DNA of 64,000 bases, taken from NCBI GenBank assembly GCA_032622095.1, contig CP136064.1, positions 262,361,863-262,425,862 on the forward strand, written 5' to 3'. The translations under genes and the position numbers were made by a program. The notes below the pieces were generated by a model that was not told where the DNA came from, made no database searches, and saw only the letters and a list, made by a program, of their open reading frames with translations. Origin of the DNA: Siphonodentalium dalli. Lineage: Eukaryota; Mollusca; Scaphopoda; Gadilida; Siphonodentaliidae. Shown one piece after another: positions 1-64,000 of the stretch. The first letter of the stretch is position 1; every line of letters begins with the position of its first letter.

Positions 1-690
1 AATAGATATTCCATATTTGATGGTATATACTAGGGAATACGTTGTGTATAATGTGATCCGGGCGTTCGAAAATTAAGTGTCTATAAGTTTCATGTGTTGA
101 AATCATTGTTATGTAACAAACCATTTTGATTTGTCAACAAACATCGCTAAACGTGTATTAAGTAAAAATATTTTAGTTCGAATATAACTTTCAGAATATT
201 GTTCAATACTTTGACATTTCTAGTGTTAACCGCCAAGTTTGGAATAAACTTTGGTATCTTACCGGACTAATGGGCTTTTATCGGTAATTCCACGGTAACA
301 GTGGTGTTGATGTCATCTTCTACCATTTTATTATTCGGTGATTGGTTTATTGTTGTATAATAAACCACAATAGAGATGTGAGTATAATTATTAACTAACT
401 GCTTTCCTGTCGATACCAAACGTCGTTCAAATCACGAATGTCTAATCAAGACTCAATCAAGGTTGTAGAAAATGTTACTATATCAGGGATAACATTTGGC
501 AAATTCTAAAAGAATTTGGCAAACAATATTTTCATTTGGCAAATTATTTGGCATAAGTAAATGTCGGTCCACCGCAGATCTTGAACAGTAGTGGTAAAGC
601 AAATCTACTTGTTCATGTACTTGCTGGTGATGGCTGATTTACATACTTGTATGTTATTTCGCATGAACCCACATCGCACGCATTGAGTCC
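1..690. other. No gene seen
   Basis: AT-rich, stops in all frames, no recognised domain. Around 490-552 there are three short copies of a TTTGGCAAA-type unit. Confidence 0.5.
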
Positions 691-2160
691 TTCTAAGGGT
701 CTATTCTCATTGCACACGCGCGTGCGATTAATCATAGCGTGTTTTAAGGTTGAGCGGCTCTATATGTGTGTTCGATGGCATTCCTTCCTCCCACTGCTAA
801 GAGTTCCCCCAATACGGGTGGGGGGTCTGACGAACACAGGTCTAGGGTAGGTTGGAGGATGATAAAGTACTTTCGGTTGGGGTGACCACATACAGGCCTA
901 TATATGCTGACACATAACTTTAATTTTCTTCAGTTAGATTTACTCAGGTATAAGTTGAGTATAACGAGCCATGCCATCAAAATGGCACAAGTTTTGAGGA
1001 CACAAGTATATCTAGCTAATTATAATTAGAAATAGAGGGTTCAATTCCATGTAGTTGGGCATAAATATGCTTATTTTATTCCAGCTTGAAACGTATATAA
1101 CACTATATAGTACGATCACAACCCAGATTACAGGAGTTTTATGTATATAATTGTTATTATCACTCAAGAATATCAAAAGTGTACGATTCAAGTGGTTGAA
1201 TTAGATCTTTCAACATTTTACCTTATAGTTAGCTAGGTCTGACAAAAATTGTCTTTCTGAATAAAGCTCATTTAAAACATTTGTACTCAAACATATGATA
1301 TCCAGTAACAAATATGGGGAAAGAGGGGATGAGACCCCAATGTGTTGGGAGAAAAACAAATAGATTTGCATGTATGGAGAATGGTAGACCCATGGTTGGG
1401 AGGGATTTTTATGTTCAACCCTGTGTATGAACGTTTTATTTCAGACCCCCCTCCCCCATCATCGAGTGCTCATTTGTAGAGCCGCTGGCAACAGCGACAA
1501 CGCGGTACTATAATTGACGAACCACCATTCAAATAGAATAAGTGATGGGCCTCGGAATTCGACCTTAAGAGTCACACACGCATCGTTTCAGGTCGAATTC
1601 TGTCGCCAGGACGCTGTTCGCATGCATGAGCGATTGATTTCAATTTGATCGCCATTGGCGGCTTATCATCAGTGATCGCACATGCTAAACGGCACATCAC
1701 TATGAATCTATATATTCACGATCTTGGGTACAGTGTTGCGCGAGACTGACAGGTAATATAATTCGACTGAATTCTACAAAAATCACCACTGATGCTAGCT
1801 ATACGTTGGAAACTTCTTTTCAAGCCATTTCCTTTCCGTACTTCATTTATTATTTTATCGCCCATCAGTTATGAGAATGACTGTACCCGGATAGTATATG
1901 TGACCGAGTGAACCATGCCATTCTCTGTAACGGCTATCTCGATGACGAGGTTGATTGCATAAGATGATTGGTCACGAATAGGACGTGGTTGTTTGAGGAA
2001 GGTAATTGATCACGAATCGCTCTGTGTTATGTTAACACGCACCTTAAAAAACGCTGCGATTAATCGCACGCGCGTGTGCAATGAGAATAGACCCTTAAAG
2101 TCGCCGGGTCTAATCGCACGGACGTCCACAGATGAAATAGACCCTAAATCAGGGCGACAC
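691..2160. repeat. Inverted repeat pair at 691-750 and 2039-2100 around a 1.3-kb core
   Basis: The arms share about 55 bases with few mismatches, centred on a block reading TTAATCGCACGCGCGTGTGC in the right arm and reverse-complemented in the left arm. After the right arm a partial tandem copy (TAATCGCACG, then AATAGACCC) follows. The core has no long ORF. A non-autonomous transposon is possible; ends and target duplication are not resolved. Confidence 0.4.
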
Positions 2161-2164
2161 CAGC

Positions 2165-2745
2165 ATCGAGACATTATAGCAGGACCAGCTGACTATATGC
2201 ATGGTACCGACGGGGAGCCGATTATAGGCTTGATACCGATCGTGGTCATCTGACTATAGGCTTTATATGGGCAGGGGTGGGCAGCTGACTATATGATTGG
2301 TTCTGGTGGGTGCATCTGAATATAGCCTTGGTACCGACCAGATGGGGTCAGCTTCTTGGTACTGGTGGAAGCTTGGTTTGCAGTTGACTATATGCTTCGT
2401 ACCGGCGAGGGATCAATTTACTGTAGCATTGGTACAGCCGCGGGTGTGGCAGCTGACTATAGGCTTGGTGCCGGCGAGGGTCAATTGACTACATGCTTGG
2501 TACCGGCGCGGCCATCTGACATTACGGTTGGTACCATTGGGCCAGCTGGCGATAGGCTTGATACCGGCGAGGGTTCAACAGACTGTACGCTGGGTACCGG
2601 CTGTGGTGTGCAGCTGACTATAATGTTGGTATTGGTGGGGGAGCTGACTATATGCTTGATACTGGTGGGGGCAAGTGACTATAGGCTTGGTACCGAATTG
2701 AGTAGGGGTCAGCTGATTATTGGGTTGGTACCGGTGCGGGGGGGG
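2165..2745 (+). repeat. Minisatellite, ~25-45 bp degenerate units
   Basis: Many copies of a unit with core GACTATAGGCTTGGTACCGG and a variable G-rich link including CAGCTG. ORFs through it are artefacts of the repeat. It lies directly after the donor of the minus-strand exon 1 copy, separated by a run of ten or so C. A single unit of the same type occurs at 9431-9455 after exon 1. Confidence 0.85.
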
Positions 2746-2756
2746 GGGGTCGTTAC

Positions 2757-2829
2757 CTGTGTCTGCGTATATCCACACTCCGCACAAGATCGAATTAGCG
2801 AACAATAATGTAATAATAGTCCCTGCCAT
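2757..2829 (-). CDS. Signal-peptide exon of a divergent paralogue (partial gene)
   Basis: On the minus strand, 24 codons from an ATG at 2829 encode MAGTIITLLFANSILCGVW-like residues ending IYADT, then a CAG|GTAACG donor in phase 1. It aligns with exon 1 at 9342-9405 in start, FAN..ILCGVWIYA core, donor and phase, with three extra codons. About 230 bases of 5' flank are also conserved (2830-3060 against 9110-9341 inverted). The two starts are therefore head to head, 6.5 kb apart. Later exons would lie to the left, on the minus strand. I could not recognise a CTLD or WSC exon in 1-2756, so they may lie outside the window or this may be an orphan exon. The donor is followed by a C-run and a minisatellite. 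Confidence 0.6.
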
Positions 2830-3060
2830 CTTATCTTCAAATCAATTGTAATACAAGTAAGCGTGTACGTTCAGACAGTCCATTAGAGTTACAAGTGATA
2901 TCCGGAAATGGATATCATGTGATTATTACGACACTGGCCAATGATACCGAAGGATCGACATATGTGGTTTAATTATGTTAATATGAGATGGTTTTACCAG
3001 GAAGAAATGTGCAGAGAAGCGACTTTCCCACGCAATAGATACATTTAACCGCATAGCATA
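2830..3060 (-). promoter_or_regulatory. Conserved 5' flank / promoter candidate of the minus-strand copy
   Basis: Read on the minus strand, this stretch aligns with 9110-9341 in front of exon 1. Shared blocks include a GGAAAGTCGC block, CTTCCTGGTA, CGATCCTTCGGTA followed by CATTGGCCA, and TTGAAGA just before the start. Conservation outside coding sequence may mean promoter and 5'UTR function, or only a recent duplication. I see no clear TATA box at a fixed place. Confidence 0.45.
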
Positions 3061-3392
3061 TCTTATAGTATCGAAGTAGTTAATTCTATACTTGACCTGC
3101 ATTCATATAAACTCAGCTCTCTTTAGCGTGACTATATATGCACAAATGCATGGGCCGGATGAAATCAATGTTTATTATATCTGGATATTATATAGTGTGG
3201 TATAAGTCACTAAATTTGACACCGTTCATATAATGAACTACATGTATACTGATAAGAATAATGAATAGCTTATGTAAATGTTTCGGACAGTCCAAACATA
3301 TTTTCAGCTGGTGAGAACATAGTGCTTTCATACTTCTTGCCACTCTCAATTAGGTGATACAGTTCTATTTGCAGTGATTATTTTCTACTTAA

Positions 3393-3851
3393 CCCTTTAC
3401 CCAACAAAACGGCCAAAAACGCCCAAATAAAGCTTCAACAGCCTAAAATATCTTCGGTCTTTCTCAATAACACCATACAAATATGGATATCATTGGAACC
3501 GGTTCATTGACCACATTGTAATGGTTACAGTTATGCCCTGTACCAATGCATTCTCTTATATATAAGAGAATGCATTGGCCTAAAAAAAATCTTTTTTAAA
3601 CACTTTTTACCAATTTTTTCTTACATTCTTTAACAATTTTATAATTTTTTCTTACATTTTTTAACAATTTTTAGAATATTTTTCTACATTCTTTGACAAT
3701 TTTTAGAATATTTTTCTACATTCTTTGACAATTTTATCATTTTTAATAAGTGTTAAGCCAATGCATTCTCTTATATATGCGATGCGACCTATGGTCGACT
3801 CGCATATATAAGAGAATGCATTGGCACAGGGCCGTTCTGTTGGGTAAAGGG
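3393..3851. mobile_element. piggyBac-like MITE with TTAA target sites
   Basis: A 459-bp non-coding element. Left end CCCTTTACCCAACAAAACGG and right end CCGTTCTGTTGGGTAAAGGG are terminal inverted repeats (one mismatch), and both ends abut TTAA (3389-3392, 3852-3855). CCC termini with TTAA duplication are the hallmark of piggyBac. Inside are paired inverted copies of a GAGAATGCATTGG module and A/T-rich tandem units of a ~35-bp CATTCTTTGACAATTTT type. Confidence 0.8.
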
Positions 3852-3855
3852 TTAA

Positions 3856-4000
3856 CGATGCTGTTGTCGTGTCATGCCCAGTGGTGGGCTCGATGATTGC
3901 ATGAAAAGCTTCTCGAACTCGTAATCGTAACTACGGATCTGACAACAGGACACTTGATAGAACGAACACATATTCTAATGACGTCGTACCTTATTCTGCT
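3856..4000. repeat. Dispersed repeat shared with 26640-26830
   Basis: Blocks GTGTCATGCC, CTCGATGATTGCAT, TCGTAATCGTAACTAC and a GACGT.GTAC.TTATTC region recur in order at 26648-26830 in the same orientation. No coding potential seen; class unknown. Confidence 0.55.
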
Positions 4001-4690
4001 ACTCTGTGGAGTTTAATGTTTTCAATGCATATTTTCCTAAACCTATTTCCTTTACCAAAGGTCATTAATAACATTAATTCTAACTATAATTAAAGTTCAT
4101 TCTTCGCACCGTAGACACGCCACTACCTTACAAAATATTGTATCAACATTTACCTCATTTCATGCCACACACTTCATTTAAAATATCCATCAATCGGTCA
4201 TAATTATCTATACTTCAATCTAAAGTCGTATTATCATATATTTATAACATGTCGCTCCGTAAATCACATTATTTCGGTCATTATTCAACAACATTCGCGC
4301 TCGCATTTTCAATCATTTTTTCCAAAGTCTTTTATTATGTTCATTACGCCGAACATCCTGTTTGCTTTTGCACGCGGTTGGTTAGGCGCCGCATCAACGG
4401 TATCTATGCACCGGGTTTGGATTTCGGGTTGGTATTTTAGGGGGTTGGTTTTCTGGTTAGTTTTTTGGGTTGGTTTTGTGAAGTATCATTAGAACAATAA
4501 ATGAGCAACAATAATGAAAGTGTAAATGACAATGTATCTAAACTTGTCATACATTACAGTCAATGGATCAATAAGGAATGTGCAAAGTTTAATGTTTACG
4601 TAATACCATAGGTCAACTCTAAGAGTCATATGCAGTTTAGGATCAATTGAATGAAAACATTTGGCTGTTGTACATAACTATTTAGTAATA
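4001..4690. other. No gene seen
   Basis: AT-rich sequence with only short unremarkable ORFs (for example 4249-4440, no recognisable domain). A GGGTTGGTTTT-type motif repeats around 4420-4475. Confidence 0.5.
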
Positions 4691-4779
4691 TAGAGTGAAG
4701 TCCAATATAGCTGTCTGCAGCCATGTTTTATATAATATCGCACTTGAGCTAAAATCAGATAAATGAGGTATTGATATAT

Positions 4780-5310
4780 AGTTAACAAATATCCATATAC
4801 CAAACATGAATGGTATTAGTCTTCATATGTTCAAGTTATTGTCATTACAAGTCATTAAATTGCTAAAAGAAAATAAACAAACAATAAAAGGCTTAACTCA
4901 GGTAAAAATAATCATAAAAACTTGTTTTCGAAGTTGATTGATATATTGTTGTGATTTATTTATATACCATTCTTGATGCTTTTGCGAGTTATCATACCAA
5001 CGGTCATAAGATTGTTAAAATTGGATAAACGAAGGCACACAAGTAAAAGATATTGCACAAAGCTGGTTTTTGAACTCGATCAACATATTGTTGATCACAA
5101 TACTTACAACAAATACTTATGCAATTAGTTGACGTGTGTTAAAGTTACCACGCTAACGGTAATGAAATTGCTAAAAAATATATACAAAACAATAGCCTTA
5201 ACTCAGGTAAAACAAAAACCTGGTTTTCGATCTTTATTTATATGTTGTTGTGAAAGATCCATAGATCTAATATGAATAAAATTGGTTGCCATTTGTTCAA
5301 GTTATCAATT
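4780..5310. repeat. Degenerate tandem repeat, about 3 units of 150-190 bp
   Basis: Each unit contains a CTTAACTCAGGTAAAA block, a GTTTTCGA block, and a TATTGTTGTGA or similar block followed by a cATTGTTCAAGTTAT-type block. Copies are diverged and the borders are approximate. Confidence 0.45.
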
Positions 5311-5321
5311 AAATTGAATTA

Positions 5322-6650
5322 ATGACCAAACAATGCATATTTTTAGTTAGGGCAGGTGTTGGGGTAAGGCAGGGGAATCTTGGCTTACTTTATTTTATTC
5401 ACTCTATATGTGGCTTAATACGGCTAAAGAACTGTCCGAGATGTGGTTCTAAACAAATATCAAATGACCTGGTCCATAAATGTTTTATAAAAGGTAGGGC
5501 AGGTCTTGGCTCCGAAATCTGTGAATTAAGTTTGGTCACAATTGACCGAGATATGTAATAGTGACCATTGTCAGAAATTAATGACCAGAAATGCATATAT
5601 TGAGGTAGGGCAGATGAGGGCAAGGCAGGCGAAACATCTATTTGATTTTAGTTAATCTATATGTGGCTCAACACTGCGAAAGAAGGTGTGAGATGTGGTT
5701 TTAGACGAATATCAAATAACTGGGTCCATACATTATGTTATGTTATTGCCATGGCCCTTAATGTAAAAGGTAGGGCATATCCCAGCTACAAAATCTGTGA
5801 ACAGTCTCCAACCAAACCCCTGTTTTGATTTCATTCATTTTTAGCTCATCATATTGAACTAAGTTTGGCCATAATTGACCCAGATCTCAGAAATTGATGA
5901 CCAAAAATGCATATTTTTAGGTAGGGCAGGTGACGGTAAGGTCAGGGAAACTTGTCCTATTTCACTTAATTACTCTATATGTTGGCTCAATACTGGTAAA
6001 TAACTGTCTGATATATGGTTCTAAACGAATATCAAATGACTGGGTCCATACATTATGTTATGTTACTGCAATGACCCTCAATGTCAAAGGTAGGGCAGGT
6101 CTCGGCTCCCAAATCTGTGAGAATCCATGTTTTCAGCATCTCGATAAGAATTGATCAGTCTGCAAACCCCTATTTTGATTTCATTCATTGTAAATCATCA
6201 TATTGAACTAAATTTGGCCACAATTGATCCAGATAGAGACCATTGTCAGACATTGTTGACCAGAAATACATATTTTGAGGTAGGACAGGTGTGGGGTAAA
6301 GGAAGAGAAACTTGGTCTCCTCGATTTTAGTCACTCTATATGTGGCTCACGACATCTAAAGACCGGTCTGGTGTGTGGTTCTAAACGAATATCAAATGAT
6401 TGGGTACATCAATTATGTTATATTATTGCCATGGCTACTTAATGTAAAAGGTAGGGCATGTCTCGGCTCCCATATATATACAAACTGGTGTTTTCAGCCT
6501 CTTGATAAGAATTTATCAGTTTATTCACTGTATCTCATTATATTGAACTAAGTTTGGCCACAATTGACCCAGATAGGGACGATTGTCCGAAATTAATGAC
6601 CAGAAATGAATATTTTGAGGTAGGGCAAGTGTGTGGTAAGGCACGCCGAA
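5322..6650 (+). repeat. Tandem array of ~260-360-bp units
   Basis: Units begin at about 5322, 5583, 5899, 6258 and 6598 with GACCAGAAATGCATATTTT followed by AGGTAGGGCAGGTG. Later in each unit come TCTATATGTGGCTCA, ATGTGGTTCTAAACGAATATC, CATTATGTTATGTTA and a second GGTAGGGCAGGTCTCGGCTC. Short ORFs in it are incidental. The last unit is cut off by the 3' side of the L1-like LINE near 6650. Confidence 0.85.
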
Positions 6651-8312
6651 TAATGTTACATTTTGTAAGTTGGATATCTAGTATGTTGGTGTTCATCCAG
6701 TTTTGGACTGTTTTTAAGAAGCGTGATACTATAGGACAGTCAAAGAAGATATGGGATATTGATTCTGTCATCTGACATCTATTACAGTCACTATCGTTAG
6801 TAATGTTCATCTTCTGGAGTAATTGTTTTGTCGCTAAAATTATGGTATTTATGCGGAACTGGAACCATCGCAACCTGGTATCAGAAAGTGATTTAAATGG
6901 CACAGTGAATATATGTGTCCATGGTACTTGAATATTGTTATATCCAAGTTCTAATCCCCACTTCTGTATTGAGGAAGGTTTTGTCGTTTTATCAGAATAT
7001 GAGAATGTCATAAAAATCCTTACAAACCCGAATACTTTTTAGAAGCAATGACAACTGCCCGGGAATCAGAGGGCTTGGTTTTTTTGATAGTGTTTGGTCG
7101 AGGATTTGTGACAGCTTGATCAACTGTTTGTTGATACTATGGATTGGAATGAAATTTGTCGATATATCATAAATTTCTTTCATCATAGCTACAGTTGGGA
7201 GTTCGTTGTTGTCTGAAATAAGATCATTCACAAATGTCACTCCTTTTTGCTTCCATTCCTGTATATCAATTGAATGCTGGTTTACTTTAATATAATCGTT
7301 ATTCCTTATAGTATTTGAGTTTAGATATGAGTATTTACTGGGTAGCTTTTTGAGTAAATTGGTCCAAGCCGTTATGACGCCACGTCAAAATGGGTTTATG
7401 ACTGTACCCTTCATCGTTTCGATGTATTTTGTACCGTATGTGAGGAATAGTGGATCCGATAATATTTCTGGTGCAATACTTATCCACGTGGCGCGTTTTG
7501 TGGTTATTCTCCTGAGCCAGGTTATTTTTAGGGCTTCGATAAATTCTTTAATTTGTATCATCTTTCGGCCGCCTTGTTGATAATCATTACACATTTGTGA
7601 ACGTTTAATTCGGTCTCGTTTGCCGTTCCAGATGAACCTGAATAAAATGGTAGTTAGTTCGTCAATAAAATGTTGGGCGGGGTTTGGCAGTGATTGGAAT
7701 AGATGGACTAATTTTGGAATTATGACATATTTGGTGATTACAATGCGACCTAGTGGCGTCAAGGACCTGTGTTTCCATTTTTCAATTCCGGTTTTTAGTT
7801 CGATTAGTTTGTTTCTGTAATTGAGGTTTTTCAGTTGCGATAAATATGTGCTATATGTTATTCCCAGCAATTTGAATTGTTTTGTTACACGAATATCGCA
7901 ATTTACAATGGGTGCACCGTGATTAGCTTTGCTTGCGCCTAACCAAATAATCTGACATATTTCCAGGTTGGCTTTCAATCCTGACATAATTGCGAACGTA
8001 TCGAGAACTTTCGAGCTTTCTTCAAGAGATTCTTCGTTGCTGTCCAAGATGAGTGTAGTGTCGTCAGCGTTCTGATTAATTTTATGTTCTGTACTGCCGA
8101 GGGTGATGCCTTTTATATTTTTATTTTCCCTCACCATAATTGTATTTCTGCACAGAGGAGAAAAATATACGGGGATACGTGTCTCCTTGTCTACAGCCTC
8201 TTGATGGCTGGACAAAAGGAGAAATTGTACTGTTAACGAGGACCGCCGATTGAATGTCTGTATAACAAGTTTTTAGCCACCTTCTAATGGATTCTCCGAA
8301 GTTAAATTTCAA
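6640..8312 (-). mobile_element. L1/Tx1-like LINE remnant, reverse transcriptase to C-terminal zinc knuckle
   Basis: On the minus strand, decayed ORF2 runs from 8312 to about 6640 with frameshifts. 8121-8312 holds the GCRQGD motif. 7385-8215 holds the catalytic block NADDTTLILD (family YADD, first residue changed), then the L1 thumb pattern KCEI/LGI.Y, RSLTPLGRI and GGRKMIQI-like motifs. 6992-7240 and 6538-7011 hold the C-terminal part with the zinc knuckle CNRC-x7-H-x4-C. It is 5'-truncated (no endonuclease domain) and clearly inactive. A relative on the + strand is at 23540-24260. Confidence 0.85.
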
Positions 8313-8580
8313 TAAGCAATCGTCAATAAATGACCACGAAACGATTGGCCTAACTTGTACTCTAAATTGCGATTTGGTCCATTTTTTCGTTGAACCGTTG
8401 TGTATGGAGTGTAATAATTGATAATCACCACGCGAACTATGGGCTTAAGTGAATCTTATTTGGTTGGAATATCAGGGAATCTATAAACCGATTTTGATAA
8501 TAAAACAAAATAAATTAAAAGGCACATGTGAGTGGTTTAGCTTTGGTTCGTTAATTACACTAGCGTGCGCTAATATTATA
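8313..8580. other. Non-coding, possibly further LINE decay
   Basis: No clear ORF. The first ~130 bases may continue the LINE 5' side on the minus strand; I cannot confirm it. Confidence 0.3.
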
Positions 8581-8589
8581 CTATAATAC

Positions 8590-9005
8590 TAGACGTGGTA
8601 TCTTTGGTTGTGTGTTATTAAACTATTATATGCTATAATACTAGTAGTATCTTTGGTTGTGTTATTAAACTATTATATGATATACTACTAGTAGTAAGTT
8701 TGGTTGTGAGTGATTAAAATATGATATACTATAACACTAAGAGTAAGTCTGGTTGTGTGTTATTAAATTATTATATGCTATAATACTAGTAGTAAGTTTG
8801 GTTGTTTGTGATTAAAATGTTATATGCTATACTACTAGTTGTATCTTTGGTTGTGTGTCATTAAACTATTATATGCTATAATACTAGTAGTAATTTTGGT
8901 TGTGTGTGATTAAAATATTATATACTATAACACTAAGAGTAAGTTTGGTTGTGTGTTACTAAATTATTGTATGATATAATACTAGTAGTAAGTTTGGTTG
9001 TGATT
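8590..9005 (+). repeat. Minisatellite, ~58-bp units, about 7 copies
   Basis: Consensus blocks TTTGGTTGTGTGTTATTAAA, TATTATATGCTATAATACTA and GTAGTA recur with a period near 58 bases. Two slightly different subtypes alternate (AATACTAGTAGTA and AACACTAAGAGTA), implying higher-order duplication. It stops just before the conserved 5' flank of exon 1. Confidence 0.9.
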
Positions 9006-9109
9006 AAAAATGACAATTATAGTTACCGTAGGATATGTGTCCGGTGTATAGCATATGACTTCGCATCGGCTTGAACTGATCATGATCGCCCAGAGTTGAT
9101 CTCTGCGCT

Positions 9110-9341
9110 TGGCGCGCCGGACCAGCTGTTACATGTATGTTGTCGAGTGGAAAGTCGCGTCTGCAAATGTCTTCCTGGTATATAACCATCTAATATCAAT
9201 ACTGCCAAACCACATGTGTCGATCCTTCGGTAGCATTGGCCAATATAAGTTGATATCCGTTTCTGGAAACCACTTATAACTTTGATGTCCTAAGTGAAGT
9301 GTATATGCTCGTATACTTATTTCCATTCATTTGAAGACAAG
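9110..9341 (+). promoter_or_regulatory. Conserved 5' flank / promoter candidate of the receptor gene
   Basis: This flank is shared, inverted, with 2830-3060. It includes a CATTGGCCA block (a CCAAT-box-like core) about 110 bases upstream of the ATG and a CGATCCTTCGGTA block next to it. The 8.6-9.0 kb minisatellite sits just upstream and is not part of the shared segment. The transcription start is not defined. Confidence 0.4.
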
Positions 9342-9405
9342 ATGGCAGGGGCTCTAGTGTTCGCAAATTTGATTTTGTGTGGGGTATGGATATATGCACA
9401 CGCAG
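9342..9405 (+). CDS. Exon 1: start codon and signal peptide
   Basis: Encodes residues 1-21 and the first base of codon 22. The peptide is Met-Ala-Gly followed by a hydrophobic stretch (ALVFANLILCGVWIYA) and AHA, a typical signal peptide with small residues before the likely cleavage site. The donor is CAG|GTAACG and leaves phase 1. The ATG follows GACAAG. The reading is strongly supported by a diverged inverted copy at 2757-2829 that keeps the same start, hydrophobic core, FAN..ILCGVWIYA motif and donor. The next exon I can place with matching phase is 8 kb downstream, so the link to exon 2 is inferred from phase and from the need of a type I receptor for a signal peptide. Confidence 0.75.
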
Positions 9406-12400
9406 GTAACGAACTATTCTTATACATGCACGCGCCGGTACCAAGCCTATATAGGTATACACTGTTAGAAAAAAGCCCGTCTCTTTAACTGCGCGGCCAA
9501 CCTTTGACCGTTAAACATACGGTCAGGCCGTAGCATGTTCCACGGTATAAAACCGTTTAAGTAACTGGCAGATTGTAACCAGTAACTGTCAGACCGTTGT
9601 ATTTTTTACGGTTCAACACCGTTTAATTAATATCAAGACCGTAACTAATAAAGTTGAAGGTCAGATCAATGGTATTTTCATCGGTTAACACCAATTTGTT
9701 TGCTCTTAATTTGCTGATTTACCGTATAATTATCCAGGTTCCTATGGTGACAATATGATTTCCCGGTAGGCATTACGATTCATAAGTTTTGGAATGGTCG
9801 AAACTAGTATTATTCGTAACTGAAAAATACATCTTAGTTCGTCTATTACGATCATAGTTTTGATGAAATGTAAATCCTCACTGCAGAAAGCGATAGACAA
9901 TACTGATGATTATGCAGAGTATCAAACTTGTTATCTGCCTCGTGGAATTTAATCCGGAAAAAGGCTGCGCACGCGTAAAGTGTTCGCCTTTCACTAACTA
10001 CTGTATAAATATGGCTGTAAATAAAAAACTAAACTAGTAATAGCTGATAAGCCAACCCATCACTATTCAATTACGAGTAATACTAATTTCGACCATTCTA
10101 AAACATGAATCGGCATGCCCATTTAAGACATAAAAAGAACAAAGGTACATGATTCACTGTCAAAACTCAAATGTATGTACATGTAAAAGTAAAACATCTT
10201 AATGGCATACTTTTTGGTAACAAGTAAGGCGTTAAATTGTCCAGTCACTTGTAAACACAGTTTATGTTTTAACAAGTGAATCCGTACATCATGACAATAT
10301 AGTATCAGTCAGAAGAAGTGGTATTTTAAGGCGCACCTTCATTGCGATATTGAGCGCGCTTAATTTCGAAAAAGGCGTGATTATAGCACAATACAAAAAA
10401 TCTGTTGTGCTTATTATTGAAATATTGAACGCAAAATATTGCGATACTAAGCGCGCTAAATTTCATACATACCAGATAGTGTTATATTTATATTAGATAA
10501 ATACTGTACACATAGTGTACATATAGTTTACACATACAAGTAGCATTTACAACTATAATTATATACAAATCTAAATATTGTCTCTATTTATACAATAAAC
10601 AGTATAGAAGAAGAAATAATTTGATATAAATGTCACAATTTTGAGCGCAAGATGTCGCAATATTAATCGCAAAATATTGAGATATTAAGCGCAAAATATT
10701 GCAATAATATCACAAGCAATTCGCTTATAAGCGTTTCCACTTGCAATATTATTGCGATATTAGGCGCGAAAATAGCGCGCTTAATATACCACTTATTTTA
10801 ACTGGTATTGTATATCAATAACAGCTAGTTGGGATTGAAATCTTCAATACAACAGCAGATCCAATAATAACTGTGCGCGATGACTTGGCGACAAAGTTCT
10901 GTAGTAGCACATTTTTCGATGAAATTTGACAGCATGATGCATCAAACTGTATACTGGTATCACGACACTTAGTATCAATATCAGTGAGTCAGCCAAAGAT
11001 AGTTTGATAAGAACATCCAACCAATAGTGCACTCCCTGTAAATTGTCGTGATAACTTGACGATAACATGGCGAATGACGACAATGCCTCATATCCACTGG
11101 TTTCAATGAAAATTAATGAACACGGGATGAATTGGTCCGTGTAATTGTAAATTTGTAAAGTTGGAATTATAGATACCGGAATGCGATCATCCGTCACTGC
11201 GCGGCATCAGTTCATTGTTTACGGTGTTGTTGTTGACATTGAAGCTCTTGTGAATTACACTGGTGCGTAGAGTACATGTATATCCTCTTATGTAAGTGTA
11301 CATGCATGTGCTTTGAAACAATCAGAACACTGTTACGCTGTCAACTGGATTGAACAACAGGTCATGATTGTCAACATTCTAATAGCTGCTCGTTGTTAGT
11401 ATTGTCACTAGCGGTTGACATCGAAGCTCGTGTTAATTGTACCTGTGTCCTCTTGTGTCAGTAAATGTTCCAGTGTTTTGATAGTCACAGCACTGTCTAT
11501 TTCAACACCAGCACTGTGTCGAATAATGTCAGGTTACAGCCGACTTCAGATGAGTCAGATCATGCCATGAATTTCTACTCTCGAATTGTCACAATTTAGT
11601 GGAAAATGTCAACGATTAAGCCGGTTTTCGCAGAATTGAAACCAGTTCGGTTAACAATGGAACCGATATCAGACCGTCTTAACAACTGCCCACAACAGAA
11701 AAGTAACATTTTACCAAAATACAATAGTTTGTAAAGCGTCACAATTTAGTGGAAAATATCAACGATTAAGCCGGTTATAGCTAATTTAGAACTTGTCCGT
11801 TCACATAGGAACCGAAGTCAGACAGTTTTAACATAAGTCCACAACTTTAGAGCTTGCATTTTCCCACAAAAAACAAGACAACTGCGTTTTCAGTGCGGCA
11901 TGACAGAGAAATAAATTCCTGAGTGATAAAGGATAAAGTAGCCTCACGAAAATACCTCAATTTAATTACGGACGCAAGACAGGACGGAATGAATATACCG
12001 GATCATTGCACTGAATACAAACAATTAATCATAAATATTAAATATCAGCAGAATCAGATTTAGTCATACAGTATGGAGTCACTGTCGTATATAAATTCGT
12101 CGCCGATAAATATATTGTTGAATTTTGCTGGCATGAACTTGGAAACGCGCACATTTTTAACTTTGAGTAAATTAACCGGATTGAGAGTAGATACTTACCT
12201 TAAGCTATTTGCACTATTATATGCCGACGATACGGTCTTATCTTCGAAGGAATAAAGAAAACGATTCATGAATTTGGAAATTATTTTAAAAAGTGGAAAT
12301 TAGATATTAATATAGAAAAAAGTTAAATTGTGATATTTGGAAAAAACTTCGAACAAGTTCAATTTTGATTTGAATGGCCAAGATGTTGAAATTGTTACTC

Positions 12401-15400
12401 ATTACAAGTACCTCAGAAAAATTTCCATCAAAGAGAAACATTTGCTTACGAAAGAAACGAAAGCTGTAGAACTGCCAAAAAGCAATGTATTCCATTGTTA
12501 ATAAGGCAAGAAACCCCAAGCTTTCTTTGGAATGTATATTAGAGATATATGAGACAGCATATTGACCTATCGTTCCGAGTTAGATAGATAGATCATTGTT
12601 TAACAGATGCACAACAAGAAGACAGGTGAGCATAAACACAAATACAAAAGAGCAATACAGAGTGTGACCTTAATATAGTATAGATATAACAAATTATATA
12701 TATATAAATAACAAGAATGCAGCTTGACAGGTCTGCGGAACGACAATATAGTGAATTACCCTCGCTTAGTAATAACTACTAAACAGATAATCATATAGAG
12801 AAGTAGAGGAGAAATATACACATGGATGTGCTCGGTCTGACTAGTCATGTCATCGATTGTCATCAAGGAGCGCACAGGAAAGCAAGCCAAAGCTTGCTTA
12901 TTTGCACTGTGGTCCTTAATGGTAGCCGACCACATGATATGACTGCCACAACACAAGTTTTCATAAGGTCATAATATTAATAATATACAAAGTCAGATTC
13001 CTCAGTACCTAAAAGTTGATCAAATAATTTCTGTTTTATTAAATCATTCCAAGTGGCCAAATTACAGTTATGTTTAATATATTTCACACAATTATTCCAC
13101 AAAGTGATCCATGTGTAGAAAAAGCTATTGTTTCCAAATACTCTAAGGTGAGGCACAGACAATCTTAAAATACCAGACCGGAGATTATATTTGCAATGTG
13201 TGTTTGAAACTTGGAATCCAGCTGTTTTGGAGCTTTCCCATCTGATTTTTTTCATGATAGTCAGTTTTCTTTGGGATACTCTGGATTCAACCGGAAGCCA
13301 TTTAATGGATTTAAACTCTTTATAACCTATATGTGTATATCTGTTGTAGCTCAGAAAAAAACGAATTAATTTATATTGAAAAAATTGTAGTTTATTTTTG
13401 GTATTTGTACTCTAAGAGCTATACCAAATAGAGGATGCATAATCAAGATGGCATTGTATTAATGAGTTTGCAAGTAATTTCTTTGTGAAAGGGGTTAGAA
13501 AGTCTGCCTTTCTATATAGAAATTTGAGTCGAGCAGTTACTTTATTTAGCAATTGTTTGGAAATTTGTCCCCCCAGTGAGTCTTTCATCGAGACAGGCGC
13601 CCAGATATTTCACCTCCTTAACAGACTTAATGTTGATACCATTGCAGCAGATTGTAAGTTCGGGACATATATTAATATTTCGTTTGGATCCAAGTAAGGT
13701 GGATTCTGTTTTGCCTAAATGAAGTGACAATTTACTGTCAACTAGCCAGTGGCTTAATGATGTTAATTCAGTACTCAGCTGATCTGCTGTCACTTTTGAA
13801 TCATTTCCCGAAACTATCAATGCTGAGTCATCTGCACACAGTAGTAGCTTGCAATTTACGGCTACAAGAGCATCATTCACGTACAATACGAACGGAAGAG
13901 GTATCAATATTGACCCTTGAGGACGCTGCACGTGACATTCATAGTACTTGAATGTGTTCCACTTATGTCAGTAATTTGGGTCCTGTCTGACAGATATGAT
14001 GAAAACCATGTTGTCATCACTGCCTAGAGCACTTAATTTATCCAATAAGATAGTATGGCTCACAGTGTCAAATGCCTTCTTGAGGTTAAGAAAGACCACC
14101 CCAGTAAGCGATCCTTTATCAAGGTTCCTTCTAACAGAGTGAGATAAGGGTAGATTCAGTTGAGAAGCCTGCTCTAAACCCCGATTGATGTTCATATAAC
14201 AAAGTATTCTTTGTCAGGTATTCTTCCATTTGTTTATTAACAATTTTCATTAGAATTTTGGAAGCCAGATTTAAAATGGAAACATGTCTATAATTACAGG
14301 ACTTATAAATGGGAACCACCCTTGTAACTTTCAAATCATTTGGAATAATCCCCTGGTGTATTGTCAGATTTATAATATGTGTCAAGGGGGGAAAAATTAC
14401 CGAAGCGCCACCTGGAAGAAACCTTGCTGGTATCAGATCCAAACCAGTAGCCTTGGATGGATCCATATCTATTGTGGGGTTTGAAAATTTGCATAACATA
14501 GAGAAGCTTGAACGTTGGTTCTTAAAATTTGCTCTTCGACTTAAAAAGTCGACTGCTAATGTATTTGTATATGGAGAGACAGGGATATACCTATCGCTGG
14601 GAAAATTATTGGGCTACAATTGTTGCTGGGAAGCAAGACAAATTGTGTTATAAACTGTATTGTATTGTGTAGGATTTATTTTGTTCGGGTTAGATTTCCA
14701 GTCCATGGCTACATAACATACGTGAAATGCTTAACGGAATGGGCATGAGTGAGTACTGGGAGTATCAGAGTATACCTATCATTGATTGGTTTAAGGAAAC
14801 ATGATATTTATATTCAATCGTGGCAATCAGAAATTGAACAGTCGAGTACATTTTACAGATTAATAACACAATAGTTTTTGCGGATGTAAATACTTATCAG
14901 ATACTCAGTAATAAAGTTTTAACCGAATTTTGAAGTATATAACTCGAAACCACGAGTTACCCGTGGACACAGGTTCATGGACTAGCCAGGACATGAACGA
15001 TCTGAACTGTCACCTTTGTGGAAAATCACCTGGCGATGAATATACCTATATATTTTAAATGTCAGGCTTTACATGATGATATAACCGAATTAATTGAAGA
15101 ATATTATTATACCATATAGATATATTGGGAAAGTACTAAAACGATTGTGACCACCTTGGACTTTTATGCTCCTAAAATACCGGAAGTAATTAAGGCGTGA
15201 TGTTATATGCGTATAAGGACTCGAAATCTGAGCGGAAGGGGGTAGTTGCCATGGTTGCTACGTTGTTCTCTTGATGCGTACTTTCTTGCGACGTGTTGGG
15301 CGTAGCCTGTCGTACCCGGGATAATGGTTCAGACCTGTCGGGGCATTAACCAGCGACCAGGCAACATACAACCTTTTTGTCCCGTAGTTTTATTTTATTG

Positions 15401-18400
15401 TCTTATGATTAGGAGAGAATTCGATGAATTAAAATCTTGAAAAAATCTTGAAATCTTAATCTGATTCTATTATTCTCAAAATGAGACCGTTTAATGGGAC
15501 ATGATGTACGATAGTGGTTGTTGCACAGCTAATCCCACCTCTTTTGAGTCAATGCAGCCCGTCTACACGGGCATGTTGACGGTGATTGTTGTATTGGATT
15601 GGATTGGATTGTTTATTTGCACAAATTAAATACATAATACAAAATCAATAATATATCCTGAAAATTTGCACAGGAGCGGCATGGATAAATACAGGCCGTC
15701 TTCCTGTCGCCTCTTATTTACTCTGGTAAAAGCCACGCAAACCCACGTATAGAGGACATACCCTTGTAAATTTCAACCAAATGCACATTAAAGTCAGGTT
15801 AACAATGTTATACTTTGGTAAAAGGCATGTAACCCCACGTAAAATGACATACTCTTGTAAATTCCAATTAAAACCATGGTAAAGTCAGGTTAACAACGAT
15901 ATCCTCTGGCAAAAAGCCATGTACACCCATAGTCTTGTAAATTCCAAGTAAAGGTATGATGTACCCCACTTTACTCTCGTAAATGCTTGTGAAACTGGAC
16001 ATACTAGGCTAAAGCCCATTTCAATCAGAACATAGCGTAGTAAATCAGTTCTTCTGGGAAAAAAACTCCTTCTAAAAACGCGCCTTACATGTTTCTGTTA
16101 TTTGTTTCTTCATCCATGAATACCGGTACATCCGCTATTTGATCTACTCTATAAACAAACGCTCTTTAACAGACGCTTTACTTCAAAAGTAGCCAGTTAC
16201 GTCAAAACCTTGCGCTACAACCATGGTGCGTGTCATATGGGTTGCTTCCAGTCATGTAAGGGTTTTGTTAATAACTGAGTTCTTCATTCCTATTATTATT
16301 GGTACGTGGCAGCTAATAACACATCCTTTGATTTCGAATGAGGTGACGTGATGCCATGCAATAATATACAAAGACTACAAGTATAATGATAGTGTTAATC
16401 TTTGTCCTATTTCTAGACCAAAGTCTGGTGTATAGTCCTTGGATCAGTCCAAACTTACACTACCGATCCTGCAACAAGTATTTCAACCAGGGACAATAAT
16501 TTAGGTGGGTTGGATTTTTGTATATTTAAGTCCAAAATATTCACAATTGCGAGTTAATATAGGCTCCTGCGTAAATCAGAATTTTCCAGAGTATACTGTA
16601 TGTGGGGTACATCATGCCTTTACTTGGAATTTAAAAGAGTATGTCCTTTTCACATGGCTTTTACCAGAATTTATCAATGTTTACCTGACTCTACCACATG
16701 TTACCAGGATAGAGCCTGGTAAACAATGGTTTACCGGGATTTCATCAGAGTGATTGCACAATAGCATGAATGATAACTCTATTTCACAATAGGACATTAT
16801 ACTTAACTGAGGTGTTTTCTGCCTCTTTTTGTTAGACAAATATTATATTTTGTTTGTTAGTCAGTGCAAAACAATTCTACTCGGTGTCATACTCAAAATA
16901 TAACAGAATGGGGCAATATTATTCCTAAAAATAAGCCAGCTAAGTCAACAAGAGTGTACACATTGTGTAATCACATGTGTGATTCAGGTAGCCTCCAATA
17001 TGTTATCTCAAATGTTAGAGCGTACCTCGGTACTACCGTGGTGAATTTACACTAATATCGAGGTAAATTACCCTGGTAGAATTACTCTGGTAAAATTACT
17101 CTAGTAGAACCACCACATACATACTTACGTCCCGGGAAAAAAACTTGGTCAAATACATGAGTGGGAAATATATGGAAAAATCTATACAATGTGTTCGTAT
17201 AATATGATGACCATTCACCAAATGAAGGATGGGTTTTAATTTCCATCTGATTGATGGTTTTCACGTGTTGTGTCACACAATTTACATGTATCACATTTTA
17301 GAAAAACATTTCAGGCAGATGTTGAAATAATTCATTGTGAAATATCATGTTTTGGAAAAATGTTATTCCAGGCCTTAATTTTGTGTAATTTTGAACAAAA
17401 TAAGACATTAACGCATAAAACCGTTCTAAAACGAAAATATTTTAGATATAGAACAGATCTCGCATGAAACAGAAGCTGCATGGATTGTTGCCAACATAAC
17501 ATGCCACGACAAAGGAGGAAGATTAGCCGCCTTTCACACTGAACATGATGTGATGCTTGTGTCGCGGAAACTGGCTGGCATAGACTCCGTGTGGCTCGGA
17601 GGATATAAATACAATACTGGATGGAAATGGCTTCGTGGTGAGTTTTCACAGTGCCATGTGATATACTAGCTTCTGTAGTACGCCTGCATGTGGCCCAATA
17701 TAGCTAGAATTATACTATAATACATCTAATTACTCATACTCTTTAATATTATAAGTCTAATGAACTTAAACTTATTACAATCGCATTGCCACACAGACGT
17801 GATATTGACTACCGCGCTCGTTATTATTTTTGTGTTCTCGCGGGAAGTTACTTGTCATCAACACGTGGTTACAATCATAATGGCTCAGTGGATGGGCGTG
17901 CATTCATTATGCCATATGGTTTTCGATATTAGCTTAATTCGCTTCATTATTGCGTGCGGTCGAAGTTAGATAGTATTGTATGATAATTAAACTGATTACT
18001 CATATATCTAATAAGTCTAATGGACTTAAATTATTAAAATCACAGTGCCTCATATTTTTAATATTATTACGTTTTGATGGAGATATATAGAGTACAATAA
18101 AACGAATGCTCTTTATTAAGCGGGTTGTCTTCGCTGGCCCATACGCGCATATTCTGTACCCACGTACTCACAAACAACATATTATCTGCTATGTCACATA
18201 TGTATGCTAAATTGCTATCGGTTATGCCATCTTATCTGTCGTTGTTTTCAGAACAGAGTAACTTGTACGAGCGAGCCGGCTGCTTTACCGAGAAGAAACT
18301 CACACCAATTCCAGTCTACGATGTGAACAGCATTGGACAATGCATACAACATTGTATTAAGTATAAATACATAGGCATCAAAGTGAGTGCACATACACAC

Positions 18401-21400
18401 TGAATTCGACAAATACATCATGTGTAGTTTTATTCATCTTGTCAAACATGGGCATGGTGGCATGTGACGTCTGAGTGTCTCACTCAAACGTATAACGTAA
18501 GGTAAATTATGTAATACGATGCCATGCAAATTTACGACACTTGTAGCTCTGATTTAGCCTTCTTGCTGGTAAAGAAAAGCAATGCTGTGAAGAAGCTGTA
18601 CTGCTATTTACGTCACAGTTTAATTTCAGATATGGTCGTAGTGACATCCAGCAGTTCAATTATTTTGGTAAAGTTTTTCAGCACATGGAAAGTTCACGTC
18701 TGCCATTATATCAGTTAGAAATTTGACTCACGTTTGGAACCTATTCCTGGTTCGTTATGCCTTATTCGAAAGAATGATTATATCGGCCAATTTGACCCCA
18801 TAGATGGGTGGCCCGGCCCAAATACCCAATATAAACCTCCCACTCTGTAACCCCACCATAATAGGGCCACCCTGTGGGGTAGGTCTTCCAATGGACCATT
18901 TCTGAGGACGGTTCGGATTTCGGCAAGTTTGTTTGTAACATATTTATTGTGTCTCCCAATATATACAGTATTGACAATTAAATAATGATGTAGAGGTAGT
19001 GAATGATGAGGGAGTAGCCACTGGGGATTGGAACACAAGTTATGCAACTTAGATTATAAAGCTCCTCTCCCCGTATTATATCGCATATAACTTTGTAAAT
19101 AAATTTGTAGATTTCGGCAAGTTTGACAATATGGTTGGCCTGTCCCAACTTACCACTCGAAACACACAAACCCTTCACTCCCACCCGGTGGGGCGATGAT
19201 GGGCGAAAATGGCATACAAAGCATTCTGGAATGGTTCGGTTGTCGGTATAATTTGACCATAACTTTAGGGGCTGGGTGGTGGTGAAGGGTGGTGTTGTTT
19301 CTAGTGGATATGCGGGGCGGGCAAGCCACACATGGCGTCAAATTTGCCGAATTCGGAACCGTTCTTGTAAATGGTCCATACGATGCCCACACCCGCTGTG
19401 TCACTCCGACAAGAGTGTAAACTATGGGTTTCTAAAGACGAAGAACTACCACACGTCTATCTCTTTACACTGTTTACTAATATAATATTATTTTATTATA
19501 AATTCGGCTTTGATCACAGGATATAAAATTTTCCTTGATTAATTGAAAAGTATATGAATTGTGCGAACGTCAAATGATAATTATGTCTACCAACAATTCG
19601 CTGATAAACAAAGATCGCGAAAGTTCAATAGTGTAAAATTACATTGTTTTGTGAGGATGTTGGTATCTGCTTTCAGTTTTCCGTATATATTTTGAGTGCT
19701 CTTCGTTTCAAATGTACAGAAGGGACACGTAAAAATAAGTGTTAGTGTTGTATATTGTTTGATATGCGAGAGTAATCAAGAAACGTGCTGTATTATTACG
19801 ACGATGAACCGTATGTATTCAGCATGCACGAAGTATGCATAGAAGTGAATTATGCTTTGGAAGACTATACTTAGATCTTGGTAACGCAGACAAGCGACCT
19901 TATTCTGGACTTTCAGTTGAGTAATAGACGCACGTTTAATTCTTCATATTTCAAAATGAATGTTCTCACAATATGTGTGTGGTTTCTTTCTGAAATATGG
20001 TACATGTGATTAATGTGAGATAAACTATATAGAACTATAAATACATTGGCACTACTTATAAACAAACTTTCGATACTATATGGCACGAACATTCCTTAAC
20101 AGTGAAGTTTATATATCTATGACATCCTATCTGAAGATCATGAGAGGGAACTAGATTAAACAAAATTATTATTATTTTCAACTAGAAAGCAAATACCAAT
20201 ACATAATATATTTGAGAATTGTCGTGTCATGCTTGTAGGTCGATGAGCGATTGGGCTGAGGCGAGTTCAATGTTATTGTCCATAACTAGACCCAAGCTGA
20301 CCACAATGCATGTATATCTAACACTGTCCTAACTCTAGTTGATTTCTTTGCTTGTTTTGAGCAGACCTCATATACAGTTTTGTTCACTGGCCTGATATTT
20401 TAGTGGTTGCTTTATTCTTCATTGTAATAGATATGGGAGCGTGTTATATCATATAACTACAAATTTAGCTCCACATTATGACACCAATTAAGCTATCTAT
20501 TAACATGTCATAGACACACGAACATAAGCTATTTTGGTGATTTGCTTATGTTGTGAAATTATCAATTATTCTAGGAAATGTGTCTAGTGTTAATGCATAA
20601 AAGTATAGTAGATGGGGTTATAATTTCCAACGAGTGAACGCTTCTGAAATATTGGGTCACAATAATCGCTAGTACCAACTTTAAAAATGAACTTTCCGAT
20701 AGGTTTTGAGAATATCCATTTTGAATTATCAGGAAAAATTGGCAAAACGTGACGAAACATCAGCTCAATCAAGTATGCACTTTCGGTTGTCTTGCGATAA
20801 CCAATGAAAAATATAATGTAAAATAATTTCATAACGGCTCGACATTTAAAAAAAAGAAGAAATATTATGTTGAGCGCAAATGTACTAAATCCACTAGCAA
20901 TTACAATCGAAGAAAAAGATCACTAGTTTGCAGGCAAGTAAAGGTGCTAAATTGCACTATATAAATTTTTAGATTTTCCGGTACCAATAATTTTGTAAGA
21001 TATAACTTTTTCAAAAGTGCAGTTGATATATCCATGGTGTTACATCTGAAGGTCATGAGAGGCGACTGATTTAATTAAATATTTCTTGATTCAAGGTTTT
21101 TCATAATTATTTTCCTGCTGTTCAATATAACTGAGCTCAGATGAGTTTTAGGTCACATGTTCAAATCAAATCCCTGCTTTATTCTTCATTCTAATGTATA
21201 AGGGTATGATGTTATAACATGCACAACTTCAACCCAAAATTACGACACAAATGAAGCGTCCTCTGATAGAGCCAAGCCAATAAGCTATTTGGTGATCGGA
21301 GTGTGAACCAAGTGACTCCCAGCTTATGTTTGTATTGTCAGAAATGTGGAAACTCGGTTATAACCCCAGGCCTCCAATACTCATATGTTTTCCTCAATGG

Positions 21401-24400
21401 GCGCATCTATATGGGGTAAATGTTCTCAAAGATTACACATATAGTCCGTCTTTATGTTCAACAGGGTGGACGAGAGAAGTGTGTTTGCCTAGACCCAGAA
21501 AATATTAAACCGATGCTCCGAGGAACACGATGTGAAGTGTCAGGCAACAAAGAATACACAATCGTATTGACTAAACGTTGTGAGTATATGTTTCAACTTT
21601 ACACATATATCAGCTATTATCTACATTTAGCTTCCTTGATTAATATAGGTACATGCAAAAATCCGTGCGTTGCAATTGGACGTTGCACATAGGTCCAACC
21701 GCCGTAAACAGCCAGGCCTAGATGAATACTTGTATAACAGCCGGATCGTGTGAAAAGTAATAATTACGTTTAAGTTCCATTCCGCAAACTTCTCCAACAC
21801 ATTATTGTCGTTCATATATGATTTCATAGAAAGTTGGCTTGTGCCTCAAATGTGTTTCATTAAATAATATTTTGCTGAATTTGTGTGTTTGTTTTATATT
21901 TTACCGAACCCATTTTTTATGAAAAGATTATTAATGGTTATGCAAGATTCACTGCTGCATATATACGTAATGTTAGTATAATCAAATTATTATGTAAGTT
22001 CTATAAGGACAATGCCTCTCAAATAAGGCTGTTGAATATTGCTGAAGCAACAGTAAGCTTGTGATATTTTAATATTATATTCATAAAAGCAGTCATAAGA
22101 GAATCAGCGCCGTGTAAGCACCGTCATTGAAACAGGAAAAAAGAAAATAGATAATATAAAAGTTATTTGCTCTATGGATATTTGGAGGACGTTGAATGAG
22201 ACACTGTGTGACATAATTGCACTGGAATTCAGGAGTTTAAGACATGACTCGAACACATATGCAGGCCGGATCGCTGGTGCAGTTGGGTCGCTTCATGTGA
22301 CTGAATTGTGGTCTATGCGAAGTGAGAGTAGGACTAAATCACGTAAACGATAACTTTTTCGCCCACATATGAAGCAATCATATTTAGCAGTGCTTCCACA
22401 CTATATGATATATATACATGGGTGAAGTGCAATATATACATGGATACATATAAATGATGACGGGGTCACAACAAAATCACGCACACTCCTTTCGCACGCC
22501 GGTGGTGATTTTCCATTCTCGTTAGGGGCCATGTGAGCAGGTCAGGCACATCCCGAATTCCACTATTATAGTGGTATATGCCCATTACCGTTTTGTTATT
22601 TTGATAAAAGAGGGATAATCCAAAATCATATTTCACACAAATATTATTCAAAATCAGTGTCGCACTAATTCAGTATCATACATATATTTTGTCCAGGAGA
22701 ATGATTAATCGTGATGGCACACGAGAACCAACTCAATTAGCACGCACTTAATTGGAATGTTGTTATGAAGGAGCGATTAAGTGATCATGTTATTGTCATG
22801 TAGATAGACATACATTAGTAATATTATAATATTATTGAATAACAAAGCTGGCGCAAAAGATTGCACAACGAATTTTGTCGGAAGACCGTTCATTTCGATA
22901 TTGATAAGAGTGACATTTGGCTGTGCAGTGTGTGCACTGGTATGCGCCGTATTCTATTCCCGACGCAAATAAAGGAAATATGAATATGTTATAGCCCTAT
23001 ACCACTATAATAGTGGAATACCACTATAATAGTGGAATTCAGGATGTGCCTGACCTGGTGAGTAGGTCTGAGAAGAATTCCTTGTATGCACACGGACCCT
23101 AATTGCGAATTTAAGCCTACACTAGGTATTTCATTAGAAAAACAACACCGTCGACTCGTTATTTGTATTATATCGGGGGTTTCGCATAATATGGGCCCAT
23201 TCTATATGGAATCTATCAACCGGGTACACCAACAGTCGCTTTGAGCAGATGTTTCCGAGGCTCAAGTCGAACGTCGTAAACCAGACCGACATATTACATA
23301 TATATGCAATATAGAGCAAAGGTGAGATTAGCTGGCTATTGCTTGTTTAATGTTAAAAAGTTTGTTGAAAGTCATCATGTGTCATATTGATGAGTGATAA
23401 AAACTCTTTACATGCATACCTGAATTTCAACTCTGTGATAAATGCCTTCATACATAAATTATTCTGGGTGGAACTGTGTCCTGTATATTTATTGTTTTAG
23501 AATCATAATTAAAAGTTTGCACCACGAAAAGAGGACCTAGTTCTAGAATGGGTTGTTTTATTCGGCGTAGGGATACTTATATACCTTATAACTATCTCAT
23601 ATGCTCAGATATACCAGCGATTCTAGTTCGAAATAACGTGAGTATTATAGGCGTCGTCCTCTACTACTCTGAATTTAAAATCACACAGTACGCAGATTAC
23701 ACAACTCTTCTTTTAGATGGTTCTGAATCTTGCCTCAGGGAGGATTATTCAACGAAGGATGTCCTTGCTCAGTTGTCGGGATTGCGTGCCGAACCAGAGA
23801 AATGTCAGGCGTCCTGGATTGGCACCCTTGCATCGTGTAAAAAGACTATATGCCCAAAGCTGAATTTGTCATTTTCTTCATATGTTACTCTTCAATGAAT
23901 TCGCTTCAACACATGTTTGGAAAAAATGATGCAAAATTATGAATCAAAGTTAGCAGAAATCTAAACAGTAGTACCTGGAAACACATATTGTTGACTCCTC
24001 TTGGTAATAATCATTAGAACACTTATTCTTCCAAATTGATCCACTTTCTTATCACTTGCCAAAACCATGAAACAGGTGGATTAAAAATGGCAGTTATAGA
24101 TCTGTTCAACATGTCGATGAAAATAACATGGATACGACGATTATACTAAAATATGCAAAATGGTTATTACTGGGTGAATTTCGCTTGACATTGACAACCT
24201 CTTTTTAACTGATGAGCCTGAATACATAAACCCATACATTATACCATATAAACTCAATGCAGTCTTTCACTCATTCTAATCTACAGACGGCGGAAATGAC
24301 CCTTATCAAGGCTGTTACATAATCGACGATGCCGACTTTACTATAGCTGACAATTCCCTGCAGAAATGCCAGATGATGTGTGGGTCGTATCCCTTCATCG

Positions 24401-24885
24401 GTCTTCAGGTAGGTCACTTACCTTTTTAAATGTACCCTATAACTGCGAATGTAGTAATAGTGACCACCCCTCGTTTCGTGTGTTGTATTCCGGATGTTTT
24501 AGAGTCGGGCGCAGGATAAACCGGACTCGGACTGCACTATGCTCCCGTTTCCAAATCAACTTTACAATTCAATCATTTTAGCTAATTTTGACGCAATACA
24601 AGCTTGAGATTTTGCCATGGGTTGGTGTCCGCCATTCGTGTACATGTTCGTATGTCCGTACGTCAGTCAACACTTTCATTCGGCACGCCCTGCAGGCCAC
24701 AGTCCTTATCCGATCATCACCAAACTTCATGCTGATCTTCGGGGCAACGTCTACATGGGAGCCATAAAATTTGTCCGAAATTCCAATCCATCGGCTTACC
24801 ATGCAGCGCACATATATTGGAGAAATTTCTTAAGAATTGACAGGCATGTTTAGGTTCACATCTAGATATATTCGAAAGCACACCC

Positions 24886-24955
<70 letters not shown>

Positions 24956-27900
24956 CCATATTCGTTATCTGATCGTAACCAAACTACATATCTTCGGGAT
25001 GACATCTAGATGGCATCTGTTAAAATGTTTTCCGAATATCGTTGGAAAATATGGCCGCCAGCAACCATCTTGGATTTAAAGTTTTAATCAATGGACACAC
25101 TGCATGTCGCATTTCTTGGAAACATATTTGCACAATAGAACCCCTTCACTAAAATATTTTGACTTTTCTTTTTCTTTGTCATTCAGTTGACTGCTCATGC
25201 AGCATAACTTTAACACCTATCCAAAGTTAAGGTAAAGTGTTATTATCGGTATATCCTGCCCAGTAAGACGAGTATTATCGTTGCTTGCGCCGTAATTATC
25301 GGGGCAAAACATATGGCAGATTTTGGTGCAGAAAATAAATACGACGCATTTGACATTTTTGACATTTACAGCTACATTAGGAAGTCCGAACAGTAACAAG
25401 TCGTGTGTCAGCTCAGACCAGTAACCCGGTTACAAATGCTCTGACTGAAAAATAAAACCCATGTTTAGACAATGAAACAGATCGATTTATTTTTAAATCT
25501 TGCTCAAAAACAAAATTCATGAAAACCACGAAACGAAGTTTAGAGTGGATATAGTTCTAAATTAATTAATATTTGTTGTTAGTCGGATACCGTTACCGCG
25601 AGTATAGATCATTCATCTGACCCTCATTGTACCAACACATCAAATCGTGACATCTCATTGTGTTGTGATGGTCGTATAGGATTTAAGCGTTACTCTATAT
25701 AGCATTTCGCCCAATCTCCATGGAAACTTGGAAGTCAATATGTATACATTCGATTACTACATACGTGCATGTATCGGCTACAGACAATCAGACCGATGCC
25801 ATTGGAATTACGTAATATTGCATAATAGTCACTGGCAAACTACGAGGTAAATTTGTTGTTAAAAAATTATCTTTCTAGTTTGTAATTATGCATTTTAATA
25901 AATAGCCTAATCCGAATTCCACATGCAAATATTTATGAATTGACGCTTCAAAATTTAAAATCGCCAATGCACTCCTTGTATAAAAGGGCCCAATGCTCGA
26001 TCGGAATATGTTCTGGTATATAAAACGAACATATGCGGCCTCATGGTGTCAAATCGGTCAGCACATCTCCAACATATAATATACAGTAAGCACAGAATTT
26101 ACAAAAATATAATATCGCCCTTGTGTGACAAAAGAATGTACGCTTTTTATAATGGAACTTCAATCTAATTGGTCCAATCTAATTATTTTCGCACATTGAA
26201 CTCATACATGTTATAGTTTTATGGTGTCGAATCGGACAGGTCATCTTTGCAGTTGAAACCAATGACCTACTGTTTATATGGTATAATCTCCCAGTAAATT
26301 TTAGTAGTGCATGTACGACATCTTACGGAATACATTTTTGTCCACATTGTACACTTTCTTGTCATGAAAATTTTCAGATAAGTGATGAAAAGTACGCGTT
26401 AGAGGATTAAAATAATTGGCAAATGAAATTGATTGCAATTGAACTGCCAGTTTGCCATAATTAGAGACAAATTTTTTGATTGTTATAAATTTGTATATAA
26501 TTATAGTTTTATAAAGTCTATATGAGCACACGAATGTTTTAGTTAAATGTTCTGTATTGCGCTATACTCGCGCCATTTTATACATTAACCGCGCTCAATA
26601 TCACAATAAAGGCGCGCCTCAATATACCACTTCTTCTTACTGGTACTGTGTCATGCCATAGTAGGTGGTCAACTCGATGATTGCATCCACAGCACGCCGG
26701 ATGCTTGGCTTCCCGAAACCGTAATTGTAACTACAGATATGACAAAAACAACAACCAATATAAAGAACAGAAATTTTAGTGACGTACATGAGGTACTCTA
26801 TTCGGATAAGCAGTAGTTCAGTATGCAAAAGGTACCTTTGCCGCGATGTGCAATGCAGTCCAATGGCAGCAAAAGCAGGTAACCAAGATGATACGGGTAG
26901 CTATAGTCTTTCCGTTTTAGTTACCACACGCACCTAAACTCTTAAAACAATATGTCCTCTGGAGTACCTACGTAGGTACTAAGCTTTGTCCCAGGGGGAG
27001 TACCTAATTGTTGGTACTCTAGCGTACCTACCAAATATTTAGGTATTCTAGATTACCTATATATAGGTTATGTGGAGTACCTATATTTAGGTTACGTGGA
27101 GTACCAATATTTAGGTTTTCTGGAGTACCTATATTTATGTTCTCTGGAGTACCTATATTTATGTTCTGCGGAGTACCTATCCGGGCATTATGGATAAAAT
27201 ACCCACCCCGTCTTTATGTCAACGATGTCATGACGCACACGATATGAAGTGCCAAGAAATACACGCAACACGCTTTTTTGACACGCCCATTATATTATCT
27301 GAATTACCAAATATCAAGACAGGTACACGATCGAGGTTCTTCGAGATCATGTTATCAGTTACATGGACTATCTTGCATAGTGCAAAATGAAATAATCCGA
27401 ATTATATTACTTTTATTAGTATAGAACCTTGATCGTGTTCTTGTACTTAATTCAAGGTTTAATATCTCGATTTCAGGATTTCCCTGAACTGTTCCCTGCA
27501 TGTGGGGTAAACTTTGTTTGAATGTCTAAAATAATCGGCCAAATTTCTTAATTTGTGTGCAATGATATTAAAGTAAACATTATAAATCAATCATCTTAAA
27601 CAGGTCTGGGTGAAACACCAATTGATCTATAATAGCCCGATAAATAAAAAAAACGACCTTGCGATAAATCGCAAACTTTTGTGAATCGCAAACTACTTTG
27701 CAATAAATATATGCGATTTAGTGCAAAGATTTTCGATTGATCACAAAGGTTTGCGATTAATCACATTAGTTTGTGATTTGTCGCAGATATATTTTATGCA
27801 TTGGCACTAATGGGCTTCAACCGCATAAATATAACTATAAATCAGACATCTTCAACAGGTCTGGGTGAATCACCAATCGATCTGTAATAGCACGGTTGCG

Positions 27901-30900
27901 CTAAAATAGACCGATCGGTCTTTCGCAGTCAGCATGCGTGTGTGATAAGGGGAACAAACATTTGCGATAAATCACAAAACAACTCTGCGAAAAATAACAA
28001 ACACCTTTGCGATAACTCGCAAACCTTTACGATAAATCTCATACAACTTTACGATAACTCTCAGACTACGTACTGTGTGATTATATTTTGCGATTTATCG
28101 CAAAGCTGTTTGAGATTTGTCGCAAATGTGTTTTGGCACTAATGGGCTTCTGTAAAATTATAAATCAGTCATCTTAAACAGGTCTGGGTTAGGATTTCCC
28201 TGACCTGTTGCCTGCACGTGGAGTAAAATTTGTCTGAAATAATCGTCTAAATTTCTTAATTTTTGTGTAAACATTATAAATCAGACATCGTAAACAGGTC
28301 TGAGTGAACAACATATCAATCTATAATTGGCCGGTCATGCTAAAATAGACAGATCGTTCATTCACAGCCAGCATGCATGTGTGATGAGGGGAGCAAATCT
28401 TTGCGATAAATCTCAAAACGACTTTGCGAAAAATCACCGTTGCGATAACTCGCAAACTTTTGCCATAAATCTCAAGCATCTTTACGATAACTCTGAAACT
28501 ACTTGGTGATTATACTTTACAATTTATCGCAAATATGTTTGAGATTTATCACAAAGGTTTGTGATTTATTGCAGATATATTATTATGCGTTGGCACTAAT
28601 GGGCTTGAACCGTATAAACATAATAAATCAGACATCTTAAACAGGTCTGGATGAACCACATATCGATCTACAAGTATAATAGCATTGTCGGGCTAAAATA
28701 GACTGATCGGTCTTTCACAGCCAACATGCATGTGAGACACGGGTAGGAAACCAATACTTAAAACAAAATTAAATCTCATCTCTTTTGCAGGACACCATAT
28801 TATTAATTATTTACTGTGAATATTCAAATTTAAAACAACTTTGCGAAAAACCAAACACTTTTGCGATAAATCCGTGTCTCCGAGATTATCCGTCATTCCG
28901 TACATATATCACATCAATATCACAACGTCACCATCGTTTCGATCAAAAGAATAGCAGACTCCATAACTGGGCGATATGTTATGCCGTATAAGAAAAATAT
29001 CAATCGTTGTGATACCACTTGACTATGGTTGAATGGCGGTACAACTGCGGTCATTCACGGCCTACAACCTTACAACCAGTCCATGCATACATCACAACAG
29101 TATAAATCAGTAGGACTATCAGTTCGTCGCAGACTCCGTAGAAACATTCAAAACAATGTTCAGCAGACTCCGAAACATGGTCACACACGTTTCGATGAAA
29201 TATGATGTATCATGAGATGAGTGACGAAGAAGACAATATCGACACACCAATTCTGACTAAATTTTCTAAGTTTCTACGTTGTTGTTGATATTGTCATGTA
29301 CTAATCACTAGTTGTTGACATCAAAGCGTTAGGGAATTATTCTCGTGTCAGTACTAAGTGTAACACCAACAGCACTGGCTTGGGGAGCTGTTGGGATGTT
29401 GTGAATAGTGACAGTCGAATTAACAACTCGAAAATATCAACATCGACCGGTGTTTGTAGTTTAACAAGTTCTCCAATTCACATTCAGACCCAAATCAAAC
29501 AGTGTTGACATTATTCCAGAACATCTACAGTACACGAAGTAACATATTTGATTCCAATTGGGCCAAATTAAAACTATTTATCATTTAAATTTTCACGCCT
29601 TCCGGCGTTGTTCAGCAACCGGAAAATTGTTTCATTTTAGGCCACACTAAAACTTCATAAGTGTACATGTCGAGGCCGAATTCGCCTTTAAATAAAAGAT
29701 GCAAACGGGTGTTGTGTCGTTTTTCTCCGTTGTTATAAGGTACTTTTAAACGATTGATCTATGACAGCGAGTCGATGAGCGGCCATTTTTTCACTTTAAT
29801 TTGATCATTTGCACACGACACTCGACATCGACACACGTGACGGTCTCACCCAATCAGCTTGGAGCCAACGATTTGGTTCTCTATCATATATAGTTTCTAC
29901 AACGTTAAACAGGTTCTAAAGGCATATATTACCATGCTTTTTGGTACTATCGGGGCTTTGGGTACTATTGCTTTATTTAAGAGTGTACAAGTAAACATGC
30001 TACATAACCTTATTGTGTCTACATGCAGGGAGTGTCATGTTACTGTTATACGGATTTCCATATGAGACAAGAAGACGAACATGCCTGCAACATTCCGTGC
30101 CCCGCAGATCCTGGGCAATCATGTGGTGGTAAAAAGAAAACGCTGGCAATATACAGACGAAACAGTAAGTAGATCGTTAATATTGTGCATTGTGAGATTC
30201 ATGTTTGTGGGACCGACATGAAACAGTAATTAGATCATTAATATTGGGCATTGTGATATTCATGTGTGTAGGATCGACATGAAACAGTAAGTATATCGTT
30301 AATATTGGGCATTGTGAGATTCATGTTTGTGGGACCGACATGAAACAGTAATTAGATCGTTAATATTGGGCATTGTGATCTTCATGTTTGTAGGACCGAC
30401 ATGCAATAGTAAGTAGATCGTTAATATTGGGCATATCATTATATGTGGTGCTCGGAATTCGGGTGATTTATAAGTGATTGTGTTTTAACACATTGTACAT
30501 ACGAACATATACTTCACAGCAAAGAGTAGCATTTAAACCGAGTCCGAATAAGAGATATGGAACAGTTCTATTATGTTTTAAAATTCGTCTAGAATCCATA
30601 GGCTGAATTGAAGTTGTCGCCCCTCACATTATCTAAACTGCTTGATTGCGCCTCTACACATATTTGGTATTGTCTTTACAGTATCAAAATATGTTGGATG
30701 GGGTCAAGGTCAGCCGTTAGCAGCAGCCAATTGTGCATGTGTGTCTGACTTTGATGATGATAAATCTATAAATTGGAAGACATCTGCGTGTGGTGTTGAA
30801 GGGCTAGCGTTGTGCTCTAACTACCGTCAGGATTACTCAGGAAATCCACAGGTTAATATCATTAGTTACTACATATTTCTTTATTTATTACTCTATTTAT

Positions 30901-33900
30901 TTCCGTCTTTGTGAACAATTTAAAGCGGCGCTAAGCCAAGCTAGATATAACGGTTTGTTTAAAATCTCCAGGGGAACGTAAACAACTAAGTACTCGATTC
31001 ACTGAACATATACATACCGGTTTTCTGAAATTAAATGGCTCGTATTATCTATTTAATTGGTGACGTCACAAAATAAACAGTTTGGCTTAAAGTTCGACCT
31101 GTGGTCATTATTAGTAAATGAAATGCTGCTGGTTACCAAAATATGGACAAACTCTATCAGAGTTAGCTCTACATCTCACAATTCTTCAATGCAAAGAAAG
31201 ATAAGTTATCTGAATCTTATGAGCTTAAAATATCGCCATTGTAGAGGGGATCTGATCTGGTTTTTATAATAATCAAAGGATATTACAATTTAGATCAATC
31301 TATTTTTATTTCGAAAGAACTTTATCTGCATAAACACGTGGACATTAGGTAACGATAACGAATTACCTTTTCATCACCAAGCGTTGTTAATGGATGGAAA
31401 CTGCATAGCTGAAACAGAATCTGACCCAGTTCAAACCATACGTGGGCTACTCATTTGTATTGTGACAGGTCACCTATTCTCTTTTGAAATCGTGACCGAG
31501 CCACAAAACGTCGCGAGATTCATTCTGCAGGTTGATGGTGATAAGTAACGGCACGTGTATTTTATTCCAGAATGAATTTAGTGTTGATGGAAGGCAAAAC
31601 TGGACGAGCTCTATTCGAGTGTGCTCAGATAAAGGTTCCGGTTGGATATTAGATGAATCTGGTATGGACTTGTCTATGAATTCAAGAGAGTTCTTTTCAG
31701 ACTGTTATTGGATCGGCCTACACAGAAATTACAGCTATATATGGACTAATGGTGAGAATTCTTTAAGAAGTCACCATCCTATCCAAATTTAAACCAAAGT
31801 AGTTGACATTTCTCAGCCAGGCAAATAAAAAAGAAATTACTTACAATCAGCTTTCCTTAGTAGTCCACAGACGTCACATCGAGTCCAAGAACACCAAAGT
31901 TAATATGATGGAAATAGGTATAAATGCATTTATTATATTTTCATCAACGTTTTACATAAAAAATCGTATCCCACTCCCAGAAGAACAAACGTGTTATTCC
32001 ACACTCAATGTGTTATCTTACTCTCAACACTGCGTCCTGATGTCATATGTTTGCGTCATTCGTTATCTTTGCGCTCAAATGTAACATAAATTACTGGTGA
32101 TGTAGCGTTAAGAACACATTAGGTCTAACGATGTCATAATAAACTGGTATCGATAATATAATAAACACAACAGTTAACTGTTCTGAGCAGCGTACCGTTT
32201 CTCCCCTCTTGTGAGTGCCTCGTAAAAACGATCCTCCGGTACGCTACTCAGAAATGTTAACTATTGTCTATATACTTTAGTGAGCTTGGCCATTATTGGA
32301 AAATGTAGAGAACATAAACTTAGTAGGCAATAGTTTCAAATTGCCACCACACGTCGGATTGTTGTTCTAACGTGACCACGAACCCCCTTGAGTGAGCAGT
32401 TAAAACAAAAATTCCACGCGTTGTGAATATTTGATACTCTGGATTACTATCGCTGTATTTGATTCATATCATATTTATTATTCTTGATTTGGTTCGCGAA
32501 TTTAACTGTTCTACAATATTGCTACGCTGGTTACTTTCAATACGTGTCCCCAACGAGTCACTAAACTATATATGAATCTATACGATGAACGTGGGTTAAC
32601 ATCTGCCGATTTTCAGCGCGCATCAGAAATAATCAAAAATAAGGACAGGCTTAAACTGAGACTGTTGGAATGTTCACTAACCAATTTTATTTTATTATTC
32701 TACGCGAAACTATACCTATTCGCGTCGTTCTCATCAGTCCCAAAGATAAATACTGGTTTAATAGTGAGATTCGGAAACAACTCAGTCAACGTGATAAAGT
32801 GAGAAAAAAGGCTATATATAGCTGAAATTCAATTGATTGGAACACTTTTAAAAAGGCGCGAAATACCCTGAATAATATGAAAAAAAGGCAAGAAAACAAT
32901 TGGAAAACAATCTTCAGTATAATCTAACACCAGCAGACTCCACGAAATACTTTTGGAAAATGGTTAATAATATTATAAACAGAACCAAAAGTGGGTCCCT
33001 ACCCCTGCTTAAGTTACCAACTGGGAACGATTCCTATGAAATGGTTGTCGACGATTTTTCGAGGGGAACTCTGGTAAATGAGTTTTATCAACAACTCCTC
33101 GCTGCCCACCGTTAAACCATACATCTTTAAGGTTGTACCTACACCCACACTTAATAACGTGCCTATAAAAACGGACGAAATATGGCAATTTCATATCTTA
33201 AACCTAACAAGGCACACGGTCATTATGGAATAAGTTCAGGAATGCTTCTTGAAACAAAATATGTCACCTTCAGCCTCTCAAAACTATGTTCTAATCATGT
33301 TTCAAACAGTGTAAATTCCCCGATGAATGGAAAACAGCAAATGTGATCCCAATATTGATAAATGACGATCGCTCAAATCCTAAGAATTATAGACCGATCT
33401 ATTTACTACACTGGCGAACGTTGTTTTTAAAGTTGTTCTTAAATATCTGTTTAATAATTTCGAGTCCAAAGGCTACTTTTTCGATTCCCAATCTGGTTTT
33501 CTTCCTGGGCATTCAACCATTTTCCAACTGTTATAACTTAACGATTGCCTTAGCCAGGCCCTCGAGAATAAAATGTATACATTTGCTGTATTGTGTGATA
33601 TATCTAAGGCGTGCGCGATTGTCTGGCTTCAGGAAAAAGATACTCGCTGGTGTCCCCAAAGGATAAATTATTGGCCCTTTCTTATTCTTATTATATATTA
33701 ATGATCTCGCTAGAAACATTAAATCTTTCGCTAGCATGTACGCGGATCACAATTGCCTCAATGCTAGCAATGAAAGTCTTCAGGGCATAGAGGATGGTGC
33801 AATTACTGACCGTGAAGCCATAAATATATGGTCGAAACAATGGCTAGTAAAATTCAATAGTAGTAACACTAAGTCCATGACATTTACTTATAGCGGTATC

Positions 33901-36900
33901 CAGCCAGACATACATCGTTTGCTCAACTGGGAAAATATAACCCAAGTAGAATCACATAAACACCTCGACCAGAACATACAGAGTGACATTAACTGGAACA
34001 AACATATCAATGAGTTATCAAAGAATATATATATGGCCGCCTTGCATATTTAAGAAAATTTAAATATTCTTTAAATAGAACAAACCCTAGACACAATTTA
34101 GACACATCGAGCGTACTGCCCCGTATGGATTATGCTGACGGGGTAGGTCGCCTCGCTATATAAGAGAATGCATTGGCCTAACAATTTTGTACAATTTTAA
34201 TAATTTTTTCTTGTATTCTTTAACAATTTTATAATTTCACCCATACAGAGCCCCAGACAAACACGAGCAGACGACACTATTCTCTATGCTTCTATATATG
34301 TGTGGGGCTCCCTGCAGGGTAATGGATGTTTTTTATTTTATGTCCTAAAAATTGTAAGAAACATTTATTTAAAAACAATGATAAAAAATTGTTAGGCCAA
34401 TGCATTCTGTTATATATTCGAGGCGACTCACGACTGGATTTGATATGACGGGTCACATATATACCTAGGTAATGATATTGCGGGTCAAACTATTACACGT
34501 CTCAGTCGATCCGTCCCTAAAATCCTCATAGAATTGCGGCTGCAGACTTTACCAAACAGAAGGGAATCCCATAGAATGAATACCATGTAGAAAATAACCA
34601 ATAATGCGACCCCTAAATACCTTCACAATCTCTTACCCTCCCGCCCCGAATCTGATGCTAGATATGATTTTAGAGATATAACAAGTTTTCCTCAATATTC
34701 GTTCAAAAGAACTGAGCATTTTTAACACACATTTTATCAAATACAACTAAGGAATGGAACACCATGTCAAAGAAAATCAAAGAATCATCATCCCTTCGTA
34801 TATTTAAAACTAAATACCTAGCGACCGATCCAGTCCTTGTGCCACCATTATATTTCAATTTCGGACATCGCGCGATAAACATACTTCATTGTAAACTTCG
34901 AAATTATTATAGCGATTTAAACGCTGACAAGTTTAGTAACTTCGTATCGGACAACCCAATTTGTCGTTGTTGTCACCCGACATAAGAAGCAAATAATTAT
35001 TTGTGTGTCTCCATTTTATACAGATCAACGATGTTTGTTGTTTCACCAACTTGCTACCCTGTGTGTAAAATATTTAAAAACTTATAGAAAACTTATAGAA
35101 CATATATAGAGAAACACCGAGAAACTCCTCCTCGGTGATACTACGCTGAATAATACACAAAACAGGAACATATTTAGGGCTGTCCAATTATACATAAGCT
35201 CGGCATTGCGGTTTGAAATTTATGTGTATACCTATAATCATCATAATAATGTTCATACCTCTGCCGCAAAATTCATGTTTTATTCCCAATACACGCACAA
35301 GCGAAAATGCACCTGAGCCGCAAACCCACGAGATGAACACCCCCCAATCAGTTGAAATAACCACCGTTATGGTTCTACACAAGACTATCTCATATATGGA
35401 TATAAGTGAAACGATGTTATACATATGAATGACTATGATTGTGTGTTCTCTGTATTTTATGTTCGTTATGTGCAAAGCAAATATGTGGGGAGAAATGTCC
35501 TCAAAATGTGTCTCAAAACCGTTGTTTGTAATGCAATAAAATATGTTTACACTAACATCTTCCAATTGCTATTTACTCCGAGGTGAGCCATACGACGTAG
35601 ATCCACTGTTTGTACAAACATTGTAATAACTATAAGTACCAGTGACATTTTACACCAACAGTAGAACCGTATACCCTGATAGGGCTTAAAGCTGAACTAA
35701 TCACTGTTTATCAAAAATCGTTTCTACGCATTTTGCATCCAACATTTCAGTGTGTGATGTGGCCATGGCCGCATGGGTTAACCAATTTGGTTGTGCTTTG
35801 GTATGTTGATAGCACAGCTTGGGTGATAGGATACTTCAATGCGAATACACCAGTATTAATGTTGCCAAGAAAGACAAAACGTAGTATATGCCCCAACACT
35901 CAGTTTAGAAATTGGGCAATACTAACTATGAAGAATAACTATTTTCTGAATCCAAGAATGGCTGTCGCTTGGAGGAAATTAATGGGTTTTATGTGTTCTT
36001 ATGGGAGGAAGTTAATGCATTTTATGTGTTCTGTCATGCTTTGATTACTATTTATGATAAGAGTGGTAGATAGTAATTCCGATAATAATGTATTATAACG
36101 TATATATATAAATCAGATGCTAACTACGACTGTATACCATTGTTCCCACAACCGCGTCTGCTATTGCTATGTGTTATTGTCATTAGCCCAATTTTACTGC
36201 ACAGGACTACCGGTGACATTGCAAGTAACAGAACAAAAGTCCATTGACGTTGAAGCAAACTGTCTTATACTGCGCAGAAATTCAACTGGTGGGTTTGGTA
36301 TTCATGACGCAGCATGCACTGAACATCACACCTTTTTATGCGAACAGCACACTCAAGGTGAGCCCACAATCGATGTCCATACACTTATTATCATTGCTCG
36401 CAAAGTTTTGAAAAATGTGATTGAACACGATTTCGCTTCCACATGAATTATCTTCCACATGATTTATCGCTCACATGATTTATCTTCCACGCATGAGCTC
36501 TATGCACATGTAACATACTGAAAAACAACTCTTCTCTAGGACACTACTCGTTCCAAGTGGCACCACCAGGGAACTTAAAGTACTCTAACCTTAACCTGCT
36601 ACATGCGTGTATCTAAGGGAACCACTCATCCAGCATGCAAACTTTCATCCATATAGCACTACAACACTACAAGTAGTGTGATCACTCCTCAGTCGTAATC
36701 GCCATTGTCCACGTCATGTTATTCCTGTGTGTATGGGGGTAAACAGTTTACTATAGCATACTGAACAATTGCCTACTCATAACTGAATCACTGATGTATG
36801 ATGAAGCCTTATGATGGTGTAGTATTTTAAACTGTTATAATGTTCATTCGATATGGAGTTCTGTATACGTATGTTCCGTCTCAAGATTTATTTTATGTTT

Positions 36901-39900
36901 TAAATTGAGAATTCGTCTCACCTCCTTACACCTATTGTGCTGAATATGCTGCATTGTGGTGGTCATACACGTGATTTAATTCATGTCCATTTTAACAATA
37001 ATCATGCAACTGATTGTTGTATATGTGTTATATTCCTCCATGTTATTCCATGTCACTGACAGTGTTGTTTGGATGATTCAGTGGCCATTATATCCCAGCC
37101 AGGCATAACTCATGATTGTCGTTCTGAAACAGGGAAACATAAGGCATAATTCACGGTTGTTTTGTCTGTAACAGCGAACACATAATAGTTATGTCACTTT
37201 CATATGTACGGTCGAATGACGACGACACAGCTTCATCGGCCCACTTTATATTGTTAGCATCATTATTCGTAGAACTAAAGTCGCAAAATAAAACACGCAA
37301 TTGGGGAATTGTCTTATAATACGCATGAAATTAATATAAGTAGATAAACATGCATAAAAATAATATCAATAAAACTTACGTGCATGATATAAATCAATTT
37401 AGTTTAAAGCCGTAAATCCTCATAGAGCTCTTAGGCTTTACATCAATACATATACAATGATGACTAGAACATAGTAAGACATATCAATTATGTACAATGA
37501 GCTGCTCATCTGGCTACCATCAGTGGGTCGGGTGATACACACGTTGAAACAGATGCGTTTTATATTTAGATGTGAACATTTTGAGCGAATGGCGTGCCAT
37601 CAAGCGATGAGGCAATTTATTCCAGAGAAATGGTGAAGCCACGGAAAAGGCCCGGTCACCAGCTGTTACGATGTCACCCGGTACAAACTGTTTAATACTC
37701 TTTAAACAATTCTGAACAATCGTGCAACTTTTATATCGTAGAGAATACAATGTAGTAAAACGAAATGAGTAGAGATCAATCGTGGTGAAAAGCAATGGGT
37801 CAATTGGTTCAGTCGACTCATTGTGCGGAAACTCAGCGGGCAACAAGGCTAGCTATGGCATAGTAATCATCACGACCAATTGTCACCAAACTCCACCGTA
37901 ATAAATTGTCAAACATACTATGACATCGCTACTGTGGTACGTGTGTCCGCGACGATTATAATAAATCAATTCTGCCTATGTCACTCCCTCATAGTAAACA
38001 AGGCTGATCTTTTAAACTGTTTGTCTATATTTTATTATTTTAACATTATTTTTGTCTAAATAAAACATCTACCAACTTTTATTCTCTGTCACCAAAAGTG
38101 TTGATTGCAGGCATCATTGGTCAAAAAAGATTCATAGCTGGACAATATACTGAACCGTTTCTGATACTGAAACAACGTTGATTTTCTAACGTAATAATTT
38201 GAGTGTTGAATTTAGAAAATTGCCGAATATTTATCTTGAAGCCGAAAATGTTACAATTGTTAAACAACTAAAATCAGTGACTTATCTGGTTAACCAAATT
38301 GCACATTGAAGTGGTAACTAAGTGACGTGTTATAACCGAGACAATGTGCACAGATTGTATCACTATATTACGGCAACGTAGAACCGCCACACCCTCGTTT
38401 GTTACTAAACTTGTTTAAACAGTAACAGACGAGGAGGTGGCGGTTCTATGTTGCTGTAATATATACTCACAGCGGATAAACCGTACAAACACATAATCGG
38501 AAGTAACTTTCGACTAGGCGAGAAAATTCTATATACAAAATACTGCAGAAGAATCAAAACAACACCATAAAAGCAAGTTTTCAGACCGGATAGACGGTTT
38601 CCCAACAGCTATAAACGTAAGTATATATTGTACATACACATTTGCCGATCGCAAGAGTGCTTCATTTGAGCGAATGACTCTTTTTATAGAAAATAATTTT
38701 CTCGCAAAAATTCCCTCTTCAAATGTCATTTGAACACATAAACAGCATCTATTGGAAATACTACTATATTGTAACGGAAAGACCGTTATGTTTGCAACAA
38801 ATATTGAAATGACCTTGGCTCGGGTGTATTCACAACCAGAAATTAGAGACGCTTTATTTGGACAACCCACTCGTCTGTCTCTGTACGCATAGTTGTGTAT
38901 GACGACTGTCACCAGTTGCGACGTTGTACAGGGAACCGTACAGTAATGATATGTTCATTTGGACCCATTTAAACATAGTTATGTCTTCAATTGTCACGCC
39001 ATTGAACTTATAGACTGTGTCTGATTCAAACAATGTATTCTTATTTACATCTAGCGACTTTTATTCGACTCCGCAAGTAACAAAACTGTATTTTGAGTGG
39101 GGATATAATGTTATGTTATGTGATGAAATTGTGTTACGTGTGAATTTACTAACGAAAGCTACAGGTCGTATGTGCAACATCGCCTTATATTTGCGGTGAT
39201 GTGGCGAAGTAACTGCGAGTGGCTACTTGGGTATCATTACATGTATTTTGACAGGCCAGTCCAGAAAAGTTCAACAAGTTGCAAGTCTTCGAGTTGCACC
39301 TCTTTGATTGTAATTTTTCAGTAGAGACTAACTGGCAAACGATTGGAGAAAATTATTCCCCCACCTTGCCCATTGGTAGATTCATAGATTCATATTGAAA
39401 ACCCAAAAATAATAGAGTGAGTAGATAGCGCCCCACATCATCAAGTCCCTAGATACAGGACTATTTATATATGCCCACATTTACGACAAACATGGACGTA
39501 ATTTGCCTGGCCCACCGGTGATTTTTAAATATTTTAAAATAATAGTTTTGTCCAAAACATTTGCTGAAATGTTTACTCGAAATTCTACATTTCTCTAAAA
39601 ATATTCGAGTAAATTTTGTAAACAATTATTGTTTGCAAAATAGCAAATTAAATGCATAGCATCGTTAATCGTAATAAACACCTCAAAATAATAAGTCCCC
39701 CTCATATATTACCCTATATCTCATGTGCTATTCGTCCGGTCGTGTTAAAATTTTGAACGCATGGAAACATGGTAAATGCAGTACATTGCGATACTTAATT
39801 ATCCCGATAGTTTTTTAACCTTCCTCTGATTGTACTTTATTGGACAATTTACCATTTTCAAAATAACAGTTTCAACTTTCACCCTCAACTGAATCGTGTG

Positions 39901-42900
39901 TTGACGGGTAAACTTTGTGATAAGTGTTTGATAAGTGTCACCGGCCTTATTACTGCATGGAATTTTCTTGCTCATGGCCAGATGGTACTATATATGGGAA
40001 ATTATGAAAATTTTAACAACCCCCATATCTGATCCACTTCGCAGTCACTCGAAAGAATCCCTGTAAGTTATGGTGGACCAAGCAAGGGTTATTCCATATA
40101 ATACTATGTATTGGACACAAACACCTACGTAACTCATGTCGTTCGTAGAATGTTTCTTATTCACCGAATGTGATAAGAAAGCTGTTTTCAAGGAACTGCT
40201 GTTCAATTGTTAAGTGATCTTTCGTACAATTCAGTTTCTTGAAATGTGACTGAGTTTTCTTGTCGCATTCGGTGAGAAGCATATCCTTCAACTGACCTGC
40301 TTTTCGAGTTGTTTGCCTTCAATAAATATATGGTGATATCACTCAGTTGGTCTGCCATGTAGGGTAGGGGTCATTTCGAGTGAATGTAGTGGACCATATA
40401 TAATTTCAGCAGCACGGTATATATTGATAAACATAGTTACGTTAGGTGCATGAATAAGAAAAACTTTTGTCGAAAAATCGGAAAACGGATATGGAACGGA
40501 ACAGAGTATTCGTGGTGTGACCACCGGCAGGTGAAACATGTCTAATATGGAAACCTAATTCATTGTTTCGACTTTGCACACAAATCCCATCATCACAACT
40601 TGACGTTCATATTTTCGACAACTAGTGATAAGCAATTTAAACAACTAGGCATATATAGACCGACGAATGGGGTGTCCAAATAGATATTCTCTACTTTCAG
40701 ATTGTGAATACACCCGAGCCAAGGTAACGTCAATATATGTTGCAAACATAACGGTCTTTCCGTGGCAATATAGTGGGATTGCCAACAGATGCTGTATATG
40801 TGTTAACATCACATTTGAAGAGGGAATGTTTGCAAGAAAATTATTTTCGGAAGTGATCAAAGGCCAATTTTATCTATGAAAAGAGCCATTCGCTCAAATG
40901 GAGCACGCTTGCGATCGGCAAGTGGGTATGTACAGTATATTCTTGCGTTTATAGCTGTTGAGAAACCGATCCGGTCTGAAAACTTGCTTTTAAGGTGTTG
41001 TTTTGATTCTTCTGTAGTATGTTTGTTTTCTAAAAGATAAAATGTTCTCGCCCAGTCGAAAGCGACTTCTGATTATGTGTTTGTACGGTTCATCCAGTGT
41101 GATACTGTGAATTATAACATATATAGAAACAATTTGATTGAATAGTCCGAAACGACACGCAGTTTGAATTTTGACAATGTAGATATTTTATTGAATAATA
41201 CCTAGCCAACTTAAGGCAAAACTGAAAACTGATATGCAACAACTAATGTTAAACGTACATTACAATGGTGTACTGTCCTGTGAATTGTTTTGTACTTTTG
41301 CAGTATTGTAACAATATGTATAGCGTAAATAAATCATCAAACATATTTTACTCTGTCATTCTAGCATTAACTGTAGACATCATTGGTAATTATATACAAA
41401 ATATTCATTACCCCCAAACCAGGCATATATCATGTTTCTCATTATGGTGCAGGAACACACACTACACCAAGTTTGCCAGGGTCATACGGCAAGTTTAGTA
41501 AAAAGATATGTAACCAATAGACGTTTAATGTAATAATACCAAATTTAGATCTCATAAGATTTCGTTCAAATTGCAAGATTGTCGCTGGGGCATGTTGACT
41601 TATTTTCATAGCTTACTGACATAGAAAATGTGCCTTTCTTTTTCAACATAAAACTTCATATCACGTATCATATCCTGTTTAGTATGCTTCTTACCTAAAC
41701 GGAAGTTAGTTCATAACTGAGCACATACAATGTTGTTTAAAGTTCGGGTCCCCGTTCATTTCTGAGAAAAGACCATATTTGTATATATTCCATCATGATA
41801 CAGAACCGAGTTGGTCAAAGAGGCCGGTTTCGTCATTTCTAGTTTAAACCTCTGAGTTTAACCCTGGTTTAAATTTACATTGAGAGTCCAGTCAAACTGG
41901 GTCAAAAGGGGCGTTGGTGATCGTTCAAATGCTAGCTGCGTGATTTGGCGAGGTTAGCATGCAATCAAACTACCATATTGACATGCGCACCACTAGCAGG
42001 CCGATACAATGGTTATGACACACTCCAATGAACACGGACCAGCGTATTCTCATAACAACCGTCGCGTGAGAATGAATCAACTGTGAGTGAGATGATAATA
42101 CCATGCCGCCACTCACACTCACACCTTATCCCGTTACTCGGGATTATGTACAACTGCACCCGTGTAAACCGCATTCAAGAAAAGACTGATTCGTCATCTT
42201 CGGTCTAGCTCCCCAAGACTGTGTATAGCTGTACCGTCGAATGATATGGTTTATATGTCGGTTTAAGGTTATAAAACGCAAATATATTAAAGTTTGTTCC
42301 AATACACTTTACATATCCTAGCGCTTCGCGCTTATACACACACTACAGGTAAACCAATCAAGTGACATAGAAGAGTGTCATCTGCTCATGTTTGTCTGGG
42401 GCTCTGTATGGGTGAAATTATAAAATTGTTAAAGAATACAAGAAAACATTATTGAAATTGTAAAAAATTGTTAGGCCAATGCATTCTCTTATATATGCGA
42501 GGCGACCTATGTGAAGGAATAAGACTGTTCTCTGTATAAATTTTATTCATCTGTAACATCATGTAGTAAGCAGCATGTGATGGTAAATGATACATAATTG
42601 TGAATCAATCGTAGATGTCATAGAACGACCGAAGGCGTCGCTTATTAATTATCGATTCCACGTTGGCAGATGTCAGGTATGTCTGAAGAGCCAGAACTAA
42701 TTAAAGAGTAGATTAATGTTTGGTTTATATATACGCTAATGACTTAAAGCGCCATTAGTATCTGCCTTTGTCTGTACTGGCCGATGGGTGAATTGGAATT
42801 GTTACATAATACCTTCTTTCCTTTGTGGCTAGTATTGCATAACTCATAGGTCGCGGCCTTTCCGAGTATGACCTTGGCAATTTGGTTGAGGTCACTATAG

Positions 42901-45900
42901 TTCGATTATATTCGGTCTCCCCCATAGGTAAGATGGATATGTTTAGTATGTACTATCACGTCCCTTGAATAAGATAAGGGATAAGGGTGCATTACTCTAC
43001 ACCTATGGTCGACTCGCATATGTAAGAGAATGCATTGGCACAGGGTACCCGCGTATCAACTCCAATTGCACAAAATGCAAGATAGAGATAGTCTCCAAAA
43101 TAATAGATTGGCAGTACATTACAGATTAAATTTAAACTTAAAAACACTCAGAACACACGTTGGTTCCTCAACAAAAACAAAGTGCTCAAACGTGGTCTAA
43201 CCCATATTATCTTTACAGGCCCGAGTACAAGTGGGACAAATAGTTCTAAGGACGATAGCGCGGACACTACTGTCATTATCCTCGGTGTCGTGGTTGGCTT
43301 CCTATTGGCAGCAGCTATTTGTTCAGCGTGCATGTAAGTACCCGACTAATCACATCGTAAAACAAAGGAATTTATCGCAACTAGTCACCAATGCATATAC
43401 GGTAGAAATCTGGTGACTTCGCCAATCAAACGGTCATTTTAAATCATTCAGACAGCCTTATATAGGGCGGGCTCAAGTCGTTTTACAGTGTTTGATGTTT
43501 CGTCACCTTTCTGTGTCAGGTCAGTAATCGGATACGAGGTCTAAGACTAAAACATTTCAATTACCAAAGTGGGTCCAAATGTCTCTTATATTCAAAAGTG
43601 AACAAGCAACAACTTGTGTTTCCACATTTATTTGTTTCTGATCAACACAATGTTTTTATGTATCGGCTTTTCGTCTATTATATCTACAGTTGTTGATAAA
43701 TGTAGGTATATATGTTATCTTAACCCTTTCTAGACTAAACACACATTGGTGAGTGGTTATAATTTTGGAAATGTCCTAATAAAAAATTTAACAAACGACC
43801 ACAGGTAGTTTTTTTAACTTATTATCTGAACATCTCAATAAACAGGACTAAGTCTGCAACTGTATTATTTACGTCTGTTTATATCACCCGAACATCCCCC
43901 AAATGAATAATAAAACCGTTACAATGTATACCTTTATAACTGAATGGGATAATCCATTTATTATAGAAAGTGTTAATTGTTCACGAGTATCGACATTATT
44001 ATGCGACTTAAATACCATTCTGACAAAAAAGTTGCACTGTGTTGGTTTGGAATTCGCTTTGGTACGTACCATCTTCTGTATGAATGGTGTCATTTTTGTG
44101 GTTCCATTCAACCCAATTGTTATACAACTTGACACAACAACTGCAATACAAATGCTATGGGAAGTATTTTTTCTATTCATTATTACACACCCATTCATTT
44201 CCCCTACAAGCAAACAGTCATTTATATGACTATCTGCTGTTAACAGGTCGTGCATATCATGCATACACACACACCCCTCATTTCCCCTTACACGAAACTT
44301 GTAATATATATGACTATCTGCTGTTATCAGGACATGCATATATATTGCTAGTTATAATAGTTAAATATGGACATTGTCGTCTTGTGATATTGATATAAGA
44401 GTGATAATCCAGAACCATATTTAAACAAATTTAATAGTAGGATCTGTCTATCCGTCGGTCTGTCTGACGCAATTTTTCTCGACTGCTGGTCCGATTGTAA
44501 ACAAATTTGGTGTGGTGACTCGGTGTACCATGGCGGAGGTTATAACGTTATTAGTTTTTCAAATTTTTGACTTAAAAAAACTTAAATAAATTAAATTTTA
44601 GTTTTTTTTAATAAGCTTACTATGGGCCTATTGCAGAATAAACTAGGTCCAATATGAACATATGTGAACATTTAGGACCAACATAAACCTTTTTACACGA
44701 TGATATGTTGCATCACCATATTTACGCACTTTTTATATATATTTTAAGTGTGGCCCGCGCATCCAACGGAATAACGGTTATAAGTCCATTGTGGGCATAT
44801 TCCAGTATCAAATAAGTCCAATATGAACCAATACCAATATGTAATGGTAATACAACCATCACTCAGACATACAGGTGAGAGTATTAAAAAAATCACTCAG
44901 ACATACAGGTGAGAGTATTAAAACCATCACTCAGCAATACAGGTGATAGTGATGTTGTTCAGACATACAGGTAATAGGAATGAAACCATCACTCAAACAT
45001 ACAGGTGATAGCGCTAAAACCATCACTCAGACATATGGGTGATAGTAATAAAACCATCACTCAGGCATACGGGGGATATTTAAGTTGGTCAGGTGACAGT
45101 GGTGTTGGTTTAAGCATGAATTTTTAAAAGCAGACTCCACCCATGGTACTATGAGATGCACCATTTATTTTGGGCACAGTCAAATGGTGCTAGGCATAAT
45201 AAATTTGTTTTCAGTGTACATAGTTTGCACGGAAGTTCAAATATATTGTTAATCATATATTTGCGCTGAATAAAAAATGATATATGCTGAGGTACATATA
45301 CGGAATGAATGTGAGAAAGACTTCGTATATAAATGAACACTGATGACGATCATATTCGAATGACATGATGTATTTTAAATTGTGTACATCGAAACCGCGG
45401 CTCTTCGCATACTTTGTTTGTGTAATTGTGCGATCCAGACGGTAATGTATTTGAATTATATAGCATAGAAAGAACACGAGTGTGAACACGAGATGTGTTT
45501 TGATATTATTACATCCATATTGATACACAGTGTGAACACGAGATGTGTTTTGATATTAATACATCCTTAATGACACAGTGTGGAAACGAGATGTGTTTTT
45601 ATATTAATACATTCTTATTGACACACAGTGTGAAGACGAGATGTGTTTTGATATTTGGATATACCACGTGCAACCAGCTCAATTGAATAGAGACTGTGCA
45701 TGCGTGCTCAGCCGGAAGTTTAGTTATCGCATTCACCGTACATCCATGATCGCATATAACTAATTTTTTATGTACATTTTGTCTGATTTCAGGTATATCC
45801 TTTGGCAACGTCGGAGTCAAATGCAACACAGCGAGGCTGTTGACGAAAGCCACTATTATTCATCGGTGGAGGAACACCATATAAAGCTTCCACAGCCCTC

Positions 45901-46282
45901 GGATACATCTACAGCGGACGCTGGTAGCAGCTATATAAATCTGCTACAGCTCCCGGATACATCTACAGCGGACGCTGGTAGTAGCTACATAAATCTGCCA
46001 CAGCCCTCGGATACATATACAGCGGACGCTGATAGCAGTTATATAAATCTGCCGCAACTCCCGGATACATCTACAGCGTACGCTGATAGCAGCTATATAA
46101 ATCAGCCTCAGCTCCCGGATACATCTACAGCGGACGCTGATAGCAGCTATATAAATCAGCCGCAGCTCCCGGATACATCTACAGTGGACGCTGATAGATA
46201 CACAAGTCTATTGCGGCGTTCCATATCAAATGAAATGATCTACACGAGTCTAGTGCCGTCGGGATCACAAACAACTGACTGA
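9342..46282 (+). CDS. Predicted 11-exon receptor: signal peptide, split CTLD with two WSC domains, second CTLD, TM, Tyr-repeat tail
   Basis: Gene-level entry. The exons are 9342-9405, 17446-17637, 18252-18382, 21465-21579, 24287-24408, 30029-30164, 30682-30851, 31571-31751, 36205-36357, 43219-43333 and 45793-46282. They sum to 1869 nt, giving 622 residues plus stop. All ten junctions have AG acceptors and GT donors, and the phases are 1,1,0,1,0,1,0,1,1,2. Every incoming phase matches the outgoing one, which is unlikely by chance. The product should be a type I plasma-membrane receptor with lectin-like and WSC (putative carbohydrate-binding) ectodomains and a phosphotyrosine-type tail. CTLD and WSC are known families; ligand and signalling role are inference. 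Weakest points: the 8-kb first intron (an unrecognised exon could lie in it) and the exact exon 2 acceptor. No transcript evidence is available. Confidence 0.82.
9406..10310. other. Intron 1 start: short repeats, no exon found
   Basis: 9431-9455 is one unit of the 2.2-2.7 kb minisatellite type. 9500-9660 carries several AACCGTTTAA / GACCGTT copies in both orientations. The remainder shows nothing recognisable. Confidence 0.4.
10312..10806. mobile_element. MITE-like element with GCGATATT/GCGCGC repeats
   Basis: Left end AGAAGTGGTATTTTAAGGCG and right end GCGCTTAATATACCACTTAT are imperfect inverted repeats. The inside has many copies of GCGATATTGAGCGC, GCGCAAAATATTGC and similar. A related end occurs at 26570-26640 (ATATACCACTTCTTCTTACT). 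No ORF. Class unassigned. Confidence 0.55.
11390..11880. repeat. Dispersed repeat with internal duplication, related to 29270-29560
   Basis: A block containing TGTCACAATTTAGTGGAAAA, CAACGATTAAGCCGGTT and a GGAACCGA..TCAGAC segment occurs at 11586-11700 and again at 11737-11850. The preceding TTGACATC.AAGC and GTGTCAGTA sequences recur at 29300-29345. Confidence 0.55.
12070..15613 (+). mobile_element. LINE A (+): RT fragment, interrupted, with zinc knuckle and ATTGG tail
   Basis: 12070-12577 carries an RT fragment with LYADDTVLSS and later a LNGQDVEIV..YKYL block. The reading stops at LTYRSE near 12576. It resumes after the nested LINE B at about 14480 with ENLHNIEKLERWFLKFAL and a VYGETG motif, a usual C-terminal pattern in such LINEs. 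A zinc knuckle-like CHLC..SPGDEY lies near 15020-15050. The sequence ends with an ATTGG microsatellite at 15594-15613, typical of a CR1/L2/RTE-type 3' tail. Many stops; dead. It lies in intron 1 of the receptor. Confidence 0.75.
12578..14480 (-). mobile_element. LINE B (-): CR1/L2-like RT, nested inside LINE A
   Basis: Minus-strand RT in several frames. 14131-14499 shows DPSKATGLD and SILNLASKI, then HQSGFRAGFSTESTL. 13968-14195 has NLKKAFDTVSH. 13542-13931 has the catalytic LCADDS and KYLGACLD. 12977-13255 is the C-terminal region. The 3' end is near 12578 with a GATA-type microsatellite (TAGATAGATAGATC on the + strand). It is 5'-truncated at about 14480. Frameshifts and stops show it is inactive. 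Confidence 0.85.
15720..16750. repeat. Tandem repeat with inverted counterpart
   Basis: 15720-15990 has about three direct units with CTCTGGTAAAAGCCA, CCCACGTA, GACATACCCTTGTAAATT and AAAGTCAGGTTAAC. 16575-16745 carries the same unit inverted (AGAGTATGTCC, CATGGCTTTTACCAGA, TTTACCTGACT). The ORF at 16505-16753 is therefore repeat, not an exon. 17060-17110 has more CTCTGGTAAAATTA copies. Confidence 0.7.
16861..17000 (+). other. Weak exon candidate in intron 1
   Basis: After a T-rich acceptor (TTTGTTTGTTAG) an open stretch encodes NNST, then RCHTQNITEWG, and VYTLCNHMCDS before a CAG|GTAGCC donor. It has four cysteines and two sequons and looks extracellular. It enters in phase 0 and leaves in phase 1, so it cannot follow exon 1 directly. 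I left it out of the model. Confidence 0.2.
17446..17637 (+). CDS. Exon 2: first half of C-type lectin-like domain 1
   Basis: Encodes residues 23-85 (codon 22 is split). Visible CTLD marks: HET-x3-W helix start (W34), ANITC with Cys41, GGRLA (residues 45-49), VWLGG (W71; the family WIGL motif) and TGWKW (W81, W83). N38 is in an NIT glycosylation sequon. The acceptor chosen is ATTTTAG at 17445; an alternative AG at 17472 would remove nine in-frame codons. The donor CGTG|GTGAGT leaves phase 1. The second half of this fold is not in the next exon: two WSC domains intervene, and the completing half is exon 7. The first Cys-containing strand of long-form CTLDs is absent, as it also is in CTLD2. 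Confidence 0.85.
17638..18251. other. Intron 2, no exon found
   Basis: I searched here for the missing second half of CTLD1. No frame gives the W/C pattern; it is found in exon 7. Confidence 0.5.
18252..18382 (+). CDS. Exon 3: first half of WSC domain 1
   Basis: Encodes residues 87-129, entered in phase 1 (split codon 86 reads Glu) and left in phase 0 at ATCAAA|GTGAGT. The acceptor TTGTTTTCAG is strong. The peptide has the WSC opening: AGCF (Cys96), then CIQHC (Cys116, Cys120), then YKYIGIK, matching the family pattern GCY...C..xC......Y.GL. It pairs with exon 4 to make one WSC domain with the same internal splice position as WSC2, which supports both models. WSC domains occur in cell-surface sensors and are thought to bind glycans; ligand unknown. 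Confidence 0.85.
18780..19400. repeat. Repeat cluster, two direct copies and one inverted
   Basis: Sequences around TGGACCATTTCTGAGGACGG, TTCGGCAAGTTTG and GTTGGCCTGTCCCA recur. The 19260-19390 copy is inverted relative to 18780-18930 and 19100-19250. Overlapping ORFs on the minus strand are products of the repeat. Confidence 0.5.
19401..20090. other. No gene seen (intron 3)
   Basis: AT-rich, no recognised repeat or exon. Confidence 0.5.
20095..21340. repeat. Direct duplication, 20095-20560 and 21005-21340
   Basis: Shared landmarks in order: a TATGACATC or TGTTACATC site followed by CTGAAG.TCATGAGAGG, TTATTCTTCATT.TAAT, GTTATA.CAT, TTA.GACAC.AAT, and ATAAGCTATTTTGGTGAT. Copies are well diverged. 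No coding potential. Confidence 0.55.
21465..21579 (+). CDS. Exon 4: second half of WSC domain 1, cysteine-poor
   Basis: Encodes residues 130-167, entered in phase 0 after TTCAACAG and left in phase 1 at CGTT|GTGAGT. It carries CVC (Cys135, Cys137), matching the family CYC/CFC, and Cys152. The usual later C-x3-C and C-G-G elements, present in WSC2, are missing. WSC1 thus has six cysteines and lacks two, which suggests a relaxed or altered fold. The end (YTIVLTKR) matches WSC2's ending LAIYRRN, so the domain is complete in length. Confidence 0.85.
21830..22520. other. No gene seen (intron 4)
   Basis: No domain-bearing ORF and no clear repeat apart from ATATATACATGG twice near 22410-22440. Confidence 0.5.
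22530..23065. repeat. Inverted repeat pair around 0.4 kb
   Basis: 22532-22582 and 23000-23060 are inverted copies containing ACCACTATAATAGTGG, GAATTC and GGATGTGCCTGACCTG. The right arm has the palindromic ACCACTATAATAGTGG twice. A MITE is likely; target duplication not found. Confidence 0.5.
23540..24260 (+). mobile_element. L1/Tx1-like LINE fragment in intron 4
   Basis: 23548-23898 reads a GC-F-x-R-R-x-D opening (decayed GCRQGDP), AILVRNN, then QYADYTTLLLDGS where the catalytic YADD has become YADY, then SGLRAEPEKCQ..WIGT. Further decay includes LLTPLG-like LLVIII. The last recognisable part (DEPEYINPY) ends near 24260, close to the exon 5 acceptor at 24286. It is the same family as 6640-8312. 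Confidence 0.8.
24287..24408 (+). CDS. Exon 5: first half of WSC domain 2
   Basis: Encodes residues 169-208; split codon 168 reads Tyr. The acceptor is CTAATCTACAG and the donor CTTCAG|GTAGGT, phase 0. The peptide opens YQGCY (Cys177), continues with a D/A-rich loop, then KCQMMC (Cys195, Cys199) and FIGLQ, a close match to the WSC consensus first half. A decayed L1-like LINE fragment ends within about 50 bases of the acceptor, so part of the acceptor's upstream sequence may be LINE-derived. Confidence 0.9.
24590..25080. repeat. Dispersed repeat with ATCACCAAACTTCAT core, two tandem copies, and an AT microsatellite
   Basis: 24650-24800 has GGCACGCCCTGCAGGCCACA, TCCGATCATCACCAAACTTC and ACATGGGAGCCA. 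24955-25080 is a second copy (TCTGATCGTAACCAAACTAC, ACATCTAGATGGC). Between them, 24890-24950 is an (AT)n run. An inverted copy is at 62990-63270. Such units are common in invertebrate genomes; the ORFs over them are not genes. Confidence 0.7.
25081..26560. other. No gene seen (intron 5)
   Basis: Two diverged copies of an ATGGTGTCAAATCGGTCAG-type segment occur near 26043 and 26222. Nothing else recognised. Confidence 0.5.
26570..26830. repeat. Dispersed repeats related to 10312-10806 and 3856-4000
   Basis: 26570-26640 resembles the right end of the 10.3-10.8 kb MITE-like element. 26648-26830 matches 3870-4000 in the same orientation. The same junction of two families may mark a larger shared element. 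Confidence 0.5.
26950..27185 (+). repeat. Minisatellite, ~28-bp units
   Basis: About 7-8 units of GGAGTACCTATATTTAGGTT followed by TTCT or similar, recurring every 27-29 bases. Confidence 0.85.
27560..28800. repeat. Compound array of ~250-310-bp blocks carrying palindromic TTTGCGATAAATCGCAAA motifs
   Basis: A spacer block (TATAAATCAGACATC, TTAAACAGGTCTGGGTGA, CGATCTATAATAG, ending GCACTAATGGGCTT) recurs near 27590, 27835, 28150, 28270 and 28615. Between the spacers are runs of a ~20-base near-palindrome, GCGATAAATCGCAAA or its relatives, in both senses. ORFs across it are artefacts. Confidence 0.75.
29270..29560. repeat. Dispersed repeat related to 11390-11720
   Basis: Shared order: TTGTTGACATC.AAGC, TTATTCTCGTGTCAGTA, CCAACAGCACTG, then AATATCAACATCGACCGG near 29435. 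Diverged copy. Confidence 0.45.
30029..30164 (+). CDS. Exon 6: second half of WSC domain 2
   Basis: Encodes residues 209-253, entered in phase 0 after CTACATGCAG and left in phase 1 at AAACA|GTAAGT. It contains GVSCYCY (Cys212, Cys214), HACNIPC (Cys228, Cys232) and SCGG (Cys240), then LAIYRRN. With exon 5 it gives the full eight-cysteine WSC pattern. The donor is also the first unit boundary of a 61-bp minisatellite that repeats donor-like sites downstream. Confidence 0.9.
30162..30432 (+). repeat. 61-bp minisatellite starting at the exon 6 donor
   Basis: The motif AACAGTA (exon 6 end plus donor) recurs at 30161, 30222, 30283, 30344 and, as AATAGTA, at 30405: exactly 61 bases each time. The unit includes TAGATCGTTAATATTGGGCA and a GTGAGATTCATGTTTGTGGG block. 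Two of the four downstream copies keep AGTAAGT. Confidence 0.95.
30682..30851 (+). CDS. Exon 7: second half of C-type lectin-like domain 1
   Basis: Encodes residues 255-310; split codon 254 reads Ile after WSC2, or would read Val if exon 2 were spliced directly here. Features: GWGQGQPL (the family W..GQP/GEP region), NCACV (Cys271, Cys273), INW (W285), SAC (Cys290) and LALC (Cys298). This is the completing half of the fold begun in exon 2. Cys41 would pair with Cys298, and Cys271 or Cys273 with Cys290. The EPN/WND calcium-sugar residues are not kept (QPL, WKT). The acceptor TTGTCTTTACAG is strong; the donor CCACAG|GTTAAT is weaker, phase 0. Confidence 0.85.
30900..31570. other. Intron 7, no further exon
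   Basis: Open stretches (for example 31057-31269) show no domain or splice-compatible pattern. Confidence 0.45.
31571..31751 (+). CDS. Exon 8: first half of C-type lectin-like domain 2
   Basis: Encodes residues 311-370, phase 0 in, phase 1 out at AATG|GTGAGA. It shows NWTSSIRVC (W321, Cys328), the KGSGWIL strand, CYWIGL (Cys355, WIGL at 357-360) and YIW. N320 (NWT) and N363 (NYS) are glycosylation sequons. Like CTLD1 it lacks the extra N-terminal cysteine strand. The internal splice point is equivalent to the end of exon 2, showing that the two CTLDs share intron placement. Confidence 0.85.
31752..32480. other. Intron 8 start
   Basis: 32170-32275 holds an imperfect inverted repeat (AACTGTTCTGAGCAGCGTAC against GTACGCTACTCAGAAATGTT). 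No exon seen. Confidence 0.45.
32530..35180 (+). mobile_element. LINE C (+): CR1/Jockey-like RT, interrupted by a MITE
   Basis: Pieces in order: 32900-33115 (NNLQYNLTPADSTKYFWKMV, then INRTKSGSLPLL, the linker after the endonuclease); 33343-33666 (VIPI..K.NYRPI region and a GVPKG end, the usual GVPQGS); 33736-34053 (MYADHNCL, the catalytic YADD changed to YADH, then WLVKFN..NTKSMTF); 34764-34985 (C-terminal part ending in CRCCHP). 34147-34427 is a MITE insertion. Stops and frameshifts throughout. It fills much of intron 8. Confidence 0.85.
34147..34427. mobile_element. MITE with GTCGCCTCG ends, inserted into LINE C
   Basis: A 281-bp element. Its ends GTCGCCTCG and CGAGGCGAC are perfect inverted repeats, followed inward by TATATAAGAGAATGCATTGG and its inverted partner. 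The same GAGAATGCATTGG module occurs in the 3393-3851 piggyBac-like MITE and at 42.4-43.05 kb. It separates the LINE reading MDYADGV from the rest. Confidence 0.75.
36205..36357 (+). CDS. Exon 9: second half of C-type lectin-like domain 2
   Basis: Encodes residues 372-421; split codon 371 reads Gly. It contains EANCLIL (Cys390), HDAACTEHHTFLCE (Cys408, Cys416), the normal closing strands of a CTLD. N396 (NST) is a sequon. The EPN and WND motifs of calcium-dependent sugar binders are absent, so binding, if any, is likely non-canonical. The acceptor is TTTTACTGCACAG and the donor CAAG|GTGAGC, phase 1. Intron 8 before it holds a LINE with a MITE inside it. Confidence 0.85.
36420..37230. other. 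Intron 9 start, no exon found
   Basis: 36440-36495 has three to four ~20-bp units of CACATGATTTATCTTCCA. The rest shows no gene. Confidence 0.45.
37520..37860 (-). mobile_element. LINE fragment (CR1/L2-like C-terminus)
   Basis: The minus-strand ORF 37846-37520 reads VTAGDRAFSVASPFLWNKLP, then SLKMFTSKYKTHLFQ, the standard C-terminal end of CR1/L2-type RTs. It is 5'-truncated at about 37860; the 3'UTR extends left into 37.2-37.5 kb. Confidence 0.85.
38364..38466. repeat. Hairpin-forming inverted repeat
   Basis: Arms of about 30 bases (AGAACCGCCAC...CTCGT against ACGAG.AGGTGGCGGTTCT) with a ~40-base loop. It sits directly outside the left arm of the 38.46-41.1 kb element. Confidence 0.75.
38464..41105. 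mobile_element. Element with ~440-bp terminal inverted repeats (foldback-like)
   Basis: 38464-38905 and 40655-41105 are inverted copies of each other. Outer ends share AAACCGTACAAACACATAAT; inner parts share GAATACACCCGAGCCAAGGT. Both arms, read in the same sense, encode a similar peptide with CEYTRAKV, FVANITVFP, NRCC.CV and TFEEG.FARKLFS. I do not recognise it. The right arm has a ~20-bp insertion that shifts its frame. The core (38.9-40.65 kb) has no convincing gene. The conserved peptide could be a gene fragment carried by the arms. Confidence 0.65.
41822..42065. repeat. Diverged repeat, inverted partner at 57240-57475
   Basis: Shared blocks when 57.2-57.5 kb is inverted: GGCCGG.TTCGTCAT, GTTTAAACCTC.GAGTTTAA, CTGGTTTAA, GTCCAG.CAAAC.GGGT, GCAATCAAACTAC and AGGCCGATA.AATGGTTAT. 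It lies in intron 9. Confidence 0.65.
42383..43045. mobile_element. MITE (GAGAATGCATTGG family) split by a 489-bp insertion
   Basis: 42383-42511 and 43001-43045 together read as one MITE of the type at 3393-3851, across GCGACCTATGGTCGACTCGC. The insertion 42512-43000 separates them and ACCTATG stands on both sides (42505-42511, 43001-43007), a 7-bp target duplication. The inserted sequence has no visible inverted termini and no long ORF. Confidence 0.75.
43219..43333 (+). CDS. Exon 10: stalk and transmembrane helix
   Basis: Encodes residues 423-459; split codons give Gly422 and Met460. First a short Ser/Thr/Asp-rich stalk (PSTSGTNSSKDDSADTT, N429 sequon), then VIILGVVVGFLLAAAICSAC, continued by MYILW in exon 11, for about 23-25 hydrophobic residues, followed by QRR as stop-transfer. 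Acceptor ATCTTTACAG, donor CAT|GTAAGT, phase 2. This is a textbook type I membrane anchor and joins the lectin exons to the tail exon in frame. Confidence 0.88.
43334..44400. other. Intron 10 first part
   Basis: 44222-44345 has a ~70-bp direct duplication (TATGACTATCTGCTGTTA.CAGG). The ORFs at 43884-44398 overlap in several frames and show no domain. 44440-44560 resembles the CGGTCTGTCTGACG...CCGATTGTAAACAAATTTGG class of dispersed repeat. Confidence 0.45.
44857..45080 (+). repeat. Minisatellite, ~36-bp units, 6-7 copies
   Basis: Units of AACCATCACTCAGACATACA followed by GGTGA.AGTATTAA or similar. Confidence 0.9.
45481..45660 (+). repeat. Minisatellite, 48-50-bp units, 4 copies
   Basis: Units start at 45481, 45531, 45579 and 45629 with TGTGAACACGAGATGTGTTT, then TGATATTAATACATCC. 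It lies 130 bases upstream of the exon 11 acceptor. Confidence 0.9.
45793..46282 (+). CDS. Exon 11: cytoplasmic tail with tandem YIN repeats and an ITAM-like end
   Basis: Encodes residues 461-622 and stop TGA at 46280-46282; acceptor CTGATTTCAG. After YILWQRRS comes SHYYSSV, then six 18-residue repeats (residues 487-594). Five contain SSYIN at Tyr507, 525, 543, 561 and 579. Three read YINL, which fits the ITIM form S-x-Y-x-x-L; two read YINQ. Tyr-x-Asn is the known Grb2 SH2 ligand. The end is YTSLLRRSISNEMIYTSL (Tyr596, Tyr610), two YxxL motifs ten residues apart, within the 6-12 spacing of ITAMs. The tail is rich in Pro, Asp and Thr between motifs and has no enzyme domain. Signalling by phosphotyrosine is inferred from motifs only. 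Confidence 0.88.
45872..46195 (+). repeat. 54-bp in-frame coding minisatellite, 6 units
   Basis: Units are 45872-45925, 45926-45979, 45980-46033, 46034-46087, 46088-46141 and 46142-46195, each exactly 54 bases (18 codons), so copy changes keep frame. The consensus peptide is SSYINLPQLPDTSTADAD. The first unit is degenerate: EHHIK stands where SSYIN should, with CAT (His) for TAT (Tyr). Units 4 and 5 are nearly identical, which suggests recent duplication. Confidence 0.95.
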
Positions 46283-46823
46283 ACAATACCATAGCATCAA
46301 GGTGTGCATGCAGCTATGCAACTATATCGACTTTGTTTTAATTTACAGGTGTTCAATTTTTACTAATATTTCACTAAGATCTGGCTTTAATCATCCATAT
46401 TACTTGACAACGGACTTACAAACTAACAGTTGGAATATATGAATGTGAATTTGCTTTCACACGTCAGCCATAGCCAGTTATGGCAAAAGAAGCCCAACAA
46501 GCCACGCCCCATGATTGTGGTTTTAATGTCGCCTTTGACAGCTATTTATGCAGAACCATGTCGTGGAGTTGGCTAAGGAGAGCATTTCTGTCTGTTTGTC
46601 AATGTTAATGGACACAATGAATATCAATTTTACTAGACACACGATACAAACGTTCGTGCCGATTAAACCAGCAAGTAGGGCATCAAGTTTGCTAGTATAT
46701 TGGTAAATTATTTAAGAAATAATCCCGGTTTCCAATTTTAAATTTAATACACAGTTTAAAGACGTCACATTGGAACAGAAGGCTGTTGCAACGTGGTAAT
46801 TTAAGTTTGATTGCGAGAATAAA
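46283..46823 (+). other. Probable 3'UTR with possible poly(A) signal
   Basis: Non-coding sequence follows the stop. The first AATAAA I see on this strand is at 46818-46823. Whether it is used is unknown. Confidence 0.35.
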
Positions 46824-48600
46824 TAAGCAAACTGCATGTACTCTAATGGGTTTAATGGGAAATTTGCTGAATTTTTATCGACATCAAAATCAATGACCAC
46901 GCTGAATCCGCCGTCAATTACTTATATTTATATACTTTAATCCATTAAGCATTATGATTGTTTTATATTAAATTGTTTTTTTTTAGTAATTCTCTTCAGA
47001 TCGTATAATGATAGGTTGTGTTAACTCGCGTAAACAGAAACACAATAAATAGTATAAAAGAAAGAACTTTATAACAGAAAGTCAACCCTTAGTATTTTGC
47101 TGGATTGTGAAAGAATAGTTAATTGGCCCTCATTTTGCTGGTTAAATGGTACGAATCGGTTCACGGAAAGAGAAGTAATGCTGTTTCGAAACAGAGTACC
47201 AGTGCGACGAAATGTTCAGTTTACCATATGTGTATATTGTAAACGGAACAGTTCGTCGCACTGGTGATGGATAATAAATTTACAACACAGCATTCTGTCA
47301 TAATAATAAGCAAATTATTGTGCAGTTGTGGCCATATTCATATTTTTAGATGGGCCGATACAGACTTTAACAGGATATATTTAAAACACACTGCATAATC
47401 TAGACTATGAACACAACTAGGATATGCGAGCAGTCTATTATCTTAAACAACGACTGTCAATTAAATCAAACATCTTTCATTGCATATCTTAGTCTTTGGC
47501 AGCCATTTGCAGAACTATATTGTTTTTATTGTGTGAAGGACAACAACATGAAACAACATAGCTATTATTCAACCCGCACATTTTCAATAATCTGATATTA
47601 TTCAACTCGCACATTTTCAATAATACTGATTCATCTTTCAGACATTATATAGTTTTATGGTAATGTTTCCTTAAAATAATCATAGTCCTGAAAATAGCTG
47701 CCAAAAGACTAATATATGCAATGAATAATGCTTTATTTAGATGATTTCTTTTCACACAGACATAATGATTTCAGAGGGTAGACTGAGCGCATACCCTAGT
47801 TGAGTTCCTAGTATAGATAAGTCATTGTGTCTTTTGCAAATATTTCCTGTCAGACTCTCCTTCGATCTACTTACAATAATCTGGGTTTTTTTTAAAACCC
47901 ATTGTTGTTACATGGTTGGGAAATGCATCTCAGATTGTGAGGGTAAAGAATGTTGTTATAGTACTATAGCATACACGGATTATAAGGGATAATTAATTTT
48001 TCCTTCAAATTGATAGTTTGAAATTGATATTCTTTGAAAATTCACGAATGGGGCGCCTTCTTAAGCAAATAGTGTGCATATCTGTAGGAGAGGTTACATC
48101 CATACAAAATCAGAAATGGTCGTCACGTTGAGATTGCTTCTCTCTGCCTGGTTTTTTCTCAACTTCAAACTCTTGGCAGCAGAACCTCGTTGAAGTTTTA
48201 ATCCACAATTCGATTTTATCTTACTGTTCTGGATTTCCGGGCCTGTAAATGTCTTAGTTGACCATTTGCAGTCATGTTTTACAACTACGTAATATAACTT
48301 TATTTTTTAGCTATGTTATTGCTGCCGATAATCATGTCCTGAAACAGTCGAGAGAATCAAGGTTGCCACTCCTAATTCATTAGGAGCTAGTTGATTCCCT
48401 TAGTTAGCAACCCTACGTGTATTGGCTTCACTACAGGAAACACAACTTTTCAAAATCCAGCAAACAAATTGACACACAGATTACCCCCATTCATAATATA
48501 ATATATTTGCTAGTATCAAATATCTTAATTTAATAGAGGAATTTTAATCAATGTATGTGTTAAACCATTCACTCCAGTACTTTTAGTGTAGTCGTTGAAG
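46824..48600. other. Intergenic; two small features only
   Basis: 47198-47265 is a hairpin (ACCAGTGCGACGAA..GTT against AAC.GTTCGTCGCACTGGT). 47567-47628 is a two-copy ~33-bp repeat (TATTATTCAACTCGCACATT). No gene seen. Confidence 0.5.
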
Positions 48601-48613
48601 CAGAATTTGGGGA

Positions 48614-50727
48614 TCAACCCGGAATAAATTGGATACAAGCTGATTTTGGTGTCATTCGACGCGGAAAAGCCTCAGGAACAACATATCCAAAATCCGCAAA
48701 AATCCGCTGTGGGGAAACTTTGTTATCCAAGATGGCGTCCAACATGGTTGTCTATACTGCATCAGTTCTCGAAACAAGTCATTATACGATATAGTGTGGC
48801 ATCGGAATTACGCCGTTATACCAGTTTGTGTTAAATTATAGCACGGGAGCGAATAGAGTGACACGCACATAAAATCATAGAATCGTGGCCATGAAATGGC
48901 TGTCAAAATGGCCACAACTGCAAGCAATACAACAAAGAAAGCAACATATTGGATAACCACATATGAGTGAAAATATGTATTGATAATACACAAGTCGGTT
49001 GTTGAATATCTTTAAAGGTACACACATCATTAAACAGATCCATCTGAAGGATTTATTGGCCACTGTACCGCAAGTCAAACCCCAATGATTTGCGTCTTTA
49101 AAGTTTGGGTGTTCTGCTTATCCAACATCCAATTGTCGGGCCAAAAATAATATCTGACATGCAACACACGAACTAATGTTTCACCTCACAGTTCATGGTA
49201 GTTTCATTCGGCATGATGATTAATTTTTGAATGTAACGCCGAAATTTAAGTGCACACTCTAGTGGTCTAAATGTTAGTTATATTTCCGGAATTGTCAACA
49301 CTCCCGGTGATATTAAACAATACATATTTGTAGCAATGCTTATTATACTGTAAAGAAACACTCATATCTTCAATAGATTAGCACCGCGTCTCACCAGATC
49401 AAAGAGACGGTACAACACACATTGTATGTAAGACTAATTTTCATGCTGCTAACAAACCGTGTTCTTAGTAGACAATTTTGTTCAAATTACTTCAATCACA
49501 ACTTTACAACTGGAATATGCAGCTACGCAATGCACACTATTAGTTTTCAGTATATTTTTGTTTGAGAATATCTTACCATTACCACCCACATAATCATGCT
49601 AAATATCGAGTGATCACCGTTTAAGATGTTATTTCAACGTTAACCATTCACGCAATAGTATTAGTTGTGGTTCTGTGTGTAGCAGCTATGTGTAACATTA
49701 GGGAGAAGGAGTAAACGTGGTGATGCGGTTGAAGAAAACGTAGTAAGTTTCGCGTAGATGTGGCCTTGGTGAATTCAACCAAATATACTTTCCAGGTATA
49801 AACACAGTCTTTGTCACAGAGTATGTAGGCAATTTTGGTCAAGTTTAGAATTTATTGACGATAGTCTATGGTACTCATTCGTGTTTTAATAAATTTAGTT
49901 CATGGTATACCACCATGCATTCTTGTGATAAAAGCCAAATATTCGTGTTTTATCACTTGATCTGAGGCAACTATGACCACTATTTTGAGACACGGACAAT
50001 GGAATATACGCATTTTACCCAGTACTATATGAATATCTTTCATACCGTTTTATATCAGTTAATTTTTTAATGTTTCATGCTGTAGATATCAAAATAAATG
50101 ATGATCGGTCACATTCGTGAGACTGCTCGGAGTACACATTTTTTTTGCTTCTAGAAAAATGTCTCATAGTCAATACATCTCTACTAAATCCCATTTAGCT
50201 GTTTAATTACATATATATCACACGATTCAAGATAAGCAGTACAGAAAAAACTGCGTTATGTTTCCGTTTCTGGGCGTACAAAAGTCAAGATTTAGCCGTT
50301 TCATAAGACCCTGGTTTCGTACATCTCTAATCAAAAGTTTCTCTTATACTCTGCAATCATTCTTCCTTGCATAATTCGAGAGTTTGTTCACTCGTATATG
50401 ACTAGCTCTTCAATTTTGCACAACATGTAAATTTCATTCGATTTTGTCCATTTTGGCGGCCATTTTGGGAAATACATTCTACAGATATGGTTTACGACAA
50501 AGCATTGTTTGTATATATTTCAATTTATTACGAATTTGGCATTAATTGGAGCACCTACCGCAGAAATTCAGTATTTTGCGATAACAACAGACATTATGGA
50601 CGCCATCTTGGATCCTGAATTTTCCCATGAGCGGATTTTTGCGGATTTTGGATATGTTGTTCCTGGTGTTTTTCCGCGTCGAATAACACAAACATCAGCT
50701 TGTATCCAATTTATTCCGGGTTCAACT
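48614..50727. repeat. Inverted repeat pair, ~128 bp arms, 1.85 kb apart
   Basis: 48614-48741 and 50598-50727 are inverted copies: CCGGAATAAATTGGATACAA, CAGCTTGTATCC in the partner, TATCCAAAATCCGCAAAAAT and CCAAGATGGCGTCC. The core has no recognised gene. ORFs at 48646-48834 and 50509-50754 run over the arms and are not credible. Confidence 0.65.
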
Positions 50728-51579
50728 CTCCAACGACCACACTATTTGTGTTAATCTCCCATTTATTAACTATGACGTCATGGTACTACATGTACGTTTG
50801 ATATTTTCGAAGTTTAGTACCAGGAACCAGTCTAGTCAATAAAAGGCACTGAACGCGTACCAATACCGGTATGCGAGTTATAAACAATGACAGACGGCAG
50901 CTTATATTTAAATTCATTTAGATTACAGTAGAAAATGATAATGATATATATCAATATACCGGTATTTTGATGCATACAAAGATGACACAAGTATACGTTT
51001 AAATGAGCAATATATATATGGGTGAGGATGGAACTGTGATCGACACTAAATTTTAACTGTAATTGAGTGATACAAATGGCCCAATGATCAGATGTATAAT
51101 GATAACCCAAATATAGATTTAACCAATACAATTTTAAAAGATGGTTCATTATATATATTTAATATTTAATACTTGTGAGAATTTATAAATAAATATAACA
51201 CTGCCATGGATAGCCCAGAAAGGACCAAACATCCTCTTATTTCGATGGTGGTCCCTAACACATGTAAGTATTTGTGTATCTATGTGCGTATGTGTGTATA
51301 TATGAACATGCATGTGCTTACATCTGTTTTGATCGTAACAACGAGAAAGTATAAGCATATCAGTCGATAATTATCAGTACTGGTAATGAGTGATCATATA
51401 TGATGTACAGGTACATGTACTAATGTGTGCATCATATCGTAATTGATGTCATATGTATAGCTATTATAGCTATATATAGTTATAATATATAGCAATAAGT
51501 GGCTGCCAAATGAGAAACAAACACATTAACCTATTGAAATAAATCCCATACGTCTAGGAGTGTTGAAGACTCGTACCTA

Positions 51580-51745
51580 TATATAATGATTAACTGTCAT
51601 GTGGACTGTTTTTATGGAGATGTAACCGTGAGGTAAGTAGTCATAACTTGTGTAAAACCTGAAGGGTTTTACATACAAGTTATGACCACTTACCTCACGG
51701 TTACACATCCATAAAAACAGTCCACATGACAGTTAATCCTTATAT
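51580..51745. repeat. Near-perfect long hairpin, ~79-bp arms
   Basis: The left arm includes GATTAACTGTCATGTGGACT and the right arm AGTCCACATGACAGTTAATC; the complementarity runs through CTTACCTCACGGTTACA to ACAAGTTATGAC.ACTTA, with a loop of only a few bases around CCTGAAGGG. Few mismatches. It could be a MITE or a pre-miRNA-like or siRNA-generating stem. Confidence 0.9.
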
Positions 51746-53225
51746 TTATATACATTTAGCGAAAAAGCCACTTTTGTAAATGTATTTAAATCGAAAAGTG
51801 TATCGTTACAAAACCAGCCCAAAATACCCCATAGCACCCTTGGCAAAAGTTAACAGGAAGAATTGAAACCCGATGATTTATTAAGTCAATCATGCGCGAA
51901 TCCAAATGCGCCCAAAACATTACGCGTTCGTCTTTCCAAACCCAAATGACGTATCGATGTTGTTATTAGCTTGCAGTTATATGCTGTTGCGCATTCACCG
52001 AGAAATAACAGCAACTAGCCACGTGGGCGCCGACCAATCAGAATGCTGGATTTAGTGATAATAACACTTAGTATGTAAATAAATACGTAACATGTAATAA
52101 TAATTAAACTATTATCTGACATACAGCTTGACCCGGGGTGGTGTATACGCCATTATAACATGTTAGTGCATTGTTGCTATTATACTATAATATTGATTAT
52201 CTGTGTTACATACTATAGTATTGTTTGGTAATATACTTAAATGGTATGTTTAAAGTTACATTGTGTTCTGGGAATAATTACCATTCATATGGCCATCTGT
52301 TGAACTCCTCTTAGATTCGAAACGCCTTCTAGATTCTAAATGCTAATACATATGAAATAATATCTATACAATTTCGTACATATGTATATCTATATCGAAA
52401 AACGCATAACAAAGACCAGCAACAAGACTGCGTGTTTACAAATGTCCTGATTCTAATCTCCGTCAGAGTATGGTCTTAAATCAATCAAATTAGTACATAC
52501 TATACTTCATATATAATCTCATGCAGATCAGATATGGGACTTTGCTAGAGTACAATGGACCAAATGAATGGAATGCTTCCCACCAGCTTATAATTACATT
52601 TAAACTATCATATTTATGTTATGTATATATTAGATATATTCTAAAGAGGCATGAATGGTATCCATAGTATAACTATCACATTATGTTAAAATCCCTTAAA
52701 GACACGGGAGGCCTTCGTTGCCGAAAATATTCATATTTGTTCCAATCACTGTAAACAGAAAAACATTAAAACGCATACAATTTCGTTCATATATACCATG
52801 ACCATCGCGTAAACAGCATGCTATCATAAAGACCTACTATATTTTACCTAAGCAAGAGCAGTGTTACTGGCTAATCACACACAAATAATATAAACGCTCT
52901 TTATTAGTTCCATATCAGGAATTCATCAAGAAAGAACGCTCTTTATGTTTACCATCATAATATAAACAAACACCAGGAAAGTAACTGTTTATGCTTTTGT
53001 TTACATAACGATGGTCAAACATATGACAATAACATACTGTTTATGCGATTTTACTTATTTGTATACGGACAAAGTCTGTCTACATTTTAATATTCTTTCT
53101 GTTTGTGGCGGTTTTTCACTGGTGGAAATATTTTCACATCATACCCACCGCCAAGGCCTCCCGTACCTTTAACAGGCACTAACGAATAAGGCATCGTTTG
53201 ATACCTTTGGGCTATGGATGAAACA
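51746..53225. other. No gene seen
   Basis: AT-rich intergenic sequence. ACGCTCTTTA recurs near 52893 and 52935. No exon or element recognised. Confidence 0.5.
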
Positions 53226-53229
53226 CCAA

Positions 53230-54190
53230 CAAACTAAATAATGAAATAAACCTCGGTGAACTCCAGGCCAAACAAATACGACTTTACAAAACAAATGATG
53301 TCGATGTAACGGACATCAAACCACACGAGCTTATTGGTCATTCAAGTAACTATTATGCACCCTTCACAATTTCGGGATATAATAACAAAATCACATAAAA
53401 TCACCTCATTGATGGGCCTTAATTGTAGAAGCATGAATGCTAATTGGGATAACTTACAAACTTTGTTATGTGATAAGCAACGTGAAAACAACACTTTCGA
53501 CTTAATCACACTTCCCGATATTTTCCGGATAAAATGAACCTATTCATTACCCGGTTATTGGCCATTTGAAGATACAATGTGCATGATAAAGACGACGGAA
53601 TGGGTTGGGTTGGGCAATTTATATAAAAATACCTAACGTTCATTCACATACTTGACTAAGTCATACAGAACCCATTTTTCTGTATGAGAATATTTTGAAA
53701 TTGCAAGGACCAATATCAACTACAAGCTGCAATGTTAATTTTTGACTGAAAAGAGGAAATGTTCCCATATCTTTCAATGAATCATCATATTATACATCTG
53801 CTAATACCCGACAAGCAGGAAGTCTAAAAGCACCAACTTCTAGACTACTGTTAGCTAAATAGATATTCCCTGATATATGAAACTCATTGGATAAAAATAA
53901 AAAGAACATGACCTTTCGAATTAGATTTTAAAAGTTGAAAAAGTTATATATCGCGATACTCGTCAACAATTAAATGCAACAATTCATTTAGTCGCGATTG
54001 TACAGATACGTCTAAATGCACGACATGAGCCCCACAACTGTATTATATATACGTGCTATTAAAAAAGCCTGGTATCTTCACCTTACGTTTTGGCTGGACG
54101 ATACGCAAAATTAGTCATTACAATCAGATGAATACGAACATAATGAAAAGCAATCTGAAAAGGCTCTTGCTCTGGTCCTTTCTAAAGATA
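53230..54190 (+). mobile_element. LINE fragment, endonuclease domain remnant
   Basis: 53334-53537 reads ITSLMGLNCRSMNANWDNLQ, then FDLITLPDIF, the opening of the apurinic-type endonuclease of non-LTR elements (LNCRSL..N...L, L.LTET). Downstream, PGYWPFED and a GLGNLYKN block (family GGVGIFIKN) follow in a decayed frame. No intact RT follows in this window. Confidence 0.7.
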
Positions 54191-54940
54191 TATTTCAACC
54201 AGATTCTACACCTATGACAAAGTAATATTAAGCCCATTGCATGGTCCAACCATCATGTATACACATAATGCAATTTAATTGGATACCCCATTCCATTATT
54301 TCAAAATATTACTCCATTTCACGTTGTCGTTTTATTACTTGAATTCCATTTATATATAGGGTGACAAGAAGACGGCCATTTGGACATTCCACTCCTCTAC
54401 AATATACCTATGCTCACTTTTGTATATTGTATTTTTACCATATGTCTATAAATATGGTACAAATAAATATTAGTACTACTACCCGTACGATACAGCATTT
54501 GATTGACACACATAATCACACCTCGACATAAATATTATACAAAGTAAATAAAAGGTTCAATGGTATATAAAGAGTGACTTCGTGATCAGCTGCAGCTTTG
54601 GTTACAGCCGATATCGGAAGTAAGTACGTGCATGCCTATTTCCGAGGCATCTCGAACGACAATAACCGCGGCTGTAGCCATAACGAATGTCACATTCATT
54701 ATCCAATGCAAACAATACGTATTCCCTGTAATTTATTCACCAAATCAACGATAAACTCCACCTTTCCAAAAAATATTATCATGAAGTTAGTTAAGTGTTT
54801 TCATAAAACAACCACCGAACCCGAAGATATAAAAATCTGTCAACCACACATTCCTGTTTTCATTCATTCAATCATAGTCGACCGAAGTAGTCTTATCAGA
54901 TAGCACTTACATTATATTTTAAATTTGCGACTGTTCTTTC
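54191..54940. other. No supported gene
   Basis: An open frame at 54598-54903 begins with TTG and has no domain I recognise. I do not call it. Confidence 0.4.
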
Positions 54941-54943
54941 AAT

Positions 54944-55240
54944 ATGAGGATAAGAGACTTGCACATGTCAATATATTAAAATGTCTCTTATCCTTTGGTT
55001 GAATAATTCAATAATTTTCCTGCATTGTCCGCCATTTTCATTTTTGTCCGCCATTTTGGATATGATTGGTAGTACGACAGCTCGCGTCCGGATTGCGTGG
55101 AGATGGAACGTCACATCCTGTCCATCGGTAATTTCGAGGCCCAATCTCCGGATGCAGCCGGCTGTAGCTGATCTCGAAGTCACTCCTTATCACAGTCTCC
55201 CTCATCTACGTGCCTTTGAAATAGATGCAGGCTAATCTAT
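54944..55240. other. Hairpin and GC-richer patch
   Basis: GGATAAGAGACTT and AATGTCTCTTATCC (54946-54995) are inverted. 55020-55230 is GC-richer than its surroundings and is open on both strands without a known domain. It contains CCGCCATTTT twice. A repeat or an old 5' exon is possible. Confidence 0.35.
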
Positions 55241-55249
55241 GTCTTGAAA

Positions 55250-55920
55250 GTGGAATAATCCTCACAAAACCTGTGCCCTTATCAAGATTATTCCAAGCAT
55301 TGATTGCATGGTACATGAATGCGTTCTTAATTTGAGTTTTCCCCTGGTACAAAGTAATTACAAAATGTATCGTGCGAATGTATCTGTTTAACTAATTTGA
55401 AGTCTTGTAACAAATAAAATGGATAAGCACCTGTCCTGGCTTTTTGAAGAAGTAGCAGAACTGTATGGTCTACCCTATATTTTACAATATTACTTCTCTA
55501 AACTCGTTAACTTTAATACTTTAGCGAGCTGTCAGATCTAAAATACATACAATATTTTTGTGTTGTGCTACTTGTAGTTTGTTTTTATAGGTAGCACCAA
55601 AGTACCATGCTAAGTTGGCATAGTCCATATGACATTGAATAAGAGTCGATACAAGTACATTCTTAGAGTGCCTGATATAAACATTTCAAGCCACTATTAA
55701 CTGTGTTAAGAACCGACACTGCCATTAGTTCACCATATCTTGTGTGATTCCAAGATATCTAACTTTGCCCACCTGTATATAATTTGGTCACATAGTTTTA
55801 CAAAGAAGTTTCTACGACTGCTTTTAGTCGCTTGACGGTTCCAAAATAAGACGGATTCAGTTTTAACCCAGGCAATATAGAACTTTGACACCTGATTCGT
55901 AGTAACCTGGCCCTTGTTTA
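55250..55920 (-). mobile_element. LINE remnant, CR1/L2-like
   Basis: On the minus strand the order matches LINE B at 13000-13700: an AATGCTTGGAATAATCTT segment (W.N.L region), a CTACAAGTAGCACAAC segment, a GTCATATGGACTATGCC.ACTTAGC segment (the HL.YA.VVW region) and a GAATCCGTCTTATTTTGGAA segment (KTE.ILF). All frames are broken. Confidence 0.6.
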
Positions 55921-57180
55921 GCTTTATGAACTGTTTGATTAAATACTCGTCAATGAGTCATTCTATGATGAAAGTTTCAGATAACAAGTTCAACGATGAG
56001 CCGCACACCATTTGTTGAACTTATTATCTGAACATTTCCCACCATTGGGTCGTTCTGTATCTGTATTACTTGTTTGCCTGTTTATTGACTAATTGGATAT
56101 CTTTAAAATCCGTTCATATGGATATTAAGATTCTAATTTACAATTCCATAACTGACCCGATAAATCCATTCAGTAACAAAATGGTTAATTTGTATGGATT
56201 CTCGAAACTATGGTAACAAGGTCACACATCCATTGTATGTTATGAAGAGAATACCGCTCAAGTCATGTATACCATTTTATTGTTATGGTTGATTGATTTT
56301 ATATCAACTTTGTTTAGTGTATAAAATATATCTTCAGTAAAAATTAAGTTCAAACGAGCTGCTTACACCCATGACCTGTGTACTCAACACGTAGCTCAAA
56401 AATAAGCTTTACATGGCATTTTGATCCATAATTGCAATATACTAGCGTGGACACAAAACGTAATTGAACAGATGTCCCTCACCTGAATCAGCGATTGATC
56501 AGAAGTGAACACCTGACCGCATGTCACAGAAGAGTCAATTTATGTTGGGGCTATACACTTTTCGATTAAATCTAGTATTTACGTCGAGCCAACTTTGTTG
56601 ATGTTATCAATTTGATGATGTGTATCATTTCCCTTCCAGTGGGACGAACGGGCGGAATTGTACAGTATGTTTTGTTTTATTCTAAATCGTGTTATTAGTG
56701 GTTTATATGTGGCACGTATAGTAGTTATGTAATCTGTTTTATGTATATCACTTTAACAACAATTTATAGTGACTGTATATGTTGTCACTCCACTTGTGAT
56801 ATGATAAATATTTATGGACATTGCATAAACAAGCTGATATGTAGATATTAATAAATGTGTTCTATGTCAATATATCTATTCACCAAGATAACTCACATAT
56901 TAAAAATTATGTCTTCATTGACGTTACTTCCAAGTGCATAATGTTTATCTGGGTACTGTATACTCGTCCATTACAAGAGGAAACTCGCATATCTCAATTG
57001 TAGTTACATTTGAGTGCGCAACAAATATTCGATAATAGTATCTAAATACACCAAATATTGTCTTTGCGGGTGAAGCATCTTGCATAAATATATCATACAC
57101 AAAGCGATGCACAGAGCGTGAAACTCGTGTTGAGAAACATGCCATTTGTTAAATTGATTTAAACACAGAATAAGATCGGA
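55921..57180. other. No gene seen; small hairpin
   Basis: 55979-56028 is an inverted repeat (CAGATAACAAGTTCAAC against GTTGAACTTATTATCTG). Related AACTTATTATCTGAACAT sequence is at 43816. Confidence 0.5.
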
Positions 57181-57239
57181 TTAATAGTCAATGAGCGATA
57201 ATTGTGTCGCAATGAATAAATCCATTGAGCGTGGACGCG

Positions 57240-57475
57240 GTCACGATAATTTATGACTTGTCAATAACCATTATATCGGCCTATCTTTTGGTCCGATTGG
57301 TGCGAGAGTAGTTTGATTGCATAATCATATCACCGAATCGAATTGTCAATTAGCTGACGACTGAACGACAAAAACGCCCACTTAGACCCGGTTTGGCTGG
57401 ACCGCCAATGTAGGCTTAAACCAGGTTTAAACTCGGAGGTTTAAACCGGAGATGACGAATCCGGCCATTAGGTTT
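57240..57475. repeat. Inverted partner of 41822-42065
   Basis: See the 41.8 kb entry. It contains GGCTTAAACCAGGTTTAAAC and GACGAATCCGGCC. Confidence 0.65.
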
Positions 57476-58011
57476 ACAACTGTCTGATTCTGTGGTGACG
57501 AGCTCATTTTGGGATCTTATTGACAGACAACATGTTTGTTAACATTTTGGCTGAGGACTGTAAATGCATGGAGTGTGTGTTTCTTTTATTTGAGTAAATA
57601 CAACTTGTTCCATGCAAATGCTAGAAATATTCCAATTGTGCTGGGCACGTGGATATTCACATCCGCACAAAACACTAGGGGGATTGGGGAATATTTGGGG
57701 ACAAGGGAACGCTATATCTATTTACGTTTTGGACATGTTTTCTGTGTGGTCTGTTCGTTCAAATTGTAACGGTCAAACCGTGGTGACTACCTAATGTCGT
57801 TGACATAAACGAACAACTAAATGCTGCGTAATGTGAATAGTTTGGATGTTGTGATCTCATGACATGGTGCACCCAAAATAGTCCCAATGTATAGAGAATT
57901 GCCTGAAAAAAATAGTTTAAAATGCAGTTTATTTGTCGTTGTATGCATGTATCTACACCAATATCGCGGGTTGGTTTTACAATATGAAGGTGAGTAATAC
58001 CGTGCCACTCT

Positions 58012-60170
58012 GGATTACATGTCTTACGTCATCAACACATTTAATTTGACAAGCCGCATATGTCGTGTAGACAAAGTTTGAAACTGATACTTGAGACCTA
58101 TTCATCACAGACTGTTTCGCTAAAGTGTAGGTGCCTGATTGTGTGTGTATAATTTCAAGAGAGTTAAAATTGCATGCCCTGTGTAAAGGAATGTATTATT
58201 TCTTGGAAAGCGTGATTGTAGTGAATCATTGATGTGTGTTTATTGGTGATAAATTCACGATGAACTAACCATTTTATCCACACTCTATTCTTCCAATCAG
58301 TTTTTACAAAGTGTACATCGTAATGATATACGATTGATTTGCAGGGATGTACATGCAATATAATAAGATGGCAGATAAATAATGGTATATAAGGAGCCCT
58401 ATTTATTGAGGGAAATGTTTAGATAATACACACTACAAACGACCTTACTATCTGAACAGTTACTGTGGGATATCTACTCATCAGTGATTCTTTAGTATAG
58501 AAATGGTTAAACTTACTATCTGAACAGTCACTGTGGGATATCTACTATTATTTAATAGAATGAACCATTCAGCCGTGGAATTTATAACCACTTATACCAC
58601 AACCGATTATTAAAACCATCTTTAAATTTCAAATGGCAGAGTTATCTCTTCTGCACCCACATTCATTATTGTACTTCCAAAGTATTGTTCGTCATAATAG
58701 TGAACGATACCGTCTCCGATCTTACCATAAGATAGTAAAACATATCTATGTTAATTGTCAAACTACTGGGCAAAAGCGCATATAGAAAAATACTCTCGAC
58801 CACCATCACTCGTATGGAACTAACATTGCGAAAATGAACGATATAACACACCATTTAACGTTGAGAACGAACACAAACGATTATAATTCACAGCACTCTT
58901 TATTCCCTTATACAAATATAACATGTTACTTAACATGTTATTATTTAAATACTGTTCTTTTGGGTAATACATCTTGAAACACAGCATGATGAACAAAGTG
59001 TTAAAACGTGTTGTTCTTTACCATGTTATTCATTATGATATTTATCTCACAAAACAACATACTGATTTTAACGCGTCATTTACCATGGTAGATACCCCAT
59101 GATTATTAACATGGTGAATGTGACTTACCATTTTAATAATCATGATATTAGTCACCCAATGTTTAAATCTAATGAAGCATAATAAGACACTGAGGTTATC
59201 AACACATCCATGAGGATGTCTTTATAACTTAAGCAGCCGATGTGTTTAAATTAAAAACAATCACGACACACAAGTTTTATGTTATAATGGAATCAAAGTG
59301 TTTAGATTTAAAACACTAACGTTATATATCTTTATGATAAACATAGTCAGGAAATTTCAAACCGGAAAGGCATCATGATTCCACCGGAATAATGTCCCGG
59401 TGGAATCATTGTCCCAAACAGTTAGAGGAACACACGAATAGTAATTCATCCGAGTGGCAAATATAGAGGTTAAACCGAGGATGTGAAATATTCCTTGAAT
59501 ACATACCTTTTTTTTATTCAAATAAGACAACTGGGTATGTGTGTCATAATACACCTTTTCTGTACATGGCAATGGTGTCTTCGACGTTTCTATCATGACT
59601 CTTTCGAATAAAATGGTTAGTATTTATACATCTTGTCATGGGCCTCATGGCATATGTGGCTCATGTGAAGACCTCTGGGACAATATTCGGGCGGCTATAT
59701 CTTGTCATAGCTGCATATGTTATATTCAGTGCTCTCCACAATACGCCCTTGTCTCTGAATTATTAACAGCAATATCATTATTTCGCCGGTTGAGAATTGC
59801 GCATATACATATCCATATACATACTGTCTCGCCGGAGGTGTATGTGGATCAAATTTACTTGAATAACGATTATTACATCACTGGAAATTCTCGAAAGAAA
59901 CAGTTTTAATCCAAGCGATGCGGATCAATACTGACAACACATAGGCTGGAATAAACAGAAGATATACAATAGTGAATGGGGACAGACAATCTTGCGCATG
60001 TTCCTTTAATAAACTAAACAAAAGGGGGATTCTACGTTATAATGTCAATAAGGTAACATTGCGATCAGTGAGATGTAATGAATCTCAGAAGTGTCTTAGG
60101 TCATCAACACATTTAGTTTGACAAGGAGCATAACTCTGTGTAGACAACGTTTGATACTTATACCCTGATC
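58012..60170. repeat. Direct repeat pair 58012-58105 and 60092-60170, with other short repeats between
   Basis: Shared: CATCAACACATTTAATTTGA, then CAAG..GCATA and GTGTAGACAA.GTTTGA. Between them, 58441-58490 and 58512-58552 share ACTATCTGAACAGT and TGTGGGATATCTACT, and 58920-59160 has several AACATGTTA / ACCATGTTA / ATTAACATGG palindromes. No supported gene; the ORF at 59595-59909 has no known domain. Confidence 0.5.
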
Positions 60171-60383
60171 CAAAACACATGTTCTCAACTTATAATTTGC
60201 AAATAGAGTTACCTCCCTTCTACTGTTGATATTAATTGGCTCTGTGCAAAGAACAAACATATTGCAGTGTTAGGCATGCATATATCTGAAATGGTATTAA
60301 TGTGCGTCAGTTAAGCACACGTTAATGGTATGTGTACCTTTAAAAGGAATTTGTTAATGTGAACAATTATGGATTTCTTTTCA

Positions 60384-60561
60384 GGGATGACAACCCTGAC
60401 ACCAGATTTAATAGTTGATAGCATCGTGAATGCGGATCAAACAGGGCGGTGTCTATACGCCGAAATGCATAGCTGTGGAACTCTTATTTCGCAAAACATA
60501 AGGCCTATAAATATGTCCTATAATGGGACATGGATACCGAGCAAATCCGTGAATTGGATGT
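60384..60561 (+). other. Weak exon candidate, unknown product
   Basis: A good acceptor (GATTTCTTTTCAG) is followed by an open phase-1 frame with GRCLYAEMHSCGTL and an NMS sequon, ending at TAG (60559-60561). It could be the last exon of an extracellular protein or chance. There is no partner exon nearby. Confidence 0.25.
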
Positions 60562-61245
60562 AGAGAGAAAATGAGTTACACGTGTTGCAACTTTCAATCT
60601 GAAATTTGCAACACGTGTGATGGCATACTAACAGGGAACCGTTGCAGGAACCCAGCAACATCAACTTGCAGTCTAGTTGTCTAAAACACCCAATTGCAGC
60701 AGAATGATGGTATCAGCTCCATATGTCCAGGTGTCACTATTCCATCAGCTACAAATTTAGTTCATAAAAAATTAAACTTTACCAAAACATGAGGAAATAA
60801 ATAAAAGAGATCTCAGAGAAAGCCATTCCAAACCCATACATGTACATAATCAAAAGGCTGAAGGAAATATCAGTCCAAAATGTTATATCTGCTCACGCCG
60901 ATTGGCTTCATAACAATCAAATGTATTCTGGGGTGGCAGAAATCCTATTCAATGTAATCTTTGTCAAAGAAATCCGTACGATTTGCAAAGGAAGAGTTCC
61001 ACACCAATGGATTTCGGCGTATATTCATCACCCTGCTTGATCCGCATTCACGATGCTATTCACTGCGACATCTCGTGACTGGGTTATCATCTCTGAAAAA
61101 CAAAACAATTCCAGTATTGAAAACTTTAATTTCTGCCACTCCCAGAATAAATTTGAAAGACAACACTGAACGGCTGAAGCATAGTCTACTCAGAGCAATG
61201 GATGACTGAACAATAGACTGCTCAAAGCACAGCCTGTTCACCCAC

Positions 61246-61378
61246 AAACCCAGCACATTATCTGATTACACAACACACCCTCGTGCAAATACGCATATAA
61301 TCGACATAAAACCCCGCACATTACCTGATTATAAAACACATCCTCGTGCAAATACGCATATAATCGACATATAATGTG
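61246..61378 (+). repeat. ~65-bp direct duplication
   Basis: CCTCGTGCAAATACGCATAT, then AATCGACATA, occur twice, each preceded by CACATTA.CTGATTA.A. Confidence 0.85.
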
Positions 61379-61529
61379 ATTATTTGGTTCTGAACTAAGC
61401 AGATAATGGACTTATATCTGTCATTCCGTTTTATGGGGCGGGCCACTGTGAAAGCACATGTTAAAGAACATACACCTGAAAAGTAGTGAGTTAGCTTATT
61501 CTGAGTCATTGTCGGCACATAATATTCTT

Positions 61530-61610
61530 AGAATCGCCTCATTATGAGTCGATAAAGCGACCAAAATGCTCCCATTTTCACACATTATCGACTCAGAATG
61601 AGGCGATTCT
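61530..61610. repeat. Hairpin, 25-bp arms
   Basis: AGAATCGCCTCATTATGAGT and ACTCAGAATGAGGCGATTCT pair almost perfectly around a ~30-base loop. Confidence 0.85.
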
Positions 61611-61689
61611 AATCAGAGTATCTGCCTAAAACAAGTTTTATTATAACCCAGAGCAAGGGACGCAACAACGAACATCTTAAGCACTTATC

Positions 61690-62000
61690 TTAAGCACTTA
61701 AGTGGTATACAGTTTAGCTGAAAATCAAACGCAGTCCCATGTGGTACAGAATACACTGTCCGAAACGAAATCACTTGTTTTAATGCGCTGATCTCAAATG
61801 CGGGAAAGATTGATTCGCAACTTTTATTCTTGAAAAAAATATCAGTGATGACAGGACATGGGCGAAAATAAAATCCCGTGAAACTAGAGCCGATAGTAAT
61901 ATCGAAATTAGTCACCGTGTTATTGATCCACATACGGCAGGCTCCGAATGATGCGAAGATCTTTGAAGATCGATGTCGAGGTGAGTTACATCTGCGAGAA
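61690..62000 (-). other. Open frame with extracellular look, unrecognised
   Basis: The minus-strand frame upstream of and through 61933-61685 reads FGACRMWINNTVTNFDITI, later FRPCPVITDIF, KNKSC and FDFQLNC before TAA. It has six or so cysteines and an NNT sequon. It might be a lectin-like or discoidin-like exon; I cannot assign it, and a transposase-like reading on the opposite strand lies next to it. Confidence 0.2.
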
Positions 62001-62400
62001 GGCGTTTCAAATGCAACGCCAAGGACCGAATATTCGTTTACTGCAATTTAAGGATGCAGTAGTGAACTGTTTGTTTCCGATATTCACATGTTATACGTCA
62101 CAACTACCAGGGACCAGAACAATGCAACTGTATCATTAAAATGAAACTGTGCTTGGTCCAAAATTCAGAATGGTCAGATAATCGTATAGAGTGTGCTAAC
62201 TACAGACTGCATCCGCAAATGGTCGACAAAACTTTGCTCAGCATGAACACACACAAAGCTGAATCATTCAACAGATCAGTTAGTACATCGCTGCCAAAAA
62301 ATGTGACACTTACTCGAAATGTTAATTGGCGGGCACATTCGGCTTGTCATTCCACAAATGTATGCAGTGTTGATTCCATGTTCACAGGATGAACAAATAT
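61948..62400 (+). pseudogene. Possible DNA-transposase remnant
   Basis: Two consecutive open frames (61948-62139 and 62141-62392) read QFKDAVVNCLFPIF, then MNTHKAESFNRSVSTSLPKN and NW.AHSACHSTN. The order (short helix, then T.KAE.FN......PK, then N) resembles the C-terminal part of Mutator/Kolobok-type transposases from memory. The match is loose and no catalytic triad is seen. Confidence 0.3.
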
Positions 62401-62985
62401 AGCAATCCAACACTAGGCAACGGGATGCTGAAAATAACACAATAGTGAACAGTTGAGGAGAATTCACTCATTTTCATGACTGGTAGCGAAGAAGAAAAAA
62501 ACGACAACTTCCATTACGGTAGGAACGATTTTTCCCAAGTATGAAGCACCAGAGTGCCAAAACAGTTGCCATAAACTCAGAAGCCAATCCAGACTAAATG
62601 TAATTGAATGAAAGCACACAATGGTGAAATAACACAAATTGAAGTACATAGTTGATTGTGAAATTCTCATAAATAGGCAACTTTTAGTTTAAAGGTGCAT
62701 AAAGATTTCATTGTGTGATAGGTGATCAACTTGATATTCTAATTCATAAACATAACAAAGATATCTTAATGTCAGTTGATGAGCAAATTATTACCAAAAT
62801 TAAAGTGTCAATGACACTGTACCTCAACCTGGGGAGGCGTTAATAATGTTATGCTGAGCAGTCAATATAATGATAAAGAAGGAAAGTAAACAAATTCAGT
62901 AAATGGATTGTTTTGTGTAAAATAAATTAATTTCATATCGAACATTTCTCCATTAAATGTGGGCTGCAGGGTGAGCCGACGGACT
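62401..62985. other. No gene seen
   Basis: AT-rich with no recognised feature. Confidence 0.5.
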
Positions 62986-62989
62986 TAAA

Positions 62990-63270
62990 TGTGAAATCCA
63001 AGATGGCTCCAGGCGCCCACATTTCAGAAGAATTGGACAGCTTCCATCTAGGTCACACCAAAGAGCCATATGAATTTTGGATGAGGTTATGGCTGTGGCA
63101 TGTAGGGTGTGCCAAAGGATTTTAGTCATGAACAAAATAAAATCCAAGATTGCCGCTGGCGACCATGTTTTTTATCCAATTTCGGAAAATATCGTTGGCT
63201 CCCATCTAGAGGTCAACCTGAAGATTCTTATGAAGTTTGGTGACGATCGGATGGGGGAATGGAAGATGGA
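62990..63270. repeat. Inverted copy of the 24.6-25.1 kb dispersed repeat
   Basis: On the minus strand: CCGATCGTCACCAAACTTCA, AGATGGGAGCCA, ATATTTTCCGAAATTGG and GGCACACCCTACATGCCACA. The order matches 24650-24800. Confidence 0.7.
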
Positions 63271-64000
63271 ATAGTAGCAGATGAAGAGATATACAAGTAA
63301 TTTTCAAAAGCACTGGTGAACTAGTAATCAAGATTAAATTTGTTTTGAGTCTGACACAGGAAGCTCACGGTTCACAAACGAAAAACGCAATGATATTGTA
63401 CTGTGCATATGAGGATTCATTAAAATAGATAAAAAAGGATGATTGTTACCGAAAGGAAGCGAGCCAATTGTCACCTCACCACATAAAACACCCTTTGTAG
63501 TTTTATACAGATAAATAATCACAAGTGTTTAGATCTTTATGTGGGAAGCGAGCCTATAATCTGAACACCCCTGAAGCAGAAGTCCAACATACAATTAATA
63601 ATGAAAGTTTTTTCAGAAAATTAAAGAATTACCAAATCAAGAATTTTACCCCAAAGGATGATTACATCAAAACAAATAATGAACAATTCTAAAGGAGATT
63701 TTGTTCGCACCACAAATTTGGCTACTGTAACAAAAAGTTTCGATTACTGCAGAGCATACATCTATATGTACTGTATTATACATTAATATTTCAGGTGTTT
63801 AATGCATACAGGGTAATCGCTCAACTACCTATTGCAAGACAACTTGCTGAACCTTATAATATACCATTCGCACCCACAGCTTACGTAGCTCAGTGCCACT
63901 ATGGATACCATCAACATAGGCAAATGAAATCTTGGTGAAGAGGTATACCACAACGCTTGTTTAAATTTCGAAGAAGTATGTTGAATTCGTCGAAATAAAG
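63271..64000. other. No gene seen
   Basis: Short ORFs only; nothing recognised to the window end. Confidence 0.5.

Follow-up and report, generated by a model that had tools for sequence, protein, structure and literature searches.

The window analysed here, a stretch of 64,000 nucleotides from the scaphopod Siphonodentalium dalli, contains a gene that we label P1 and the first exon of a divergent neighbour, P3. P1 was rebuilt as 11 exons at 9342-46282 on the forward strand, which join in phase into exactly 622 residues followed by a stop codon (Table 1). All ten introns are bounded by GT-AG, and the 11-exon, 622-residue model without phase conflict of the original prediction was recovered identically. 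In order, the exons encode a signal peptide, the first half of a CTLD (CTLD1a), two WSC modules of two exons each (WSC1 and WSC2), the second half of the same CTLD (CTLD1b), a second CTLD over two exons (CTLD2), a stalk with the transmembrane (TM) helix, and the tail.

The start of the gene is supported by its neighbour. Around P1 exon 1, 311 bp that reach back beyond the ATG match DNA upstream of P3 at 72%, and the P3 signal-peptide exon (MAGTIITLLFANSILCGVWIYADT) uses the same donor; judged by this homology, the first exon of P1 is confirmed. Because the first exon of P3 lies within the window on the opposite strand, P1 and P3 are arranged head to head, with first exons ~6.5 kb apart. Scanned for bacterial promoters, a test that is not meaningful for an animal, the region between the two genes gave no more than shuffles did. 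As there is no RNA evidence, the P1 junctions rest on conservation and not on transcripts. We also considered whether a further CTLD exon lies N-terminally, after exon 1 and before exon 2; the phase-compatible candidates had no CTLD features and were rejected, but such an exon is not excluded, as the region upstream of P2 was covered only in part.

Repeats were observed in several introns. A 61-bp unit present 4.5 times (window 30159-30434) starts in the last bases of exon 6 and carries several copies of that exon's donor, AAACAGTAAGT, on into the intron, and a 24-bp tandem repeat of six copies lies at 27035-27180, between exons 5 and 6. Window introns also hold reverse-transcriptase-like fragments, for example at 12977-14613 (-) and 32876-34053 (+). 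Similar frames occur upstream of P2, where they were the only protein-level matches seen in 8.9 kb.

Table 1. Exons and other features of P1 in the window, and positions of related genes in the genome (C, contig).
Feature	Position	Strand	Support
Exon 1: signal peptide MAGALVFANLILCGVWIYAHA, phase 1 end	9342-9405	+	Homologous exon in P3, same donor
Exon 2: CTLD1 first half (one cysteine, WLGG, WxW)	17446-17637	+	Present in 9/9 genes
Exon 3: WSC1 first half	18252-18382	+	Present in 9/9 genes
Exon 4: WSC1 second half, divergent, without CGG motif	21465-21579	+	Present in 9/9 genes
Exon 5: WSC2 first half	24287-24408	+	Present in 9/9 genes
Exon 6: WSC2 second half (CNIPC...CGG)	30029-30164	+	Present in 9/9 genes
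Exon 7: CTLD1 second half (WGQGQP, four cysteines)	30682-30851	+	Present in 9/9 genes; with exon 2 a continuous Lectin_C match
Exon 8: CTLD2 first half (CTLD2a)	31571-31751	+	Present in 9/9 genes
Exon 9: CTLD2 second half (CTLD2b)	36205-36357	+	Present in 8/9 genes, not found in P11
Exon 10: stalk and transmembrane helix, helix without charged residue	43219-43333	+	Modelled in P1-P4; matches in P5 and P8
Exon 11: class A cytoplasmic tail including stop	45793-46282	+	Tail comparison
54-bp tandem repeat inside exon 11: 18-residue units with YINL/YINQ, five YxN	45879-46197	+	
Signal-peptide exon of divergent neighbour P3 (tail class B)	2757-2829	-	Homology to P1 exon 1
P2, P3, P4, beside P1	C4:262.3-262.6 Mb		Genome search
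P5, P6	C4:273.3-273.5 Mb		Genome search
P7, P8	C4:297.2 Mb		Genome search
P11	C9:210.2 Mb		Genome search
Partial family copies	C4:254.9-255.5 Mb		Genome search
Single-exon family matches	C3		Genome search

The family was sought in the source genome (2.23 Gb in 9 contigs). The P1 model gave at least 73 matches, with 71 of 444 candidates scored, and a second ectodomain query gave 84. They resolve into at least nine genes, labelled P1-P8 and P11, since eight loci besides P1 have the identical exon order. Feature order was monotone along the chromosome in all nine genes, with 8 to 11 features per gene, and the ectodomain exons contained no internal stops. The 66 paralog exons were modelled with splice sites sought in phase-compatible positions only; a phase-compatible AG and GT were found, lying exactly at the aligned border in 46 of the 66; in the rest one end was displaced, by 3 to 27 bases. 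The P8 CTLD2a acceptor is pyrimidine-poor, with a better one 9 bases upstream by eye, and for WSC2a of P5 and P8 a repeat search found no acceptor and the first modelled version was used. Ectodomain dN/dS was 0.41-0.57 in ten pairs, a range from which the family genes appear to be under selection on the protein.

Since the same exon order recurs in eight further loci, the doubt attached to a one-gene model is settled as far as sequence can settle it. That exons of neighbouring genes had been stitched together by eye or by chance is very improbable: the introns are long and filled with retroelement fragments and exon 4 is only weakly WSC-like, but eight independent loci repeat the order with matching borders, which refutes a chimera for exons 2-8 and leaves doubt about undetected extra exons and isoforms. 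The nine collinear genes likewise bear out the proposed layout, in which CTLD and WSC domains form the ectodomain, the membrane is crossed once and the tail repeats its tyrosine motifs.

Candidate signal peptides of P2 and P4 (MKIRRK...), ~0.8 kb upstream of CTLD1a, are similar to each other; as part of the DNA matches a second place upstream of P2, this candidate may be a repeat. The CTLD1a, WSC1a and WSC1b exons of P11 (C9:210226939-210248011) occur twice, about 11 kb apart, and a tandem repeat before the WSC2b exon of P8 (C4:297175351-297176009) multiplies the acceptor region. WSC exons in general are very numerous genome-wide: of 300 candidates, 150 were scored and yielded at least 150 matches at E 0.001. 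They form mirrored tandem arrays at C2:210.67-210.77 Mb (-) and C2:213.49-213.54 Mb (+).

Pfam scanning of the 622-residue model found only WSC (39.8 bits, cut-off 27.8) and Lectin_C (32.4 bits, cut-off 22.6) above cut-off, each in two stretches, and no PKD, REJ, GPS or PLAT domain. Both predicted WSC domains are present, but the first is divergent: WSC1 of P1 has six cysteines and alone scores 23.5 bits, below the cut-off of 27.8, and WSC2 alone reaches 38.2 bits. The whole ectodomain exceeded the WSC cut-off in all five paralogs scanned, which did not include P4, P6 and P8, and a comparison of WSC2 with PDB sequences yielded no relative at E 10. With the WSC modules removed, CTLD1 gave one continuous Lectin_C match in P1 (25.0 bits), P5 (40.3) and P11 (27.1), all above 22.6, and CTLD2 of P1 scored 24.2 bits. 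The unjoined ectodomain of P11, which lacks CTLD2b, had no Lectin_C match at E 0.1. Over its full length, the rejoined CTLD1 can be aligned with CTLDs of the mannose receptor, LY75 and relatives, one mannose-receptor CTLD giving 29.4 bits.

The WSC pair lies between the WxW and the YxxW..GxP of CTLD1, at the start of the CTLD long loop, so that it sits where many CTLDs bind ligand. CTLD1a has one cysteine, and its usual CTLD partner is found in exon 7, past the WSC exons. CTLD1a, WSC1, WSC2 and CTLD1b all have phase-1 borders, as would be expected if the WSC pair had been shuffled in. The ectodomain is an unusual solution, in which exons with phase-1 ends graft a domain pair into a CTLD at its long loop. 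Of 24 ectodomain cysteine columns, 20 are kept in all nine genes, three in 8/8 (P11 not scored) and one in 8/9; because CTLD1 and CTLD2 have five cysteines each, a bond between the odd ones is predicted by inference.

Calcium-dependent sugar binding by C-type lectins uses an EPN or QPD motif plus WND. In an alignment read by eye, CTLD1 of all nine genes has QPL, EPK, EPR, QPR or NPK in place of EPN/QPD and lacks WND, and CTLD2 has no WND in any of the eight genes that carry it in full. CTLD1 thus differs from mannose-receptor-type CTLDs both in the WSC pair between WxW and YxxW and in the absence of EPN/QPD and WND. As no gene combines EPN/QPD with WND, Ca2+-dependent sugar binding is doubtful: the CTLD and WSC modules of the original prediction hold, but carbohydrate recognition by them is weakened.

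Pooled over eight close pairs, pN/pS was 0.53 for CTLD1, 0.89 (0.59-1.39) for WSC1, 0.35 (0.23-0.52) for WSC2 and 0.46 for CTLD2. WSC1 failed to exceed WSC2 in 2 of 2000 resamples and is, on this measure, the fastest-evolving part of the ectodomain; positive selection is not demonstrated, because its interval includes 1. Since all module borders are in phase 1, any module could be skipped in frame, and the WSC exons might be alternative cassettes, giving isoforms with zero, one or two WSC modules and an intact CTLD as the main form. The 1/1 phases at each module border and the direct joining of the CTLD1 halves into a good Lectin_C match would suit such cassettes, but the WSC exons are in order and open in all nine genes and WSC2 is the most constrained domain, which shows that they are used, though not that they are always included; we regard the cassette model as rather unlikely.

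The genes differ at their cytoplasmic ends. P3 and P4 have no YIN tail downstream and instead carry a different tail exon after the TM exon. Genome searches with each tail found seven places for the P1-like tail A and seven for the other, tail B. One of the seven tail B copies (C4:254949130-254949610) has in-frame stops and is apparently a broken family member, and tail B was read in the six open tails, those of P3, P4, P7, P8, P11 and a copy labelled 254998. All six contain TEYDxL and [DE][DE]Y[EG]TV, 31-33 residues apart, and 10-12 tyrosines in all, and none contains YxN. The pattern TxYxx[VIL] separates the classes completely (6/6 tail B, 0/7 tail A copies).

Tail A is marked by YxN motifs, of which there are five in P1, five in P2, thirteen in a copy on C1 and two in P5; P6 has one in its distal part plus a YINW near the membrane, and two pieces at 255 Mb have two and ten. 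Four A tails count as intact (P1, P2, C1 and P5), since the P6 tail can be read only by combining two frames and those at 255 Mb are interrupted or in pieces. Among 36 repeat units, the asparagine is present in all 36 and the tyrosine and isoleucine in 34 each, compared with fractions of 0.50-0.97 elsewhere in the unit. The YINx units are in part recent duplicates with few synonymous changes, so this conservation is only modest evidence of use. YxxM is present in the A tails of P2, P5 and P6.

At its end, the P1 tail reads YTSL-x10-YTSL. A pattern allowing spacers of 6-12 residues found YxxL-x10-YxxL in five of the seven A copies (P1, P2, C1, P5 and 255b); a pair is visible by eye in P6, and there is none in fragment 255a. 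An ITAM is defined as YxxL/I-x6-8-YxxL/I, and with a spacer of 10, tail A does not meet the strict definition. The proposed tail of tandem YIN motifs with an ITAM-like end is thus borne out in its five YxN, whereas its YxxL pair is spaced more widely than in a strict ITAM. The strict ITIM pattern [SIVL]xYxx[ILV] is found in only one of six B tails, as STYTYI in 254998, and covers neither EEYxTV nor TEYDxL; it fits tail A more than tail B (SSYINL, IIYTSL/IIYRSL). For this reason, the assignment of A as activating and B as inhibitory stays open. PD-1, for comparison, has VDYGEL and TEYATI. No charged residue lies inside the TM helix of P1-P4, the P3 lysine being only at the inner end.

That the two tails are alternative last exons of one gene is rejected, as whole-genome searches with each tail placed no tail B at P1 or P2, nor any tail A at P3 and P4; an earlier alternative use, since lost, is not excluded. 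The C1 copy (C1:81531871-81533028) has 13 YINQ in an open tail-A exon that codes for 388 residues, and no TM-like exon or ectodomain match was found within 10 kb upstream of it. Long frames of an 18-residue repeat, YIYIPQPDDECSIITSC, at C3:75.08-75.10 Mb are weakly like tail A in periodicity and probably unrelated.

Tail class does not follow ectodomain relationship. In a tree of 1197 ectodomain columns, P5 (tail A) grouped with P8 (tail B), P6 (A) with P7 (B), and P1 and P2 (A) with P3 and P4 (B), each group with support of 100/100. A single clade of A genes, a test that was framed after the similarities and tails had been seen, was rejected (p-AU 1.1e-53, at a cost of 696 log units). The same holds for DNA: P5 and P8 are 75-88% alike in eight exon regions including parts of introns, and P6 and P7 are 72-92% alike, yet the tails of P5 and P8, and of P6 and P7, have no DNA match. 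Conversely, tails of one class do match, at 83-86% between P5 and P6 (A) and at 75% between P7 and P8 (B). Similarity between P5 and P8 spans the TM exon and stops about 150 bp past it, with no further match (E 1e-5) from there as far as the tails. P1 is ~78-81% like P3 and P4 around CTLD2b and 70-72% around the TM exon, where P1-P2 and P3-P4 are 85-86% alike.

Exchange of tails, or gene conversion of ectodomains, would explain from these comparisons how like ectodomains came to carry unlike tails. Mis-assembly at P5-P8 is a remote rival that is not fully excluded. We show here the gene structure, the family, its two tail classes and their reassortment. Two tail classes on interchangeable ectodomains are the main point, and one that the original prediction had missed.

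Paired receptors of vertebrates include KIR/LILR/PIR, the Xenopus FcR-like XFL and C-type lectin-like receptors of the NK complex. They occur in clusters, combine similar ectodomains with different signalling ends and undergo rapid lineage-specific diversification (for part of this, PMC2413239). The scaphopod family resembles them in its clustered genes with similar ectodomains and different signalling ends, and so meets the paired-receptor criterion of similar ectodomains, alternative signalling ends and clustering. It differs from them in a CTLD-WSC ectodomain in place of Ig domains or a single CTLD and, compared with those that use adaptors, in a TM helix without charged residue and in a tail A that itself bears a YxN array and a YxxL pair. 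That the two classes signal with opposite signs is, moreover, not demonstrated for the scaphopod family.

YINQ is the GRB2 site of EGFR (Y1068), and LAT has repeated YxN. Tail A is like these GRB2-docking proteins in its YINQ and repeated YxN, and unlike them in carrying an 18-residue array of 5 to 13 copies (in the intact array-bearing A tails) on a receptor that is neither an RTK nor an adaptor. Tail B has a likeness to amphioxus BbLcLRR, a WSC-bearing LRR surface receptor of an invertebrate whose tyrosine motifs are phosphorylated by Lck and which is reported to be inhibitory through DDYATV and HDYSEV, as far as the accessible text goes (PMC8211107). EEYxTV of tail B resembles both motifs. 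The BbLcLRR ectodomain is an LRR with WSC and without CTLD, and the accessible text of that report mentions no second tail class.

No precedent for a CTLD-WSC ectodomain was found in the open-licence PMC literature, within which the original statement that no family with such a domain order had been described still stands. The relevant reports of WSC with C-type lectin domains concern the polycystin-1 and sea-urchin REJ family, which contains both, to judge from the part of the paper at hand (PMC1934368). Those proteins cross the membrane up to 11 times and carry PKD, REJ, GPS and PLAT domains, whereas P1 has a single helix and its WSC pair inside a CTLD. Nothing in the open-licence PMC literature linked WSC plus C-type lectin to an ITAM or to a mollusc. 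A figure legend in a sponge paper, itself only partly available, names WSC among other domains beside CTLD genes, and a CTLD-WSC protein there is not excluded.

Our best reading, held with slightly more conviction than doubt, is a paired-receptor-like family in which two tails occur on interchangeable ectodomains, opposite signalling being an inference. The P1-type product would be a single-pass surface receptor whose CTLD1-WSC head and CTLD2 bind an undetermined ligand, upon which the receptor may become tyrosine-phosphorylated. The YxN repeats of tail A, which we take to be GRB2-type SH2 sites, could then recruit GRB2 in clusters, perhaps with a Syk-type kinase, leading to activation. Tail B, with EEYxTV and TEYDxL ~32 residues apart in an ITIM/ITSM-tandem-like arrangement, would be predicted to recruit SH2 phosphatases and inhibit. 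Cells carrying both tail classes might balance the two signals, similar ectodomains with unlike tails could read one ligand set in opposite ways, and recombination or gene conversion may keep the ectodomains alike. Ligand, phosphorylation, partners, signal sign and cell type are all inferred here. As a genomic cluster may carry a single tail class (A at 273 Mb, B at 297 Mb), pairing in expression is unknown.

A further step is to see the family as an invertebrate paired activating and inhibitory system, independent of that of vertebrates, with heads shared between A and B genes; this is possible but tentative, and we would not yet assert it. The head would be the CTLD loop with a fast WSC1 and a conserved WSC2, sharing would come about by gene conversion or by exchange of tails, the A tail would be multivalent and GRB2/ITAM-like and the B tail ITIM/ITSM-like, and the A and B genes would be partly paired head to head, a picture to which the same tentativeness applies.

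Both tails might instead be activating or scaffold-type, with GRB2, PI3K and Syk on A and other SH2 adaptors on B, so that tail diversity would tune output and not give it opposite signs. The strict ITIM is missing in five of six B tails, which have other tyrosines (10-12 in all), and YxxM occurs in the A tails of P2, P5 and P6; set against this, TEYDxL and [DE][DE]Y[EG]TV, present in 6/6, resemble the ITIMs described for BbLcLRR in the consulted portion of that paper (PMC8211107). We consider two activating or scaffold-type tails unlikely, without discarding them. Similarly unlikely, in our estimate, is that these are adhesion, developmental or gamete-recognition receptors and not immune ones, using GRB2 for growth or adhesion signalling. 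There is no immune evidence for the family, and WSC and CTLD co-occur in PKD1/REJ proteins, including sea-urchin sperm receptors, in the excerpted source (PMC1934368). Lineage-specific tandem expansion, a fast ectodomain and tail reassortment are, however, more usual for receptors of non-self, although gamete receptors can have them too.

Returning to a paired-receptor-like family, the concept as such is not new among invertebrates. Paired receptors are said to have occurred in them (PMC2413239), and tunicates have ITAM and ITIM proteins (PMC5465252), both according to partial texts. Because invertebrate receptor pairing is already in print, at least in the part of PMC2413239 that could be consulted, the novelty lies in the family and its architecture, together with the evidence for tail reassortment. 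If the two tails do signal oppositely, the rule that a single recognition head serves two signs would have emerged from other domains in animals that are not vertebrates. If true, the recurrent invention of paired receptors by immune systems would become comparatively testable.
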